A stretch of DNA of 64,000 nucleotides, from the NCBI GenBank assembly GCA_943789485.1, contig CALSUH010000008.1, forward strand, positions 62,001 to 126,000, given 5' to 3'. The DNA comes from an uncultured Pseudomonadales bacterium (GTDB lineage Bacteria > Pseudomonadota > Gammaproteobacteria > Pseudomonadales > Pseudohongiellaceae). A program made the translations under genes and the position numbers. Below are positions 1 through 64,000 of the stretch, piece by piece. The first letter of the stretch is position 1. Every line of letters begins with the position of its first letter. Below the pieces are notes generated by a model. The model saw only the letters and a list, made by a program, of their open reading frames with translations, had not been told where the DNA came from and did no database searches.

Positions 1-383
1 GTGAGGGTCATGGTAATCTTTACGTGATTGCCAAACTCGGGATCTTTCTCAAGGCTGCAGTTATAAATCAGTCCCATTTCAACCACGCTAACTGGAATTT
101 CCGGGTCATAGCAGTTGCCCAGAGCTTCCCATAGCTGGTCTTCGTTAACAGAACCGTCTTGGGGAATATCAAAACTACTGAGCTGTGGCTGTTTTCCAAG
201 GGCATCAGCGTCTTGGCCTTCAATGCGCGCCATATTGCCGTTTACTGCTACAGTATACGTACCACCTAGTGACTGGGTAATGCTAATGAAGGCGTTCGCC
301 GGGATCATGATTTCCGTTCCCGATGGCACTAGGCGGGCTTCCACCTCGCGTGTGGTTACTACAACTTCCCTTTCTTCCATCAT
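1..383 (-). CDS. sufT: SufT, DUF59/MIP18-family Fe-S assembly factor (3' end cut by window)
   Basis: Translating the minus strand from the ATG at 383 gives MMEEREVVVTTREVEARL and then the typical SufT stretch ITQSLGGTYTVAVNGN followed by a DUF59 segment (YDPEIPVSVVEMGLIYN). The frame is still open at position 1, so only the first 127 residues are seen. SufT proteins are accessory factors for [4Fe-4S] maturation of client proteins in the cytosol. The gene is last in the suf operon here, 8 bp after the SufA-like gene. A GGAG lies 3 nt before the first ATG and 6 nt before a second adjacent ATG, so either may be the start. The family call is firm; the C-terminus is not visible. Confidence 0.9.
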   Translation of the reverse strand, partial: MMEEREVVVTTREVEARLVPSGTEIMIPANAFISITQSLGGTYTVAVNGNMARIEGQDADALGKQPQLSSFDIPQDGSVNEDQLWEALGNCYDPEIPVSVVEMGLIYNCSLEKDPEFGNHVKITMTL

Positions 384-391
384 CTACTCCG

Positions 392-757
392 TCACGACAC
401 CGTAAAGCTTTCGCCGCAGCCACATTCTGCTGTGGCGTTGGGATTGCGGAATTCAAAAGTAGAATTCACCCCTACGGTGACGAAATCGATTTCAATACCG
501 TTTACTAGCGGCAGGTGTTCGTTCTTTACATATACATTTACGCCGTCGAGATGAAATACCTGATCATTGCTGCCGGATTCTTCCACCCACTGAGTTTCAT
601 ACTTGAAACCGGAGCAGCCGCTTTCTTTAATAGCTAGGCGGATGCCCAGAGCTTCCGGTTTTTTGTCTAACTGTTTGCGAACATGTCCGACCGCGCTGGG
701 TGTCATCGTGATTGCAACCGCAACCTCAACGGCCGGGGTGAATAATTGAACTGTCAT
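392..757 (-). CDS. sufA: A-type Fe-S carrier (SufA/IscA/ErpA family)
   Basis: The 121-residue product has the A-type carrier layout: one cysteine in KESGCSGFKY and a C-terminal pair in AECGCGESF, the three ligands used to hold and pass on Fe-S clusters. The start at 757 (MTVQLF) is preferred over one seven codons upstream because GGAGG sits 7 nt before it and because the longer form would begin inside the end of sufS. It lies between sufS and sufT and is clearly cotranscribed. Whether it is functionally SufA or ErpA cannot be told from the sequence; the operon position favours SufA. Confidence 0.88.
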   Translation of the reverse strand: MTVQLFTPAVEVAVAITMTPSAVGHVRKQLDKKPEALGIRLAIKESGCSGFKYETQWVEESGSNDQVFHLDGVNVYVKNEHLPLVNGIEIDFVTVGVNSTFEFRNPNATAECGCGESFTVS

Positions 758-770
758 GATTGTGCCTCCA

Positions 771-2021
771 TTAGGCAAACCGACTTTGAATTTTCCGCAG
801 AGCTGTAAAAAGCTGCTCTACTTCTTCAAGGGTATTATAGAACGCAAACGAAGCCCGAGCTGTACCGGGAATCTCGTAAAACTCCATTAACGGCATCGCA
901 CAATGATGACCGGTGCGAACTGCAATGCCCTGCTGGTCCAGCAGGGTACCAATATCACTAGGGTGAAGGCCTTCAATTGTAAAGGACATCACTGGCACTT
1001 TGTTAGCGGCAGTGCCAACCACCGTCATGCCCGGCACGCTGGCGACGAGGTCGTTGGCGCGCCGCAGCAGTGCGTTTTCAGCAGCTTCCATCGCGCCGCG
1101 ATCAAGGCTTGCCAGATAATCAATAGCTGCCCCTAGGCCCACGGCTTCGGCAACGGCCGGAGTGCCGGCTTCGAATTTGTAGGGCAGGGTGTTGTAAGTG
1201 GTGCCTGCAAAACTCACCCGTTCGATCATTTCGCCGCCACCTTGCCAAGGGGGCATGGCTTCCAGCAAATCGGCTTTGCCATACAATATGCCAATGCCGG
1301 TAGGGCCAAACATCTTGTGGGCTGAGAACACGTAAAAGTCGCAGTCCAGGGCCTGAACATCTACCTGAAAGTGGGGTACTGCTTGGGCGCCGTCGATTAG
1401 GGTAATTACTCCCTGTGCTTTGGCTTTAGCGACCATGTCAGCAACCGGGTTTATCGTGCCCAGCGCGTTAGAGACATGGTTAAAGGCCAAAATACGGGTG
1501 CGCTCACCCAGTAGGCAGTGGAAAGATTCCCTATCCAACTCACCTTCAGGGGTGACCCCAATGGGTACTACTTTAGCGCCGGTGCGCTCGGCCAGTATCT
1601 GCCAAGGCACAATATTGGCGTGATGCTCCATCTGACTTAGCAAAATTTCGTCACCGGGTTTAAGTTTCTCAGTGAGGCCGTTGGCGACTAAATTGATGGC
1701 TTCAGTTGCGCCTCGGGTCCAGATGATCTGCCGCGAACTGGGTGCGTTCAGAAACTTCTGAACCTTCTCGCGGGCACTTTCGAAGGCATTGGTGGCGCGA
1801 TCACCAAGGGTGTGAGCGCCACGATGCACATTGGAATGCATTTCCCGGTAGTAGCGGTCCATGGCTAGCAATACCGCCTCAGGGCGTTGCGAGGAGGCGC
1901 CGTTGTCAAGATAAACCAAAGGCTTGCCGTTCACCTGCTGTGACAGTGTAGGGAAATCCCGTCGTACCGCTTCTACATCAAATTGCGGCGGGGCGGTCTT
2001 GGCTGTGGACACGCTGCTCAT
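771..2021 (-). CDS. sufS: SufS cysteine desulfurase
   Basis: This is a class V, PLP-dependent group II cysteine desulfurase that takes sulfur from L-cysteine for Fe-S cluster assembly. The 416-residue product is full length. The PLP lysine is in SAHKMFGPTG (about residue 234) and the active cysteine is in RTGHHCAMP (residue 374), on the longer, more protected loop typical of SufS. VYLDNGASSQRP near the N-terminus is also diagnostic. It starts 6 bp after the sufD stop. No sufE or sufU gene, the usual sulfur-accepting partner, is seen in this window; it could lie beyond position 1 or elsewhere. Confidence 0.96.
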   Translation of the reverse strand: MSSVSTAKTAPPQFDVEAVRRDFPTLSQQVNGKPLVYLDNGASSQRPEAVLLAMDRYYREMHSNVHRGAHTLGDRATNAFESAREKVQKFLNAPSSRQIIWTRGATEAINLVANGLTEKLKPGDEILLSQMEHHANIVPWQILAERTGAKVVPIGVTPEGELDRESFHCLLGERTRILAFNHVSNALGTINPVADMVAKAKAQGVITLIDGAQAVPHFQVDVQALDCDFYVFSAHKMFGPTGIGILYGKADLLEAMPPWQGGGEMIERVSFAGTTYNTLPYKFEAGTPAVAEAVGLGAAIDYLASLDRGAMEAAENALLRRANDLVASVPGMTVVGTAANKVPVMSFTIEGLHPSDIGTLLDQQGIAVRTGHHCAMPLMEFYEIPGTARASFAFYNTLEEVEQLFTALRKIQSRFA

Positions 2022-2027
2022 ACCCGG

Positions 2028-3329
2028 TTAACCCTCTTGAAATGCTTGGTCGAAGAACTGATTTAATCCGATGTGGGCGGCGTCGCGCACTTGCTCTATT
2101 GGAATTTGGTCGACCAGTTCATTGATAAATGCCATGGTCAGCAGCACGTTGGCATCGCGGCGGCTAAGCCCGCGTGACACCAAATAGAATATGGATTCCT
2201 TATCAAGCTGACCGATGGTGGCGCCGTGGGCGCACAATACATCGTCGGCGTAAATTTCCAGCTCCGGCTTGGTGTCGATTTCTGCACCGTTGGTGAGCAG
2301 CAGATTTTTATTGCTCATGTTGGCGTTAGATTTCTGCGCATCTTGATGGATGTGTATACGGCCGTTGAAAACAGCATGGGATTTGTCTGCCGCAATATTG
2401 CGGTAGGTTTCCTCGCTGTTACAGTTGGCCGCAACGTGCTCGATTGTAGTGTGGTTATCGTAATGTTGGGTACCTTGGGTTACTACCACGCCATTGAGTT
2501 TGCACTCAGAGCCTTCGCCTTCAAGACGAACATGCAGATCGTGGCGGCGCAAGGTGCCGCCAAAGCCCACACTATGACTTTCAAAGCGCGAGCTGCGCTG
2601 CTGGCGCACGCCGGTGGTGCCCATGTGCTGCACAGTTTGGCCTTCAGTGTTCAGGCGCACGCTAGTCACATTGGCGCCATCGCCTAGGCTAAATTCGGTA
2701 GTGGTGTTAACCATGACAGGGCTGTCACCGCTGGATACATAATCCTCCACCAAGGTAAGCTGGCTGTTGTTGCCCGCGGCTACCAGAATACAGGGGTAGG
2801 CGGAGCCACTATGGTTGGCTGTGGTGTGATGAATCACAAACAACGGCTGGTCTACTACGGTGCCTGGCTGGAGTTGAATTAGCAGGCCATCTTCAAAGCG
2901 CGCGCCGTTAAGTAGTGACAGGTTTACCGAGCCTGCTTTGGCTGGCTGATCACTGATGGATTTTTTCATCAGATCAGCGGCAAGAGTAGCGTCATCTTCG
3001 CTTAAGTCTCTGAAGCGTTGAACGCTCAAGCCTTCTAAGGTTGGATAGCTACTGGCCTGGGGACGTACCACGCCGTTGACTAAAACTATGGTGTAGCCCG
3101 ACATGTCCGTGGCGGTTTCGACACTGGCGTCCAAGGGCAATGTGCTGGCCATGTCGTCGGTCAGTTTCAAATGCTTGGCAGAGTACTTCCAGTTTTCGGT
3201 TTTGCGCGAGGGCAGAACCAAGTCCGCCAAAGCGCTGGCTCTGTCAAAGCGCAGCGCTAGCAGCGATGCTGGCAAAGTCTGTCCCGCCGGTTGGAGAAAG
3301 GCGCTGGAAAGAGTGGATGCAGATTTCAT
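2028..3329 (-). CDS. sufD: SufD, scaffold subunit of SufBCD
   Basis: SufD pairs with SufB and the SufC ATPase to form the Fe-S scaffold. The 433-residue product carries the SufBD beta-helix core, with HDLHVRLEGEGSECKLNGVV, a conserved YDNHTTIEH strand, and the C-terminal CAHGATIGQLDKESIFYL and SRGLSRRDA segments that mark SufD. An AAGGAAG sits 7 nt before the ATG. It lies 12 bp after sufC and 6 bp before sufS, so translation is probably coupled. Nothing in the length or motifs looks unusual. Confidence 0.95.
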   Translation of the reverse strand: MKSASTLSSAFLQPAGQTLPASLLALRFDRASALADLVLPSRKTENWKYSAKHLKLTDDMASTLPLDASVETATDMSGYTIVLVNGVVRPQASSYPTLEGLSVQRFRDLSEDDATLAADLMKKSISDQPAKAGSVNLSLLNGARFEDGLLIQLQPGTVVDQPLFVIHHTTANHSGSAYPCILVAAGNNSQLTLVEDYVSSGDSPVMVNTTTEFSLGDGANVTSVRLNTEGQTVQHMGTTGVRQQRSSRFESHSVGFGGTLRRHDLHVRLEGEGSECKLNGVVVTQGTQHYDNHTTIEHVAANCNSEETYRNIAADKSHAVFNGRIHIHQDAQKSNANMSNKNLLLTNGAEIDTKPELEIYADDVLCAHGATIGQLDKESIFYLVSRGLSRRDANVLLTMAFINELVDQIPIEQVRDAAHIGLNQFFDQAFQEG

Positions 3330-3341
3330 TAAGTGACTTCC

Positions 3342-4109
3342 TTATCCGTGATTAGCAGCGGCTTGGTCTTCGATTCCGAGCCAGCCGTAACCTTTCGCTT
3401 CTAACTCCAGAGCCAGTTCTGGACCGCCAGACTTGATGATTTTTCCTGTCGAAAGTACGTGCACGTAATCGGGCACAATATGATCTAGTAAGCGTTGGTA
3501 GTGGGTGATCATTAGAATGGCGCGATCGGATGCGCGCAATGCATTCACACCGTCAGCGACGACTTTCAGGGCGTCGATATCAAGCCCGGAGTCAGTTTCA
3601 TCAAGAATTGCTAGCTTCGGCTGCAGCAGTAATGCCTGCATAACCTCGTTACGCTTCTTTTCTCCACCGGAGAAACCTTCGTTAACGCCGCGCTTAAGAA
3701 AGGCTGGGTCCAGGTCTACCTGTTTAGAGATTGCTTTGGCCAGCTTCATGAATTCGGCTGCGTTCATATCCTCGATACCATGGTGCTTGCGCATGGCGTT
3801 TACCGAGGTGCGCAAAAATTGCAGGTTGCTGACGCCGGGAATTTCAACTGGGTACTGGAACGCTAGGAATAGGCCTTCGCGGGCGCGTTCCTCAGTAGGC
3901 AGGTCTAACAGATTGTCGCCGTTAAAGGTAACTTCGCCTTTGGTGACATCGAACGCTTCGTTACCTGCCAGCACCTGTGACAAGGTACTTTTACCTGAGC
4001 CGTTTGGGCCCATGATGGCATGGACCTCGCCAGCTTTGATTTCCAGGTTAAGGCCATTAAGGATCTGTTTGTCCTCAACGCAGGCGTGCAGATTTTTGAT
4101 GCTGAGCAT
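3342..4109 (-). CDS. sufC: SufC, ABC-type ATPase of the SUF scaffold
   Basis: SufC is the soluble ABC ATPase that drives SufBCD rearrangement. The 255-residue product shows the Walker A motif GPNGSGKST, the signature FSGGEKKRNE and the Walker B/D-loop LAILDETDSGLD; KKRNE after the signature is characteristic of SufC rather than of a transporter ATPase. There are no membrane segments. It lies between sufB (78-bp gap) and sufD (12 bp). Confidence 0.97.
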   Translation of the reverse strand: MLSIKNLHACVEDKQILNGLNLEIKAGEVHAIMGPNGSGKSTLSQVLAGNEAFDVTKGEVTFNGDNLLDLPTEERAREGLFLAFQYPVEIPGVSNLQFLRTSVNAMRKHHGIEDMNAAEFMKLAKAISKQVDLDPAFLKRGVNEGFSGGEKKRNEVMQALLLQPKLAILDETDSGLDIDALKVVADGVNALRASDRAILMITHYQRLLDHIVPDYVHVLSTGKIIKSGGPELALELEAKGYGWLGIEDQAAANHG

Positions 4110-4187
4110 TTATAATTTCTCTCTCGTAAACTTTTGAATTCGGGTCAATAAAATGTTGCTGCCGTGTTCGTCTTGGCTGTGGAACAT

Positions 4188-5636
4188 TTAGCCTACGGAG
4201 CCTTCTAGGCTAACTTCCAGAAGTTTGCCGGCTTCTACCGCGAACTCCATGGGCAGCTCTTTAAATACTTCTTTACAGAATCCGTTGACGATCATGGAGA
4301 CCGCCTGTTCAGGTTCTATGCCCCGCTGACGGCAAAGGAACATCTGTTCGTCGCTGACTTTGGAGGTGGTTGCTTCGTGCTCTACGATGGCGGACTTGTT
4401 CTTGCTTTCTATGTACGGGAACGTGTGAGCGCCACAGCGGTCACCAATCAATAAAGAGTCACACTGGGTGAAGTTTCGAGCGCCTTCGGCTCCTGGATTA
4501 AATTTCACCAGACCGCGATAAGCGTTAGAGCTGCGGCCGGCGGAAATGCCCTTGGAGATCACCGTACTGCTGGTATTTTTGCCGATATGAATCATTTTTG
4601 TACCGGTGTCGGCTTGCTGGTAGTTGTGGGTCAGCGCGACAGAATAAAACTCGCCCACACTGTTGTCACCGCGCAGGATGCAGCTGGGGTATTTCCAGGT
4701 AATAGCGGAGCCAGTTTCGACTTGAGTCCAGGATACTTTGGAGTTTTTGCCGATGCAGGCAGCGCGTTTGGTGACGAAGTTGTAGATGCCGCCTTTGCCT
4801 GTTTCGTCGCCCGGATACCAGTTTTGCACAGTGGAGTATTTGATCTGGGCGTCGTCCAGAAGCACCAGTTCTACCACTGCGGCGTGCAGTTGATTTTCAT
4901 CGCGCATGGGTGCTGTGCAGCCTTCGAGATAGCTAACGTAGCTACCAGCGTCAGCGATGATCAATGTGCGCTCAAACTGGCCGGTGTTGGCGGCGTTGAT
5001 GCGGAAGTAGGTGGACAACTCCAGTGGGCAGCGCACGCCTTTAGGGATATAAACAAATGAGCCGTCTGAGAACACGGCTGAATTTAGCGCGGCATAGTAG
5101 TTGTCAGCAACGGGTACCACGCTGCCCAGATACTTCTTCACCAGCTCCGGGTGTTTTTGAAGCGCTTCGGAAATTGGGCAAAAAATAACGCCGGCTTTCT
5201 CCAACGGCTCTTTGAATGTGGTGGCAACAGAGACGGAATCAAATACGGCATCCACGGCAACGCCTGCTAATTTGGCGCGCTCGTGCAAGGGAATGCCTAG
5301 TTTTTCATAAGTCTTTAGCAGTTCCGGGTCGACTTCGTCCAGGCTCTGAGGCATATCTTCCGGACGCTTGGGTGCGGAATAATAGGATATATCGTCGAAT
5401 TTTACCTGCGGGTAGTCAACGTGTGCCCACTCCGGCTCATCCATTTCCAACCAGCGACGGTAGGCCTTGAGGCGCCACTCAAGCATGAATTCGGGTTCTT
5501 GTTTGAGGTCCGAAAGGCGGCGTATAACGTCCTCGTTGAGGCCGGGCTCAAAGGTTTCTGACTCAATCTCGGTTACGAAGCCGTGTTCGTATTCCCGCTT
5601 GATGAGTTCTCTCACCTCTTCGTCTGTGGTTGCCAT
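4188..5636 (-). CDS. sufB: SufB, scaffold subunit of SufBCD
   Basis: SufB is the core subunit on which the Fe-S cluster is built. The product (482 residues from the chosen start) contains [26 protein letters not shown], the [11 protein letters not shown] region and a C-terminal [19 protein letters not shown], all standard for SufB. The start at 5636 ([10 protein letters not shown]) has GGAG 8 nt upstream. A longer in-frame start at 5732 would fall inside the -10 box of the operon promoter, so it is rejected. It is the first gene of the operon and lies directly behind an IscR-type operator. Confidence 0.96.
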
Positions 5637-5731
5637 GATCAATGCTCCGTATTCACTACTAGCGGGCAGCGATGCCCCAAAATTTTCCTTCAACCGCGCA
5701 GCTTGCTGGGCTGATCCTCGTATTGGTGCCA

Positions 5732-5764
5732 ATTATACGGTACCTGACTAATTTAGTCAGGTAT
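5732..5764 (-). promoter_or_regulatory. suf operon promoter with IscR type-1 operator
   Basis: On the minus strand there is a TATAAT -10 box (5737-5732), a 17-bp spacer and a CTGACT -35 box (5760-5755). A 25-bp dyad at 5740-5764, with arms CCTGACT and AGTCAGG, overlaps the -35 and spacer. From memory it matches the published type-1 IscR consensus at all but the first position. Type-1 sites are bound by cluster-loaded IscR, so the operon is probably repressed when Fe-S status is good. No iscR or sufR gene is adjacent, so the regulator must act in trans. Confidence 0.85.
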
Positions 5765-5945
5765 AAAATCGAGAAAAATAGAAGATATAACAAACTGGCT
5801 GTAAAGTGTTCCCCGCGTGGGTTTGGAGTGCTCTGGGGGCAGGGTGGGGTTGGGTTGACCTCTAGATGTCGAAGGCTTCCTGCTAATGATTTTTGGGACG
5901 AGGAATTATTGAGAATTTCGCCGTCCAGTTGCCATAAACAGGTGT

Positions 5946-7577
5946 TTAACTCCCAGATACCCCTGCCAGTGTGGGGCCGGCAACTACCAGCTTTCTTCCT
6001 TCGTCGGTATCGGTGAATTTTTCGAAGTTGCTAACAAACAGCTCAGCAAGATTTCTTGCTTTCTTGTCCCATTCATCTGGGTCCTCATACGTATTGCGAG
6101 GATCTAGAATGCCCTTGTCTACCGCGTTGATATTCATTGGCACATCAAGATTGAAATAAGGCAGGGTAAATGATTCGGCCTTGTCGATGGAGCCATTCAG
6201 AATGGCACGAATGATCGCGCGAGTAGCTTGGATAGAAATCCGCTTGCCAGTACCGTTCCAGCCAGTATTAACCAGGTAGGCAGTCGAGCCGGTTGCCTGA
6301 ATTCGCTTTACTAACTCCTGTGCATATTTGGTTGGGTGCAGGCTAAGAAAAGCAGCGCCGAAGCAGCTTGAGAAAGTGGGTGTAGGTTCGGTAATTCCGC
6401 GCTCGGTGCCCGCCAGTTTAGCCGTAAAGCCAGAGAGGAAATGGTACTTAGTCTGCTCAGGATCCAGTTTTGAAACCGGTGGCAATACGCCAAAAGCGTC
6501 GGCAGTGAGAAAGATTACCTGCTTGGCATGGCCTCCCTTGGAGACGGGCTTCACGATGTTCTCGATGTGGTAAAGCGGATAGGAAACCCGAGTATTCTGA
6601 GTCTTCGACGCATCGGAATAGTCGATTATGCCGCTATCATCTACCGTTACATTTTCCAGCAATGCGTCGCGGCGAATGGCATTATAAATATCCGGCTCGC
6701 TCTCCTTACTCAAGTTGATGGTCTTCGCATAACAACCACCCTCGAAATTGAACACACCATCGTCGTCCCAACCATGTTCGTCATCGCCGATGAGGGCGCG
6801 CTCAGGGTCGGTGGAAAGGGTGGTCTTGCCGGTTCCGGACAAGCCGAAGAAGATGGCTGTGTCGCCGTTCTCGCCAATGTTTGCTGAACAGTGCATGGAC
6901 GCCATGCCTTGAAGAGGAAGCAGGTAGTTCATCATCGAGAACATGCCTTTCTTCATCTCTCCGCCGTACCAGGTGCCGCCTATCAGCTGAATTTTTTCGC
7001 TAAGATTGAAGGCCACAAAGTTCTCGGAGTTCAGCTCCATATTCTGCCATTGCGGATTACTACATTTAGCACCATTCATCACTATGAAATCAGGCTCGAA
7101 GCCATCCAGTTCTTCTTCACTGGGCCTGATAAACATGTTTTTTACGAAGTGAGCCTGCCAGGCAACTTCCATGACAAATCGAACTTTGAGTTGGCTGTTC
7201 TTGTTGGCGCCGCAGATGGTGTCCATGACATACAGACGTTTTCCACTCAGCCGATCGGTCACCAGCGATTTAAGCTGATCCCAAGTGCCCTGATTTATAG
7301 GCTTATTGTCGTTCTTGCCCTGATCGGACCACCAAACGGTGTCTCTACTGGTGTCATCAAGGACAATGTATTTGTCTTTTGGGGAGCGCCCAGTAAATAT
7401 GCCGGTGTCTACGGATATAGCGCCTGATTCGGTGAGCTGGCCTTTTTCATAGCCTTTTAAATCAGGATTCGTCTCGTGTTCGAACAGCAATTCATAGGAG
7501 GGGTTATAAAAAATTTCTTCGGCATTGGTAATACCATACTGCCTTAGGTCTGGTGCTTTTATGGTATTTTCTGTCAC
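5946..7577 (-). CDS. pckA: Phosphoenolpyruvate carboxykinase (ATP), copy 1
   Basis: This enzyme converts oxaloacetate plus ATP to PEP, CO2 and ADP, the entry to gluconeogenesis. The 543-residue product has the substrate loop [10 protein letters not shown], the P-loop [11 protein letters not shown], the metal/kinase-2 motif [18 protein letters not shown] and [16 protein letters not shown], all of the ATP-dependent class. The start is GTG at 7577 with AAGGA 8 nt upstream. It lies about 180 bp upstream of the suf promoter on the same strand. A close paralogue is found at 22960-24576. Confidence 0.96.
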
Positions 7578-7882
7578 GCTTGTGTTCCTTATAGGTCTTG
7601 CTTGGGTGTTCAGATGGGTTTTGGCAAATTAGCTATTCGGTTCAAAATTTCAGCACTTTTCCTATAGCCATTAGTGGTTTTTCGTCTTTACCGGAACAAG
7701 TAAAAAAACCTAGAGATTAGTTCGCCTAGATCAGCCGTTTCTCCAAGAGCGGAAAGGTAAATAGTGTTTAGATTTGTTCTAGGTTAGACATTAGGGGGCA
7801 CTTTAGTGAAAGTAGTCGCAAGTGTAAATCTTTGTGATTGATTTTTATCTAGCCTAGCCAATCTACTCCATTTTTCAGTGCG

Positions 7883-7912
7883 GCTCCCGCTATATGGGGA
7901 GCTTCGTTTTTT
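7883..7912 (+). terminator. Orphan rho-independent terminator
   Basis: The arms GCTCCC (7883-7888) and GGGAGC (7897-7902) flank an 8-nt loop and are followed by TTCGTTTTTT. It faces the plus strand, where no gene lies upstream back to 7577, so it may end a small RNA or an antisense transcript to the pckA leader. Confidence 0.55.
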
Positions 7913-8103
7913 GCGAACTCCCGATAGAGTTTACTTTTTTACGTTCTTAGTAGGGGGTTACGACATTGATTGGAGTGAATCGTTGGTAGTTAATTTCTGC
8001 TGTTGGCAGGGCCCGTTGGGTAGGCGTTTAAACGCTGAAGGCTTCTGATTTTTGTGTTTTGAATAGGCACTGTGCTTGAATTCTGCGAGAGGGATTCACT
8101 CAT

Positions 8104-8122
8104 AATTTGGCTGAGCCAAATT
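8104..8122. repeat. Perfect 19-bp inverted repeat
   Basis: The sequence AATTTGGCTGAGCCAAATT is a perfect palindrome with one central base. There is no T-run after it, so a protein-binding site is as likely as an RNA hairpin. It is not close to a gene start: the MFS gene ends at 8508 and pckA starts at 7577 in the other direction. Confidence 0.4.
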
Positions 8123-8507
8123 CTTTGCCTGTCGGGCAGCCTTTGGCTGTTTGCGGTGGATGGAGCCTTCAGCGAAATGTTCTCCTAATTCCCTAGTCCA
8201 GGAATAGATACAGGCAAATTGCGCATTTTTCTACTCACTTTCATCCCATTTGTTTGGATTCGCGCTAAGAATCATGATGTCACAGAGGTTGCCCTAATAC
8301 CCTCTTAAAAAAACAGGGAATTCACCCTGGTATCGAGCATTCAACTCAATCGCATAACAAGGTGCTGAAAAGTTAACTGATTTAAAGCGAATCTCGAGCT
8401 AATATATAGCTCTAAGTCATTGGTTTCTGAATGTAGGGTGAGCCTATATCGAGTCAAAAAGGGTAAATTTCAAGTTAACTTGTCAGTACCATTGTGGAAA
8501 ATCAAAT

Positions 8508-9689
8508 TTAGGCTCGCACATTTTCTTGACGAAGTAGAAGAATTAAGACCGTGAGACCGAAGAAAAGAAATACGGCTCCAGACAAGTATAGGGCATATTG
8601 AAGGCTATAAAGGTCTGCCATATAGCCAAAAATTGGAGATGTTGAAGCAAAGAGAACTCGGATGATAAAGCTTCGTATAGACATGACGGTTGCGCGCATA
8701 TTCGAAGGTATATGCCTGTTCATGTAGTCGCGTAGTACAGGTGTCGCCACTCCTCGGGTAATGTAAAAAACGAGTAATACCAATATGCCCCATAAGTTAT
8801 TCATATAGGCAACCGTGAAATAACAGGTTGAAATAAGGACTAACAATAGAATGAGCAATGTTTTGGTGTTTATTCTGCGCTCAATCTCGTGTGCGTAGAA
8901 GGACGGTATAGCAACAGCCAAATTTAGTCCCGCACCAATCAATCCAAAATATACCACTTCAATATTAAGTGACATAAAGTAAGGCTGCGCAAACCAAGCC
9001 ATAGTTAATGTGGCTGCGCCAAATACTGACGAGTAAAGAATGTAAGCTCTCAGAATTTTACTTTCGATCATGGCATAGTGAATGATTCTCTTAATGTTCT
9101 TCCAAGGTTTGCTTCTGCCATCTTTTATTCGATGTACTTTGGGCTCCACAAGCAGAAGTGCAACACCAAAACCGATCAGGGCAATGCCAACTTGGTAATA
9201 GAATGGAGTTCTTAAACTAATTTCAGCCAAAAAACCTCCGATCACAAAGGCAAGCGCTTCTGCTAGATTCCCCATTGAGATCGTTCTTCCCTCGAGTTTA
9301 ATGAAGTCGTCACTTCGATTTAACTCTACTAAAGAATCGTACATCAAGGCTGTATCCGATCCTGAGATGAAACTTTGACCAACACCTAAACAAAGTGCTG
9401 CCAAGAGAAAACCATCAAAACCAAACGAAAGGGAATAAGTTAGAATCCCTAAAAATCCAAAGAATGTCCCTATGACCATAGAGTTTTTTCGCCCCAACAC
9501 ATCGGCTACATAGCCAGAGGGAATTTCTATAAGTGCTATGGTTACCGAATAGATTGCTTGGATTACAAACAGGTCGGTGATGGTGAGGCCATTCTCTTCA
9601 TAAAATAGCCAGATAATAGGCATGAAAAGCGCCATCCATTTGGATGCCTTGATGACATAAAGTTTCCAAATGTTTGAACTGACGCTCAT
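8508..9689 (-). CDS. MFS transporter, 12-TM type
   Basis: The 393-residue product is a major facilitator superfamily carrier of the inner membrane. The motif between helices 2 and 3 reads GYVADVLGRKNSMVIG, a clear form of the MFS A-motif. About twelve hydrophobic segments can be counted, and a central cytosolic loop (HRIKDGRSKPWKNIKR) separates two six-helix halves. The substrate cannot be told. The coding sequence is noticeably more AT-rich than the suf genes, which may mean acquisition by transfer. It has no close partner gene and no strong ribosome binding site before the ATG at 9689. It is not preceded by the recurring operator. Confidence 0.8.
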   Translation of the reverse strand: MSVSSNIWKLYVIKASKWMALFMPIIWLFYEENGLTITDLFVIQAIYSVTIALIEIPSGYVADVLGRKNSMVIGTFFGFLGILTYSLSFGFDGFLLAALCLGVGQSFISGSDTALMYDSLVELNRSDDFIKLEGRTISMGNLAEALAFVIGGFLAEISLRTPFYYQVGIALIGFGVALLLVEPKVHRIKDGRSKPWKNIKRIIHYAMIESKILRAYILYSSVFGAATLTMAWFAQPYFMSLNIEVVYFGLIGAGLNLAVAIPSFYAHEIERRINTKTLLILLLVLISTCYFTVAYMNNLWGILVLLVFYITRGVATPVLRDYMNRHIPSNMRATVMSIRSFIIRVLFASTSPIFGYMADLYSLQYALYLSGAVFLFFGLTVLILLLRQENVRA

Positions 9690-9846
9690 GAGAATGTCTT
9701 GCTAGTTAGTGTGGTGCAGTCTTGAGAATAGATTTGTTCGGTCCCCAAGCACAGGATTGTAGAATATAAGAGAGGTTTTCAATCTCGGAGTCTAATCTAT
9801 TGAGATTACCGTCTTAGGTTCACATAGAAGGGCTGATTCTAATGAA

Positions 9847-9886
9847 AAAGACCGATAGGAAAAAGCCCCTATCGGTCTTTGTTTTT
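9847..9886. terminator. Strong bidirectional terminator
   Basis: A perfect 13-bp stem (9847-9859 with 9868-9880; arms contain GACCGATAGG and CCTATCGGTC) has an 8-nt loop, a T-run on the plus side and an A-run giving Ts on the minus side. It lies 34 bp beyond the stop of the minus-strand gene ending at 9914, which it very probably terminates. Confidence 0.85.
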
Positions 9887-9913
9887 GCAATGTGTTTTAG
9901 GGAGTATAAAGAC

Positions 9914-11260
9914 TCAGTCAACACCCACAACTGAGCGTAGCTCTTTCTCTTTGCGCTCTTCAGTTAGCCTATCAAAGCCCTCATCGTCTAAATGAGTTAC
10001 CGCAATCCATGCATGGTTCATTTCGTCGGCTGTTCGGCTGCCCCATACTACGAACTGGTCTGGGTCGGTTACGTTCGGATTAGCTGATGTATTGTCATAC
10101 CACTGCTTTAGGACAAGAACGGCTCCGGTGGGAAGCAAAGGGGCCACGTCTGGATTGTAGATATGGCTATGGTGCCATGTGGCACTCCACTTAGATACTT
10201 GACTGATAGCTTCGGTGCGGCCAGTTTCTGGATAAAATACCTCCAGCGAAGCTGCATTCATGCGCAGGTGGCCATGAGGTTGAAAGCTGTCTATGCGAAC
10301 TGGGTGGTCGAAGGACTGGAAGCCTTCTACCATTGCGTAACCGTTAGCGGGGATAAGAAGGCCATCTTCTGTGCCGATTTGATATTGCTTCAGGTCCTGT
10401 TTGTATTGAGCCTTCTCTTCATAGTCTTCTGGATGTAACCAAAGAGCCACTTCGACAATATTGTCTTTAATCATAGTGCCTGGCGCGTTAGCTCCAAGAC
10501 CACCTGGAAACATATGTATGCTCCAGCGAATCCGTGACCCAGCGGGAATTGTGCGGCATACACCATCAGGAACGATTTCACCCCATTTGCCCATGGCGTA
10601 TTCAGTCAATTGGCCATAAGTCGCAAATTCACCCTCTTCAGTAGGTGCGTAAACATCAGCATTAGCATGATGCACTACGGCTTGGGCATCGCCCCGAGGC
10701 TTCACTTGCACAGCCTTGATGCAGCGATCTGCATTTAGCCCCAGATCGACGAAGTGTTTGCTCCACAGATCATTTCCGTCAGCTGGTATATCTATGGGCA
10801 GAGACTCGACAATTTTGTCGGGAGCGCCAAATTCTCCGGTGAAGTTCCAACCATTTGGATCCGGCAAGGCAGGCATATTAACTACGAGATCGGGATCACC
10901 CAGCGGTGAGCCCTGATTGACCCAAGCGACGATAGTGTCAATGTCGTCTTGTTCTAGGCGCCAGTCACCTTCGAGATCTTGAATGCCAATACCGTGATCG
11001 TAGGCATACGGAGGCATAGTTCTGTCGGCTACTTTCAGTTGGATGAGCGGTGCCCAAGGCCGCACCTGATCATAGTTGGTCAGTTGCATTGGGCCGATTC
11101 CACCTTCACGGTGACAAATCACACAATTTTCATTAAGAATTTGTCCAACCTCACCATTATAGGTGACCGTGTGATCGGCATCAGATTGAGCCAGCGCATG
11201 GCTTTGCAGCCCCATCACTATGACTGCGGCTAATCCAAAACAGCCCTTTGGAATATTCAT
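9914..11260 (-). CDS. Exported c-heme and copper type II (PHM-like) monooxygenase homologue
   Basis: The 448-residue product has a signal peptide ending near ALAQS. A small cytochrome c-like domain follows, with heme motif CVICH at 46-50 and a possible Met ligand in RTMPPYA at 82. A fold like peptidylglycine hydroxylating monooxygenase comes next. Candidate copper ligands occur in the PHM order: His197-His198 (AVVHHAN), His249 (WSIHMFPG), His329/His331 (PHGHLRM) and Met414 (DEMNHAW). PHM uses two coppers and O2 to hydroxylate next to nitrogen; the heme domain could feed electrons in place of ascorbate. The true substrate is unknown. The start has AGGAG 8 nt upstream, and the recurring operator lies 25 bp before the gene. 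Confidence 0.75.
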   Translation of the reverse strand: MNIPKGCFGLAAVIVMGLQSHALAQSDADHTVTYNGEVGQILNENCVICHREGGIGPMQLTNYDQVRPWAPLIQLKVADRTMPPYAYDHGIGIQDLEGDWRLEQDDIDTIVAWVNQGSPLGDPDLVVNMPALPDPNGWNFTGEFGAPDKIVESLPIDIPADGNDLWSKHFVDLGLNADRCIKAVQVKPRGDAQAVVHHANADVYAPTEEGEFATYGQLTEYAMGKWGEIVPDGVCRTIPAGSRIRWSIHMFPGGLGANAPGTMIKDNIVEVALWLHPEDYEEKAQYKQDLKQYQIGTEDGLLIPANGYAMVEGFQSFDHPVRIDSFQPHGHLRMNAASLEVFYPETGRTEAISQVSKWSATWHHSHIYNPDVAPLLPTGAVLVLKQWYDNTSANPNVTDPDQFVVWGSRTADEMNHAWIAVTHLDDEGFDRLTEERKEKELRSVVGVD

Positions 11261-11284
11261 TTTTTTTGCTCCTAGAAAAGCAAT

Positions 11285-11327
11285 TATTCAAACGTATAAA
11301 TTACCGATTGTAGTGGTCAAATACAAG
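11285..11327 (-). promoter_or_regulatory. Operator A of the recurring palindrome family, with promoter
   Basis: The core 11285-11300 (TATTCAAACGTATAAA) is the most divergent good copy. On the minus strand a TTGACC with 16-bp spacing to TATACG forms a plausible promoter for the PHM-like gene and overlaps the core. A further ATACAAG half-site lies at 11321-11327, its centre 31.5 bp from the core centre. Confidence 0.6.
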
Positions 11328-11549
11328 CATTTTCTGCGGGTATTCGAGGTGTGTGAAAAGGGGTATCTGGATAATAGCTTATTGATATTGTTGGATATAT
11401 CTAAAAATTTAGATGAGTAAAGTTTCTAGTGCTACGAAACAATCTCACTGCTTCCCGGAAGTAGGGGAGAGGGAAAAATTCTTCCCAAATGCTGCAGTGA
11501 ACAACCGCCTGTTTTGAAAGTTAACCCCAGCGAGCCCTAATTGGCGTAG

Positions 11550-12491
11550 TCAAGGCGTGACAGTGATTCGCTGGAAAACGTTTGTCCAACAGCATTGGTT
11601 GGTATTGGAACTATCAGAGGCGCCAAAATTGTCCACCTTTGCATGAATGATGTAATTGCCAGGTTCAGAAAAGTTGGCATAGACTCGGGCCAGCCCGTCT
11701 GGGCCAGGTACAGAAACTATATTAGGACCATCTTGCTTAGCGGAAACTCTGCAGCCTTGGCACAGAGGGTCTGCCCCTCTCTCGGATTTAACGACGACGA
11801 CTGTATCCGGATGGCGCGAAAATATCACCGTACCGGGACCTTGGTGCTTATTGAATGTAACACCTATAGGCAATGTCTCAGCGTAGCGAGGGTCGCTAGA
11901 ATCGCGCACAGAACTATCTTTCGTTCTTACGGTCAACATGACTTCGGATTCGACGCTCACGGAACCGGGGTAGTCGCGTATAGAAGCGAGCAGCCCTGGA
12001 GAAATATCTCTACTTTCTCCAAAACCGGCGAGTGGCTGCAGTGAGCCCTCCGGTCGTGGCAGTATGAAGTCTAACTCGTAACCCGCCCGGTCAGCTCGAC
12101 CAGGCACCCTAAGAGCATCCTGATCACCGGTTTTAAGCTTCCACCAAATCTCCGTTTCTATTTTGTCCACTGGAATAGTGACAGAAAAAACGCCGGTATG
12201 TCGGCCGGGAGAGAAATGCGTAGGTTGCATAGAGCCAAATTCAGCGGGATCTAAAAAGTTGGCGTCTCCCAATGGGATTTCAACAGCTGTCTCATTTCTA
12301 TTCAGGTAACCGAATGAAAAGCTTTTTGTCCCATCTGGGTTTGCGACCCAGCCTTCCATTATAGGAACGATTGACAGGCCTTCAGGGGGTGCCAGACTAA
12401 GGAAGCGAGGTTGTTGTGCTTGCCCTGAAACACTGATTAACATAAGAAGTGCAAGACCGACCCTGCTGAGAATTTTGCGTGATTGCTGCAT
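11550..12491 (-). CDS. Exported protein of unknown function
   Basis: I do not recognise this family. From the ATG at 12491 (GGAGA 8 nt upstream) the product has about 313 residues with a clean signal peptide (SRVGLALLMLISVSGQAQ). The mature part looks like repeated beta-sandwich strands, with several Pro/Gly-rich segments, a C-x2-C pair (PLCQGCRV) late in the protein and a Cys-Cys pair near the end (TNQCCWTN). A periplasmic binding or accessory role is possible but not shown. Operator B lies about 90 bp upstream, which ties it to the regulon. A longer in-frame start at 12533 is possible but lacks a ribosome site. Confidence 0.6.
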   Translation of the reverse strand: MQQSRKILSRVGLALLMLISVSGQAQQPRFLSLAPPEGLSIVPIMEGWVANPDGTKSFSFGYLNRNETAVEIPLGDANFLDPAEFGSMQPTHFSPGRHTGVFSVTIPVDKIETEIWWKLKTGDQDALRVPGRADRAGYELDFILPRPEGSLQPLAGFGESRDISPGLLASIRDYPGSVSVESEVMLTVRTKDSSVRDSSDPRYAETLPIGVTFNKHQGPGTVIFSRHPDTVVVVKSERGADPLCQGCRVSAKQDGPNIVSVPGPDGLARVYANFSEPGNYIIHAKVDNFGASDSSNTNQCCWTNVFQRITVTP

Positions 12492-12579
12492 TGTTGTGCT
12501 CTCCAAATTGCAGTTGCGATGGGCCTTTATCACTGTTATTAAGATTGTTTGATAATGGAATTTTGCAATTTTATTATAT

Positions 12580-12622
12580 TATTCAATTGTATAAAATAAC
12601 GCTTATGCTTGAGAATTACAAG
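12580..12622 (-). promoter_or_regulatory. Operator B of the recurring palindrome family
   Basis: The core 12580-12595 is TATTCAATTGTATAAA, identical to the copies at 31058 and 61568. On the minus strand, TTCTCA with a 16-bp spacer to TATACA would serve the unknown exported gene. A TTACAAG half-site at 12616-12622 is centred 31.5 bp away. Over about 48 bp the element closely resembles operator I at 61367, including the shared AAGCGTTATTTTATACA stretch on the minus strand. Confidence 0.7.
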
Positions 12623-12762
12623 GCTTTTATACCCGGTAATGGTAAGGAAAGTAAGGAACACGGGAGATCAAGATGCACTTACATAATACCCGGGATGTCT
12701 TCATTTCTGTATATCTGGCAGACAGTGAATTTACCCTATGCAGGGATGATCCTGAACTTCGT

Positions 12763-13428
12763 TTAGAGAAGCGACAGTCTGGATAAGCGTGCATTGCTAT
12801 AGTGTTTGGCAACCGCACTTTCGGCAATATCTGGGTCGTGTGATTCGAGGGCTTTGATAATAGATGCATGTTCATTGTAAGCATCATTGATACGCTCTGG
12901 GTTATTAAATGGCCGCCCTTGAAGTAGTCCAATTTTAACGCGTAAGCGTCCTAATGTTTGTGACAAATAATTATTATTACAGGCGTCGTACAACACCGTA
13001 TGAAATTGGTTGTCAATTTGAGAGAGTTTTTCGGGTTTATCTCTAGCCTTGTCAAACAGCGCCAAATTAGCTTTGAGCATTTCGATTTCTAAGTCTGAAA
13101 TATGCACAGCGGCGGCGCGGGCAGCAACAATTTCGAGTTCATCTCTGACATGGTAAAAACCTTCTACCCCTTCCTCTGACAATTGAGTGACGCACACTGT
13201 GCCACCTGGCAATAGTTCGAGTAATCCTTCAGTCAATAACTGGCGTATCGATTCACGAATCGGTGTGCGGCTCATACCCAGCTTTTGGGCAAGAGCAGCA
13301 AAATCGATTTCCTGCCCGGGCTTGATTTTTCGAGTCTGGATCGCATCACGGAGATAGGCTAGCGCTTGATCCGTCAGTGGCATATTTTTTTGCGTCGTTG
13401 TAGGCGCTGGCTGTTTAGACTTTGTCAT
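12763..13428 (-). CDS. GntR/FCD-family regulator, tandem copy 1
   Basis: The product of about 221 residues from MTKSK has an N-terminal winged helix with KLGMSRTPIRESIRQLLTEGLLE, the GntR DNA-reading motif. A C-terminal all-helical FCD ligand domain follows, with a metal-site pattern DNQFH and a later EHASII. FCD regulators sense small acids or amino-acid-like ligands and usually repress catabolic genes. Position 13428 is preferred because MTKSK is conserved in its tandem paralogue (13717-14388) while upstream codons are not. Its own promoter carries operator C, so it is probably autoregulated. Confidence 0.9.
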   Translation of the reverse strand: MTKSKQPAPTTTQKNMPLTDQALAYLRDAIQTRKIKPGQEIDFAALAQKLGMSRTPIRESIRQLLTEGLLELLPGGTVCVTQLSEEGVEGFYHVRDELEIVAARAAAVHISDLEIEMLKANLALFDKARDKPEKLSQIDNQFHTVLYDACNNNYLSQTLGRLRVKIGLLQGRPFNNPERINDAYNEHASIIKALESHDPDIAESAVAKHYSNARLSRLSLL

Positions 13429-13606
13429 TTTGTAGAAAGTGTCGAGAAGTTTTTTATTGTAGTGAACATAAACCGACGACACCGAGGTGTTAGGCTTAAT
13501 ACGTAGATCAGATAAGGAACAAATGGAACGCAATTCGCAAATTCATAGGGTGCCTTGCTGCGTAATACGCCCCGTAAAGCTCGTGCTAATCGTGTAATAG
13601 CAGTAC

Positions 13607-13632
13607 CTTATACAATTGAATATTATAGTCAA
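13607..13632 (-). promoter_or_regulatory. Promoter and operator C for the first tandem GntR gene
   Basis: On the minus strand TTGACT (13632-13627), a 14-bp spacer and TATAAG (13612-13607) form a promoter. The palindromic core (13607-13622, CTTATACAATTGAATA) covers the spacer and -10 box. Transcription would run about 180 bp to the start at 13428. Confidence 0.7.
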
Positions 13633-13716
13633 GACAAGATTGCACTAAAACCGTTCGCGTGAGCAAACTCGTGAATTTTCCTTCACAATGTATAACTATG
13701 CGCGGATGGCCTCTAT

Positions 13717-14388
13717 CTACTGGGCGAGGAGTGAGAGTCTGGATTTGCGTGCACTGCGATAGTGTTTGGCAACAGCTCTTTGAGCTTTTTCTGGTACACG
13801 TGATTCGAGGGCTCTAATAATAGAGGCGTGTTCCTTGTAAGCGGCAATGATGCGCTCTGGATTACTAAATGGCCTTCCCTGAAGTAGTCCAATTCTAATG
13901 CGTAAGCGTCGCAAAGTTTGTGACAAATAACTATTGTTACAAGCATCGTACAGTATCGTATGAAACTGGTTGTCAATTAGAGAGAGCTTCTCCGGATCTG
14001 CTTTTGCCTTGTCAAACAGCGCCAGATTAGCTTTGAGCATTTCTATTTCTAAGTCAGAAATATGTACTGCGGCGGCGCGGGCAGCAACAATTTCGAGTTC
14101 ATCACGAACATGATAAAAACCTTCAGTCTCTCGAGCTGACAATTCCGTGACACAGACAGTGCCGCCTGGTAACAATTCAAGTAGACCTTCAGTCAATAGC
14201 TGGCGTATCGATTCACGAATCGGTGTGCGGCTCATGCCCAGCTTCTCGGCAAGTGCAGTAAAATCAATTTCCTCGCCAGGATTGATTTTCTGCGTCTGAA
14301 TTGCATTACGCAGATAAGCCATCGCTTGATCTGTTAGTGGCGTGTTTTGCTGGGCGGTTGTAGGTTCGGATAGTTTAGATTTTGTCAT
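13717..14388 (-). CDS. GntR/FCD-family regulator, tandem copy 2
   Basis: The product of about 223 residues from MTKSK is a close paralogue of the gene just downstream; most of the helix-turn-helix and FCD domains are the same residue for residue (EKLGMSRTPIRESIRQLLTEG, DELEIVAARAAAVHISDLEI). Differences cluster in the linker and the C-terminal tail. The pair looks like a recent tandem duplication, perhaps giving regulators with different ligands on the same DNA site. Its promoter carries operator D about 330 bp upstream, and the long leader contains a terminator-like hairpin (14569-14601). Confidence 0.9.
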   Translation of the reverse strand: MTKSKLSEPTTAQQNTPLTDQAMAYLRNAIQTQKINPGEEIDFTALAEKLGMSRTPIRESIRQLLTEGLLELLPGGTVCVTELSARETEGFYHVRDELEIVAARAAAVHISDLEIEMLKANLALFDKAKADPEKLSLIDNQFHTILYDACNNSYLSQTLRRLRIRIGLLQGRPFSNPERIIAAYKEHASIIRALESRVPEKAQRAVAKHYRSARKSRLSLLAQ

Positions 14389-14568
14389 TTGGTAGAGAGT
14401 GTAAAGAATCTCTGATTGCAAGGGAAGTCCTCGATTCGTATTGAGAATCGAGTGTATATCAGGCAAAGAGACGTACGTTTCCCATCTGGTGAGAAGAGCA
14501 GGGGATGAAATCACGAGTAGGAGTTTATTGACGTCGGGGGGATGGCGGGAAGTAGCTAATTCTAAAGT

Positions 14569-14601
14569 AAAAAAAAGCCCAACGACCGTAGGTGTTGGGC
14601 T
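14569..14601 (-). terminator. Rho-independent terminator inside the gntR2 leader
   Basis: The arms AGCCCAAC (14576-14583) and GTTGGGCT (14594-14601) enclose a 10-nt loop; on the minus strand they are followed by a run of eight Ts. It could end transcripts of the serine hydrolase (stop at 14850). Because it lies between promoter D and the gntR2 start, it would also attenuate gntR2. Confidence 0.75.
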
Positions 14602-14627
14602 AAATACTTACTTAAGAGGAGAGATAA

Positions 14628-14696
14628 ATGAATACGCATTCCACAGTAGCGTATGACATTTACCCTAAACCATACACGCTAAAAACCTTGAATTAA
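14628..14696 (+). CDS. Possible 22-residue peptide frame
   Basis: A plus-strand ATG with an excellent ribosome site (AGAGGAGAG, GGAG 6 nt before the ATG) opens a short frame reading MNTHSTVAYDIYPKPYTLKT and ending LN. It is rich in Tyr, Thr and Pro and resembles no peptide I know. It lacks the Glu-x3-Tyr pair of PqqA. It is antisense to the gntR2 leader and its last codons fall within an inverted repeat. No clear promoter was found, so it may be chance; the ribosome site is the only strong argument. Confidence 0.3.
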   Translation: MNTHSTVAYDIYPKPYTLKTLN

Positions 14697-14706
14697 CCGT
14701 GTATGG
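14670..14706. repeat. Inverted repeat in the gntR2 leader
   Basis: Perfect 9-bp arms CCATACACG (14670-14678) and CGTGTATGG (14698-14706) are separated by 19 bp. In the gntR2 transcript this would form a hairpin just downstream of operator D and upstream of the terminator, so it may take part in leader folding. Confidence 0.5.
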
Positions 14707-14740
14707 ACGTTACTTTATACAAATGAATAAAAAGAGTCAA
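14687..14740 (-). promoter_or_regulatory. Promoter and operator D for the second tandem GntR gene
   Basis: On the minus strand TTGACT (14740-14735), a 15-bp spacer and TATAAA (14719-14714) form a promoter. The core 14714-14729 (TTTATACAAATGAATA) covers the spacer and -10. A CTTGAAT half-site at 14687-14693 is centred 31.5 bp from the core, matching the spacing at operators A, B, I and J. Confidence 0.7.
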
Positions 14741-14849
14741 GGCTAAATCGCATTAGCATTAAACGAATTGGATAGGGTCCTCATGCGTTTAGTTGTCAAA
14801 ATATATAACTAGCTTTCGGGGGCGGTTATCGTCACTTATCCCTACTCAC

Positions 14850-16118
14850 TCAAGTGCTTGGTAGACCATGGTGTTGAATTTCGCCCGAATCGTCAGACTG
14901 GCTAGGACGGACCTGGGACATGAATACTGCTATCAGGTCCTCGCTTGGATCAATCCAGTAGGAAGTCAGGAAGGCGCCACTCCATGAATAGCTGCCAATC
15001 GAACCCAGCTCCCCAGCCTTCGCGGGATCAACAATGATTTCGAAGCCCAAACCGAAATCTGGGACTTGGTCGCCGTCAGAATCGATTCGAGGGCTTTGCA
15101 TGAGCTCGACCGACTTACGGCCCAATATTCTAGAGCCATCCAGTTCTCCATTGTTCAGCAGCATTTGTATAAAACGAGCGTAGTCATAGGCCGTAGAGGA
15201 TACGCCTGCGCCACCCGAGAAATAACTCTGCCCATTTCCGGCTGGGTAACGTGGGTTGTCGAGAATGATGTTGGATTCATGTCCTTGCGAGACGGTCAGT
15301 TGGTCTTCATCAACCTCGGAATAGAGAGTGGCGAGGCGGTTGAACTTGGATTCAGGTAGATAGAAATAGCTGTCGTGCATGTTCAGTGGGGTAAAAATTT
15401 CCTCGCTGAAAAATAGCTCCAGTGATTTTCCGCTGACCACTTCTATGAGGTATCCGAGCAGGTCGAGGCCGAGGCCATAAACGTAGTCTGAACCGGGTTC
15501 GAAAAGCAGAGGCTGCTGGGCCAAAAGTTCCATTTGAGCGGCGAGGGTAATGTCCTTGCTGGTCAGTCCATCGATTACACCTGCATCAACGTAAGTCTTC
15601 TGCAGGTTGTTGGAAGCAAACGGATAGCTAATTCCAGATGAGTGCGTGAACAAATCAATGATCTTGATCTGTTCTGTTGCGGGGACTGTGGCGGACACAT
15701 CACCATTAGTATCCACTTCGGAAACCACCGTCATGTCGGCAAACTCTGGAATAAATTTCGAAACTGGGTCGTTCAACTGAAATAGTCCGCGCTCATAGAG
15801 AATCATAGCTCCTACTGACGTGATTGCTTTGGTCATAGAAGCAAGGCGGAATATGTTATCTTTTTGCATCGGTGTTTGCGCATCGATATCGGCAAAACCG
15901 AAACTTTTGAAATAAGCGAGCTGGCCGTTTCTGGCTACTAGTGCAACCGCGCCAGGGATCTTACCTTTGGCAATTTCGGCGTTGATTACCGAATCGATTC
16001 GACCCAGGCGTTCCTGCGAGAAGCCAGCGCTATCGAGCGGATCAGATTCTGTAAATTGCGCCCATGCGGTATTGCTTGCAAGGATTAACAGGACAGTGAC
16101 TAAAGCTGCTTTTCTCAT
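14850..16118 (-). CDS. Exported serine hydrolase, beta-lactamase class C family
   Basis: The product of about 422 residues starts at 16118, where GGAGA lies just upstream and a signal peptide follows (ALVTVLLILASNTAWAQ). The active-site tetrad SMTK (SxxK, in FRLASMTKAITS) and the surrounding helix mark the class C/esterase/DD-peptidase superfamily; the usual YxN is represented by a YVYGLGL segment. Such proteins are more often esterases, amidases or peptidases than antibiotic-resistance enzymes. It is periplasmic by its signal peptide. It sits among oxidases of the putative regulon but has no operator directly in front of it. Confidence 0.8.
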   Translation of the reverse strand: MRKAALVTVLLILASNTAWAQFTESDPLDSAGFSQERLGRIDSVINAEIAKGKIPGAVALVARNGQLAYFKSFGFADIDAQTPMQKDNIFRLASMTKAITSVGAMILYERGLFQLNDPVSKFIPEFADMTVVSEVDTNGDVSATVPATEQIKIIDLFTHSSGISYPFASNNLQKTYVDAGVIDGLTSKDITLAAQMELLAQQPLLFEPGSDYVYGLGLDLLGYLIEVVSGKSLELFFSEEIFTPLNMHDSYFYLPESKFNRLATLYSEVDEDQLTVSQGHESNIILDNPRYPAGNGQSYFSGGAGVSSTAYDYARFIQMLLNNGELDGSRILGRKSVELMQSPRIDSDGDQVPDFGLGFEIIVDPAKAGELGSIGSYSWSGAFLTSYWIDPSEDLIAVFMSQVRPSQSDDSGEIQHHGLPST

Positions 16119-16259
16119 TTTTTCTCCATGAAGTGATTCTTCAGGCTTGGGCATCTTTTAAAATTTAAGTCGGAGAATAATGAGCCATACACTTTCTGCT
16201 AAGCAGGCAAAAGAGGGCAATATTCTAGGACTAGCTCGCTCTTCAATCTAGATGAAGTG

Positions 16260-17450
16260 TTACGGAATTAGGCGCGGAACGAAACGGGTCATCCCTTTAA
16301 ATACACCTACATCCCCGGCATAAATATTGCCGTCTTTGTCGGCAGTAACACCTTCACCCATAGCGCCTACTCCACCCATACCGGACGGGCGAATTGTGGA
16401 GACGTGTTCGGGTATGAAATACAGCACTTCGCCGTTGCGGGCATTGCCAACACGAAGCCCCTTTCTCCAACCGCCCGGGTTGTAGTTTTCATCAGATTCA
16501 GAATCAATGGCGTACAGTAAGTCATTACTAGGGTCTATGTGGATGCCTGAAATTCGACTAAACTGGTACCAGGTGTCTAACCACTGTCCGTCTTGGGTAA
16601 AGATTTGAATACGATTGTTTCCGCGATCTGCAACAAATAAGCGGCCCTGGGAATCCATAGCAAGACCGTGTGGTGATCGAAACTGTCCATCATCCCAACC
16701 ATATTCCCCGAAGTGACCTATATAAGTGCCGTCGGGCTCCCACATGGTTATCCGGCTTTTTGTATCAGGGCCAGGTTCATTCTGAAACTGAGCGGTGTGG
16801 GTTTCAGCGATATAGATACGCCCATTAGGAGCGATCAACACATCGTTTGGATCAGTAAGATGAGTAGGTGGATCGCCTATCTCGCCGGGCGTACCGATAG
16901 TCATCAGCAGTTCACCGTCAGCACTAAATTTTAATATTGCACTGCCTAGATTCGCCGCAGCAGGGTTTTCGTTAATTTCTTCGATTCTCGCAACGCGGGA
17001 ATCAGCAATCCAGACATTGCCTTCGTGATCCACATCTATGCCATGTGGCCAAAGAATTTGGCCGGCACCGAATTGCTTAACCACACGTCCATTCGGGTCG
17101 AGTTTAACAATAGGGTTAATATTCGGCGTCGTGGCACATTGGTTATCACCGCAACGGTCTCCTGCCCACACGTGAACGCCGTCGATATCGATATCTACAG
17201 CGCTGACAGAACCCCAACGACGCCCATCTGGCAAAGAACCAAAATTGCGCTGGGTGACATAGGGGTTAGGTAAATTATTAATCGCTCGCTGACCCGCATG
17301 TGCGACTGGCTGCCCAGTCTCAGCCATTGAACCGTCCGTCTGTGCCATGGGGTTCGATTGAGCGATTAGTCCAGCAGACGACAACGAAAATAGTAGTCCC
17401 ACCAATCCAGTTTTTATAAGGGCCTCTAAACAGTCGATATTATTACGCAT
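16260..17450 (-). CDS. Exported NHL-repeat propeller, PAL-like
   Basis: From the ATG at 17450 (GGAGA upstream) the product has about 396 residues, a signal segment (TGLVGLLFSLSSAGLIAQ) and at least four NHL-type strands. Examples are WPHGIDVDHEGNVWIADSR, PNDVLIAPNGRIYIAETH and FRSPHGLAMDSQGRLFVADR. This is the six-bladed propeller found in peptidyl-alpha-hydroxyglycine amidating lyase (PAL), which splits the PHM product to an amide and glyoxylate. The two PHG histidines could be metal ligands as in PAL, but no catalytic assignment can be made by eye. Its nearness to a PHM homologue is suggestive. Operator E lies 210 bp upstream. Confidence 0.7.
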   Translation of the reverse strand: MRNNIDCLEALIKTGLVGLLFSLSSAGLIAQSNPMAQTDGSMAETGQPVAHAGQRAINNLPNPYVTQRNFGSLPDGRRWGSVSAVDIDIDGVHVWAGDRCGDNQCATTPNINPIVKLDPNGRVVKQFGAGQILWPHGIDVDHEGNVWIADSRVARIEEINENPAAANLGSAILKFSADGELLMTIGTPGEIGDPPTHLTDPNDVLIAPNGRIYIAETHTAQFQNEPGPDTKSRITMWEPDGTYIGHFGEYGWDDGQFRSPHGLAMDSQGRLFVADRGNNRIQIFTQDGQWLDTWYQFSRISGIHIDPSNDLLYAIDSESDENYNPGGWRKGLRVGNARNGEVLYFIPEHVSTIRPSGMGGVGAMGEGVTADKDGNIYAGDVGVFKGMTRFVPRLIP

Positions 17451-17756
17451 CTGTCTCTCCTGATTTCTATGATTATGAACAAACACGACCAGCGCTAATT
17501 CTAGTCGGCTTTTCTGTTGTGACTACTGCAGGCGGCTATTGTTGTCGGTCATATTTTCATCAATATTCCATGTTAGGGGACACAATGATGATTCGCCAGT
17601 ACGCCTTCCAAGACTATGGGTCCAAACTGCAGTATAAATAGTCTTGTACATTTCCGCGAGTTAATTATACAATTGAATAAAAATCTATGTCCATCTCAAA
17701 TGCCGACGAAACTCGGGTAGTTCTATCAAAGTGTTTATTGATTAAGAGACAAAGCC
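17451..17756. other. Divergent intergenic region with operator E
   Basis: This 306-bp gap separates the minus-strand NHL gene from the plus-strand exported protein. Apart from operator E (17643-17679) it holds no recognisable gene. A shared bidirectional control region is likely because both genes start here. Confidence 0.55.
17643..17679. promoter_or_regulatory. Operator E in a divergent promoter region
   Basis: The core 17664-17679 reads ATTATACAATTGAATA. On the minus strand TGGACA with an 18-bp spacer leads to TATAAT for the NHL gene. A CTTGTAC half-site at 17643-17649 lies only about 25 bp from the core centre, shorter than at the other sites. The plus-strand gene at 17757 may share it. 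Confidence 0.65.
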
Positions 17757-18779
17757 ATGAAAACCAATATGAGTCGAATTCCGCATTACATGCTCTGCAT
17801 ATTTACTCTCGTTACGGGTAGCGCCGCGTGTGCTCAAACGGGCTACGAGGTTCCTCGAACCAGCGATGGACAGCCCGATATCCAAGGCGTGTGGGCAAAT
17901 AACACTGTTACTCCTGTGCAGCGACCGGATTTATTCGAAGGCAGGGAGTTTCTCACCGCAGAAGAAATGCAAATTATTTCGCAGCGGGCAGGCGAAATTA
18001 CGGCAGAGACCGATGACGCTCTATTTGGCGAATCTGTGATTACATCAGCCTTGTCAGGAGATACTGGATCCAATGATCCTACTACGGGTAACTACGACCA
18101 GTTCTGGTTGGCGGAGCGGAGTATACATAATCGCACGTCCCAGATTATTGACCCACCAAATGGCAAATATCCTGCACTTACCGAGGAGGGCAAAGCGAGA
18201 CGTGAGCGGATGGCCCAGTTGAGAAATAATTCCGCTGCCGCCGGCGAGCGATTTGAAACCCTCGACTCTTATGCGACGCTGAGCCAAGATGACCGTTGCA
18301 TCACTAACGGCGCACCCTATCTGGATTCTGGATATAACAGCTACTGGCAAATCGTGCAGTCCAAGGATTACGTCGTAATCGTACAGGAAATGATGCATGA
18401 CGCCCGCATCATTCCCCTCACCGACATGCCCCATGCGCCGGAGGCTATCGAGCTTTTGCATGGCGATTCGCGTGGCTACTGGGACGGCGACACGCTGGTG
18501 GTGGAAACGCGCAACTTTTCTGATAGGAGTGAACTTAGCCACAACCGTGCGGAGTTAAATGTTGAACGCATTACTCGAATCGGCGTTGGACAGTTGCGTT
18601 ATCAACTCACTTCGAACGATCCGGGTACTTACTCTGCCCCTTACACTAGGGAAATTGTCTTCGACTATTCAGACGGAGATATATACGAGTTTGCCTGTCA
18701 TGAGGGTAATTATGCGCTGCCTAATATGTTACAAGGTGCGCGCGAAGAGGAACGCCGAGCTGCCGCCGGCGAAAATTAA
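17757..18779 (+). CDS. Exported protein of an unnamed family (paralogue at 26177)
   Basis: The 340-residue product has a signal peptide ending at ACAQTG. It opens with the marker RTSDGQPDIQGVWANNT and contains SRGYWDGDTLVVETRNFSD late in the chain. I know this pattern only as a recurring unannotated periplasmic family; no enzyme activity is established. It has a single late cysteine in EFACHEGNY. The gene starts a plus-strand pair with the PHM-like lipoprotein 45 bp downstream, and operator E is about 80 bp upstream. It may be a binding or folding partner for the oxidases, but that is a guess from position. Confidence 0.6.
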   Translation: MKTNMSRIPHYMLCIFTLVTGSAACAQTGYEVPRTSDGQPDIQGVWANNTVTPVQRPDLFEGREFLTAEEMQIISQRAGEITAETDDALFGESVITSALSGDTGSNDPTTGNYDQFWLAERSIHNRTSQIIDPPNGKYPALTEEGKARRERMAQLRNNSAAAGERFETLDSYATLSQDDRCITNGAPYLDSGYNSYWQIVQSKDYVVIVQEMMHDARIIPLTDMPHAPEAIELLHGDSRGYWDGDTLVVETRNFSDRSELSHNRAELNVERITRIGVGQLRYQLTSNDPGTYSAPYTREIVFDYSDGDIYEFACHEGNYALPNMLQGAREEERRAAAGEN

Positions 18780-18824
18780 TCTACACAGTGACCTGATTAA
18801 GCTAACTAGCAGAGGGAGGAAAAC

Positions 18825-20687
18825 ATGTTTGCGACACAGCCATTTCTTGCCGCTCTAGTCATCTCTCTCTTTCTGGCCGGATGTGCAACTTCTGCTGATA
18901 TCCGCACCGAAAAAAGCTTTGACAACTCCAATTCTGGAGTTACCAATCCCGTGGTAGCCAACCCTCTTGTTGGCATCCATAGGCATGATGAGACTCTAGT
19001 GCTGCAAGTCGAAGGCGCAGCATCTGGCGAGTCTTTGGACCGTCTCTCAACTCCCCAGTTGACGCCCGCTTGGCAACTAGGTGAGCCTGATTTAATCGTG
19101 ACGTTGCGGGCGCCGTATTCGCTCCCGCTGCAGGACTCCGACGTATTCCGCAATTTCGTTATTCCGAATGTAACTGCTTCGGATCGTTATGTGCGAGCGC
19201 TCGAGTTTAGGTCAGGCAATCACAAAGTCGTTCATCATGCCGAGTTTCGACTCGACGAGTCTGACGCCTCGTGGCAACGCGATACCGAGGAACCCGAAGT
19301 TGGTTTCGGCGGCATGGATAACCCAACAGCACGCTACCCCGACGGTCATTTCGTTAATTGGGTCCCCGGCAAGCGAATTTCCGAGCTGACTGAAGGGCAT
19401 GCCTGGCGACTCCCGGCCAAGGCTGATCTAGTAGTTCAGCTGCACATGATGCCGTCGGGTTTCGAGGAGGTCATCGATCCTCAGATCGGACTCTACTTTA
19501 CCGACGAGCCCCCCAAGCAGAATCCGCAAATGATTTGGCTAGGCTCGCGCTGGCTACCTATTGCTGCAGGTGACACCGACTTTATGATTCGCGACAGCTA
19601 CGAGCTGCCCCATGATGTCGATGTTCTGAGCGTTCTGCCGCACTGCCACTTCATCTGCAAGGGCATCAAGGCGTGGGCCATGCTTCCGGACGGTAGTCAG
19701 CAGTGGCTCGCGCGGGTTGAGGATTGGGATTTTTACAGGCAGAGCGAATCACGTTTTAAGCAACCACTCAGTCTGCCGCGTGGGACGACAGTGTCCGTGG
19801 AATTTTCCTACGACAACTCCGCCGATAATGAGCGTAATCCTAATAGCCCGCCCCAAGACATCGAGTTCGGCCCTCTGTCATCGAATGAGATGGCAGACTT
19901 GTGGATCCAGGTCATGCCCAAGAAAGAAAGCGAGAGTGAGATTCTAAAACGTTTCTCCGCGCGCCACTTGCGGGAGAGGATAATTGAACGTCAGGAACGG
20001 ATCGTTGAGATCGATCCCGAGAACACCGTGGTACTGGAGAGTCTTGCCATCGCGCTGACGGATCTGGGGCGACTCGATGAAGCGCTCAATCACTGGCGGC
20101 GTTGGGTTCAACTCGCTCCGAACGATTCGCGTGCACATCTCAATCTCGGTACGGCTCTTGGTTTCTCGAATCAGGTTGCAGCAGCGGCATCACATTTGAA
20201 ACGCTCAACGGAATTGGATCCCGGCTTTGCGCCGGCATTCTTTCGTCTAGGCCGCGCACAGTCCTACCTAGGTCGTTTCGACGATGCATTGTTAAGTTTT
20301 CGTGCCGCATTGGCACTCAGTCCTAATGAGTACATGGTCCTCCACGCCACAGCGCGTTTACTGGCAAGTCATCCGGAGCAGGACAAGCGTAGAGCAGACG
20401 AGGCCCTAGAAATGGCTAATCGAGCGCTGGAACAGCTCGCTAAACCCGACGCCATGTCACTAAGTACGCTAGCTATGGCTCAAGCCGCTGCAGGTGGCTT
20501 TGAACTGGCGGCAACAACCGCGAGGCTAGCTTTGAACAGCGTCTCACCCGATGACAGACCGTTAGATTTAATCATTAAGCGCCAGGTAGACAATTACGAG
20601 CAGGGAGAAATCGAGGTAATGAGGGCAGCGGGAGTAAAACAGTTTGTGGCTCCCAACCAAAGGCACGCTGTTAGGCGTGGGAAGTGA
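18825..20687 (+). CDS. PHM-like copper monooxygenase homologue with TPR tail, lipoprotein
   Basis: The 620-residue product has a lipobox LAGC at 17-20, so it is probably membrane-anchored on the periplasmic side. The PHM-like part spans about 85-370. Candidate copper ligands are in order: His137-His138 (KVVHHAE), His207 (QLHMMPSG), His273/His275 (PHCHFICKG) and Met356 (NEMADLW). Unlike the homologue at 9914, no CxxCH domain precedes it; the N-terminal 80 residues are low-complexity. Residues from about 390 on form at least four TPR-like repeats (ALTDLGRLDEALNHWRRWVQ, SYLGRFDDALLSFRAALALS), suggesting a docking role. The GGGAGG before the ATG is strong. Confidence 0.72.
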   Translation: MFATQPFLAALVISLFLAGCATSADIRTEKSFDNSNSGVTNPVVANPLVGIHRHDETLVLQVEGAASGESLDRLSTPQLTPAWQLGEPDLIVTLRAPYSLPLQDSDVFRNFVIPNVTASDRYVRALEFRSGNHKVVHHAEFRLDESDASWQRDTEEPEVGFGGMDNPTARYPDGHFVNWVPGKRISELTEGHAWRLPAKADLVVQLHMMPSGFEEVIDPQIGLYFTDEPPKQNPQMIWLGSRWLPIAAGDTDFMIRDSYELPHDVDVLSVLPHCHFICKGIKAWAMLPDGSQQWLARVEDWDFYRQSESRFKQPLSLPRGTTVSVEFSYDNSADNERNPNSPPQDIEFGPLSSNEMADLWIQVMPKKESESEILKRFSARHLRERIIERQERIVEIDPENTVVLESLAIALTDLGRLDEALNHWRRWVQLAPNDSRAHLNLGTALGFSNQVAAAASHLKRSTELDPGFAPAFFRLGRAQSYLGRFDDALLSFRAALALSPNEYMVLHATARLLASHPEQDKRRADEALEMANRALEQLAKPDAMSLSTLAMAQAAAGGFELAATTARLALNSVSPDDRPLDLIIKRQVDNYEQGEIEVMRAAGVKQFVAPNQRHAVRRGK

Positions 20688-20901
20688 GAATTTACTAGAC
20701 CTCAATAGACTTCCTGGATGAGCTGCTTAGAGAGTCGGGGAAATAAGCTCGCTTTTGCTAAAAAATTTTAATTGCGCGGGCACTGCACTTCTCACCCACT
20801 TCTTTTAATTGCCTCAATACCCTGACCTTGGATGGCATCTACTCAGTCTGTAATTTTGATCGGATTTATCGAGCTATGTACACAATAAAATGGAGACACC
20901 T

Positions 20902-22950
20902 ATGAGTATCAGTACCGATCCTTTGTTTCAACCCTATACACTAAAACACCTCAAGTTGAAGAATCGGATATTTTCGGCCTGTCACGAACCATTCTTGACA
21001 GAAGAGTCAATGCCAAAGGAACGGTATCGTTTGTACCATGAAGAAAAGGCTAGGGGCGGCATCGGTATGTCCATGATTGGCGGGTCTGCAGTTGTAAGTC
21101 AGGACTCTCCCGGAACATTTGGAAATGTCGATTTTTCTGATGACAAAATAATACCTTGGCTTCAAAAGTTGGCTGATACTCTTCATCGATACGAGTGTGC
21201 GGCTATCACTCAAATTACTCACATGGGGCGTCGTTCAAGTTGGGCACAAGGTAACTGGCTTCCATTAGTTTGGTCTTCCTGCCAACGCGAGATGGCTCAC
21301 CGCAGGTTTCCCAAGATAGCCGAAGAAGAGGATATTGCTCGGATCATCAAAGACTATGGTCAGGCCGCTAGGAGAGCTAAAGAGGGCAGGCTGGATGGCG
21401 TAGAAATCCTAACTTTTAGTCATTTGGCCGGATCTTTCGTGTCTCCGTCGCAGAATTTTCGGGATGACGACTGGGGCGGGTCACTGGAAAATCGTATGCG
21501 ATTTAACTTTGCGGTCATCAAGGAGGTACGTGAGCAGGTGGGTGATGATTTCATTGTCGGCCTCCGTGTCTCTGGCGGAGAAGGTATTCGCGGTGGGGGA
21601 AGTGAGACTGAAGCCTTCGAGATCATGAAGCGATATGCAGACAGCGGCTTGGTGGATTATCTGAATATTGTTTGGGGAGCCAGCAGTGGAAATGAAATGT
21701 CCATGAGCAGGGTAATCCCACCGATAGGTTCACCCTCGTCCCCGTTTCTGGACAAAGTAAAGGCGGTGAAAGCGCGGCTCGATATCCCAATCCTTCATTC
21801 CTGCGGTGTGGCGGACGTCGCTACGGCACGCCATGCACTTCAGTCTGACTCGGTTGATCTGGTCGGCATGACCCGGGCGCATATTGCCGATCCACATATT
21901 CTGAAAAAAGTAGCGGAAGGAGATGAACATCGAATTCGTCCCTGTGTGGGAGCGGGTCACTGCATTGATCAGATCTATCTGACCGGAGCCGCTTATTGCT
22001 TGCATAATCCGGCAACTGGGCGTGAGAAGACTGTGCCACAACTCATTGCCGCTACTGAAACACAGCAAAAGAAAATTGTGATTATTGGTGCGGGTCCCGC
22101 TGGTTTGGAGGCCGCAAGAGTTTCCGCGCTAAGGGGACATGAAGTCACTGTGTTTGAGGCTGCGGCACACGCCGGAGGACAGGTTTTGACTGCGGCCAAG
22201 GCCCCTAGACGTGAAAATATGATAGGTGTTGTGGATTGGTTAATTTCGGAACTACAGGAAATTGGAGTTTCTATTCATACCAATAGGTATATGGAGGCAG
22301 AGGATATCCGCGAGCTTAAAGCGGATATTGTCATTATAGCAACGGGCGGAATTCCGAATCTCGATTTCCTAGAGTTCGGTTCTGACCTAGCGGTTTCCAC
22401 ATGGGATGTGTTGAATGGTCAAGAGCCATTTAAAAAAGAAGTTCTCATTTATGATGAGAATGGTACAGAGTCCGGGCCTAGCTGTGCTGAATTGATGATG
22501 GAGGGTGGCTGCAATATAGAATTCATGACCCGTGATCGGATGCTTGGCTCTTGGATTGGAGCTACGAACTATCCGCCTATGCTTCGCGAGATCCACAAAA
22601 ATAGCGATAAGATAACTACTGATATGCAGTTGCTAGGCATCAAAGAAAAAGAGGGACGTCTCGAAGCTCATCTGTGGAACGATTATTCGGAAGAAGCGAG
22701 CACTCGACTCTTTGATCAGATTGTTGTCGAATACGGTACCTTACCCAATGATGATCTCTATTTTGAACTGAAGTCAGCATCTCAAAACCATGGTCAGATT
22801 GACATTACGGAACTGACAGAATTTAAACCCCAAACTTTAATGGCTAATACTAGCGGTGAATTTAGGCTCTATCGAATTGGCGACTCCGTCGCATCACGTA
22901 ATATTCACGCATCGATCTACGAAGCGCGAAGACTCTGCCAGGTGTTTTGA
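20902..22950 (+). CDS. NADH:flavin / Fe-S oxidoreductase (TMADH / dienoyl-CoA reductase type)
   Basis: This is a two-part cytosolic enzyme of 682 residues. An Old Yellow Enzyme-type FMN barrel spans 1 to about 340, then a cluster segment and an FAD/NAD domain beginning near 385 with IVIIGAGPAGLEAARV. Relatives include trimethylamine and dimethylamine dehydrogenases, N-demethylases and 2,4-dienoyl-CoA reductase. The cluster segment reads CVGAGHCID with a later cysteine (C348, C354, C366); the residue in the place of the second ligand is Ala351. The start at 20902 has GGAG 6 nt upstream; an ATG four codons earlier overlaps that site. Its 3' end is only 9 bp from the convergent second pckA. N-demethylation of an amine is the most natural guess. 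Confidence 0.8.
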   Translation: MSISTDPLFQPYTLKHLKLKNRIFSACHEPFLTEESMPKERYRLYHEEKARGGIGMSMIGGSAVVSQDSPGTFGNVDFSDDKIIPWLQKLADTLHRYECAAITQITHMGRRSSWAQGNWLPLVWSSCQREMAHRRFPKIAEEEDIARIIKDYGQAARRAKEGRLDGVEILTFSHLAGSFVSPSQNFRDDDWGGSLENRMRFNFAVIKEVREQVGDDFIVGLRVSGGEGIRGGGSETEAFEIMKRYADSGLVDYLNIVWGASSGNEMSMSRVIPPIGSPSSPFLDKVKAVKARLDIPILHSCGVADVATARHALQSDSVDLVGMTRAHIADPHILKKVAEGDEHRIRPCVGAGHCIDQIYLTGAAYCLHNPATGREKTVPQLIAATETQQKKIVIIGAGPAGLEAARVSALRGHEVTVFEAAAHAGGQVLTAAKAPRRENMIGVVDWLISELQEIGVSIHTNRYMEAEDIRELKADIVIIATGGIPNLDFLEFGSDLAVSTWDVLNGQEPFKKEVLIYDENGTESGPSCAELMMEGGCNIEFMTRDRMLGSWIGATNYPPMLREIHKNSDKITTDMQLLGIKEKEGRLEAHLWNDYSEEASTRLFDQIVVEYGTLPNDDLYFELKSASQNHGQIDITELTEFKPQTLMANTSGEFRLYRIGDSVASRNIHASIYEARRLCQVF

Positions 22951-22959
22951 GAAAGTGAA

Positions 22960-24576
22960 TTAGGGTAACTGCGGTCCTGCAGCTACCAGAGCTTTTCCTG
23001 CGCTGTTGGTGGTAAATTTTTCAAAGTTTTCTATAAATAGTTCTGCCAAATCGACCGCTTTTTTGTTCCATGTAGCCGGTTCTTCATAGGTATTACGAGG
23101 GTCCAAGAGGTTACTGTCAACCGCGTTCACTGATACTGGCACCCTTAAGTTGAAGTACGGAAGACTAAAGGTTTCCGAGCTATCTATGGACCCATCGAGT
23201 ATTGCTCGAATAATGGCGCGAGTGGCAGAAATTGATATTCGCTTGCCCGTGCCATTCCAGCCAGTATTGACAAGGTAGGCTGTCGATCCAGCGGCTTCCA
23301 TTCTTTTAACCAATTCCTGTGCGTACCTCAAAGGATGTAGCGAAAGAAATGCTGCGCCAAAACAGCTAGAAAAAGTAGGTGTAGGCTCAGTAACACCACG
23401 TTCAGTGCCTGCCAGCTTTGCAGTAAAGCCCGACAGGAAGTGGTATTTAGTTTGCTCTGGTGTTAGCTTCGATACCGGCGGAAGAACGCCAAAAGCATCT
23501 GCCGTAAGAAATATGACTTGCTTGGCGTGGCTTCCTTTCGAAATGGGCTTGACGATATTTTCTATATGATATATCGGATAGGAAACTCGTGTGTTTTCGG
23601 TCTTGGAAGCATCATCAAAATCTATGACCCCCGCCTCGTTAACGCTAACATTTTCCAATAAGGCGTCGCGGCGAATCGCCTTAAATATGTCCGGTTCACT
23701 TTCCCTGCTCAGTCTTATGGTTTTAGCATAGCAACCTCCTTCAAAATTGAAGACACCATCGTCATCCCAGCCATGCTCGTCATCGCCTATTAGTTCCCGC
23801 TCTGGGTCGGTAGAGAGGGTAGTCTTGCCAGTGCCGGAGAGGCCGAAAAATATTGCCGTCGTTCCATCTTTACCAATATTGGCTGAACAGTGCATCGATG
23901 CCATACCATTGAGTGGCAATACGTAATTCATCATCGAAAACATGCCCTTTTTCATCTCACCGCCATACCAGGTTCCTCCAATTAGCTGAATCTTCTCAGT
24001 AAGATTGAACGCTATGAAGTTTTCTGAGTTCAGGCCCTGTTGTTGCCAGTCAGGATTCGAGCACTTAGCGCCATTCATTACGACAAAGTCAGGCTCGAAA
24101 TCTTGAAGCTGTTTGGACGTTGGCCGTATGAACATGTTCTTAACAAAATGTGCCTGCCAGGCGACTTCCATGATGAAACGTACTTTTAAATGGCTGTTCT
24201 CATTCGCACCGCAGATTGAATCGACTACATAGAGCTGTTTTCCACTAAGTCTCTCGGTAACCTTCGACTTGAGGCTGGTCCAAGTTGCTTGGTCGATCGG
24301 CTTGTTGTCGTTCTTACCTTGGTCCGACCACCACACCGTGTCTCGGGTTATGTCATCCCTGACTAAATATTTGTCTTTTGGGGATCGTCCAGTGAAAATT
24401 CCGGTATCTACCGCAACCGCTCCCGATTCCGTCAGTTTTCCTTTCTCATAGCCGTTTAGCTGAGGGTTTGTTTCTTGCTTGAAAAGAAATTCGTAAGATG
24501 GGTTGTAGAAGACTTGATTGACATCGTTGATGCCGTATTGACTTAAGTCTGGAGTCGTTTGCTGCGAGCCTTTCAT
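22960..24576 (-). CDS. pckA: Phosphoenolpyruvate carboxykinase (ATP), copy 2
   Basis: The 538-residue product has the same motifs as the copy at 5946: [39 protein letters not shown] and [16 protein letters not shown]. The two proteins are alike over almost their whole length, with changes mainly at the ends and in surface stretches, so this is a true paralogue and should be active. Placement inside the amine/oxidase region suggests a dedicated gluconeogenic step for growth on the substrate. It has no recurring operator nearby. The start has AAGG 8 nt upstream. Confidence 0.95.
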
Positions 24577-24799
24577 GAGTTTAACCTTTACATTTTTCTG
24601 AGCTACAGGTGCTCAGCGCCTGCAGATAAATCGTAGAATCTAAGTTCATCACTACCAATCCGAAGAAAAAACTGTCCTCCACTTTCTGGGTTTAGATTCG
24701 ACCATTCTGAATCTTAATAATTCCAGAAAAAGTGCAGAATACAGGAATATCTATGGATCGTATGCGGTATTGGGAGAAGTTAGGAATAAGTTCGGTGTG

Positions 24800-26065
24800 C
24801 TACTGTTTCTTTTTCATTTCTCTGAAAAACATGAATAGGAAAGTTGTGGCCAAGACGCTGAAGGCCATTACAAATAATAGATAGTAGTCCCAGCTAGATT
24901 CTGCAAGCCTTCCGGCGACAACGTTGAAAATAGCTGATGAAATGTAACCAAATACATCCACTAGAGTGAGTGTAAAGCCAATGTGGTATCCACCCAGGCC
25001 GGTAATATAGACGTTAACAGGTAAGTACCAAGCTGGAGCAAAGGTAAAACCAAACATGAAAATTAGCACAAAACTCAGAATTTGAGTTGAATTAGGACTG
25101 AGTCCAAACGAACTTATAGACCATAGCAATCCAATAAACAGCGTGCTCAAACTGAGGCAGCAGATCAGTAATAATCTTAGCTTATTAAATTCTAAGTGGT
25201 CGTAAAGAAAACCAAAAATCACCACAGAAACGAGAGCTCCAAGTGGGAAGAAAGCGGAGGCTTTCGCTGCTTCTGCAGCACTTAGGCCTGTGGCTTGGTT
25301 TAGGTAGAGAGGGGCATAACCTATAAAATCGTACAGAACAATTAGCATCATCATCATGAGTGTCAGGTAAACGAAACATAAATCTTTTTTAAGAATGATG
25401 AGCCATTTTAGAATGCTTTTTAAAGTTTCTGATAGATTTGTATGCGCAGCTCTTTCACTCAGATCTTTAAGACCTACTTTTGTGGGGGAAGATTTAATAA
25501 GGTACAAAAATAGAAATGAAGCCACTAAGTAGAAAGACCCCGCTATTAAAAAGGAGGATCTCCAGCTAAAAGCGGCGACTAAAACACCCAATAATACTGC
25601 TGAAACTGCGGTATGAATACGAGAGCTCGTTGATACTATTCCCCAAGCTTTGCCATGATGTTGCTTTGGAAACCACTGGTTAATAAGCAGGCCTACAGAA
25701 GGCCAGCCTATGGTCTGCGATACGCGCATAATGAAATGAATGAGACTAAAAAAGAAAACGGATGAAGGTAGCGAGAAGGCCATTGTTGATAGCGCTACGG
25801 TAAATAGGCAGGCAAACAAAGCTCGCCTTCCACCAATAAGATCAGCAATTATTCCTGAAAATAGCTTCCCCACTATTGAGCCCACTGCTCCCCAGGCAAG
25901 TATTTCGCCCAGCTGAGATGTGGTTAACATGATATCTGGGTCTTCGGACATGGCAGGACTTAAGGCGCCAATGGTATTGCGGCAAAGCATTGTCCCGCCA
26001 TAGGCCAAAAACATTAGTGCGAGGATTTTCCACTGCTGATGTTTTATTTTGTTACTTTCTACCAT
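24800..26065 (-). CDS. MFS transporter, probable organic-anion carrier
   Basis: The 421-residue inner-membrane protein has about twelve hydrophobic segments. The MFS A-motif region is GKLFSGIIADLIGGRRALFACL, close to that of the hexuronate/sugar-acid/phosphate-ester group (ACS and OPA families). A central loop KSSPTKVGLKDLSERAAH divides the two halves. The substrate cannot be assigned; an organic acid is likelier than a drug. It is not related closely to the MFS protein at 8508. The gene stands alone, with AAGG 7 nt before the ATG and no recurring operator. Confidence 0.8.
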   Translation of the reverse strand: MVESNKIKHQQWKILALMFLAYGGTMLCRNTIGALSPAMSEDPDIMLTTSQLGEILAWGAVGSIVGKLFSGIIADLIGGRRALFACLFTVALSTMAFSLPSSVFFFSLIHFIMRVSQTIGWPSVGLLINQWFPKQHHGKAWGIVSTSSRIHTAVSAVLLGVLVAAFSWRSSFLIAGSFYLVASFLFLYLIKSSPTKVGLKDLSERAAHTNLSETLKSILKWLIILKKDLCFVYLTLMMMMLIVLYDFIGYAPLYLNQATGLSAAEAAKASAFFPLGALVSVVIFGFLYDHLEFNKLRLLLICCLSLSTLFIGLLWSISSFGLSPNSTQILSFVLIFMFGFTFAPAWYLPVNVYITGLGGYHIGFTLTLVDVFGYISSAIFNVVAGRLAESSWDYYLLFVMAFSVLATTFLFMFFREMKKKQ

Positions 26066-26176
26066 CTCACAGCCTTTAGTTTATGCAAGTGATTCGATTG
26101 GCTCTGTAAATTGGAACCCGCACTCTCTTTTGCAAAGTCAGTAGCTCTGCAAATGGTAGAGCCCAATGAGAATTGT

Positions 26177-26995
26177 TTAAGGAGTCTCTGCATCCTTACT
26201 AAGATGGCCGTACATCATCTCTTCCGCAAACTCTACACATTTGAATTCAAGCAACTGCATGTTCGTGTCGAGTCGTCTATACAGTGGCAGACGAATCGTC
26301 CACGGCCGAGTGTAGACATTGGCATCAATCAGGGTTGCTTCGTACATCAATACATTAGGACCCATGTGAGTATAACGCTCTGTCACCCGCAGTGCGTCGG
26401 TGTGGTGATTGCCCGCATGGTCGAGCCATGTATCAGGTACCTGATCTGTCACATCGATAACGAGAGAGTCGCCTTCAAAATGACCTCGGCCGTGACCCAT
26501 CCAACTAAAGACAGGCGCCTCAAAATCCGGTCGATTCATGTAGACAAGCCGACTAGCGCTGGCGAATTCATACGCCATCACAATATGTTCCGGTGACTGG
26601 ACAATCTGAAGCGGGAAGGGCATGTAATTGGCGCGGGGAATACCAGGCATATAACACTTAGCGACGGGATCAAGGGTAAGCCAATCTGCCTGGTTTGTCT
26701 GTTGCTGCGCACGGGCAGCTGGCGTATAGGGTATCGTTTCACCCTCAACCACGCCCAAGCCCGCGGGTATGGCGCCGACAGCTCCAAGTACCGGCAGTGG
26801 TGGAAAGTCTGCGGCATGGGGTTCGAGGTTGTAATGCGCGTTACCTAAAGCCTGCCAGATACCACCAAAATCCGGGTTGCCATCAGCAGTGCGTGGAATT
26901 GAGCTGATTTCAGCAGCCTGAACATTCGCCCAACCAGCAAGAGAGATGATCAGGAACGGAATGATTTTACAACAGGTTTTTGTGAGATTATTCAT
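26177..26995 (-). CDS. Exported protein of an unnamed family (paralogue of 17757)
   Basis: From 26995 (GGAAG 5 nt upstream) the product has 272 residues and a signal peptide ending at VQAAE. It opens with RTADGNPDFGGIWQALGN and later has GRGHFEGDSLVIDVTDQVPD, matching the gene at 17757 in order and spacing. No catalytic motif is recognised. It lies between an MFS gene and a FAD oxidase gene on the same strand. The context points to a periplasmic accessory role, but the function is unknown. Confidence 0.6.
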   Translation of the reverse strand: MNNLTKTCCKIIPFLIISLAGWANVQAAEISSIPRTADGNPDFGGIWQALGNAHYNLEPHAADFPPLPVLGAVGAIPAGLGVVEGETIPYTPAARAQQQTNQADWLTLDPVAKCYMPGIPRANYMPFPLQIVQSPEHIVMAYEFASASRLVYMNRPDFEAPVFSWMGHGRGHFEGDSLVIDVTDQVPDTWLDHAGNHHTDALRVTERYTHMGPNVLMYEATLIDANVYTRPWTIRLPLYRRLDTNMQLLEFKCVEFAEEMMYGHLSKDAETP

Positions 26996-27100
26996 GTCGG
27001 CTTCCATCGTTGTTATTCTAGTCAAGGCGGCCAAACAGCGACCAGATTCTAACCGCATTAGTCATTTGCATAATAAGGTTTTGAGAATGTGCATGTTTAT

Positions 27101-28411
27101 TTACTTGTTTCGATCAGCCATCGCGTCTTGTATGCCATACAAGCCAATAAGAGCCGCGGCCCCCAATGGGGAAACTGAATGAAATGGTATCCAGGGGATC
27201 TTCTTATCCACTGGTAGTATCAAATCTTCACTCTCAGAATCACCCTGGCAGAAGCTGAGCTCTCTGCCGAGTAAGGTAGCCATGGCAATACCACGACCAC
27301 TATAGCCTTGAGCGGCCCATACGCCATCGGCGAGACGGAGTATTCGCGGAAACTGATCGGTACTGATTGCAATCCAACCACTCCAGCTTTCACCCCACTC
27401 GACAGATCCAATAGCGGGGTATACGTCTTTGAGGCGCTGTCTAGCGACTTTTAAGTCTGCTTTACCTTTGGCGCCCACGGCGGGGCCGCCGACACCTAGA
27501 TGTATCTGCCCACTGGGAAGCTTTCTGATGCCAGACCAGAGCTGTCGAGTATCAGTTATAAAGTGGTTCTGAGGGAGAATGTCAGCTAACTGAGCTGGAT
27601 CAATAGCAGCGGTGGTCGCGCCAAAGCCTCGCACAGGGATAAAGCCTTTCTCGAGCCCTGGCCAAACACCCTTTGTGTAAGCATTCGTGCAAAAGTACAC
27701 ATTCTCGCAGTCAACGCTGCCCTTGGGAGTCTCGACCCGCCAAGTTCTATTTTGCCTTTGCTTCACATCAACCGCGGGAGTATTGGTGTATTGTTTTGCT
27801 CCTAGTTGATGAGCCGTCTTGAACAGGCCACGCGCATAAGCGTAGGGGTTAACCGATAACGCGCGTCTATCAATTAGACCACCGCGGTAGTAGTCACTGC
27901 CAATGACTTGGCTAAATTCGGCGGCATTGAGATATTCAACATCTGCATCCCGTGCTTGCCAGTATTCGGCGCGTTTTTGCAGTTTTTTATAGAATGGCTT
28001 TGAGTGGGCTCCGAAAGCCCATCCACCACCCGCAAAAGCGGCGTTTATATTGTAGCGATTGAGTAATTTAGAAACGAGTGCGGGGCCATGCGCCAGAGCA
28101 TCAATTAGCCGAGTGCCGCGTTGTTCGCCATAGTGGCGGATTATCGCTTCTTCGCTGTTTTTGTGGCAGGGCACGACTGAACCGAAAGCACGTCCAGATC
28201 CTCCCCAGCCAGGCTCTTTAGCTTCAAGCTGTACGACTGACTTTCCCGATTCACGAAGGTGCACGGCTAGTGTGCTGCCGGTAATTCCAGCGCCAATCAC
28301 TACGGCGTCTGCTTGGATTACGTCAAGCAATGCCTCTCTTTCGAATTCGCTTGAATCCTCATTTTGATAGGCCGCGGGTATACTGTAAGGCTCACGAACA
28401 ATAGATGACAT
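27101..28411 (-). CDS. FAD-dependent amine oxidase, DAO family (PuuB-like)
   Basis: The product of about 436 residues has the dinucleotide-binding motif VVIGAGITGSTLAVHLRESG near residue 37, then GWGGSGRAFGSVVP where this family carries the FAD-contacting loop. A C-terminal RGFGATT and GYSGRGIAMATLLG region is typical of glycine oxidase / gamma-glutamylputrescine oxidase-like enzymes. These oxidise a C-N bond to an aldehyde or keto acid with release of ammonia or an amine. The 28411 ATG is chosen over a TTG start 45 bp upstream. An aldehyde dehydrogenase nearby (29441) could take the product. Operator F lies about 60 bp upstream. Confidence 0.78.
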   Translation of the reverse strand: MSSIVREPYSIPAAYQNEDSSEFEREALLDVIQADAVVIGAGITGSTLAVHLRESGKSVVQLEAKEPGWGGSGRAFGSVVPCHKNSEEAIIRHYGEQRGTRLIDALAHGPALVSKLLNRYNINAAFAGGGWAFGAHSKPFYKKLQKRAEYWQARDADVEYLNAAEFSQVIGSDYYRGGLIDRRALSVNPYAYARGLFKTAHQLGAKQYTNTPAVDVKQRQNRTWRVETPKGSVDCENVYFCTNAYTKGVWPGLEKGFIPVRGFGATTAAIDPAQLADILPQNHFITDTRQLWSGIRKLPSGQIHLGVGGPAVGAKGKADLKVARQRLKDVYPAIGSVEWGESWSGWIAISTDQFPRILRLADGVWAAQGYSGRGIAMATLLGRELSFCQGDSESEDLILPVDKKIPWIPFHSVSPLGAAALIGLYGIQDAMADRNK

Positions 28412-28735
28412 GCTGCTTTTCTCAGTCTTGGAATTACGTTTCACACTAAATGGCAAGGTGTCTTTAGTTATTCAATTGTATAATTTAACGTTTTGTAGCG
28501 AAAACTTCAAGAGGAAGGGCATTATAAATGCTTGTTCATTGGCAAAGATTAGCCTTCAAGCATCAGCTATAGAAATCCTTACCCAGATTTCAGTGTTTGC
28601 CTATTTTAGGAGGCATCTCAGCCACATGCACGATGGACGATGCGCGCGGTCAAGGCGCTCACAGGAAAATAGCGTATGCTTCGTTGGTGAAATATGTATA
28701 CTGAGTTCAAATTTTTAGGGTAGTGAGTTTTCAGT
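28412..28735. other. Divergent intergenic region with operator F
   Basis: This 324-bp gap lies between the minus-strand FAD oxidase and the plus-strand third GntR gene. It contains operator F (28469-28512) near the oxidase and no recognisable gene. A TATACT at about 28695 could be the -10 of the GntR gene, but its -35 is unclear. Confidence 0.5.
28469..28512 (-). promoter_or_regulatory. Operator F upstream of the FAD oxidase
   Basis: The core 28469-28484 reads TATTCAATTGTATAAT and is followed by TTAACG, as at operator J. A CTTCAAG half-site at 28506-28512 is centred 32.5 bp away. The -35 match on either strand is poor, so the promoter itself is uncertain. Confidence 0.6.
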
Positions 28736-29422
28736 ATGAAAGTAGACGAATCGAAACCGCTAAGGCGCTCATTGACTGATGAAGTAAGGGATCACATCCG
28801 AGATGGTATTGCAGAGGGTCGATATTTGCCAGGTGAGTGGCTTAAAGAAGGCGCTATAGGCAAAGAACTTAAAGTTAGCCGTACACCGATCAGAGAAGCC
28901 GTTCGTATTCTGGAGGCAGAAGGATTAATCGTGATGGAGCCATGGAAAGGTATTACCGTGGCAACTCTGAGTCGTAAACAGGTATCCGAATTCTATGCAT
29001 ATAGAGAAGTGATAGAAGGACTTGCGGCCGAAATGGCAGCCAGGGTGGTTACTGAAGATGAGATAGAGAATTTGGACGCTATCCTTTTAGAATTAGAGGA
29101 AGGGGGCGACCAAACGGGGAGCGAATTAGCCAATGTAAATGAGCAGTTTCACAAAATGATATTTGATATTTCAGGAAACCGGTTTCTCAACCAATCGCTT
29201 GAAGTAATCAATACTGCGAAAATTTTAATTTGGAAGCCTGTCTACCCCACGCATAAGCGCTGGGATACGGCTCAACAAGAGCACCGCAGATTGTTCGATG
29301 CATTGCGAGCACGCGACCCAATAGCTGCCAAGGCGGTAGCGCAGGAGCATGTGCGTTCAGCCGGAATGACCCGTGTGGCAGCTATGGTAAGCGAAGCGTT
29401 AGAGGCAGATAGCTTCAAGTAA
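28736..29422 (+). CDS. GntR/FCD-family regulator, third copy
   Basis: The 228-residue product has an N-terminal winged helix with ELKVSRTPIREAVRILEAEG and a C-terminal FCD domain (NEQFHKMIFDISGN, QEHRRLFDAL, AQEHVRSAG). It is clearly more distant from the tandem pair at 12763-14388 than they are from each other. It is divergent from the FAD oxidase and convergent with the aldehyde dehydrogenase 18 bp downstream, so it may control one or both. The first metal-site residue is Asn/Glu in place of the usual Asp. Confidence 0.88.
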   Translation: MKVDESKPLRRSLTDEVRDHIRDGIAEGRYLPGEWLKEGAIGKELKVSRTPIREAVRILEAEGLIVMEPWKGITVATLSRKQVSEFYAYREVIEGLAAEMAARVVTEDEIENLDAILLELEEGGDQTGSELANVNEQFHKMIFDISGNRFLNQSLEVINTAKILIWKPVYPTHKRWDTAQQEHRRLFDALRARDPIAAKAVAQEHVRSAGMTRVAAMVSEALEADSFK

Positions 29423-29440
29423 TAAACCGTTCGTGATGAT

Positions 29441-30880
29441 TCAGTCAGCCCAGACGATTGCTTTGGTTTGCATATAAACGCGCATTCCCTGGGTTCCTTT
29501 CTCCCGGCCCAGACCACTCTCCTTATAGCCTCCAAAAGGTGTCGAGATCGATTGTTGTTTATACGTATTTATCCAGACCGTACCCGCTTGCAATTCACGA
29601 GCAACTCGCCACGCGCGTTTCAGATCGTTTGTCCAAATTCCGGAGGCCAATCCGTAGACACTATCATTAGCTTGTCTGAGTAAATCTTGCTCGTCGTCAA
29701 AAGGCAATACGGTGACCACGGGGCCGAAAACTTCTTCCTGACAAATGCTGGACTGATTGGTGACCTTGCTAATCACAGTGGCAGGATAGTAGGCCCCAGA
29801 GGCAAGCGCTCCCGCTTGGGGTATTTCACCTCCACACAGCAGATCAGCCCCTTGCTCAATTGCTCGCGTAACAAGGCTATGCACTTGATCTCGGTGCGCA
29901 AATGTAGCCAGAGGTCCTAATTCGGTCGCAGTTTCTTCAGGTGGGCCCATGACTAATTCATTGGCGCGCTCAACCAAGGTTGCTACAAACTTATCGAATA
30001 GTGAGCGCTGGATAAAAACTCTTGAGCCAGCGACACAGGATTGCCCGCTACCAGAAAATATGCCACTTATTACGCCGTTCAGCGCAGCGTCGAAGTCCGC
30101 ATCTTCAAAGACTATATTCGGAGATTTGCCGCCCAATTCTAATATTACGGGTTTCAACAAAGCGCCAGCACTCGCAGCGATCCGCTTTCCGGCTACGGGG
30201 CCACCGGTAAAGCTAATCATGCCAATATCTGGATGCTCGACTATCGACCGGCCTATATCTGAGGCCCCAGTGATGACGGACAAAACGCCGGGAGGTAAGC
30301 CGGCTTCTTCGCCAATGCGCGCATATTCCAGTGCAATGAGTGGTGTGACTTCCGATGGCTTAAGTATCACGCAATTTCCTGCAGCCAGTGCCGGTGCGAT
30401 TTTATTGGCTTCAAGCAAAGCTGGTGAATTCCAGGGAGTGATCAAGCCAACGATGCCGATGGGTTCGTTCACCGCCATTGACATATAATCTCCGCGAGAG
30501 GGGGTTACAGTCCCTTCTAAGGTTTCGCAAACCCCTGAATAATATCGAAAGCAGTTTGCTGCACCGGCAATCATTTGACGACATTCGCTTATCGTTTTGC
30601 CGTTGTCGGTCATTTGAATATGGCTGAGTTTGTCGGCGTTTGCATCAATCAGTTCACCGAACCGGTGGAGAAGTCGAGCGCGCAAATGAGGTTTTAAGTC
30701 ACGCCAGTCAGGATTATTGAATGCTTCTCGAGCACCTTTAACCGCATTGTCGACATCATCCGCCGAGGCGCCGCCGATCATTGCTACCTCACTGCCATTT
30801 GCAGGGTTTATCGAGGCAAATGGTTCGCCACCACCGGTCGTCCATTCTCCTGCGATATAAAATTCAAGTGTTTCGCTCAC
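29441..30880 (-). CDS. NAD(P)+-dependent aldehyde dehydrogenase
   Basis: The 479-residue product is a full-length ALDH superfamily enzyme that oxidises an aldehyde to its acid. It shows the cofactor segment ITPWNSPALLEANKIAPALAA, the glutamate motif LELGGKSPN, the catalytic cysteine in GSGQSCVAGSR and the C-terminal EEVFGPVV and GGYKESGLGREKG. The start is GTG at 30880 with AGGAG 8 nt upstream. Operator J lies about 180 bp upstream in the divergent region shared with hyuB. The pairing with a DAO-type oxidase suggests the aldehyde comes from amine oxidation; relatives include betaine- and gamma-glutamyl-aminobutyraldehyde dehydrogenases. Confidence 0.9.
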   Translation of the reverse strand: MSETLEFYIAGEWTTGGGEPFASINPANGSEVAMIGGASADDVDNAVKGAREAFNNPDWRDLKPHLRARLLHRFGELIDANADKLSHIQMTDNGKTISECRQMIAGAANCFRYYSGVCETLEGTVTPSRGDYMSMAVNEPIGIVGLITPWNSPALLEANKIAPALAAGNCVILKPSEVTPLIALEYARIGEEAGLPPGVLSVITGASDIGRSIVEHPDIGMISFTGGPVAGKRIAASAGALLKPVILELGGKSPNIVFEDADFDAALNGVISGIFSGSGQSCVAGSRVFIQRSLFDKFVATLVERANELVMGPPEETATELGPLATFAHRDQVHSLVTRAIEQGADLLCGGEIPQAGALASGAYYPATVISKVTNQSSICQEEVFGPVVTVLPFDDEQDLLRQANDSVYGLASGIWTNDLKRAWRVARELQAGTVWINTYKQQSISTPFGGYKESGLGREKGTQGMRVYMQTKAIVWAD

Positions 30881-31046
30881 CTAATATTCTCCTGCTGGGT
30901 CAATGTTATTAATAATAGAGCCGCTTAGGTATTAAGCCAAATTCTAAGTGTTCTAGTGTCGTCCTTTGACAACAAATAGCTGTCAAGCAATTGCAGGGCT
31001 CTAATGGAGCTATTCCCTACTTCCCCTTGCTCAATCGTATAAGTTC

Positions 31047-31100
31047 TTGACTAGTTTTATTCAATTGTATAAATTAACGTTTATATAGGGTGAATACAAG
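31047..31100 (+). promoter_or_regulatory. Promoter and operator J for the hyu operon
   Basis: TTGACT (31047-31052), a 15-bp spacer and TATAAA (31068-31073) form the promoter. The core 31058-31073 is exactly TATTCAATTGTATAAA and is followed by TTAACG. An ATACAAG half-site at 31094-31100 is centred 31.5 bp from the core. The divergent aldehyde dehydrogenase may share this site. Confidence 0.75.
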
Positions 31101-31177
31101 TATTTTGTGTCAGGTCATTGCTAAGACCTTGATGTTTGAAAATACAAAGCGAAATACAGCATTGAGGATATAGACCA

Positions 31178-32857
31178 TTGACTGAGCAGAAGAAGAACGA
31201 TTTTGACCCGGTAACTTTAGAAATCCTCTGGTCGAGATTGATCTCTATCGCGGACGAATCGGCAGCAGCGTTGTTGCGCACTGCGTTTTCAACGCTGGTG
31301 CGTGAATCTAATGATTTCTGTACTGTCTTGATGGATGCCGAGTGTAATTGCTTAGCAGAAAATACCGGCGGCATCCCTTCCTTTGTCGGCATGTTGCCAA
31401 GCTCTGTACGAGACTTTATCGACCGCATCCCTATTGAAGAGTGGCGCCCCGGCGATTGTATTATTACCAATGATCCGTGGATTGGCTCCGGTCATTTGCC
31501 AGACATTACTATGGCGTCACCTATTTTCTACAAAGATAAGCTGGTGGCTTTCTCCGGTTCGATTGCGCACCTTCCCGATATTGGCGGTTCAGGCTGGGGT
31601 TCCGATTCTCGCGAACTGGTTGAAGAAGGTTTGCGCATCATGCCAGTGAAATTCATCCGTGAAAATGTAGAGGACCCCTTTGTAGGCGAAACGATTCGCT
31701 CGAATGTTCGCGTGCCTGATCAAGTCATTGGAGATATCTACGCTCAGGTCGCTGCGCAGCGGGTGTGCGCTAAAGGCGTCCAGCAATTCCTTGAAGATAC
31801 TGGACTGGATGAACTCACTAGTCTCTCTGAAGCATTGCGTAGCCGAGCAGAGCATGCAATGAGAACGGCCATTGAAGCCGTACCCGATGGGAGTTGGCAT
31901 GCCTCGGTCGATGCTGACGGCTTTGATGATGAAGAGACGCATATTGAATGTGAGCTAACTATAAAAGGCTCTGACCTTCATCTCGATTTTGCCGGCACCT
32001 CGCCACAAATAGCCCGCGGAATTAACTCGGTCTTGAAGTACACCTATTCCTATGCGACTTATCCCATTAAGTGCGCGCTCGATCCTGATAGCCCACGAAA
32101 TGAGGGTTCGTTCTTACCGGTTACTGTCTCAGCACCGGTGGGATCCATACTTAATCCGACTTCGCCCGCCCCAACAGCAGCGCGACATTTAACTGGGCAC
32201 TTTCTGCCTGGTGTTATCTACAGATGCCTTGCGCAAATTGTTCCCGAAAAAGTGAGTGCGGACTCGGGAAGTTCACCAACACTACGTACAGTCTATGGCG
32301 GTGTTGATCTTCATGGTAATCGATTCAATCAAGTTTTGTTTGCCTGTGGCGGCCTAGGTGCGAATCATCGCATGGACGGCTATGCCTGTACGGCTTTCCC
32401 TTCGAATACGGGTGTGGGTAGCATCGAGGCGCTGGAAAGTGCGTCACCTTTGCGCGTATGGAAAAAAGAGTTGGCGAAGGACTCCGGTGGCGCTGGCGAA
32501 TTCCGCGGTGGATTGGGACAGGACATTGAAATTGAAGTGCTATCCAAATCTCCTGTCAATCTGTCTACATTGGCGGATCGCGGAAAATATCCTCCTATGG
32601 GAATTCTTGGGGCTAAAAACGGCTCTCTCTCGAAAGTTGAGCTGAGCGATGGATCCCATGCTCATCTAAAGTCCCGCGACGTGTTGAAGCCAGGTGAGTT
32701 GCTTAAGTTGCACTTTCCCGGTGGTGGTGGATTCGGTAAACCCGAAGCGCGTGATCCGGCCTCTATCCAGAAAGATATTGATAATGGCTACGTCTCAATA
32801 GAAGCTGCGAAAGCAGAATATGGCTATGTGGCATTGAATGAATCAGGATCTAAGTAA
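31178..32857 (+). CDS. hyuB: Hydantoinase B / oxoprolinase-family subunit
   Basis: The 559-residue product is a complete HyuB-type subunit: FDPVTLEILWSRLISIADE at the N-terminus, then the conserved GDCIITNDPWIGSGHLPDIT and, near the end, GGAGEFRGGLGQD and FPGGGGFGKP. HyuA/HyuB pairs form ATP-dependent amide-ring or carboxylating enzymes such as N-methylhydantoinase, 5-oxoprolinase, caprolactamase and acetophenone carboxylase. Which substrate applies here cannot be told. It starts with TTG at 31178, 9 nt after a GAGGA, and heads a five-gene operon behind operator J. The hyuA gene follows after 33 bp. Confidence 0.88.
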   Translation: MTEQKKNDFDPVTLEILWSRLISIADESAAALLRTAFSTLVRESNDFCTVLMDAECNCLAENTGGIPSFVGMLPSSVRDFIDRIPIEEWRPGDCIITNDPWIGSGHLPDITMASPIFYKDKLVAFSGSIAHLPDIGGSGWGSDSRELVEEGLRIMPVKFIRENVEDPFVGETIRSNVRVPDQVIGDIYAQVAAQRVCAKGVQQFLEDTGLDELTSLSEALRSRAEHAMRTAIEAVPDGSWHASVDADGFDDEETHIECELTIKGSDLHLDFAGTSPQIARGINSVLKYTYSYATYPIKCALDPDSPRNEGSFLPVTVSAPVGSILNPTSPAPTAARHLTGHFLPGVIYRCLAQIVPEKVSADSGSSPTLRTVYGGVDLHGNRFNQVLFACGGLGANHRMDGYACTAFPSNTGVGSIEALESASPLRVWKKELAKDSGGAGEFRGGLGQDIEIEVLSKSPVNLSTLADRGKYPPMGILGAKNGSLSKVELSDGSHAHLKSRDVLKPGELLKLHFPGGGGFGKPEARDPASIQKDIDNGYVSIEAAKAEYGYVALNESGSK

Positions 32858-32890
32858 GTACCTGAACGATCGTTTAAGAGAAACTGAGAA

Positions 32891-34990
32891 ATGCAGAAAA
32901 GAATTAGAATAGGTGTTGATGTTGGTGGCACCTTTACAGACTTCGTACTAGTCGATGAACACCGGGATATGATATTTACCGGCAAGCAGTTAACGACGCC
33001 AACTGATCCCGGTAAGGCGATCTGTGAAGGGGTGGCGCGTATCGCCCTTGAAGCGGGTGTCGAAATGTCACAGCTCGATGGTATCGTGCATGGTACGACC
33101 CTGGTAACGAACGCGGTTATCGAACGTCTAGGCGCAAAAGTAGGACTAATTACTACCGCCGGTTTTCGTGACGTATTAGAAGTAGGGCATGAAATGCGCT
33201 ACGACCTGTACGATTTATTTCTCGAAAAGCCTGAGCCTTTAGTACCTCGTAATCTGCGACTTACGGTGAGTGAGCGTATTAGTTCGGATGGCGAAATTCT
33301 AGTCGAACTTGATGAGGCTGGATTGAAGGCGGCGAGCGATGAACTGGTTGCACAAGGAGTCGATGCGATAGCGGTTTGTTTCATAAATGCTTATATCAAT
33401 GCAGAGCACGAGAAACGTGCTAGTGACATTATACTTGCCGACTACCCTGATCTACCCGTGACAATATCAACGGTAGTCGCTCCCGAAATTCGGGAATACG
33501 AGCGCACCTGTACGGCTGTTGCAAATGCCTATGTATTGCCCTTGATGCGTCGCTATATTACTGATTTGCAAGAGAAGTTGACGGAGCTGGGCCTGAAAGG
33601 CCCATTAAATGTGATGCTCTCCGGTGGTGGCATAGCGGCACTTCGCGTGGCTCAGGAGGCCCCAATTCAAATGATTGAGTCGGGGCCAGCTGCAGGCGCT
33701 ATTTCAGGCTCCTACTACGGTAAATTAACCGATACTAAATCGGTGATTGCCTTCGATATGGGAGGCACGACAGCGAAAATGTGCCTTATTGAAGACTTCG
33801 AGCCGGAGCATGCGAATACTTTTGAAGCAGGTCGAGTACGTCGCTTTCGTAAAGGCTCAGGTATTCCACTTAAGGTTCCGGTTATTGATTTAATCGAGAT
33901 TGGTGCTGGAGGTGGCTCGATCTCTCGCCTTGATGCTATGGGGCTGCTAAAAGTAGGTCCTGATAGTGCGGCCTCTGAACCTGGACCTGTTTGTTATGGT
34001 TTGGGCGGCGAAGATCCCACGGTTACCGACGCTGACTTGTTGTTGGGTTACTTGTCGCCGGACTATTTTCTTGGTGGTGAAATGTCGCTCAACGTTGATG
34101 TAGTAAGCGAAGCGATTGATGGAAAACTTGCAGGCCCTTCTGGCATGGACGTGACCGCTATTGCTGCGGGGATTCATGCCATCGTGAATAACAATATGGC
34201 GGCGGCAACACGCTCACATATAGCAGAAAAAGGTCGCGATCCACGTCGATATACCTTGGTGGCCACCGGTGGTGCGGGTCCTGTGCATGCCTATGGCGTG
34301 GCCAAGCAACTCAAACTCAATCGTTTTATCTGTCCCTTGGGTGCCGGTGTTTCTTCAGCGCTTGGTTTTTTAATTGCGGCTCCCGCTACTGAAGGTGTTC
34401 ACAGCTATGTGTCGCTTATTGACCAACTTGATGTAGAAAAAGTACATAAGATATACCAGGACATGTCAGAAACAGCGATTCAGTCGCTGGTTGAAGCGGG
34501 TGGTGATGTAAACACGATCACTATCAAGCAGCGTGTGGAAATGCGCTACAAGGGGCAGGGTTTTGAAATCGCAGTCGAGCTGCCAGATGACTTAACTGAC
34601 ATTGACCTACCCGAATTTCTCAAGGCTAGCTTTCTGGCGCGTTATAGCGAAATGTTTGGTCGCAGCATCTCAGACGTTGCTATAGAAACGGTGACATGGC
34701 GTATTAGTGCTTCTGGTCCAACGCCGAATATTCAACTAAATTTCGAAGGTCAACAAATTGATCGCGGGGCAGCGGACAAGGGTGAACGTCAGGTTTACTT
34801 CCCAGAGACGGGTTACGCGCCCTGCAAAATTTACAATCGATATGGCCTTGCCGCCGGCACCAGTTTTTCTGGGCCAGCGGTGATTGAAGAGCGTGAATCA
34901 ACTGTTGTCGCAGGACCGGATACGACTATAACCGTTGATGATCACTTAAATCTGATAATCGATATTCATTACGACCAAATTAAGGATTAG
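32891..34990 (+). CDS. hyuA: Hydantoinase A / oxoprolinase-family ATPase subunit
   Basis: The 699-residue product begins with the family's phosphate motif GVDVGGTFTDFVLVDE. It has a second actin-like motif FDMGGTTAKMCLIEDFEP in the middle and RDPRRYTLVATGGAGPVHA after it, as in N-methylhydantoinase and acetone/acetophenone carboxylase subunits. It is the ATP-using partner of HyuB. The stop is 9 bp before the TPP enzyme gene. Length and motifs are normal. Confidence 0.9.
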   Translation: MQKRIRIGVDVGGTFTDFVLVDEHRDMIFTGKQLTTPTDPGKAICEGVARIALEAGVEMSQLDGIVHGTTLVTNAVIERLGAKVGLITTAGFRDVLEVGHEMRYDLYDLFLEKPEPLVPRNLRLTVSERISSDGEILVELDEAGLKAASDELVAQGVDAIAVCFINAYINAEHEKRASDIILADYPDLPVTISTVVAPEIREYERTCTAVANAYVLPLMRRYITDLQEKLTELGLKGPLNVMLSGGGIAALRVAQEAPIQMIESGPAAGAISGSYYGKLTDTKSVIAFDMGGTTAKMCLIEDFEPEHANTFEAGRVRRFRKGSGIPLKVPVIDLIEIGAGGGSISRLDAMGLLKVGPDSAASEPGPVCYGLGGEDPTVTDADLLLGYLSPDYFLGGEMSLNVDVVSEAIDGKLAGPSGMDVTAIAAGIHAIVNNNMAAATRSHIAEKGRDPRRYTLVATGGAGPVHAYGVAKQLKLNRFICPLGAGVSSALGFLIAAPATEGVHSYVSLIDQLDVEKVHKIYQDMSETAIQSLVEAGGDVNTITIKQRVEMRYKGQGFEIAVELPDDLTDIDLPEFLKASFLARYSEMFGRSISDVAIETVTWRISASGPTPNIQLNFEGQQIDRGAADKGERQVYFPETGYAPCKIYNRYGLAAGTSFSGPAVIEERESTVVAGPDTTITVDDHLNLIIDIHYDQIKD

Positions 34991-34999
34991 GAACAAACC

Positions 35000-36613
35000 A
35001 TGAGTAATACTGTAGAAGTACTAGCGGAAGCCTTTCGTGATGTAGGTACGCCTTTTATCGTTGGTCATCCGGGCGGTGATACCGTGCACTTAATGGACGC
35101 TGCTCGTGAGCGTGACATGCGCTATATCTTAATGAAGCAAGAGGTTGCGGGAGCGATGCTCGCGGCGACCTGGGGTGAAATTACCGGCAGCCCGGGCCTT
35201 TGTACCTCAACCCGTGGTCCGGGTGCGACGAATATGGTGAACGGGGTTGCCTATGCCTGGCTAGATCGTGCCCCTTTGATTGCACTTACCGATCAATATC
35301 CAACAGACATTTTCGAGACGAGATTGCGCCAGACTATTGATCATCAAAAAATATTTTCTCCAATCACTAAGTGGAATACTACTCTGCAGGCGAACACGGC
35401 GAGTTTGCAAATTCGTCATGCGTTTCAGGTTGCTACATCAGGGACACCTGGCCCTGTGCATATTGATATCCCATCGCCAGAAATTACCAAACAAGCTACT
35501 CCTTTGGTGGGTGAACCAAAACTATTGATACCAGAGCGTGTATCCATCGAGCCGGATCGAAAAGCATTAGCTAAGCCGCTGGACATGATCTCAAAGGCAC
35601 GTAAGCCGATTATATTGGCTGGCCTTGGCGTTTACTGGAATAAGGCTTCTGCTGAGCTGGTTGCATTAGCCGAAAAACTTGGCGCACCGGTACTAACCAC
35701 TTCTAAATGTAAGGGCGCGATTCCTGAAGATCACGAATTGAGTGCGGGTTGTATCATCGGTGGTACCATTGAGCGTGAGCTGGTTAACCAGTCAGACTTA
35801 ATTATTACGATCGGGCTAGACATTGTTGAACTTCAACCTAAGCCATGGCCTTACACGCTTCCAGTGTTATCACTTGCTAATGTTCCATCACTAGATTGCT
35901 TAATTCCTTTCGATATGGAAATGGTCGGCGATATCAAATTGATAGTTCACGGACTGACTGAATTTTGTGAATCGGGCCAGGGCTGGGGATTAAAAGCGGC
36001 GAGTGATTTTCGAATCGCCGTTTCCAATGCGCTGAATACGCCTTGTAAGGGCCTGTCGCCTCAGGCGGCGATGGAAGCAGCCTGCGATGTGTTGCCGCGA
36101 GATACAGTGGCCACTTGTGATGCGGGTGCGAGCCGTTTACTGGTTGTACAAAAGTGGAAATCTCATGGTGAACGCAATTTCCTTACCTCAAATGGACTGG
36201 GTAGCATGGGTTATGCGATACCCGGTGCATTAGCAGCTCGATTGGCGCGCCCTAAAAGTCCGGTTGTCGCTTTCGCCGGCGATGGTGGCTTTATGATGGC
36301 AGTTGCCGAATTGCAAACTTCAGTCAAAGAAAACTTACCCATTATCGTTGTTGTTTTCGATGACGAGGAAATTGCACTGATTCGAATCAAGCAGGCGCTT
36401 AAAGGCAAGAAAAGATTCGGCGTTGGTATTGGAGGCTTAAATTGGGAAGCCCTCGCGCAAGGTTTTGGTGCCGATGGCGTTGTCGTAGATACCGCACATA
36501 AGCTCGGTGATGCCTTAACGGCAGCACTTAAAACTGGGCGCACAACCTTAATTGCTGCTCGTATAGACGGTTCCGGTTATATCGATCAATTTAACGCACT
36601 GCGTGAAGTGTAG
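35000..36613 (+). CDS. Thiamin diphosphate enzyme of the acetolactate synthase group
   Basis: The 537-residue product has the three-domain TPP fold. The catalytic glutamate is Glu48 (LMKQEVAGAML), and TPP/Mg binding is by GDGGFMMAVAELQ near residue 425. The motif should end in two Asn, but here reads VVVFDDEE, with Asp at the first Asn position. Having Glu48 argues against glyoxylate carboligase, which has Val there. It could be a 2-oxoacid decarboxylase, a carboligase or a sulfonate/oxalyl-type lyase. It lies inside the hyu operon, 9 bp after hyuA and 12 bp before the SDR gene, so it probably acts on a keto acid or aldehyde from the same pathway. Confidence 0.8.
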   Translation: MSNTVEVLAEAFRDVGTPFIVGHPGGDTVHLMDAARERDMRYILMKQEVAGAMLAATWGEITGSPGLCTSTRGPGATNMVNGVAYAWLDRAPLIALTDQYPTDIFETRLRQTIDHQKIFSPITKWNTTLQANTASLQIRHAFQVATSGTPGPVHIDIPSPEITKQATPLVGEPKLLIPERVSIEPDRKALAKPLDMISKARKPIILAGLGVYWNKASAELVALAEKLGAPVLTTSKCKGAIPEDHELSAGCIIGGTIERELVNQSDLIITIGLDIVELQPKPWPYTLPVLSLANVPSLDCLIPFDMEMVGDIKLIVHGLTEFCESGQGWGLKAASDFRIAVSNALNTPCKGLSPQAAMEAACDVLPRDTVATCDAGASRLLVVQKWKSHGERNFLTSNGLGSMGYAIPGALAARLARPKSPVVAFAGDGGFMMAVAELQTSVKENLPIIVVVFDDEEIALIRIKQALKGKKRFGVGIGGLNWEALAQGFGADGVVVDTAHKLGDALTAALKTGRTTLIAARIDGSGYIDQFNALREV

Positions 36614-36625
36614 AGGAAAATAGAA

Positions 36626-37426
36626 ATGCGTATGAAAGCTAAAAATATTTTGATAACAGGTGCTGCTCGATCAATCGGCCGTGCTTGCGCTGAGCGCTTT
36701 GCGGAAGAGGGTGGCAATATAGCGATTGTAGATATGCTCGAAGAAGTAGGACAAAAAACCGCGTCTGAGATTGCAGAGAAATTTGGTGTTAAAACTGCGT
36801 TCTACAAATGTGATGTTGGAAATAAAACAGAAGTTGATACGACTGTCGATCAGGTGGTTGAGGACTTTGGTCATATCGATGTTTTAGTTTCAAATGCTGG
36901 TATTCAACGTCGCGGTGATTTTCTTGAAGTCACTGAAGAAGTCTTTGACGAAGTTATTCGAACAAACTTAAAGTCAATGTACTTGGTTGGTCAAAAAGTT
37001 GGCAAGCACATGGTTGCAAGAGGGGAAGGCGGCGCCATCGTTAATATGTCTTCTACTAGTGTGCGTATGACAATGCCTGGTATTTCTCCTTATGCGACTT
37101 CGAAAGGAGGCGTTAAGACCTTGACCAATGCGATGGCATTGTCTTTGGCGCCACATGGAATTCGCGTGAATGCGGTCGGCCCCGGTACGATCTTGACCGA
37201 TCTAAGTCGCGATGGATTGTTCAGTGATGCCGAGGCGCGTCGAAAAGTTCTAACTCGTATACCGATGCGTCGTTTGGGCGAAGGGCGGGACGTTGCCGGA
37301 CCAGTACTGTTCCTTGCTAGTGATGATGCAGCGTACATAACCGGCGAAACGATTTACGTGGATGGTGGCCGTTCGGGCTTAAATTACAACGTAGAAATCC
37401 CCGATGACATTCTTGAGAAGGCCTAA
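36626..37426 (+). CDS. Short-chain dehydrogenase/reductase
   Basis: The 266-residue product is a classical SDR. Its cofactor motif is TGAARSIG, VLVSNAGIQRRG serves as the NAG motif, the catalytic serine is in NMSSTSV, and YATSK holds the Tyr/Lys pair. The C-terminal AYITGETIYVDGG is also typical. An Asp after the second strand (IVDMLEE) suggests preference for NAD(H). It is fourth in the hyu operon, 5 bp before the aminotransferase. Reduction or oxidation of an alcohol/carbonyl made by the TPP enzyme is the likely role. Confidence 0.88.
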   Translation: MRMKAKNILITGAARSIGRACAERFAEEGGNIAIVDMLEEVGQKTASEIAEKFGVKTAFYKCDVGNKTEVDTTVDQVVEDFGHIDVLVSNAGIQRRGDFLEVTEEVFDEVIRTNLKSMYLVGQKVGKHMVARGEGGAIVNMSSTSVRMTMPGISPYATSKGGVKTLTNAMALSLAPHGIRVNAVGPGTILTDLSRDGLFSDAEARRKVLTRIPMRRLGEGRDVAGPVLFLASDDAAYITGETIYVDGGRSGLNYNVEIPDDILEKA

Positions 37427-37431
37427 ATGCA

Positions 37432-38352
37432 ATGAGTACAGATAAATTTAAAGATTTAATCGTCTACTTTAATGGCGAATACGTACCCTGGGATCAAGCT
37501 AATATTCATGTGTTCTCACCGGCGGTTAAATATGGCGCTTCGGTGTTTGAAGGTATTCGCGGTTATTGGAATGCTGATAAAGAAAAACTGTTTTTATTCC
37601 GGCTACAAGATCATATGGAGCGTATCGAATTATCGCAGCGGATAATGCGTTTCGATGAAATTGCCCCAGCAGGTCCTTTGTGTGATGCGACGGTTGAACT
37701 AATGCGGCGCAATAAATTCAAAGCGTCAGTGCACATTCGTCCTACGGTTTATCTGGATGAATACGGTGAGTCATCTGCGCGCGGCCCCATTGGTCAATTT
37801 ATTACCGCAATAGAACGCGGCACACCGCAGAAAGTAGAGGATGGTGTACGCGCACAAGTTTCATCCTGGGAGCGAATTTCGGATCGTTCTATGCCTGCGC
37901 GCGCTAAATCAAACGCTAATTACAATAATTCTCGCTATGCTGGCATTCAGTCCAAGATCGATGGTTACGATGCTGCGATTATGTTGAACAGTAGAGGCAA
38001 GATATCTGAAGGCCAAGGTATGTGCGTCTTCATAATTCGTAACGGTGTTGCCATTACGCCATCAGTTACCAGTGATATTCTCGAGAGTATTACGCGTGAT
38101 ACGGTAATTACACTGCTCAAGGAAATGGGAATCGAAGTGCAAGAGCGCGATATGGATCGAAGTGAATTCTATGACGCTTCCGAAGCATTTTTCTGTGGCA
38201 CGGGCTGGGAAGTTACGCCAATTAATGATGTTGATGGATCGCCCATTGGAGCCGGTAAGCCAGGTGAATTAACCAGGAAGCTGCAAAGTGCATATTTTGA
38301 TCTGGTACTTGGTGTTACCGAAGATACACGTGGCTGGTTAACGGAAGTCTAA
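37432..38352 (+). CDS. Class IV aminotransferase (branched-chain type)
   Basis: The 306-residue product is a fold-type IV PLP enzyme close to IlvE: VFSPAVKYGASVFEGIRGYW, the PLP lysine in RAKSNANYNNSRYAG, and LNSRGKISEGQGMCVFII. It moves an amino group between an L-amino acid and 2-oxoglutarate or a similar acceptor. As the last gene of the hyu operon it more likely works in this catabolic route than in valine or leucine synthesis. The substrate may be a beta-branched or omega-amino acid; D-amino-acid and 4-amino-4-deoxychorismate relatives are less likely. A perfect hairpin follows 26 bp after the stop. Confidence 0.85.
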   Translation: MSTDKFKDLIVYFNGEYVPWDQANIHVFSPAVKYGASVFEGIRGYWNADKEKLFLFRLQDHMERIELSQRIMRFDEIAPAGPLCDATVELMRRNKFKASVHIRPTVYLDEYGESSARGPIGQFITAIERGTPQKVEDGVRAQVSSWERISDRSMPARAKSNANYNNSRYAGIQSKIDGYDAAIMLNSRGKISEGQGMCVFIIRNGVAITPSVTSDILESITRDTVITLLKEMGIEVQERDMDRSEFYDASEAFFCGTGWEVTPINDVDGSPIGAGKPGELTRKLQSAYFDLVLGVTEDTRGWLTEV

Positions 38353-38378
38353 CGTTATCGATTTTGTTGGGCTTCCCA

Positions 38379-38412
38379 GCGAGATCACGCAAATGGAATC
38401 GCGTGATCTCGC
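38379..38412 (+). terminator. Hairpin after the hyu operon, terminator without T-run
   Basis: Perfect arms GCGAGATCACGC (38379-38390) and GCGTGATCTCGC (38401-38412) enclose a 10-nt loop, 26 bp after the last stop. No T-run follows, so a rho-assisted end or mRNA 3' protection is as likely as intrinsic termination. Confidence 0.5.
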
Positions 38413-38451
38413 CGTAAGCGCAGCTGATTTCAGATATCGAATGCAGGTGTA

Positions 38452-38475
38452 GTTAAAGTTAAAGTTAAAGTTAAA
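38452..38475. repeat. Short tandem repeat (GTTAAA)x4
   Basis: Four perfect copies of GTTAAA followed by GTA lie in the gap before the AraC-type gene. Such hexamers can change in number by slippage, but this one is about 225 bp from the next start and no promoter spans it. Confidence 0.7.
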
Positions 38476-38700
38476 GTATAACGATTCCCTCTAATCCTAA
38501 AACCTTCCCTCTCTACTGCAATGTTCAATCGTCTCCAGACGAAAAATCACGAATTAGACTTCAAATTTACCAAATTGCTGATAAGTTATGCATTCAGTTG
38601 AAACCGGCGTATCTATTCTGCTCTTGTTTAGTCTGAACACCAGCTTTCTATGAAAGTGGCTAATCGATAACAAATCTAACGTCAGAATTATGGAAGATCG

Positions 38701-39804
38701 ATGCCGATCCTCAATATCGTTTTTCTAAGCCTCGCAGTTTCACAGTTACTTGTGCTGGCGATTTACATCTTCCTGTATCACCGGCGATCAGCCCTTGGAT
38801 TATTATCTGGCGGCTTAGTGCTTACATTGATTTGTGGGCTGCTTGGGGAGGGGCTCAACTTTATAGTCAGCTCTCAAAGTCCTACGGCCTTGATTTACTT
38901 CACTATGGTGCTCAATCGCATTGGGAACGTCTCGATGTTTTTAATCTGGCTCCTGTCTCTAAAACTATTTGATGACAATTTCGACATATCCCAAGTGCGT
39001 GTAAGCATCTGGGTATTGGCGGGAACTTCATTAATTATGCGCTCGATTGGCAGCTATTATGCTCACTACGCCATTGAATTAAGTGTTTTCGCCAACGCTG
39101 TTACTTGGGTTTATTCACAACTCGTCTTACTGGGCTTTTCATTGGCAGCAATTTACGTGGCAATAGAAGGATGGAGGAGCGATCTTGTTATTGAACGCCG
39201 TCTTGAGCGTGTAATCTTCGTCATTTGCGTTGCGACTCTGTTATTGCTGATGGCGGGTAATCGGAGTGTTTGGGTGTTTAATGCGATTGCCGAAGGTGCT
39301 GGATTTCGGGCTACGCCTTTACCGGCAGTCGTGTATTCGATTTACGCCTATTTCGTTACGGTGGCTTTGTTCCTTTGGGTTTTCCGTGTAGTGAATTTAT
39401 CTGTTATCCGCGGTCCAGTCGGACCTGTCCTTGAGAAAGTAAATGATGAGCAGTTTGCACGGGAGAGGGAGCTAAGCATACAAATCAAGGCCGTCATGGA
39501 AGAAGAGAAGCTCTATCACGAATCGAGTCTCACCGTTCCCGCTTTGGCCGACTATGTGACTAGTCAGGAATATCTAGTACGCAGAGCTATCAACAACCAC
39601 ATGGGCTATCGAAACTTCAGCGAATTTCTTAATCACTACCGTATCAGAGAGACAGCGCAGTTATTGGTGGAGACCAAAGAGCCGATTACTAAAATAGGGA
39701 TGGATGTGGGCTACACGTCTCTTTCCTCGTTTTATAAGGCATTCAAAACCATAAATGACGTGACTCCCAAGGAGTATCGCGCACAGCGCAGTCCTAAGAA
39801 CTGA
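38701..39804 (+). CDS. AraC-family regulator with seven-helix membrane sensor
   Basis: The 367-residue product has an N-terminal half of about seven hydrophobic helices (residues 1-240, e.g. LNIVFLSLAVSQLLVLAIYI and VTVALFLWVFRVV). A C-terminal AraC DNA-binding domain follows (TVPALADYVTSQEYLVRRAI, then IGMDVGYTSLSSFYKAFK). Membrane-tethered AraC regulators of this build sense a signal at the inner membrane. It lies just before the long plus-strand run of exported proteins at 40046 and may control it. No recurring operator precedes it. Confidence 0.85.
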   Translation: MPILNIVFLSLAVSQLLVLAIYIFLYHRRSALGLLSGGLVLTLICGLLGEGLNFIVSSQSPTALIYFTMVLNRIGNVSMFLIWLLSLKLFDDNFDISQVRVSIWVLAGTSLIMRSIGSYYAHYAIELSVFANAVTWVYSQLVLLGFSLAAIYVAIEGWRSDLVIERRLERVIFVICVATLLLLMAGNRSVWVFNAIAEGAGFRATPLPAVVYSIYAYFVTVALFLWVFRVVNLSVIRGPVGPVLEKVNDEQFARERELSIQIKAVMEEEKLYHESSLTVPALADYVTSQEYLVRRAINNHMGYRNFSEFLNHYRIRETAQLLVETKEPITKIGMDVGYTSLSSFYKAFKTINDVTPKEYRAQRSPKN

Positions 39805-39971
39805 TTTACCACCCCCCTCTGTGCAGTGTTCCCGAAGTAAGCCCCCCATAGTGCGCAAACCCCATAATTCTTGAATTTTTTAGTTCGAATTTCGAAACAG
39901 AGAAGCTTTACGCAACTTTACTCTTTATCTTCGCAAGCTAGTTACCTAAACAGAGCAAATAGCACGCGCAT

Positions 39972-39987
39972 TTTATACAGTTGAATC
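39972..39987 (+). promoter_or_regulatory. Operator G, weaker copy of the recurring palindrome
   Basis: The core 39972-39987 reads TTTATACAGTTGAATC, differing from the consensus at two positions. It lies 59 bp before the first gene of the exported-oxidase run. No convincing -35 or half-site is present, so it is the least certain copy. Confidence 0.45.
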
Positions 39988-40045
39988 ACAGTCTAGATCC
40001 CTTCTTCGAAAACAACAGCAGGCAGCCAGATAAGCTGAAGGTTCG

Positions 40046-42331
40046 ATGAGGGGGAAAACGTTTTTAAATCAGAGGGTTGGTTTTATGTTCGTTCGCATTC
40101 GCACTATTTTCCATCAGATGGCTCACCGCTGCTTATCGTCTCGAAGCGCAGTGCCATTGTTGTCCGTCGTTTTTATGGTTTTCCTGACGCTGCCGGCCTA
40201 TGCCCAACAGAATCTCAACGCCGGGGTGATCTCCGGAAGCGTGATAAGTGGCCATGGCCCAGAAGCAGGTGTGTGGGTCATAGCTGAAACTGATGACTTA
40301 CCGACGCATTTTACGAAAATTGTTGTGACTGATGATCAAGGCCGATTCTTGTTACCTGAATTGCCTGACGCTCTATTCAAGGTTTGGGTGCGAGGATATG
40401 GTTTGCTGGATTCCGATCCTATGCAATTAAGGATCGGGGCCGAGGATGTGAAGCTTCGAACGTTCACCGCAGAAGATCCCTTGCTTGCAGCCCAGGTCTA
40501 TCCGGCCAACTATTGGTACTCCCTGATGGAAGTTCCCGCTGAAGGTGAGTTTCCTGGTACCGGGCGCGACGGCAACGGCATCGGGGAGATGATGAATAGT
40601 CAGGACCGCTGGCTCGATCTGACCAAGCAAGGTTGTCAGCTGTGTCACCAATTGGGTAATAAAGCTACCCGCACTCTGGATCACCTGAGCCACATTGATT
40701 TCGACTCGAGTGTTGAAGCCTGGCAATACAGAACCGCAATGGGTATCCGTGGTTCATTCATGACACGTTATGCCAATCGCTTTGGTCCCCGGGGTATGGA
40801 AATGTATGCCGACTGGACTGATCGCATTGCATCGGGCGAACTCCCCCCTACACCTCCACGCCCCAGTGGAACCGAACGTAATGTGGTAATTACCCAATGG
40901 GATTGGGGTAATGAGTCTTCCTATATTCATGATGAGATCACCACTGACAAGCGCAATGCTTCACTTAATGCCGGAGGCAAAGTGTATGGCGTCGATGGTG
41001 GGCACGGGGCCCTGTTGGAGCTGGATCCTGATACCCATGAGTGGAAAGAAATAGTAATAGCGGTAAAGGACAATCCTGACAATCCCGCAGTTACGCGATT
41101 TGCCCAACAGTTCGCAGTGCCTTCTGCCTACTATAGTGATGAGGCTTTGTGGCAACGACCTGCCGATCCGCACAATCCTATGTTTGATGAGCTGGGCCGA
41201 GTGTGGATGACTACAAAAGTGCAGGGTAATAAAGTGCCCCAGTGGTGCGAATCGGGTTCCGGCAACAAATTTGCTGAGTATCACCAAACACGTGGCAGCG
41301 AACGACAGGCCTCTTACTACGATCCTGCCTCCGAGGAGTTTGGTCTCATCGCCACTTGTTTCGGTACTCACCATCTGCAGTTCGGCTGGGGTGAAAACCG
41401 CATGCTCTATTTCAGTGGTGGGGGAGACGTGATTGGTTTTATCAATACGCGCACCTGGGATCGAACACAGGACGAGCAACTATCCCAGGGTTGGTGTCCC
41501 ATGGTGGTAGACACTAATGGCGATGGCCGTATTAGCAAGCCGTGGAATCAACCAGTTGGCGCCATGCGAAGCCAAAATGAAGGCGGTGGTGGGGGTCGAC
41601 TCGTTGATGTGGATTTGACACTCGATACCCGCATGAGTCCCGGCAGTTACGGCATCATCGCCGACACACGAGTAGAAGGTGTGGCATGGGGTGTGGGTAC
41701 CGAATTTCCAGGCCGTATATACCGTCTGGATATCGGCGACAATCCACCGGAGACATGCATCACCGAGGTCTATGAATTGCCTGTGGTAGATGGTAAGCCC
41801 ATGGGTTTTGGGCCGCGCGGCATTGACATGGACAGTAATGGAATTATCTGGTCCGCACTGTCTGGTAGCAGTCACATGGCCAGTTTCGATCGCAGCAAAT
41901 GCGATGTGTTAAACGGTCCTAGTGTGATTGACTCTCAGCATTGCCAGCAAGGCTGGACGCTGCATGAAATTCCCGGCCCGAATATGAAAGGCACTGACCG
42001 TAAAGCTGATTTTCACTATTACAACTGGGTAGATATCTTTAACACGCTTGGTTTGGGAGAGAATGTGCCTATCGCGAATGGATCAGGCTCCGACTCACTC
42101 GTAGCGCTGGTGCCGGAAACTGGGGAGTTTATGCATATGCGCGTTCCTTATCCAATGGGGTTTTACTCCCGCGGAATGGATGGGCGCATCGATGATCCTG
42201 ATTCTGGCTGGAAAGGTCGGGGCGTATGGGCTAACTATGGCACCAATTTCAACTGGCACACAGAAGGTGGCAAGGGCACAACCAGTAAGATGGTTAAGTT
42301 TCAGATTAGACCTGACCCCTTGGAAAAATAG
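40046..42331 (+). CDS. Exported c-heme beta-propeller protein with CarboxypepD_reg-like domain
   Basis: The 761-residue product has a long N-terminus with a signal segment (VPLLSVVFMVFLTLPAYAQQ). A carboxypeptidase-regulatory-like beta domain follows (VISGHGPEAGVWVIAETDD, DDQGRFLLPEL), then a c-heme motif CQLCH near residue 198 and a long propeller-like region with many Trp/Gly/Asp turns (FGPRGIDMDSNGIIWSALSG). The propeller part recalls virginiamycin B lyase-type proteins, but no lyase activity is implied. It is a larger relative of the broken gene at 53407. It heads a tight run of seven genes that follow with gaps of at most a few hundred bases. Confidence 0.7.
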   Translation: MRGKTFLNQRVGFMFVRIRTIFHQMAHRCLSSRSAVPLLSVVFMVFLTLPAYAQQNLNAGVISGSVISGHGPEAGVWVIAETDDLPTHFTKIVVTDDQGRFLLPELPDALFKVWVRGYGLLDSDPMQLRIGAEDVKLRTFTAEDPLLAAQVYPANYWYSLMEVPAEGEFPGTGRDGNGIGEMMNSQDRWLDLTKQGCQLCHQLGNKATRTLDHLSHIDFDSSVEAWQYRTAMGIRGSFMTRYANRFGPRGMEMYADWTDRIASGELPPTPPRPSGTERNVVITQWDWGNESSYIHDEITTDKRNASLNAGGKVYGVDGGHGALLELDPDTHEWKEIVIAVKDNPDNPAVTRFAQQFAVPSAYYSDEALWQRPADPHNPMFDELGRVWMTTKVQGNKVPQWCESGSGNKFAEYHQTRGSERQASYYDPASEEFGLIATCFGTHHLQFGWGENRMLYFSGGGDVIGFINTRTWDRTQDEQLSQGWCPMVVDTNGDGRISKPWNQPVGAMRSQNEGGGGGRLVDVDLTLDTRMSPGSYGIIADTRVEGVAWGVGTEFPGRIYRLDIGDNPPETCITEVYELPVVDGKPMGFGPRGIDMDSNGIIWSALSGSSHMASFDRSKCDVLNGPSVIDSQHCQQGWTLHEIPGPNMKGTDRKADFHYYNWVDIFNTLGLGENVPIANGSGSDSLVALVPETGEFMHMRVPYPMGFYSRGMDGRIDDPDSGWKGRGVWANYGTNFNWHTEGGKGTTSKMVKFQIRPDPLEK

Positions 42332-42376
42332 AGAGCAAGATTCTCCATTTTCGAATTTAGTAAAAAGAGGCTAGCA

Positions 42377-43456
42377 GTGACCAATAAGGATAAAAGCAAC
42401 GTGGAAAAAAGCATTAGTCGTCGCACTTTTGTCAGCTCGATGGCCACACTCGCGGCAGCGGCTGGTATGGGCGTGCAGACTGTATTGGCAGCGCAAAATT
42501 CGGCTCCCATGGCTGTAAGCGCTATCAATCACATGACTCTTGCGGTGTCTGACCCCGCGGCATCACTTGCCTGGTATCAAGGCTTGTTTGGGTTGCCTAT
42601 CGTAGCGCGGCAAGGCGGCACAATAGTTCTGCAAGTGGGAGACGGACCACAATTCATCGCTATTGGTGGCAACGCCAGTGACAATCCTCGGATCACTCAT
42701 TATTGCCTAGCTGTGGACAATTTCGATTACAGCGAAGTTGTGAAAATTCTCGCCGACAATGGCGTTGAAGCAGCGAACGCATCTGCTGCAATGCAGTCGC
42801 GAGTAAGAATGCGCGGAGAAGAATTTGGCGGCGCAGTTAACGGCACGCCGGAACTTTATTTTGGCGACCCCGACGGCATCGTCGTGCAATTGCAAGACAC
42901 AAGTTACTGTGGAGGCGCTGGCTTATTGGGTGAAGAATGTCTGCCCATAGCGGAGCCTGCACCTTCGAATGGCCTATTATCAATTCGAGAATTCAACCAC
43001 TTTACTCTATTTGTCTCAGATCAATCTCGCTCAATCCAGTTTTATCAAAGCCTGTTTGGTTTGCCTATTGATACTTACCAGGGTGCTTTGCCAGTGCTAA
43101 GAGTTGGAAGCGGGAAACAATTTCTAGCTCTGTCAGGCCAGCCCACTCGAACGAGTCAGATACATCATGCGTCTCTAGCTGTAGAAAATTTTGATGTTGA
43201 TCGCATATTCTCTTTATTGGAAGACTATGGATTAACGATTCTGGGAGAGGCAGGGGGTGCAAACGGGCCGCTACAAGCCTACGTAACACTGCGTGGCGCA
43301 AACAGGGGAGGTGCGATCGAGGGTACTCCAGAGCTCTATTTTACCGACCCGGACGGCATTCTTGTGCAGCTGCAGGACGTGTCTTACTGTGGTGGAAACG
43401 GTTACTTAGGGAATGAGTGCGGCGCAGTGGAAAACCCCACTGGACGTAACAATTAA
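42377..43456 (+). CDS. Tat-exported double VOC (glyoxalase/dioxygenase-fold) protein
   Basis: The 359-residue product starts at GTG 42377 behind an AGAGG. It carries a twin-arginine signal (SISRRTFVSSMATLAAAAG). Two VOC domains follow: NHMTLAVSDPAASLAWYQGL with TPELYFGDPDGIVVQLQD, and NHFTLFVSDQSRSIQFYQSL with TPELYFTDPDGILVQLQD. The His and Glu positions that hold metal in this fold are present in both halves. VOC members include glyoxalases, epimerases and ring-cleaving dioxygenases, nearly all cytosolic, so export is unusual. Tat export suggests the metal cofactor is loaded before transport. Confidence 0.78.
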   Translation: MTNKDKSNVEKSISRRTFVSSMATLAAAAGMGVQTVLAAQNSAPMAVSAINHMTLAVSDPAASLAWYQGLFGLPIVARQGGTIVLQVGDGPQFIAIGGNASDNPRITHYCLAVDNFDYSEVVKILADNGVEAANASAAMQSRVRMRGEEFGGAVNGTPELYFGDPDGIVVQLQDTSYCGGAGLLGEECLPIAEPAPSNGLLSIREFNHFTLFVSDQSRSIQFYQSLFGLPIDTYQGALPVLRVGSGKQFLALSGQPTRTSQIHHASLAVENFDVDRIFSLLEDYGLTILGEAGGANGPLQAYVTLRGANRGGAIEGTPELYFTDPDGILVQLQDVSYCGGNGYLGNECGAVENPTGRNN

Positions 43457-43493
43457 TTCCTAGATTTGGCAGGAGAATTGACAGGTGCATGAC

Positions 43494-45950
43494 ATGAAAA
43501 GATCGCTTCTACTAGCCGCCAGCATGGTGCTTCCAAATCTGCTCTTCGCTGCAGAATCGGCGAATCAGAGTGTCTCGGCGAGCAACCGTGCATTACTGGA
43601 TCAATACTGCGTCATCTGTCATAACCAGGCGGTGGTCAATTCAGTAGCAACAATCAACGAAGGTCTTCAAACCACGCAATTGAGGAACCTCGGTCTGACT
43701 TTGGACACCGAGGATGTGGCAAATCTGGCGGCAAACCCTGAGGTGTGGGAGAAGGTCATCAAGAAGCTTCGGGTAGGTGTAATGCCCCCTCCCAACTATC
43801 CGCGCCCAGATAAGGTGAGATATGATGGTTTTCGCACCTGGCTCGAGAATGAGCTAGACAGCGTTGCTGCAAGCCGCGTCAATCCAGGGCGCACTCAGGC
43901 ATTTCATCGGCTCAACCAGACGGAGTACAGAAACTCTCTCCGTGACCTGCTTGATCTGGACATTGATGTGTCAGACTTAATTCCGGCAGACGCCCCAGAC
44001 CAATATGGCTTTGATAACAATGCCGAGGTATTGGCTCTTTCGCCTTTGAGCGTGGAGCGCTATGTCAATGCCGCACATAAGGTGGCAGAACTGGCGGTTG
44101 GCGCATCACCACGCGGAGCTTCGATCGAGACTTACGACGTTCCACTAAATGTAATTCAAGGTGATCGAAGCAGTGAAGATTTACCTTTTGGCTCGCGGGG
44201 TGGAGCTGCAATTGAACACCTGTTTCCTGTAGACGGTGAGTACCGCATTACAGTGAAACTGCAGACTAACTATGTAGACTTCGTTCGTGGCTTTGATGAA
44301 GCACACGAGATGGAACTTAGTCTCGACGGCGAGTATCTCCAGACCTACGCATTCGGTGGCGATGCTCCGGGTATACCGGCACCTTACAGTTATGCTGGAA
44401 ATATCCGCGGCAGCGACGATTGGGAAGAATTTATGATGGCCTTCGCTGATGAGGGTTTCGAATTAGTGCTACCGATCAAAGCTGGCCCGCGCGTTATTGG
44501 AGCGACCTTCCCGCGGGAGATGTGGGAAACCGAAGGTGTGCAGCAACCAAGACTATTCGGCTATCAGTTGGCGGTGACAGAATTACCAGATGCTAATCCC
44601 GGCATTGGCAGCATAGAAATAGAAGGACCCTTATCAGTAGAGGGGCCTGGCGATACTCCTAGCCGACAACAAATTTTCAGCTGCCAACCGGCGAGTGCTG
44701 ATGAGGAGCCTGCCTGCGCACGCCAAATACTTAGCTCATTGGCGCGACGCGCCTATCGCCGAGCTGTAGACGAGGACGATGTACAAGGACTGATGGATTT
44801 CTATAACCAAGGCCATGTTGAAGGTGGCTTTGATACTGGTGTTCAGTTCGCATTAGAACGCTTGTTGGTTTCCCCAGACTTTCTATTTCGCATCGAACAG
44901 GATCCTCTTGATGCTGAGCCTGGTTCTATGTACTCGATCACGGATACAGAGCTGGCTTCTCGACTCTCCTTTTTTCTTTGGAGTAGCCTGCCGGACGACG
45001 AGTTGTTAGACCTGGTTGAGCATCGCGCATTAAGGAATCCTGGAGTGCTCGAGGCTCAAGTAAAAAGAATGATGATGGATTCTCGCTCCTCAGGTTTTAT
45101 CGAAAACTTTGTAGGTCAGTGGCTTTACCTGCGCAATCTAGATGGCATATATCCCGATCCAGCTAGTTTCCCTGAATTCGATGAAAATTTGCGTGAAGCT
45201 TTTCAGCGAGAAACAGAGTTGTTCATTGATGATCAAATTCGCTCCGACCGCAGTCTCCGTGAATTGTTGAGCGCAGATTATACCTATGTCAACGAACGTC
45301 TTGCTGAGCATTACGGTATTCCTAAAATTTATGGGAATCGCTATCGAAAGGTGACCCTAGAAGGCGCCGAACGTGGCGGTCTCTTTGGTCACGGCAGTTT
45401 AATGATGGTGACCTCCTATCCCAATCGCACCTCTCCGGTGCTGCGTGGTAAGTTCGTACTCGAAAATTTACTCGGTGGTCCCCCTCCTGAGCCGCCTCCC
45501 AATGTGCCTGCACTGGAAACGAGTAGCGATGGTAAGCAGCTTACTATGCGCGAAGCCATGGCTATGCATCGCGAAAATCTTGCGTGTCGTGTATGTCATG
45601 CGGCAATGGACCCAATAGGTTTTTCACTAGAGAACTACGATGCTGTGGGTAAATGGCGTACTCAATTTGCCGGTCAAGAAATCGACGCATCCGGACTACT
45701 TCCAGATGGCAATACTTTTGATGGCCCTGATGGTTTACGAAGCTTATTGCTCGAAAGGCCTGATGATTTTGTTGGCACCATTACAGAAAAGCTAATGCGA
45801 TTCGCTCTCGGGCGCAGTCTCGAATACTACGATATGCCCGAAGTGCGTGCGATTGTTCGGGCAGCGAGAGAGGACGACTATCGTTGGTCGTCAGTGATTC
45901 TTGGCGTTATTGAAAGCGCCCCATTTCAAATGCGGAGAACTGAGATATGA
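43494..45950 (+). CDS. Exported c-heme protein with DUF1587/1595/1592/1588/1585 domains
   Basis: From MKRSLLLAAS the product has about 818 residues and a signal peptide. The first heme motif is CVICH near residue 43. DUF1587 (FHRLNQTEYRNSLRDLLDLD), DUF1595 (SLARRAYRRAVDEDDVQGLM), DUF1592 (ELASRLSFFLWSSLPDDELL) and DUF1588 (RTSPVLRGKFVLENLLGGPP) follow. The second heme motif CRVCH and the C-terminal DUF1585 (EKLMRFALGRSLEYYDMPEV) come last. This domain set is best known from planctomycetes and acidobacteria; its chemistry is not established. A GTG nine bases earlier (43485) is an alternative start. It overlaps the DUF1552 gene by 4 bp (ATGA). Confidence 0.85.
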   Translation: MKRSLLLAASMVLPNLLFAAESANQSVSASNRALLDQYCVICHNQAVVNSVATINEGLQTTQLRNLGLTLDTEDVANLAANPEVWEKVIKKLRVGVMPPPNYPRPDKVRYDGFRTWLENELDSVAASRVNPGRTQAFHRLNQTEYRNSLRDLLDLDIDVSDLIPADAPDQYGFDNNAEVLALSPLSVERYVNAAHKVAELAVGASPRGASIETYDVPLNVIQGDRSSEDLPFGSRGGAAIEHLFPVDGEYRITVKLQTNYVDFVRGFDEAHEMELSLDGEYLQTYAFGGDAPGIPAPYSYAGNIRGSDDWEEFMMAFADEGFELVLPIKAGPRVIGATFPREMWETEGVQQPRLFGYQLAVTELPDANPGIGSIEIEGPLSVEGPGDTPSRQQIFSCQPASADEEPACARQILSSLARRAYRRAVDEDDVQGLMDFYNQGHVEGGFDTGVQFALERLLVSPDFLFRIEQDPLDAEPGSMYSITDTELASRLSFFLWSSLPDDELLDLVEHRALRNPGVLEAQVKRMMMDSRSSGFIENFVGQWLYLRNLDGIYPDPASFPEFDENLREAFQRETELFIDDQIRSDRSLRELLSADYTYVNERLAEHYGIPKIYGNRYRKVTLEGAERGGLFGHGSLMMVTSYPNRTSPVLRGKFVLENLLGGPPPEPPPNVPALETSSDGKQLTMREAMAMHRENLACRVCHAAMDPIGFSLENYDAVGKWRTQFAGQEIDASGLLPDGNTFDGPDGLRSLLLERPDDFVGTITEKLMRFALGRSLEYYDMPEVRAIVRAAREDDYRWSSVILGVIESAPFQMRRTEI

Positions 45951-47281
45951 AGATTTTCAATAAGACACTCCCCAGGCGCACACTGCTGCGTGGAATAGGT
46001 GCGAGCCTGGCATTACCGCTGCTGGACAGCATGGTCCCAGCACTCTCTTCTGCGTCGGCACAAATAGCGCAACCGGCAAAAAGGCTTGGCGTGGTTTATG
46101 TACCAAATGGTATGGCTATGAAGTCGTGGACCCCTGCAACAGACGGCACGGGCTTCGAAATTACTCGCATTCTAAAACCGATGGCCGCCTATCAGGATCG
46201 AATGGTGGTATTAACTGGGCTTAACGGTACCAACAGTAACGCCGGAGTACATGCCAGTGCATCCACCCGCTTTTTAACTGGAACTATTCCTGCTCGTACC
46301 GAGTCAGATTTGCGCGCAGCAGTTTCTGTTGATCAACTTGTAGCCAGAGAGCTTGGTCGGCAAACTCAGCTTGGCTCCCTGGAGCTGGCGCTGGATCAGA
46401 GTGATGTTTTTGGCTCCTGTGATATCGGTTTCAGTTGCCAGTACACCAGTACCATTGCTTGGAGAGACGCCAATACACCGCTGCCAATGGAGACAAATCC
46501 AAGGGTTGTTTTTGAGCGATTGTTTGGCGATACCGGCACTACAGACCCAACTGTTCGCTTACAAAGAATTCGCAAAGATCAGAGCCTATTAGATGCGGTG
46601 TCAGATCGGGTGTCTGCGCTGAATCGAAAAGTTGGTGCCGGTGATCGCGCCAAACTTGATCAGTATCTAGATGCGGTTCGTGACGTGGAACGACGGATTC
46701 AGATGGCTGAGGCACAAAGCAATCGTGAGTTACCAGTGGTAGAGCAACCTGCGGGCGTGCCTGCCACATACGAGGAACATGCTAAACTTATGTTTGATAT
46801 GCAGGTGCTTGCCTATCAAACAGATCTTACTCGTGTCATAACATTCATGATGGGGCGTGAGCTAAGCGGTCGGACCTATGCCGAGATTGGCGTGCCTGAT
46901 TCTCACCACCCAACTTCCCATCACCGTGACGATCCCGCGCTGTATGAGAAGGTCACTAAGATCAACGAATTCCACACCAGTCTTTTCGCCTACTATCTCG
47001 ATAAGCTAGACGCTACGCCTGATGGCAATGGTTCGCTACTCGATAATATGCTAATGCTTTATGGCGCTGGCATGTCGGACAGCAATCGACACGACAACAC
47101 CGGGCTGCCTTTAGTGTTGCTTGGGGGTGGTTCCGGCTCTGTTAAGGGCGGAAGGCATCTTCGCTATGAAGAGGGCACACCTATTAGTAATCTGCACTTA
47201 ACCATGCTTGACAAGATGGGTTTTCCACTTGAGAGAATTGGTAACAGCACCGGTGCACTCAACCTGTTAAGTGATGTGTAG
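45947..47281 (+). CDS. DUF1552 protein, Tat-type signal
   Basis: The 444-residue product begins with a twin-arginine leader (PRRTLLRGIGASLALPLLD), then RLGVVYVPNGMAMKSWTPAT and the typical DUF1552 block around FMMGRELSGRTYAEIGVPDS with HHPTSHH. The cluster of histidines in that block suggests a metal site. Coupled to the DUF1592 gene by ATGA overlap, it almost surely works with it; the two are commonly found together. Function unknown. Confidence 0.85.
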   Translation: MKIFNKTLPRRTLLRGIGASLALPLLDSMVPALSSASAQIAQPAKRLGVVYVPNGMAMKSWTPATDGTGFEITRILKPMAAYQDRMVVLTGLNGTNSNAGVHASASTRFLTGTIPARTESDLRAAVSVDQLVARELGRQTQLGSLELALDQSDVFGSCDIGFSCQYTSTIAWRDANTPLPMETNPRVVFERLFGDTGTTDPTVRLQRIRKDQSLLDAVSDRVSALNRKVGAGDRAKLDQYLDAVRDVERRIQMAEAQSNRELPVVEQPAGVPATYEEHAKLMFDMQVLAYQTDLTRVITFMMGRELSGRTYAEIGVPDSHHPTSHHRDDPALYEKVTKINEFHTSLFAYYLDKLDATPDGNGSLLDNMLMLYGAGMSDSNRHDNTGLPLVLLGGGSGSVKGGRHLRYEEGTPISNLHLTMLDKMGFPLERIGNSTGALNLLSDV

Positions 47282-47291
47282 TGTGAGAACT

Positions 47292-48869
47292 ATGATGTTT
47301 GAGTTTTCAAATCGGTCAATACTTAAGTCTGTGCTGGCAGCATTGATAGTAATATTCTCATCTGCTCTAGCGTGGGCCGAGAATGCTCCTCTAATCGAAA
47401 CAGCAAGACATCAAGATGCTGAAGCGGTGCGTCTACTCTTAGACGGAGGTGCGAATCCGAACGTGCAGCAACCTGACGGCGCCACAGCCTTACATTGGGC
47501 AGCGTATCGAGAAGACGTCGACATGCTAGTCGCGTTAGTACAAGCCGGAGCCAACGTCAATATCACCAACCGCTTAGGAGCCTCGCCGCTTTACCTAGCT
47601 GCGAAGAGTGGCAATGCTGAGTTAATTGAAAGACTGCTTAATGCCGGTGCAGATCCTAATCTTGCTTTGCAAATTGGTGAAACACCTCTCATGACCGCTG
47701 CACGATCCGGTACCGTAGAAGGTGTACAGCAAATTATTGCGGCAGGAGCGGACGTCAACGCGTATGAAAAATCTCGAGAGCAAACCGCGCTTATGTGGGC
47801 TGTAGTTCAAGGGCACGTTGACGTTGTTAGAGTATTGGTCAATGCAGGTGCAAATCTGGAACCCAGATCGAAAGTTCGCCCTAGGCTTATGTATGTTGAA
47901 AGCTCTAATGGGGCCGCATTCGATCAAGGTGTAGTTGAGCAACTTGGTGGTTATTCCCCTTTGTTATTTGCGGCAGCGCAAGGCAATGTTGAAATAGGTC
48001 AAGTGCTCATACGTTCGGAAGTTAACGTAAATGGCGTGGCTGCTAATGGAGCTAGCCCGCTAGTTGTTGCAACTCATAGTGGTCACCCAGATTTTGCACG
48101 CCTCTTGCTAGAGGCTGGCGCCGACCCCGATGCCATCGATGCCGGCTACAACGCGATGCATGCGGCAATATTGCGCGGAGATCTTGAAACAGTAGAAGCT
48201 CTTCTCGCAAATGGAGCTGATCCTGATGTGAGACTCCAACGAGCCACTCCAATACAAAGGGCTAGTGAAGATTGGGCTCTGAAGAGCCCTCTGGTCAGCG
48301 CGACACCATACTGGTTAGCTGCTTACTATCGCGAAGCAAAAATAATGAGCGTTCTAGAACAAGGTGGGGCAAATACTCTGCTCACTTCAGAAGAAGTTTT
48401 CAGGGAAAAAGGCAGAACTCGTGCAGATCGACTGAATCCGCCAGTACCAAAAGCGGTGGGTGGTTTTTCTAGTGCAATACAGGCGGCAATACTAGGTGAT
48501 AGCACTCGGAGTCGCTTCTATATTCAGGAAAACCCGGATCCAGTTGGCGAAGAATATTTGGCTCTCGAAGCGGTCATAGTAGCGGCGGAGCACGGCGTTA
48601 ACTTAAATCACTCTGACTTCACCGAATCGACAGCGCTTCATTACGCTGCAGCACGCAATCTTCCTACAGTGGTGCGAGAATTAGTCGAACGAGGTGCTGA
48701 CATCAATGCGATGAATAGCAGAGGTCAAACTCCGCTCGATTTAGCCTCGGCTATGGAAAAGAGTACCGAATTTTTTAACTTTGATGCAAGACCAAAACCC
48801 GGGCCAAAACCAAGCGAAGTGCTTATGGAATTTGGAGCTGTCATGAGTGGCATTAACGGAGTTCCCTGA
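47292..48869 (+). CDS. Exported ankyrin-repeat protein
   Basis: The product of about 525 residues has a signal peptide (SVLAALIVIFSSALAWAE) and up to ten ankyrin repeats over most of its length. Examples are DGATALHWAAYREDVDMLV, LGASPLYLAAKSGNAELIE and FTESTALHYAAARNLPTVV. Ankyrin repeats bind other proteins; a periplasmic scaffold for the neighbouring heme proteins is plausible. It starts just after the DUF1552 stop. The start is uncertain: ATG 47292, ATG 47295 and an overlapping ATG at 47274 are all possible. Confidence 0.8.
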   Translation: MMFEFSNRSILKSVLAALIVIFSSALAWAENAPLIETARHQDAEAVRLLLDGGANPNVQQPDGATALHWAAYREDVDMLVALVQAGANVNITNRLGASPLYLAAKSGNAELIERLLNAGADPNLALQIGETPLMTAARSGTVEGVQQIIAAGADVNAYEKSREQTALMWAVVQGHVDVVRVLVNAGANLEPRSKVRPRLMYVESSNGAAFDQGVVEQLGGYSPLLFAAAQGNVEIGQVLIRSEVNVNGVAANGASPLVVATHSGHPDFARLLLEAGADPDAIDAGYNAMHAAILRGDLETVEALLANGADPDVRLQRATPIQRASEDWALKSPLVSATPYWLAAYYREAKIMSVLEQGGANTLLTSEEVFREKGRTRADRLNPPVPKAVGGFSSAIQAAILGDSTRSRFYIQENPDPVGEEYLALEAVIVAAEHGVNLNHSDFTESTALHYAAARNLPTVVRELVERGADINAMNSRGQTPLDLASAMEKSTEFFNFDARPKPGPKPSEVLMEFGAVMSGINGVP

Positions 48870-49024
48870 TAAACCTCGCTAAATGATTTTCTCCATATTG
48901 TTTGCTAGAAAACAGAATGCTATTTTTTTCAATGTGCCCCAGTGTTGTTCAATTCATAAACAGATCTATTCTCGCGGCAAGTAAATTAATTGTGACGGAC
49001 GAAGCAAAAAATGGAGCTATTAGA

Positions 49025-51031
49025 ATGATTGTCATGCAACAAAATTTTCATAAACGCTTTTTAGAAACGGTAAGTTCGGCCGCGTTCACCGCGCGGGCAG
49101 TAGGGGGTCTATTTTTCTCTACTTCCTTGACGGCTTTTGCACAGAACGGGAGTAGTGATGGCGAGTGGCCTAGTTATGCTGCCGATGCTGGCTCCACTAA
49201 GTATACGAGTCTCAGTCAAATCAATGCCGACAACTTTGCTGAGCTTGATATTGCCTGGCGTTGGTCTTCCATTGATGCTGAATTGGACTTTGAAGCACTG
49301 TTGGGTCCAGATGCAGATATTAGCTTCGGTCGGTTGCAGGCAACTCCGCTGATGGTTGATGGTGTGATCTATATGCTTACCGCTTTGAATCAAGTTGCTG
49401 CGTTGGATGCGGCCAGCGGAGAAATGTTGTGGTCACATGACCCAGAGGTCTACATGTCCGGTGAGCCAATCAGCCCATTGGGTTTTCATCATCGAGGCGT
49501 CGCTTGGTGGGGTGATGGCGAAAAGTCGAGAATTTTAGTCACGACCAACGATGGGTACATTATTTCATTGGTGGCGGAAACCGGTGAGGTCGATCCTGCT
49601 TTTGGTGGTGGCCGCGTGGATATGACAGACGGCATTCCCAGAGCCGATCGAGATTCTCTCGACTATTCGGGCGCACAACCAGTAGGTGCAGTGTCACCGC
49701 CTATAGTGGTAGGTGAAATATTGGTAGTTCAACAAATCACTTCAAACCGGCCCCACTATAAAGAGCGGCCTCCTACATGGGTGCGAGGTTACAACATCCA
49801 TTCTGGGGAATTGGTTTGGACTTTTCACACAATTCCACAGGGTGGTGAGTTCGGCGTTGAAACTTGGCAGGAAGGCTCTTGGCGCTATACCGGTAACGGA
49901 GGCGTTTGGACTCAGATGAGTGCCGATCTCGAATTGGGCTATGTCTATCTACCAACGGAAGCGCCAACGAATGATTTTTATGGTGGACATCGCCCAGGCG
50001 ACAATTTGTTTACTCAAAGTGTTGTTGCCCTAGATGCCAGCACCGGTGATCGAGTTTGGCATTTCCAGATGATTCACCATGGTATTTGGGATTACGATAC
50101 TCCAGCAGCACCGAACTTGATTGATATTAATGTTGATGGAAGAGAAATTAGGGCCCTTGCTCAAGTTACTAAGCAGGGATTTACTTATGTATTCGACCGG
50201 GCGACCGGGGTTCCTGTGTGGCCAATTATTGAACGCGCAGTGTCTCAAGGATTAATCCCAGGGGAGCGAACATCACTTACTCAGCCTTTTCCGACTAAGC
50301 CTCCGCCCTTTGTTGTGCAAGGCTTAACAGAAGATGACCTCATCGATTTCACTCCGCAGTTACGAGCCGAAGCTCTAGAAATCTTAGAAGATTACACCTA
50401 CGGTCCTTTATTTACTCCAACGAGTTTACCCGACGACGATGGTCATCGAGGTACCATTATGGTCCCAGGTGCTGGCGGCGGTGCTAATTGGGAGGGCGCG
50501 GGAGTAGATCCTGATAACAATATTTTGTTTGTTCCTGGATCTAATAATGCTTTCTTACCTTTCATGGGTACACTGCCGGAAGATGAATCAGATCTCCGTT
50601 ATTATCGTTTGCAAAATCGAGGAGTTCTGGGGCCGCGCCGCTTACCTTTATTAAAGCCGCCTTATTCCACTATTACTGCGTATGACATGAATCGCGGAGA
50701 GATTCTTTGGCAGGTAGCTAATGGCGATGGGATGACTCAAGTTGAAAACAACCCTGCCTTAGAAGGAATCGATTTACCTCCGCTAGGCGGTGGAGGCAGA
50801 CATCCGGTGTTGGTGACATCCGCACTCTTAGTGCATGCGCAAAACACAGGCGACGGGACGAAATTGATCGCGCGAAATAAATTGACTGGACAGGAAATCG
50901 CGGCAATTGATCTTCCTGGTAATCCCAACGCAGCGCCGATGAGTTTCTCTGTTGATGGTAGGCAATACATCGCAGTAGCTGTTAGCGGACAGCCTGCACC
51001 AGAACTTATTGTTTATGCATTGCCGAAATGA
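49025..51031 (+). CDS. PQQ-type quinoprotein dehydrogenase, exported
   Basis: The product of about 668 residues starts at 49025, where GGAG lies 8 nt upstream; a longer frame from 48902 lacks this. After a signal segment (VGGLFFSTSLTAFAQ) come PQQ-propeller repeats, starting WPSYAADAGSTKYTSLSQIN with later VAALDAASGEMLWSHDPE and VVALDASTGDRVWHFQMI. It is of the soluble/membrane-edge glucose-dehydrogenase-like type; no CxxCH is present, so electrons must leave to a separate carrier such as one of the c-heme proteins. The alcohol or aldehyde substrate is unknown. No pqq synthesis genes were found in the window. Confidence 0.82.
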   Translation: MIVMQQNFHKRFLETVSSAAFTARAVGGLFFSTSLTAFAQNGSSDGEWPSYAADAGSTKYTSLSQINADNFAELDIAWRWSSIDAELDFEALLGPDADISFGRLQATPLMVDGVIYMLTALNQVAALDAASGEMLWSHDPEVYMSGEPISPLGFHHRGVAWWGDGEKSRILVTTNDGYIISLVAETGEVDPAFGGGRVDMTDGIPRADRDSLDYSGAQPVGAVSPPIVVGEILVVQQITSNRPHYKERPPTWVRGYNIHSGELVWTFHTIPQGGEFGVETWQEGSWRYTGNGGVWTQMSADLELGYVYLPTEAPTNDFYGGHRPGDNLFTQSVVALDASTGDRVWHFQMIHHGIWDYDTPAAPNLIDINVDGREIRALAQVTKQGFTYVFDRATGVPVWPIIERAVSQGLIPGERTSLTQPFPTKPPPFVVQGLTEDDLIDFTPQLRAEALEILEDYTYGPLFTPTSLPDDDGHRGTIMVPGAGGGANWEGAGVDPDNNILFVPGSNNAFLPFMGTLPEDESDLRYYRLQNRGVLGPRRLPLLKPPYSTITAYDMNRGEILWQVANGDGMTQVENNPALEGIDLPPLGGGGRHPVLVTSALLVHAQNTGDGTKLIARNKLTGQEIAAIDLPGNPNAAPMSFSVDGRQYIAVAVSGQPAPELIVYALPK

Positions 51032-51104
51032 AAGATTAAAGGCGGCCTTTTAGTTCGTAACGTCATTATTAGGCAAAAGTTCTTTATTCAATAGGAATTA
51101 CAAA

Positions 51105-51608
51105 TTGCGCATAAGTAGCAGGCAAATTGTTGAAGGCATTGGTGCTGCAGCAATTGTGGCCTCACTCGTTTTTGTGGGTATGCAGTTAAAGCTAGATCGT
51201 AATGTTGCACTTGCAGCGCAATACGCAGCCAGATCTGAATCTCTTAGGGAGGACCTGCGTACACAGATGGAAAGTGATGGGTTTATCGCTTCGAGTATCC
51301 GGGCTTGGGAATCAGGGGAACGACCCTCGTACTGGAGTGAAGATCTGGAGGAATATTCTCAGAGTAAAAATTTCACCAATGCAGATATTACGTATCTTCT
51401 TATATCAGCACGTATTCGTGTGCTGCACATGGACAATTTGTACTACCAATATAAGAAGGACATGTTGGATGAAGCTTTTTGGATAAAACAAGTTGTTTCA
51501 ATGAAAAATGATATGCGAGACCCTGTGTATAAAGCTCTTTATCTTAATAATCCGCGGGGAATTGAAGGGCTGCTTAATGAGCTAGTATTGGAGCTCAACA
51601 ACGAATGA
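51105..51608 (+). CDS. Small membrane-anchored protein of unknown function
   Basis: The 167-residue product starts at TTG 51105, 8 nt after AGGA. One N-terminal helix (VEGIGAAAIVASLVFVGMQL) anchors a helical soluble part with many charged residues (LREDLRTQMESDGFIASSIR). Similar small one-helix proteins are common and unassigned in marine proteobacteria. It closes the plus-strand run begun at 40046. Function not known. Confidence 0.6.
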   Translation: MRISSRQIVEGIGAAAIVASLVFVGMQLKLDRNVALAAQYAARSESLREDLRTQMESDGFIASSIRAWESGERPSYWSEDLEEYSQSKNFTNADITYLLISARIRVLHMDNLYYQYKKDMLDEAFWIKQVVSMKNDMRDPVYKALYLNNPRGIEGLLNELVLELNNE

Positions 51609-51909
51609 GTGTCCTTTAGGCCTTGAAAGCTAGGTATGAGCGCCAGCGTAAGTAGGCTGTAGCCAATTAGTTGTTCTCTTACGTCACTTCTTAGTTTCTC
51701 CAGGAAAAGATTTTTGAAAATCTGTCAGTATTCGCCTTGACGATTATTATTCATTTGTATAAATTGACGCATAGTCGCATGCTATGGAAATAATCAAATG
51801 AGATTATTTTCAATGGAAGCAGACGTTTAGAAAAAAGCTCTATTCAATCGCCTGAGATTCACTATCGAGGCATAAAGCTAGTTCATCGGACACTAACAAA
51901 GGTCACGCC
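51609..51909. other. 301-bp gap holding operator H
   Basis: The gap before the aldolase contains an AT-rich palindrome (51708-51723, arms AGATTTT and AAAATCT) and the promoter/operator H (51737-51763). Nothing else is recognised in it. Confidence 0.6.
51737..51763 (+). promoter_or_regulatory. Promoter and operator H for the exported aldolase
   Basis: TTGACG (51737-51742), a 15-bp spacer and TATAAA (51758-51763) form the promoter. The core 51748-51763 is TATTCATTTGTATAAA, one base from the consensus. The gene starts about 150 bp downstream. Confidence 0.7.
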
Positions 51910-52746
51910 ATGCAACATAACAAGAACACCTTTTTCTGGTCGATCGGTATCGCAGTCGCTATAGGCATGATGGTCGCGCCGCTGTCCTCCGCGCAGCAGG
52001 GGTCGAGTGGCCGCCTAAACAAAATCATCGAGCAATTCGAGAATGGTGAGCCGTCCCTGGTGGGCGAGCATTGGCAGCTTAATGACCTCGAACACAACGG
52101 CTTCCAGCTCGATGAATTCGAGTCATTCCTTAACGGAATCGAAAACGAAGGTGCATCGAGACCGGGATTGACCCCTGTTGTGCGTATCCCTTACGAAGCA
52201 AGCCAGGATTATGGTCATTACGTCAAGCAGATGCTCGACGTTGGGGCGATGGGAATCATCTTGCCGCAAGTGAAGACTCCGGCCGATATCACTAAGCTCG
52301 TCCAAGCGATGCGCTATCCGCCGCAGCGTGGTTCTGAGTACCCTGAACCGGCGGGCCAGCGAGGCTGGGGACCGAGCGCCGCTATCCGGGTCTGGAACGT
52401 GGACGGGCAGGAATATGCTAGCAAGGCGGATCTATGGCCGCTTAACCCGAATGGCGAGTTACTGGCAATCGCCATGGTAGAGACCCGAGAAATAGTCGAC
52501 AACATCGACTCTATTCTTCAGGTGCCTGGTTTGGGTGGTTTGTTGATCGGCCCAGCCGATCTAAGCTTGGCGCTAGGCGTCGGGAATCCGGGGCCGAACT
52601 CTAGCGCACCTGAGGTGCTAGAGGCGATCGCGAAAGTCGGGGCCGCATGCAAGCGGCACAACGCACTGTGCGGCATCTATATGCGTTCGGATGTCGAAGA
52701 GCGGCAGGAGCAAGGATTTATGCTGTTTCCGAGCATAGCCTACTAA
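51910..52746 (+). CDS. Exported HpcH/HpaI-type aldolase homologue
   Basis: The 278-residue product has an N-terminal signal segment (FFWSIGIAVAIGMMVAPLSSAQQ) before the aldolase fold, though HpcH/HpaI enzymes are normally cytosolic. Active-site residues are kept: Asp59-x2-His62 (LNDLEHNGF), Arg92 (PVVRIPY), Gln120 (IILPQVKT), Glu191 (AMVETRE) and Asp217 (GPADLS). The Glu-Asp gap of 26 residues matches E. coli HpaI. The usual C-terminal helix seems short, ending QGFMLFPSIAY. The coding sequence is more GC-rich than its neighbours. Class II aldolases here split 4-hydroxy-2-oxo acids to pyruvate and an aldehyde; with a signal peptide it would act in the periplasm. Operator H precedes it. Confidence 0.78.
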   Translation: MQHNKNTFFWSIGIAVAIGMMVAPLSSAQQGSSGRLNKIIEQFENGEPSLVGEHWQLNDLEHNGFQLDEFESFLNGIENEGASRPGLTPVVRIPYEASQDYGHYVKQMLDVGAMGIILPQVKTPADITKLVQAMRYPPQRGSEYPEPAGQRGWGPSAAIRVWNVDGQEYASKADLWPLNPNGELLAIAMVETREIVDNIDSILQVPGLGGLLIGPADLSLALGVGNPGPNSSAPEVLEAIAKVGAACKRHNALCGIYMRSDVEERQEQGFMLFPSIAY

Positions 52747-52796
52747 TTGAAACAGGCCAGAGCTGATTGCCTAACTGTAAGCAAGGGAAATTTTAG

Positions 52797-53252
52797 ATGA
52801 AAACTAAATTATTGGTATTGGCGGCTGTAGCTACTATCTGTGGTGTCGCAATCAAGCCTGACGCGTTAGCGCATCACGCGTTCTCTGCTGAATTTGATGC
52901 GAATCTACCAGTGCGATTAGGTGGTCCGATCATTCGCGTTGAGTGGATTAACCCTCATACTTGGATCCATTTGGACAACAATGATTCAGAAGCTACTCGC
53001 GATCCAGGTCCTTGGATGGTGGAGGGCGGTACTCCGAATACGTTACTGCGCCGTGGAATTAACCGTAACTCTTTAACTTTAGGCGAAGATATCGTGGTAA
53101 CGGGCTACCAGTCTAAAGACCGGCTTTGTGAGCCTACCTGCCGCGCTAATGGGCGTGATATCACATTCCCTGATGGTCGGAAATTGTTCATGGGTTCATC
53201 CGGTACTGGTGCACCTCGTGATGGGTCCGACAGCACTGAGCCCGGTAACTAG
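52797..53252 (+). CDS. DUF6152-family exported protein
   Basis: The 151-residue product has a signal peptide ending at ALAHHAFSAEFD and the pattern VRLGGPIIRVEWINPHTWIH that marks the small periplasmic DUF6152 family. A His-His at the mature N-terminus and a C-x3-C pair (LCEPTCRA) could bind metal. Function is unknown. It follows the aldolase by 50 bp with GGGAA before its ATG, so the two are probably cotranscribed. Confidence 0.75.
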   Translation: MKTKLLVLAAVATICGVAIKPDALAHHAFSAEFDANLPVRLGGPIIRVEWINPHTWIHLDNNDSEATRDPGPWMVEGGTPNTLLRRGINRNSLTLGEDIVVTGYQSKDRLCEPTCRANGRDITFPDGRKLFMGSSGTGAPRDGSDSTEPGN

Positions 53253-53320
53253 GTTTAGCTGGAAATTCAGAATCGAAATGCGCGCCTCTAGCGAGCTTTC
53301 AGACTGTACCCCTTACAATC

Positions 53321-53332
53321 TCCTCCGGAGGA
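53321..53332. repeat. 12-bp palindrome before the frameshifted propeller gene
   Basis: TCCTCCGGAGGA is a perfect palindrome containing an SD-like GGAGG, 72 bp before the ATG at 53404. It could hide or mimic a ribosome site but no frame starts right after it. Confidence 0.3.
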
Positions 53333-53406
53333 TTTAAATCGCCGAAGCGGCGGGGTTAGAAATGTATAATCAAGACACAACGGCCACTGCGGTCAGGAGA
53401 GGAATG

Positions 53407-55136
53407 ATGAGCACGAGAAAGATTAGCGAATTAGCGTTGCTGGGTTTGATAGGAACGTCTCTCTTTGGTCTGACGGCGTGCAGCCCAGATATACCTGTAG
53501 AGTCTCCTGTCGGCGAGTCTTCTTCAGTAGCGTCTTCAGCGCTGGCGGGTAAGGTCACCTCACAAGAAGAGGGTGCAATGGAGGGCGTGGTCGTTAGCGC
53601 ACAGCGTGAAGGCTCTCCCATAATTGTCTCGGTAGTTAGCAACGAGCAAGGGGAGTATAGATTCCCGCAAGATCGGCTCGATGCCGGTAGTTATGCCATT
53701 AGCATCAGGGCAGTTGGATATGATTTGGCAAGCGAAGGTTCAGTTGAGTTAGCGACTAACGCCGCTACCCTGAATTTGCAGCTCACAACAACCCGCAGCT
53801 TGTCCGCACAACTCTCCAATACTGAATGGATGATCAGTGCGCCGGGCAGTTTTGAAGAGAAGCAATACTTCGATGATTGCACGATGTGCCATACCCTGCA
53901 GCAACCCATGACATCCCGCTACGGGCCAGATGAAATGGCGAAAGTTGTGCAGCGCATGGGTGCCCATACGCTTAACTCCACACCGGCGTTTCCGCATTTC
54001 AAATCGTTTGTCGCTGAAATGCTTAGCGAGCCGCTTACAGAGGAAGAAATAGACAAGGGGAGATACTTCAGTGGCATTAATCTTAGCGGTGCAGATACCT
54101 GGCAATTTCCCTTTCAGACTTTACCTCGGCCTTCAGGCAAAGCAACACAAGTAATCATGACTACTTATGATTTACCGCGCCCCAATTCAGCGCCCCATGA
54201 TGCCCTTGTCGGTCCTGATGGAAATATTTGGTACAACGATTTCGTTTCGCCTTACATCGGTAAGCTGGATCCCAGAACAGGTGAGGTAACTGAGTATGAT
54301 CTTCCAGTGCCGAAGCCGGGCTTCGCGACAGGTAGTCACGGCATCGACTTTAGTGATGATGGCTTGATCTACGCAACCGGAATGCATCAGAGCTATGTCG
54401 TTGAGTTCAATCCGAACACAGAAGAAATGAAGACATTACAATTTCCCCATTGGCAAGTTGACAATGCTGGAAACGATTCTCGTGTCACTGTATTGGACCC
54501 GAGTGCTAAATCGGTCAATGGCCAGATCTGGGTGAACGGATACAAGGGAGGGGAATTGGGCGTCGCCTATCAGGTAAATCCTGAAACTAATGAGTGGACG
54601 GAGGTGACTCACCCTGCGAGTGCGCCGCTTCATAATGCCTACGATGTGGTTGCTGATTCGCAGAACAACATGTACGGCTTTAACATGAACAGAGAACATG
54701 TTTTGGAAAACCGATGCCAAAACGTTAGAGACCAAATTTTATCCGATACCAACACCCGGCGCAGGTGGGCGACGCGGTAATGTGGATCTAAAAGATCGCC
54801 TTTGGTGGGCGCAGTATCGGGGTGGTAACGGTATCGCGCATGTTCGATCCTGAAACTGAAACAATCAAAGAGTGGCCATTACCTACACCCTGGACGAGCC
54901 CCTACGATGCGGAGTTCGATGAAGAGACCTATGTTTGGACCGGCGGTATGAATAACGATCTTGCCGTGCGGCTTAATGTTGAAACCGGAGAATTTACGGA
55001 ATATCTGCTTCCATTTGAAACTAATATCCGCCATGTGGATGTACAGATGTCGGACAATCCCAACAATCTCTCAAGCTTCTGGGTGGTAGGTCAAATCAAT
55101 GGCCGTATCACACATGTTGAACCGCTGGTTCCATGA
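53407..55136 (+). pseudogene. Lipoprotein c-heme/propeller gene broken by two +1 frameshifts
   Basis: The frame starts at 53407 (AGGAG 7 nt before) and has a lipobox (LFGLTACSPD), a CarboxypepD_reg-like domain (VSNEQGEYRFPQDRLDAG), a heme motif CTMCH and a virginiamycin-B-lyase-like propeller. It stops at 54780, but the protein clearly continues: from 54704 the next frame reads WKTDAKTLETKFYPIPTPG, and from 54840 the third frame reads MFDPETETIKEWPLPTPW to a stop at 55136. Two one-base insertions, one in a TTTT run at 54701-54704 and one at about 54839, explain this. It is either a very recent pseudogene or two sequencing errors. The intact form would be about 575 residues, a paralogue of 40046. 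Confidence 0.75.
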
Positions 55137-55278
55137 TGATGGTGGCATAGCTCGTCAAATAGTTCATAAAGATCGTCTCAGGAAGTTACGAATTTATACA
55201 ACAAGGGCTTCTTCATTGGAGTCCTTTTAATCTAAATAATACGAAACCAATTAATCGCATAATTATATAGGTCAAATC

Positions 55279-56472
55279 ATGCAGCGGAATGAAAGCTCCT
55301 TTCTAACTGCAGGTCTAGCTCTCTCAGTACTGTTAATACTAGGTGTTGCCCAACACTCTATGCAGAACTCAGTTACCGCTGCTAACAACTCACGGATGGT
55401 GCCGCATTTTGAAGTGGATCCGTTTTGGCCCCAGCCTTTGCCTAACAAATGGATTTTGGGCAGCGCGATTGGTGTGGATACTGATGCGCGTAATCATGTT
55501 TACATAGTGCACAGAACTGATGAGGCTAGTTTTGGCAGAACGGAAATCGGCATTGATAACGGAATATCGGATTGCTGTACACCAGCTCCGCCAATTTTGG
55601 AGTTCGCTCCCGATGGCTCACTCGTAAATGCATGGGGTGGTCCTGGGCAGGGATATACTTGGCCAGCTACAAATCATGGCATTGAAATCGCACCCAACGG
55701 CAACGTCTGGATTGGTGGCAATGGCAGTGGCGATTCCCACATAGTGGTATTTACCCGAGACGGCCAGTTTGTCCGCGAAATTGGCTTACCCGGAGAGGAT
55801 GTTGACAGTAATAGTACGCTCCATTTCAACCAAGTAGCCGAGATAGCAATCGACCCGGCCGCAAATGAGGCCTACATAGCCGATGGCTACGGCAACAAGC
55901 GAGTGGCGGTCTTGGATGTGGCCACGGGAGCCTTCAAGCGTTATTGGGGCGCCTATGGTAATCGCCCTTCAGATGACCCTGTCACTTATACGCCTGGAGA
56001 ACCCTTGCCGCAGCAATTTCGTGGCCCGGTACATTGTGCTGAGCCGTCGAATGACGGTCTAATCTATGTGTGTGATAGGGGGGCAGATAGGATTCAAGTA
56101 TTTCGAGCGGATGGAACCTTCATTAAGGAAGCTCAAATTGCTCCCATGACTGTAGGTGCTGGAGCTACTTGGGACATCGCTTTCTCCCAAGATGATGACC
56201 AAGAATTTATTTACGTTGCAGACGGCTCCAATATGAAAGTCCACGTTGTGCACCGTGACTCGCTTGAGCTTATGTATGACATTGGCAAGGGTGGCAGGCA
56301 GCCAGGTTTATTCTTCGGCACTCACAGTATTGTTAGCGATTCGGAAGGTAATTTTTACACAACTGAAACCTATGAAGGTAAACGCGTGCAGAAATTCGCT
56401 TACCAAGGCTTGCGATCGCTTGAACAACTGAGATCTGGGCCCGCTTGGCCGGAAGACTCTTTGCTTGACTGA
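55279..56472 (+). CDS. Exported NHL-repeat propeller protein, second PAL-like
   Basis: The 397-residue product has a signal-anchor (ALSVLLILGVAQHSMQNSV) and NHL-type strands such as NHGIEIAPNGNVWIGGNG, NQVAEIAIDPAANEAYIAD and HSIVSDSEGNFYTTETYEG. A pair of cysteines (DCC) and a lone late one (PVHCAE) are present. It has the same six-bladed propeller as PAL and the gene at 16260, but blade order and lengths differ, so they are not close paralogues. It may cleave or bind the product of an oxidase; no catalytic residue is assigned. It ends the exported run. Confidence 0.65.
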   Translation: MQRNESSFLTAGLALSVLLILGVAQHSMQNSVTAANNSRMVPHFEVDPFWPQPLPNKWILGSAIGVDTDARNHVYIVHRTDEASFGRTEIGIDNGISDCCTPAPPILEFAPDGSLVNAWGGPGQGYTWPATNHGIEIAPNGNVWIGGNGSGDSHIVVFTRDGQFVREIGLPGEDVDSNSTLHFNQVAEIAIDPAANEAYIADGYGNKRVAVLDVATGAFKRYWGAYGNRPSDDPVTYTPGEPLPQQFRGPVHCAEPSNDGLIYVCDRGADRIQVFRADGTFIKEAQIAPMTVGAGATWDIAFSQDDDQEFIYVADGSNMKVHVVHRDSLELMYDIGKGGRQPGLFFGTHSIVSDSEGNFYTTETYEGKRVQKFAYQGLRSLEQLRSGPAWPEDSLLD

Positions 56473-56671
56473 AGTTTGAGACAGGCCGTCCTCTCGGGTA
56501 ACTCGGGACAAAGTCAATCTCCTAATAAATAGCTCACAGCTTTTAACCAAAACTTTTCTAACGACCAAGCGTTAGGGTAGCGCTTCGCATTGCCCGCAAT
56601 ATCGCTCCGCCTTTTAGTCGTAAGCTTGGTAGTGAGATTTTTTGTATTAGAAAAAAGAACAGGAATCAGAA

Positions 56672-58609
<1,938 letters not shown>

Positions 58610-58645
58610 TGACATCAACCCCAAACTGACCCTCAGGAGAACCAT

Positions 58646-59074
58646 TTGAATAAGCTAATAAAGACCGCAGGTATATCCCTAATTTCTCTAACCATTGGTT
58701 TAGGTGCAGGAGTTTTTATGAGTAGTTCTGCTCAAGATAACGGGAAGGTATTTGAGCTGCGAACCTACACGGCTACACCCGGGAACCTGCAAAATCTTCA
58801 TGCGAGATTTCGGGATCACACGATTCGAATATTCGGCAACCATAGCATGAAAGTAGTAGGCTTCTGGTCACCTACTAGCGAAGAAGAAAGAGGGGATACT
58901 CTGGTTTATATCTTAGAACACGCAAGCCGAGAAGCAGCCAATGCATCCTGGACTGCCTTTGGTGAAGACCCAGAATGGGCGCGAGTTTCAGAAGAGTCCA
59001 ATGCGAATGGGAGAATTCTCGCTGGAGTCGAGAGCAAATATATGGTGGCAACTGATTATTCCCCGATGAAATAA
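58646..59074 (+). CDS. Exported NIPSNAP-family protein
   Basis: The 142-residue product starts at TTG 58646 behind AGGAG and has a signal peptide (LISLTIGLGAGVFMSSSAQ). The NIPSNAP core follows, KVFELRTYTATPGNLQNLHA, with HTIRIFGNHSMKVVGFW. NIPSNAP members have a ferredoxin-like fold and are usually cytosolic; an exported form is unusual. A bidirectional terminator follows the stop. It is 36 bp after acs and probably cotranscribed. Confidence 0.78.
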   Translation: MNKLIKTAGISLISLTIGLGAGVFMSSSAQDNGKVFELRTYTATPGNLQNLHARFRDHTIRIFGNHSMKVVGFWSPTSEEERGDTLVYILEHASREAANASWTAFGEDPEWARVSEESNANGRILAGVESKYMVATDYSPMK

Positions 59075-59102
59075 CTGAGGAATATATTTTCCAACAATCA
59101 TG

Positions 59103-59130
59103 AAAAAGGCTGTCAATTAACAGCCTTTTT
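59103..59130. terminator. Bidirectional terminator
   Basis: Arms AAAAAGGCTGT (59103-59113) and ACAGCCTTTTT (59120-59130) enclose a 6-nt loop, with T-runs for both directions. It serves the NIPSNAP gene (plus) and the symporter gene (minus, stop at 59175), which converge here. Confidence 0.85.
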
Positions 59131-59174
59131 CATCTCTAAAACAAGTGAGATCTAGTCTTGAACTACTGTTTAGC

Positions 59175-60848
59175 CTAAGCTTCTCCCGGCAGTCTAATAG
59201 TCTCAACCAATTCCTGTACATCGTCGGGTGGATCTGGAGTAAATTTAGATATCGCATAGGCAAAGCACAAGTTTACGAGAGTACCAAGTGTGCCAATACC
59301 TTCGGGTGAAATTCCGAATAACCAGTTGTTAGCTGTGCTCGCCGCCGGATTAAGAAGCTTGAAGTAAATTATGTATGAAGCCGTAAAAATAAAGCCGGCC
59401 ATCATGCCCGAAATTGCACCCTGTTTATTCATCTTCTTCTGAAATATGCCTAATACAATGGCTGGGAAGAAGGACGCCGCCGCGAGACCGAAGGCGAAGG
59501 CAACAACTTGCGCCACGTAGGCAGGTGGATTCATGCCGACATATCCCGCAATCAGCACTGCGACTAAGATAGATAGCCGTGCGGATAGCAATTCCTGTTT
59601 CTCGGTAATCGAGGGCATGAAGGTGCGTTTGAGCATGTCGTGTGCCACCGAAGTCGAGATCACCAGCAATAACCCGGCCGCTGTGGACAGGGCGGCGGCA
59701 AGGGCTCCGGCGGTAACCAGCGCGACTACCCAATTTGGCAGGCCGGCAATTTCTGGGTTTGCCATTACCATGATATCCGCACTTACCGTCAGCTCGTTGC
59801 GCTCGGCATCGCCTAGATATTGAATCTTACCGTCATTGTTTTTGTCATCGAAACTGATCAGGTTGGTGGTTTCCCATTTGCCAAACCAATCTGGCATAGC
59901 GCTATATTCCGCATTGCTAACGGAATTGATTAGATTGGTTCGAGCAAACGCCGCTACAGTCGGCGCTGTGGTATACAGTATTGCGATGAAAATCATGGCA
60001 TACCCGGCAGATCTGCGAGCATCGCGTACATTCGGCACGGTAAAGAAACGAATGATAACGTGGGGCAGTCCAGCCGTTCCGAACATAAGGGCCGCCGTTA
60101 TGAAAAAGACGTCCTGTGTGCTGCGCTGTCCTTCGGTGTAAGTGGCAAAACCTAGCTCTTGGCTGAGCCCGTCGAGCCGATCGAGTAAATAACCACTGCC
60201 GTCTACTAATTCCGAACCGAAGCCAATTTGCGGTATTACCTGTCCGGTCATCATGATGGAGATAAAGATGGCAGGGACCATGAAAGCGAATATGAGTACG
60301 CAGTACTGAGCGACCTGAGTGTAAGTGATCCCCTTCATGCCACCAAGCACGGCATAAAAGAAAACAATTGCCATGCCGATGATTACGCCGGTGGTAACGT
60401 CTACCTCGAGAAATCGAGAAAACACGATGCCCGCGCCCTGCATCTGCCCACACACATAAATAAATGAAATGACGATGGCGCAGAACACAGCCACCAGCCT
60501 TGCGCTCTGGGAATAATAACGATCACCAATGAAATCGGGGACGGTGAACTTGCCAAATTTGCGTAGATAAGGTGCGAGCAGTAATGCAAGCAGCACATAG
60601 CCCCCAGTCCAGCCCATTAAATAAAAGGTTCCATCCCTACCGAGGAAAGAGATGAGTCCAGTCATACTGATGAAAGAAGCGGCTGACATCCAGTCGGCGG
60701 CTGTGGCCATACCGTTCGCAACAGGGTGAACTCCACCTCCTGCCACATAAAACTCTTTGGTGGATCCGGCGCGCGACCAAATAGCAATGCCTATGTAGAG
60801 GCCAAAGGACAGGAATACAAACAGGTAAGTCCACATCTGAACGCTCAT
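59175..60848 (-). CDS. Sodium:solute symporter, VC2705/ActP-like subfamily
   Basis: The 557-residue inner-membrane protein has about thirteen hydrophobic helices and the SSS motifs WSRAGSTKEFYVAGGGVHPV, ATAADWMSAASFISMTGLIS and GLAAASFFPAIVLGIF. The partner DUF4212 gene just upstream, overlapping by 4 bp, marks the VC2705 subfamily (probable acetate or other monocarboxylate uptake). A loop between helices reads DDKNNDGKIQYLGDAE, like an EF-hand calcium loop. It has GGGAGAAG before the ATG. With acs next door, acetate import is the likely job. Confidence 0.88.
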   Translation of the reverse strand: MSVQMWTYLFVFLSFGLYIGIAIWSRAGSTKEFYVAGGGVHPVANGMATAADWMSAASFISMTGLISFLGRDGTFYLMGWTGGYVLLALLLAPYLRKFGKFTVPDFIGDRYYSQSARLVAVFCAIVISFIYVCGQMQGAGIVFSRFLEVDVTTGVIIGMAIVFFYAVLGGMKGITYTQVAQYCVLIFAFMVPAIFISIMMTGQVIPQIGFGSELVDGSGYLLDRLDGLSQELGFATYTEGQRSTQDVFFITAALMFGTAGLPHVIIRFFTVPNVRDARRSAGYAMIFIAILYTTAPTVAAFARTNLINSVSNAEYSAMPDWFGKWETTNLISFDDKNNDGKIQYLGDAERNELTVSADIMVMANPEIAGLPNWVVALVTAGALAAALSTAAGLLLVISTSVAHDMLKRTFMPSITEKQELLSARLSILVAVLIAGYVGMNPPAYVAQVVAFAFGLAAASFFPAIVLGIFQKKMNKQGAISGMMAGFIFTASYIIYFKLLNPAASTANNWLFGISPEGIGTLGTLVNLCFAYAISKFTPDPPDDVQELVETIRLPGEA

Positions 60849-61126
60849 TTTACTTCTCCCTCGGTATCGTTGCTGGAGGCCTGTTTGTATTGACTATCAA
60901 GCTTGTCCATTTCGCGGATGTAAATAAGAATGAGAGCGATGAAGGTCAGGATAGATCCTTGCTGGGCAATCCAGAAGCCGAGTTTAAAACCTTTGAGGCG
61001 AATAGTGTCCAAGACATCGACCAGCAGAATCCCACAAACAAAGGAAACAAAAAACCAGACGCAGAGCAGTGAAAGCACTAATTTTATATTGGCTTTCCAG
61101 TAGGAATTGGCACTGGTATTGGGCAT
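60845..61126 (-). CDS. DUF4212 partner of the sodium symporter
   Basis: The 93-residue product has two helices (LVLSLLCVWFFVSFVCGILL and GSILTFIALILIYI) and a charged tail, as in the TIGR03647-type partner of VC2705 symporters. It overlaps the symporter start by 4 bp and has AGAGG 6 nt before its ATG. It probably helps assemble or regulate the carrier. Confidence 0.9.
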   Translation of the reverse strand: MPNTSANSYWKANIKLVLSLLCVWFFVSFVCGILLVDVLDTIRLKGFKLGFWIAQQGSILTFIALILIYIREMDKLDSQYKQASSNDTEGEVK

Positions 61127-61153
61127 GGCTAACCTCTTTTCGTTGATATTAAT

Positions 61154-61360
61154 TCAGGCCAATTCATGGGGCTGAAAGTAGGGTAAATATTTAATGGTGC
61201 TGAGCAGTGCTCCCGATAAGGCGCTGGCAACGAGGACCGTGAAGATCAGCGCTGTGGTAGAGCTCTGGCGGCTTTTCTCTATGATTTTGATGGAGGTGCC
61301 CTGTATGTCTAGGACTCTCCATTGAAATACGCGCTTGAGGATCGGGATGAACAGCTTCAA
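61154..61360 (-). CDS. Possible small membrane protein upstream of the symporter pair
   Basis: A 68-residue frame from a TTG at 61360 has one strong hydrophobic helix (ALIFTVLVASALSGALLSTI). It lies 27 bp before the DUF4212 gene, suggesting an operon. The TTG lacks a ribosome site and sits only 6 bp from the core of operator I, so it would need a nearly leaderless mRNA. It may be chance. Confidence 0.4.
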   Translation of the reverse strand: MKLFIPILKRVFQWRVLDIQGTSIKIIEKSRQSSTTALIFTVLVASALSGALLSTIKYLPYFQPHELA

Positions 61361-61366
61361 CTAGTA

Positions 61367-61409
61367 TATACAAATGTATAAAATAACGCTTATACGTGAT
61401 GAGCACAAG
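61367..61409 (-). promoter_or_regulatory. Operator I near the symporter genes
   Basis: The core 61367-61382 reads TATACAAATGTATAAA and is the most symmetric copy. A CACAAG half-site at 61404-61409 is centred about 31.5 bp away. The surrounding 48 bp on the minus strand closely match operator B at 12580. It may serve the symporter operon or the TonB receptor. Confidence 0.65.
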
Positions 61410-61536
61410 GTTTTTTATGGCCTGTATTTGCTAGCGCGAAGCTGTCTTTATTGAAAATGAGAGAAATAGCTATCGAACGGGCAAACAAAGATGAATACGG
61501 GTCAAGCATTTACCCAAAAATTGTTTCTCAATTAAA

Positions 61537-61583
61537 TATTCATTTGTATAAAAGTCTTGCATCTCCATATTCAATTGTATAAA
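61537..61583 (+). promoter_or_regulatory. Tandem operators K and L with promoter for the TonB receptor
   Basis: Core K is at 61537-61552 (TATTCATTTGTATAAA) and core L at 61568-61583 (TATTCAATTGTATAAA); their centres are 31 bp apart, the same as the core-to-half-site spacing elsewhere. TTGCAT (61557-61562), a 15-bp spacer and TATAAA (61578-61583) form the promoter over core L, 130 bp before the ATG at 61713. Confidence 0.75.
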
Positions 61584-61712
61584 TTGTCAATTATGCAAGA
61601 TGAATGAGGCTTCTATGCCGTGTATTTGGCTAGCCAATTTTTATCTTATGCAAAATTAAGCCATCGCTAGTTATCGGAGCGGTCAAGATAAATCACTTTC
61701 AAGGGAAAGCAG

Positions 61713-64000
61713 ATGTTCAGACAAAATAAAATAAGCAGGATTCTATCGCCTGCCATAGCGCTGGCTTTATTGGCTCCAGCGGGATTCGTTCCCATGGCTA
61801 TGGCACAACAAAGTGCGGAAGAGGTCGAGCAAATCGTCGTTACTGGTACGCGAGGCCGGGAACGCACCGTATCCGATTCGCCAGTGCCCATTGATGTCTT
61901 CAGCGCAGAAGATATAAGCCAGATTTCGTATACGGACACTAATGATATTCTCCAAACGTTAGTGCCTTCCTTTAACGTTTCCAAGACTAACTTTTCTGGA
62001 GGTGCCTACATTCGTCCAGCTAGGTTGCGAGGCCTACAAAGTGATAAGACCCTCGTTTTGGTTAACTCGAAGCGGCGTCATCGATCCGCCCTCGTGGACA
62101 TTGACGGCGTGGGAGCTCAAGCCGCCGACATGGCAACTATCCCCTCAATTGCTATCGGTAACATAGAAGTTTTACGGGATGGTGCAGCGGCCCAATACGG
62201 TTCCGATGCCATCGCAGGTGTCGTCAACTTCATTCTCAAGGAAAACCGAGAAGGCGGAAGTATTTCTGTTGACATGGGCGAGTACGGCGAAGGTGATGGC
62301 CAGTCAGTCAATGTGCAGGCAAATATAGGACTGCCGCTGGGTGATAGCGGATTCATCAGCATTTCAGGTGAATATTCAGATGTGGAGCGGACTATACGCG
62401 CGGAAGAATATTGCGAGACCTTTTGGTGTGCGGATCGAAGTAATCCAAAGTACGCAATTTTCAACGCGAGAAATAACGCATCATCCGCCTACGAAGAAAC
62501 TGCTACATTCAGACAGGCTTATGAGAGTGGACATCCTACTTTCCACGATACCGGTCGCTTTTCCCAACCCTGGGGTCAACCAGCTTCTGAGTCTCTGCGC
62601 TTGTTTTTCAACGCAGGCTTTGATCTGAGCGATACCAGTGAGTTGTATTCGTTTGGTAGCTGGTCGAACAGCGAGTCTGACGCGAACTTTTTTCACCGTC
62701 GTCCTGTTATCGGGCTCTTTAAAGAGCTGCGTATTGCAGACGGTTCTACCTATAGTGCCAGGGATATTTTTCCAGCAGGCTTTACCCCGCAAATGTTTGG
62801 CGAAGTTGATGATAGATCTATTGTCGCTGGCTTGCGCGGTGAATGGAACAACGGCCTGACTTATGATTTCAGTATTCGCAACGGAGAAAGCGAAATTGAA
62901 TACAACCTGTTCAATACTCTGAACCCCTCAATGGGAGATCAATCTCCGACTCAGTTCCATTTGGGAAATCTGGTTAACGAAGAAACTCAGTTTCAGGCAG
63001 ACTTCACCTATGAACTAGACTCCGGCGCTGTGCTTGCCTTTGGCGCCAGCTTTTTAGATGAAGAGTATAATATTTTGGGAGGTGAGCCAGACTCTCACCT
63101 GCCAGGTATTTACGGGGCCCCAGATCCTCACGGTTTCTGTGATGGCGATACTGCCACTGCCACAGGTGCAGGGGTGATTGCGGGCGGCTCTACTTTGAAT
63201 TGCGCAGATAGTTCCGATCCTGTGTATTACACAGGAGATGTAGGCTCAAACGGCTTTCCGGGATTTCCACCGGAATTTTCGCAAAGCTATGGACGTGAAG
63301 CGACATCGATCTATGCAGACCTCAGTCATGATCTAACGGATACCTTATTCGTGCAGGGCGCGATACGTGGTGAGGACTATGACGATTTTGGCACGGAAGT
63401 AACCTGGAAACTGGCAGCTATACTGGACGTGACTGACAATTTTGCTATTCGCGGCTCGCTCGGCACCTCCTTACGTGCTCCTAGCCCAGGCCAGCAGGGT
63501 ACGACTAATATATCTGTGCGACTACCAAACGGCGTTCCAGTCAACCGTGGCTTGTTCCCGGCTGATTCTGCAGCTGCAAAAGCTATCGGTGCTCAGCCGC
63601 TCAAACCCGAACTGGCGAACAACATCACGCTCGGTTTTACTGCGGACATCGCCAATGTCAACTTGACGGTGGACTTCTACAGCATTGATATTGAAGATCG
63701 CGTCTTTATCAACGAAGATGCAAATGACGTGTCTACAAATCCAACTGCGGGCGCGGCCTATGACAGGTATCTTGCCTTGGAGGCGGCCGGTGTAGCCAAT
63801 GCTGCTTCTTTTGGTCAGGTGAACTATTTTGGTAATGCCTTTGATACCACCACAGATGGGGTAGACGTTGTAGCAACTACGCCTCTTGATTGGGGTAACA
63901 ATGGTGTGACTAGTCTGAGCCTTGCTCTGAACTACACCAAGAACGAGTTTGACAGCCCCGTCAGCCAGGTCAGCACTTTCTTAACGACGGAGGAACAGGC
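61713..64000 (+). CDS. TonB-dependent outer-membrane receptor (3' end cut by window)
   Basis: The frame from ATG 61713 (AAGGGA upstream) stays open to position 64000, giving 762 residues. It has a signal peptide (ALALLAPAGFVPMAMAQQ), a possible TonB box (VEQIVVTGTR), a plug domain (PARLRGLQSDKTLVLVNSKR, VLRDGAAAQYGSDAIAGVVN) and a beta-barrel with aromatic-rich strands. Such receptors take up siderophores, vitamins or organic nutrients too large for porins, using TonB energy. With three recurring operators in front it is probably the substrate's outer-membrane entry point. Three cysteine pairs in the barrel loops (YCETFWCAD and others) are notable. Confidence 0.92.
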   Translation, partial: MFRQNKISRILSPAIALALLAPAGFVPMAMAQQSAEEVEQIVVTGTRGRERTVSDSPVPIDVFSAEDISQISYTDTNDILQTLVPSFNVSKTNFSGGAYIRPARLRGLQSDKTLVLVNSKRRHRSALVDIDGVGAQAADMATIPSIAIGNIEVLRDGAAAQYGSDAIAGVVNFILKENREGGSISVDMGEYGEGDGQSVNVQANIGLPLGDSGFISISGEYSDVERTIRAEEYCETFWCADRSNPKYAIFNARNNASSAYEETATFRQAYESGHPTFHDTGRFSQPWGQPASESLRLFFNAGFDLSDTSELYSFGSWSNSESDANFFHRRPVIGLFKELRIADGSTYSARDIFPAGFTPQMFGEVDDRSIVAGLRGEWNNGLTYDFSIRNGESEIEYNLFNTLNPSMGDQSPTQFHLGNLVNEETQFQADFTYELDSGAVLAFGASFLDEEYNILGGEPDSHLPGIYGAPDPHGFCDGDTATATGAGVIAGGSTLNCADSSDPVYYTGDVGSNGFPGFPPEFSQSYGREATSIYADLSHDLTDTLFVQGAIRGEDYDDFGTEVTWKLAAILDVTDNFAIRGSLGTSLRAPSPGQQGTTNISVRLPNGVPVNRGLFPADSAAAKAIGAQPLKPELANNITLGFTADIANVNLTVDFYSIDIEDRVFINEDANDVSTNPTAGAAYDRYLALEAAGVANAASFGQVNYFGNAFDTTTDGVDVVATTPLDWGNNGVTSLSLALNYTKNEFDSPVSQVSTFLTTEEQ

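What the first reader, a model, noticed from the sequence alone, without database searches (positions are those of the whole stretch)
11285..61583. Twelve copies of one palindromic operator link oxidases, transporters and regulators into a putative regulon
A 16-bp element, consensus TATTCAATTGTATAAA, was read at twelve intergenic places: 11285, 12580, 13607, 14714, 17664, 28469, 31058, 39972, 51748, 61367, 61537 and 61568. None lies within a gene. At five of them (13607, 14714, 31058, 51748, 61568) it overlaps the spacer and -10 of a TTGAC-like promoter with 14-15 bp spacing, which suits a repressor. It stands before PHM-like and NHL genes, a FAD oxidase, the hyu operon, an exported aldolase, the symporter, the TonB receptor and both tandem GntR genes. 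That both GntR genes carry it suggests they are autoregulated and bind it. I do not know a described regulon with this gene content.
Basis: partly seen in the sequence, partly recalled or inferred. Interest (0 to 1): 0.88.

Follow-up and report, generated by a model that had tools for sequence, protein, structure and literature searches.

The report
Local regulon with unusual operator
A short near-palindromic DNA switch is repeated in front of about a dozen neighbouring operons in an uncultured bacterium and at matching places in several relatives, which suggests that one regulator, perhaps a pair of twin repressors, controls a whole unexplored degradation pathway.

Summary
A matrix built from relatives alone ranks these twelve highest. 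At seven orthologous promoter regions the site is 93-100% conserved, its surroundings 46-77%. All 8 of 137 family genomes with a GntR1 orthologue carry 3-17 copies; 2 of the other 129 carry three or more. In its own genome 17 of 24 matches lie within 53 kb. A further strong site lies just past the window, before a paralogous PHM-NHL-PQQ cassette. The element is tied to promoters in both directions: where the target gene is unambiguous, a TTG -35 box lies 16-17 bp from a -10 at the element's right edge in 24 of 27 forward cases, and at 17 bp on the other strand in 21 of 31 backward cases. That geometry suits a repressor.

GntR1/GntR2 are the best candidate binders (12 of 14 genes directly behind a site). 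Against this, the half-sites are everted (ACA-NN-TGT) compared with the published FadR-subfamily order, GntR3 co-occurs almost equally, and two genomes keep sites without a detected orthologue. Binding and substrate are untested.

The parts
11285..11300 (+). operator; opposite-strand TTGTAT at 17 bp, towards PHM1 (9914-11260 -)
12580..12595 (+). operator; opposite-strand TTGTAA at 17 bp, towards 11550-12533 (-)
   Evidence: site columns 1.00 conserved in 7 aligned regions
13607..13622 (-). operator in the GntR1 promoter (TTGACT, 16 bp)
14714..14729 (-). operator in the GntR2 promoter (TTGACT, 17 bp)
17664..17679 (-). operator between NHL1 (-) and 17757-18779 (+); no TTG box at 16-17 bp
28469..28484 (+). 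operator between FAD oxidase (-) and GntR3 (+); TTGAAG at 17 bp towards the oxidase only
31028..31043 (+). degenerate second operator, 30 bp upstream of 31058; four of six aligned relatives have it with 1-2 mismatches, two lack it
31058..31073 (+). operator between ALDH (-) and the hyu operon (+); TTGACT at 17 bp forward, TTGTAT at 17 bp backward
39972..39987 (-). weakest of the twelve; before 40046-42331 (+); no TTG box at 16-17 bp
51748..51763 (+). operator in the promoter (TTGACG, 17 bp) of exported HpcH-like aldolase 51910-52746
61367..61382 (+). operator before 61154-61360, DUF4212 and SSS symporter (-); TTGTGC at 17 bp on the opposite strand
61537..61552 (+). upstream operator of the TonB receptor; 31 bp from the next, 170 bp from 61367; no TTG box of its own
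61568..61583 (+). operator at the TonB receptor promoter (TTGCAT, 17 bp)
12763..13533 (-). GntR1, GntR + FCD domains; best candidate regulator
13717..14514 (-). GntR2, tandem paralogue of GntR1 (79% identical over residues 26-256 of GntR1)
28736..29422 (+). GntR3, third FCD GntR, 31% identical to GntR1; rival candidate
9914..11260 (-). target: PHM1, exported protein with a CxxCH motif; PHM-like by eye only
11550..12533 (-). target: protein without a Pfam family
14850..17486 (-). target: NHL beta-propeller 16260-17486 and, if one operon, beta-lactamase-family gene 14850-16154
17757..20687 (+). target: 17757-18779 (no Pfam family) and, if one operon, 18825-20687 (TPR; PHM-like by eye)
26177..28456 (-). 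target: FAD oxidase (DAO) and, if one operon, 26177-27058
29441..30880 (-). target: aldehyde dehydrogenase
31178..38352 (+). target: HyuB, HyuA, TPP enzyme, SDR, class IV aminotransferase (operon assumed)
40046..51031 (+). target: 40046-42331, glyoxalase-like, DUF1592-type, DUF1552, ankyrin-like (by eye), PQQ dehydrogenase (operon assumed)
51910..52746 (+). target: exported HpcH/HpaI-family aldolase
59175..61126 (-). target: VC_2705-family sodium/solute symporter and DUF4212 protein
61713..64000 (+). target: TonB-dependent receptor (runs past the window)

Best explanation
The element is the operator of a local, self-regulated repressor circuit. Tandem FCD-type GntR proteins GntR1 and GntR2 bind TATTCA-NN-TGTATA as dimers. 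The right edge of the operator (AAAwTTA) doubles as the -10 box of a sigma-70-type promoter on either strand, so a bound repressor blocks RNA polymerase at about a dozen promoters, those of its own genes included. A still unknown small molecule, perhaps a carboxylate or another pathway intermediate, would release it and switch on uptake (TonB receptor, sodium symporter), periplasmic oxidation (PHM-like, NHL, PQQ, DUF1592/DUF1552 proteins) and cytoplasmic steps (FAD oxidase, ALDH, HyuAB, TPP enzyme, aminotransferase) together. Paired sites at 30-31 bp (hyu, TonB) suggest cooperative binding. Shown: sites, conservation, promoter geometry, co-occurrence. Inferred: identity of the binder, repression, ligand, operon extents, pathway.
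For: Sites exact and far above chance. Footprints: in seven orthologous regions nine sites have column conservation 0.93-1.00 against 0.46-0.77 outside. Promoter geometry: of 27 sites with a forward gene only, 19 have TTG at 17 bp and 5 at 16; of 31 with a backward gene only, 21 have TTG on the other strand at 17 bp; no other spacer from 10 to 23 bp exceeds 5 and 3 on the strand in question. Co-occurrence: 8 of 8 GntR1 genomes have 3 or more copies, 2 of 129 others do (Fisher p 1.8e-11, not corrected for kinship). 12 of 14 GntR1/2 genes lie directly behind a site with TTGACT or TTGACA at 16-17 bp; one begins 160 bp from a contig end and one follows the FAD oxidase, which has a site. The recognition segment MSRTPIRES(I/V)R is the same in 14 of 14 GntR1/2 proteins, and the TTGT box fits the published TKGT half-site.
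Against: Half-sites are in everted order: 0 of 108 sites hold TKGT-N2/3-ACMA. G122 and G154 carry 5 and 4 matches with no GntR1 or GntR3 orthologue at 1e-40; they are 90% and 87% complete, so absence is not proof. GntR3 co-occurs in 7 of the 8. An AraC-type gene lies in the window cluster. Three of the twelve window sites have no TTG box at 16-17 bp. No binding or expression data exist.
Confidence: 0.62

Rival explanations
1. GntR3 (28736-29422), not GntR1/2, binds the element, or all three share it.
For: Orthologues (E 1e-40 or better) in 7 of the 8 GntR1 genomes and in none of the other 129; same SRTPIRE segment; a site lies between it and the FAD oxidase in 7 of 7 genomes where both neighbours were seen on one stretch. 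The one GntR1 genome without it, G150, has a contig that ends just where GntR3 would begin (C358, 3,018 bp, site at 2759), so its absence may be an assembly gap.
Against: The site centre stands 17-74 bp from the matched start of the oxidase and 213-310 bp from that of GntR3; 7 of 9 such sites have TTG at 17 bp towards the oxidase, 1 of 8 a forward TTG (at 16 bp) towards GntR3. No second conserved canonical operator was seen before GntR3, which cuts both ways.
Confidence: 0.17
2. A regulator of another family, encoded elsewhere in these genomes, binds it; the GntR genes are merely targets.
For: Everted half-site order unlike the published GntR operators seen; sites without GntR1 in G122 and G154.
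Against: It would have to track GntR1 across 8 of 137 genomes. Other regulators in the relatives were not looked for systematically: only window proteins were used as queries. The AraC gene at 38701 has no match in the fetched stretches of G140; the rest of that genome was not searched for it.
Confidence: 0.17
3. The element is only a promoter type (for example of an alternative sigma factor) or a dispersed repeat.
For: It overlaps likely -10 boxes and is intergenic in the window.
Against: Near-palindromic, read in both directions relative to genes, joined to ordinary TTGACW boxes; 17 of 24 genome matches in 53 kb of 3.67 Mb; flanks diverge between orthologues while the core stays.
Confidence: 0.04

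Closest known systems
FCD-domain (VanR group) GntR repressors of catabolic clusters, e.g. Atu1419 of Agrobacterium fabrum (PMC7797058, passages read)
   Same: GntR + FCD domains; short palindrome overlapping the -10 or lying between -10 and -35; autoregulation; two sites far apart (190 bp there, 170 bp here at TonB).
   Different: Operator there is ATGTATACAT (convergent TGTA/TACA); here TATACA-NN-TGTATA (everted). It represses its own gene and two others; here about a dozen promoters.
FadR-subfamily regulons (PMC4494728, passages and outline read)
   Same: Regulators near their targets, autoregulation, divergons with one site or double sites.
   Different: Consensus TKGT-N2/3-ACMA; exceptions named in the passages are direct repeats (NanR, NagQ, FarR) and BioR (TTATMKATAA); no everted one in the passages seen.
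GntR1/GntR2 of Corynebacterium glutamicum (PMC2230225, search listing with start of abstract only)
   Same: Two functionally redundant GntR-type regulators over one set of genes.
   Different: Gluconate and glucose genes; unrelated organism; subfamily and operator not compared here.

Membership tests
FCD (FadR-subfamily) GntR regulators: GntR1, GntR2, GntR3 | GntR winged-helix domain plus FCD domain above curated cut-offs | tested here: met
   PF00392 45.8-58.6 bits (cut-off 27) and PF07729 85.7-92.6 bits (cut-off 24.3)
FCD (FadR-subfamily) GntR regulators: GntR1, GntR2, GntR3 | recognition helix with conserved Arg-Thr and Arg DNA contacts | tested here: met
   SRTPIRE in 21 of 21 aligned proteins; contacts described for Atu1419 in PMC7797058; residue-by-residue alignment to Atu1419 not made
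FadR-subfamily GntR regulon | operator TKGT-N2/3-ACMA | tested here: not met
   0 of 108 sites; the TTGT half-site is present but everted
FadR-subfamily GntR regulon | autoregulation: operator in the promoter of the regulator gene | tested here: met
   12 of 14 GntR1/2 genes by position
FadR-subfamily GntR regulon | sites co-occur with the regulator across genomes | tested here: met
   3 or more copies in 8 of 8 with GntR1, 2 of 129 without; exceptions G122, G154
FadR-subfamily GntR regulon | the protein binds the operator and an effector releases it | not testable with these tools
   needs gel shift or footprinting

The most novel reading that the evidence does not exclude
A clade of FCD-type GntR repressors that reads its usual half-site in everted order (ACA-NN-TGT) and has fused this operator to a -10 box usable in both directions, so that one cassette represses whichever strand carries the -35; it governs a clade-specific periplasmic oxidation pathway of a still unknown substrate, with DNA looping between sites 170 bp apart at the symporter/TonB divergon.
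Probability: 0.35. Interest if true: 0.65.

Novelty: new variant of a known kind. Interest (0 to 1): 0.5.

Why it matters
If the operons are as drawn, it ties between 25 and 30 genes, many without any known function (DUF1592/DUF1552 proteins, PHM-like, NHL and PQQ proteins), into one switch, so that their common substrate can be looked for by asking what releases the repressor. If GntR1/2 bind it, the everted half-site order would add an operator geometry to a family of regulators with a well-studied code.

Tried and rejected
AlphaFold models of PHM1 and of 17757-18779 were poor (mean pLDDT 44.9 and 34.8). A PDB fold search with the PHM1 model gave nothing at E 0.001 or better; human dopamine beta-hydroxylase (a PHM relative by recall) came 12th at E 0.0091. 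So 'PHM-like' remains a reading by eye; Pfam gave only weak cytochrome c hits, and a PDB sequence search one hit at E 0.65.

A look for a separate canonical operator of GntR3 found none in seven regions. A dispersed repeat and a sigma-factor promoter were considered and held unlikely (see rivals).

Literature searches (listings only unless said): no paper held DUF1592, DUF1552 and 'dehydrogenase' together; four held at least one of DUF1592, DUF1588, DUF1552. Three operator strings of 14, 12 and 10 bases were searched with GntR and FCD, two terms required; they had no occurrence in the 15 papers listed of 47, and a paper with one string alone would not have been counted. GntR with 'everted' gave two papers, on efflux pumps by title. 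GntR, hydantoinase, TonB-dependent, regulon, PQQ (four of five) gave three papers unrelated by title. Searches on FadR-subfamily motifs, one guessed family name and bacterial PHM showed nothing on this regulon in their listings.

Limits. The core of the 108-site matrix is conserved partly by construction (sites chosen at up to 2 mismatches); the flanking promoter signals are not. Nine fetched stretches with one isolated match each (G027 C30 and C73, G122 C68, G150 C58, G140 C10, G070 C70, G138 C40, G142 C83, G121 C9) were left out of the 108; nine of the 108 come from G122 and G154. The own genome was scanned with a pattern only; the matrix was run on the window and on fetched stretches. Footprints against the rule: the second hyu site is hardly better conserved (0.69) than its surroundings (0.66), absent in two of seven; NHL1-17757 gave 0.69 against 0.38 and PHM1-11550 0.47 against 0.16 because paralogous cassettes without a site there were mixed in; GntR1-BLA had two sequences and was skipped.
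Full report
Observation. All twelve copies are at the stated positions. With up to three mismatches the consensus gives 18 rows on both strands where shuffles give 0.70 on average and at most 4. No copy touches a gene, although genes cover 90% of the window. A matrix built from 96 sites of relatives places the twelve at the top of the window, scores 20.9 to 34.2, where 0.10 rows per 64 kb are expected at 15 or more.

Extent. In the own genome (3.67 Mb, 32 contigs, 83.8% complete) 24 rows match at up to two mismatches; 17 lie between C8:73285 and C8:126558, seven on other contigs, against three for the reversed pattern. One of the seven (C6:76315) has only one mismatch. Of these seven, six score 12.8-16.0 by the matrix and one (C13) below 11; another place on one of these stretches scores 16.7. 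A further strong site (28.6) lies just beyond the window, at 64544-64558, followed by a cassette of paralogues of PHM1, 11550-12533, 17757-18779, NHL1 and PQQ at 34-50% identity. The same cassette, in some cases cut by a contig end, follows TonB with a site in G028, G145, G148, G150 and G154. A degenerate copy at 31028 stands 30 bp before 31058; four of six aligned relatives have it with one or two mismatches, two lack it. A very weak copy at 27059 scores 11.0.

Conservation. GntR1 orthologues (E 1e-40 or better) are in 8 of 137 genomes of the family; in a sample of 390 genomes of the order only two, both among those eight. The pattern at up to one mismatch occurs 3 to 17 times in each of the eight (80 in all), and 28 times in the other 129 genomes together, of which G122 has five and G154 four; the reversed control occurs seven times in all 137 (my sums). 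In six contigs fetched by the GntR1 protein alone, 21 sites were present. In seven aligned orthologous regions nine sites show 0.93-1.00 conservation against 0.46-0.77 outside. Three results are weaker: the second hyu site 0.69 against 0.66; NHL1-17757 0.69 against 0.38 and PHM1-11550 0.47 against 0.16, the last two with paralogous cassettes mixed in.

Structure of the element. In 108 sites (12 window, 96 relatives) the core is T-A-T-T-C-A, two variable bases, T-G-T-A-T-A-A-A, with a frequent T two bases on (86 of 108). The core letters are conserved partly because sites were chosen by them. The two middle bases vary (AT 58, TT 17, AA 15, TA 7, others 11). The left half has T at its fourth base in 97 of 108, where a perfect palindrome would have A, so the palindrome is systematically imperfect.

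Promoter geometry. Sites were sorted by neighbouring genes within 450 bp. Where a gene follows only in the direction of the element (27), TTG stands 17 bp before the TAAATT position in 19 and 16 bp in five. Where a gene lies only behind it (31), TTG stands on the other strand at 17 bp in 21. Where genes lie on both sides (45), 14 have the forward box (16-17 bp) and 20 the backward one (17 bp); five sites have neither neighbour. Matches of four or more to TTGACA: 50 of 108 forward against 46 of 324 at control offsets; 27 of 108 backward against 61 of 432; the backward box is often TTGTAT, so this count understates it. In the window 9 of 12 sites have a TTG box on one strand or both; 17664, 39972 and 61537 do not. 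So the AAAwTTA edge can serve as -10 in either direction. An operator over the -10 suits a repressor.

Who binds. GntR1 and GntR2 are tandem FCD GntR paralogues; of 14 such genes in eight genomes, 12 have a site with TTGACT or TTGACA at 16-17 bp before them, one begins 160 bp from a contig end and one follows the FAD oxidase. Their recognition segment is invariant but for one I/V. GntR3 occurs in seven of the same genomes, but its nearby site goes with the promoter of the FAD oxidase. Its absence from G150 may be an assembly gap, since the contig ends there. The published FadR-subfamily operator is TKGT-N2/3-ACMA, with NanR, NagQ, FarR and BioR as exceptions (PMC4494728, passages). Here the TTGT boxes are in reverse order, and no site of 108 has the canonical form. 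G122 and G154 have sites but no orthologue found; their matches to GntR1 are 29-32% identical. I give GntR1/2 62%, GntR3 alone or shared 17%, another family 17%, no regulator site 4%.

Paired sites. At TonB two sites lie 30-31 bp apart with a third 169-172 bp off in seven of nine TonB regions with sites; G148 has three sites at 43 and 33 bp and G140 one. Before hyu a pair at 30 bp occurs in four of six relatives and, degenerate, here. Atu1419, an FCD GntR tetramer, was seen to loop DNA between sites 190 bp apart (PMC7797058, passages). Looping here is inference.

Pathway. Target genes are listed under parts; operons are assumed from gene order. NHL1 matches the PAL domain of peptidylglycine amidating monooxygenase (3fvz, E 9.7e-14), but generic NHL propellers such as those of Thin and TRIM71 score far better (E down to 3.8e-44), so this is a weak hint. 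PHM1 is called PHM-like by eye; no test confirmed it. The symporter is of the VC_2705 family with a DUF4212 partner. The substrate is unknown; a small organic acid or nitrogen compound would fit the symporter, HyuAB, aminotransferase and FAD oxidase, but this is a guess.

Verdict. Real and well supported as a regulon; the regulator is likely but untested; a new variant of a known kind because of the everted, promoter-fused operator.

Noticed in passing
window 5946-7577 and 22960-24576: Two phosphoenolpyruvate carboxykinase-like genes (named by eye) in one window; the second also lies inside the regulon region in G027, G028, G145 and G148.
   Followed up: no
L026:820-7513 (just right of the window): Second cassette of PHM-like, two unknown families, NHL and PQQ genes, paralogous to window genes, with its own operator; paralogues of these genes recur many times in G140.
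   Followed up: partly
L025:11480-13822 (left of the window): Distant paralogues (26-28%) of PHM1 and 11550-12533; no matrix hit of 11 or more on that stretch.
   Followed up: no
L142 and L143 (G154): The PHM-like and 40046-type genes match in separate pieces, as in decaying genes or assembly errors, while operators beside them match well.
   Followed up: no
window 16260-17486: NHL protein with a secondary match to the PAL lyase domain, beside PHM-like genes: possibly a bacterial counterpart of the amidating-enzyme pair; weak.
   Followed up: partly
L132-L134 (G140 C19): G140 has the most copies (17 at up to one mismatch), some before paralogues not in the window's own set.
   Followed up: no
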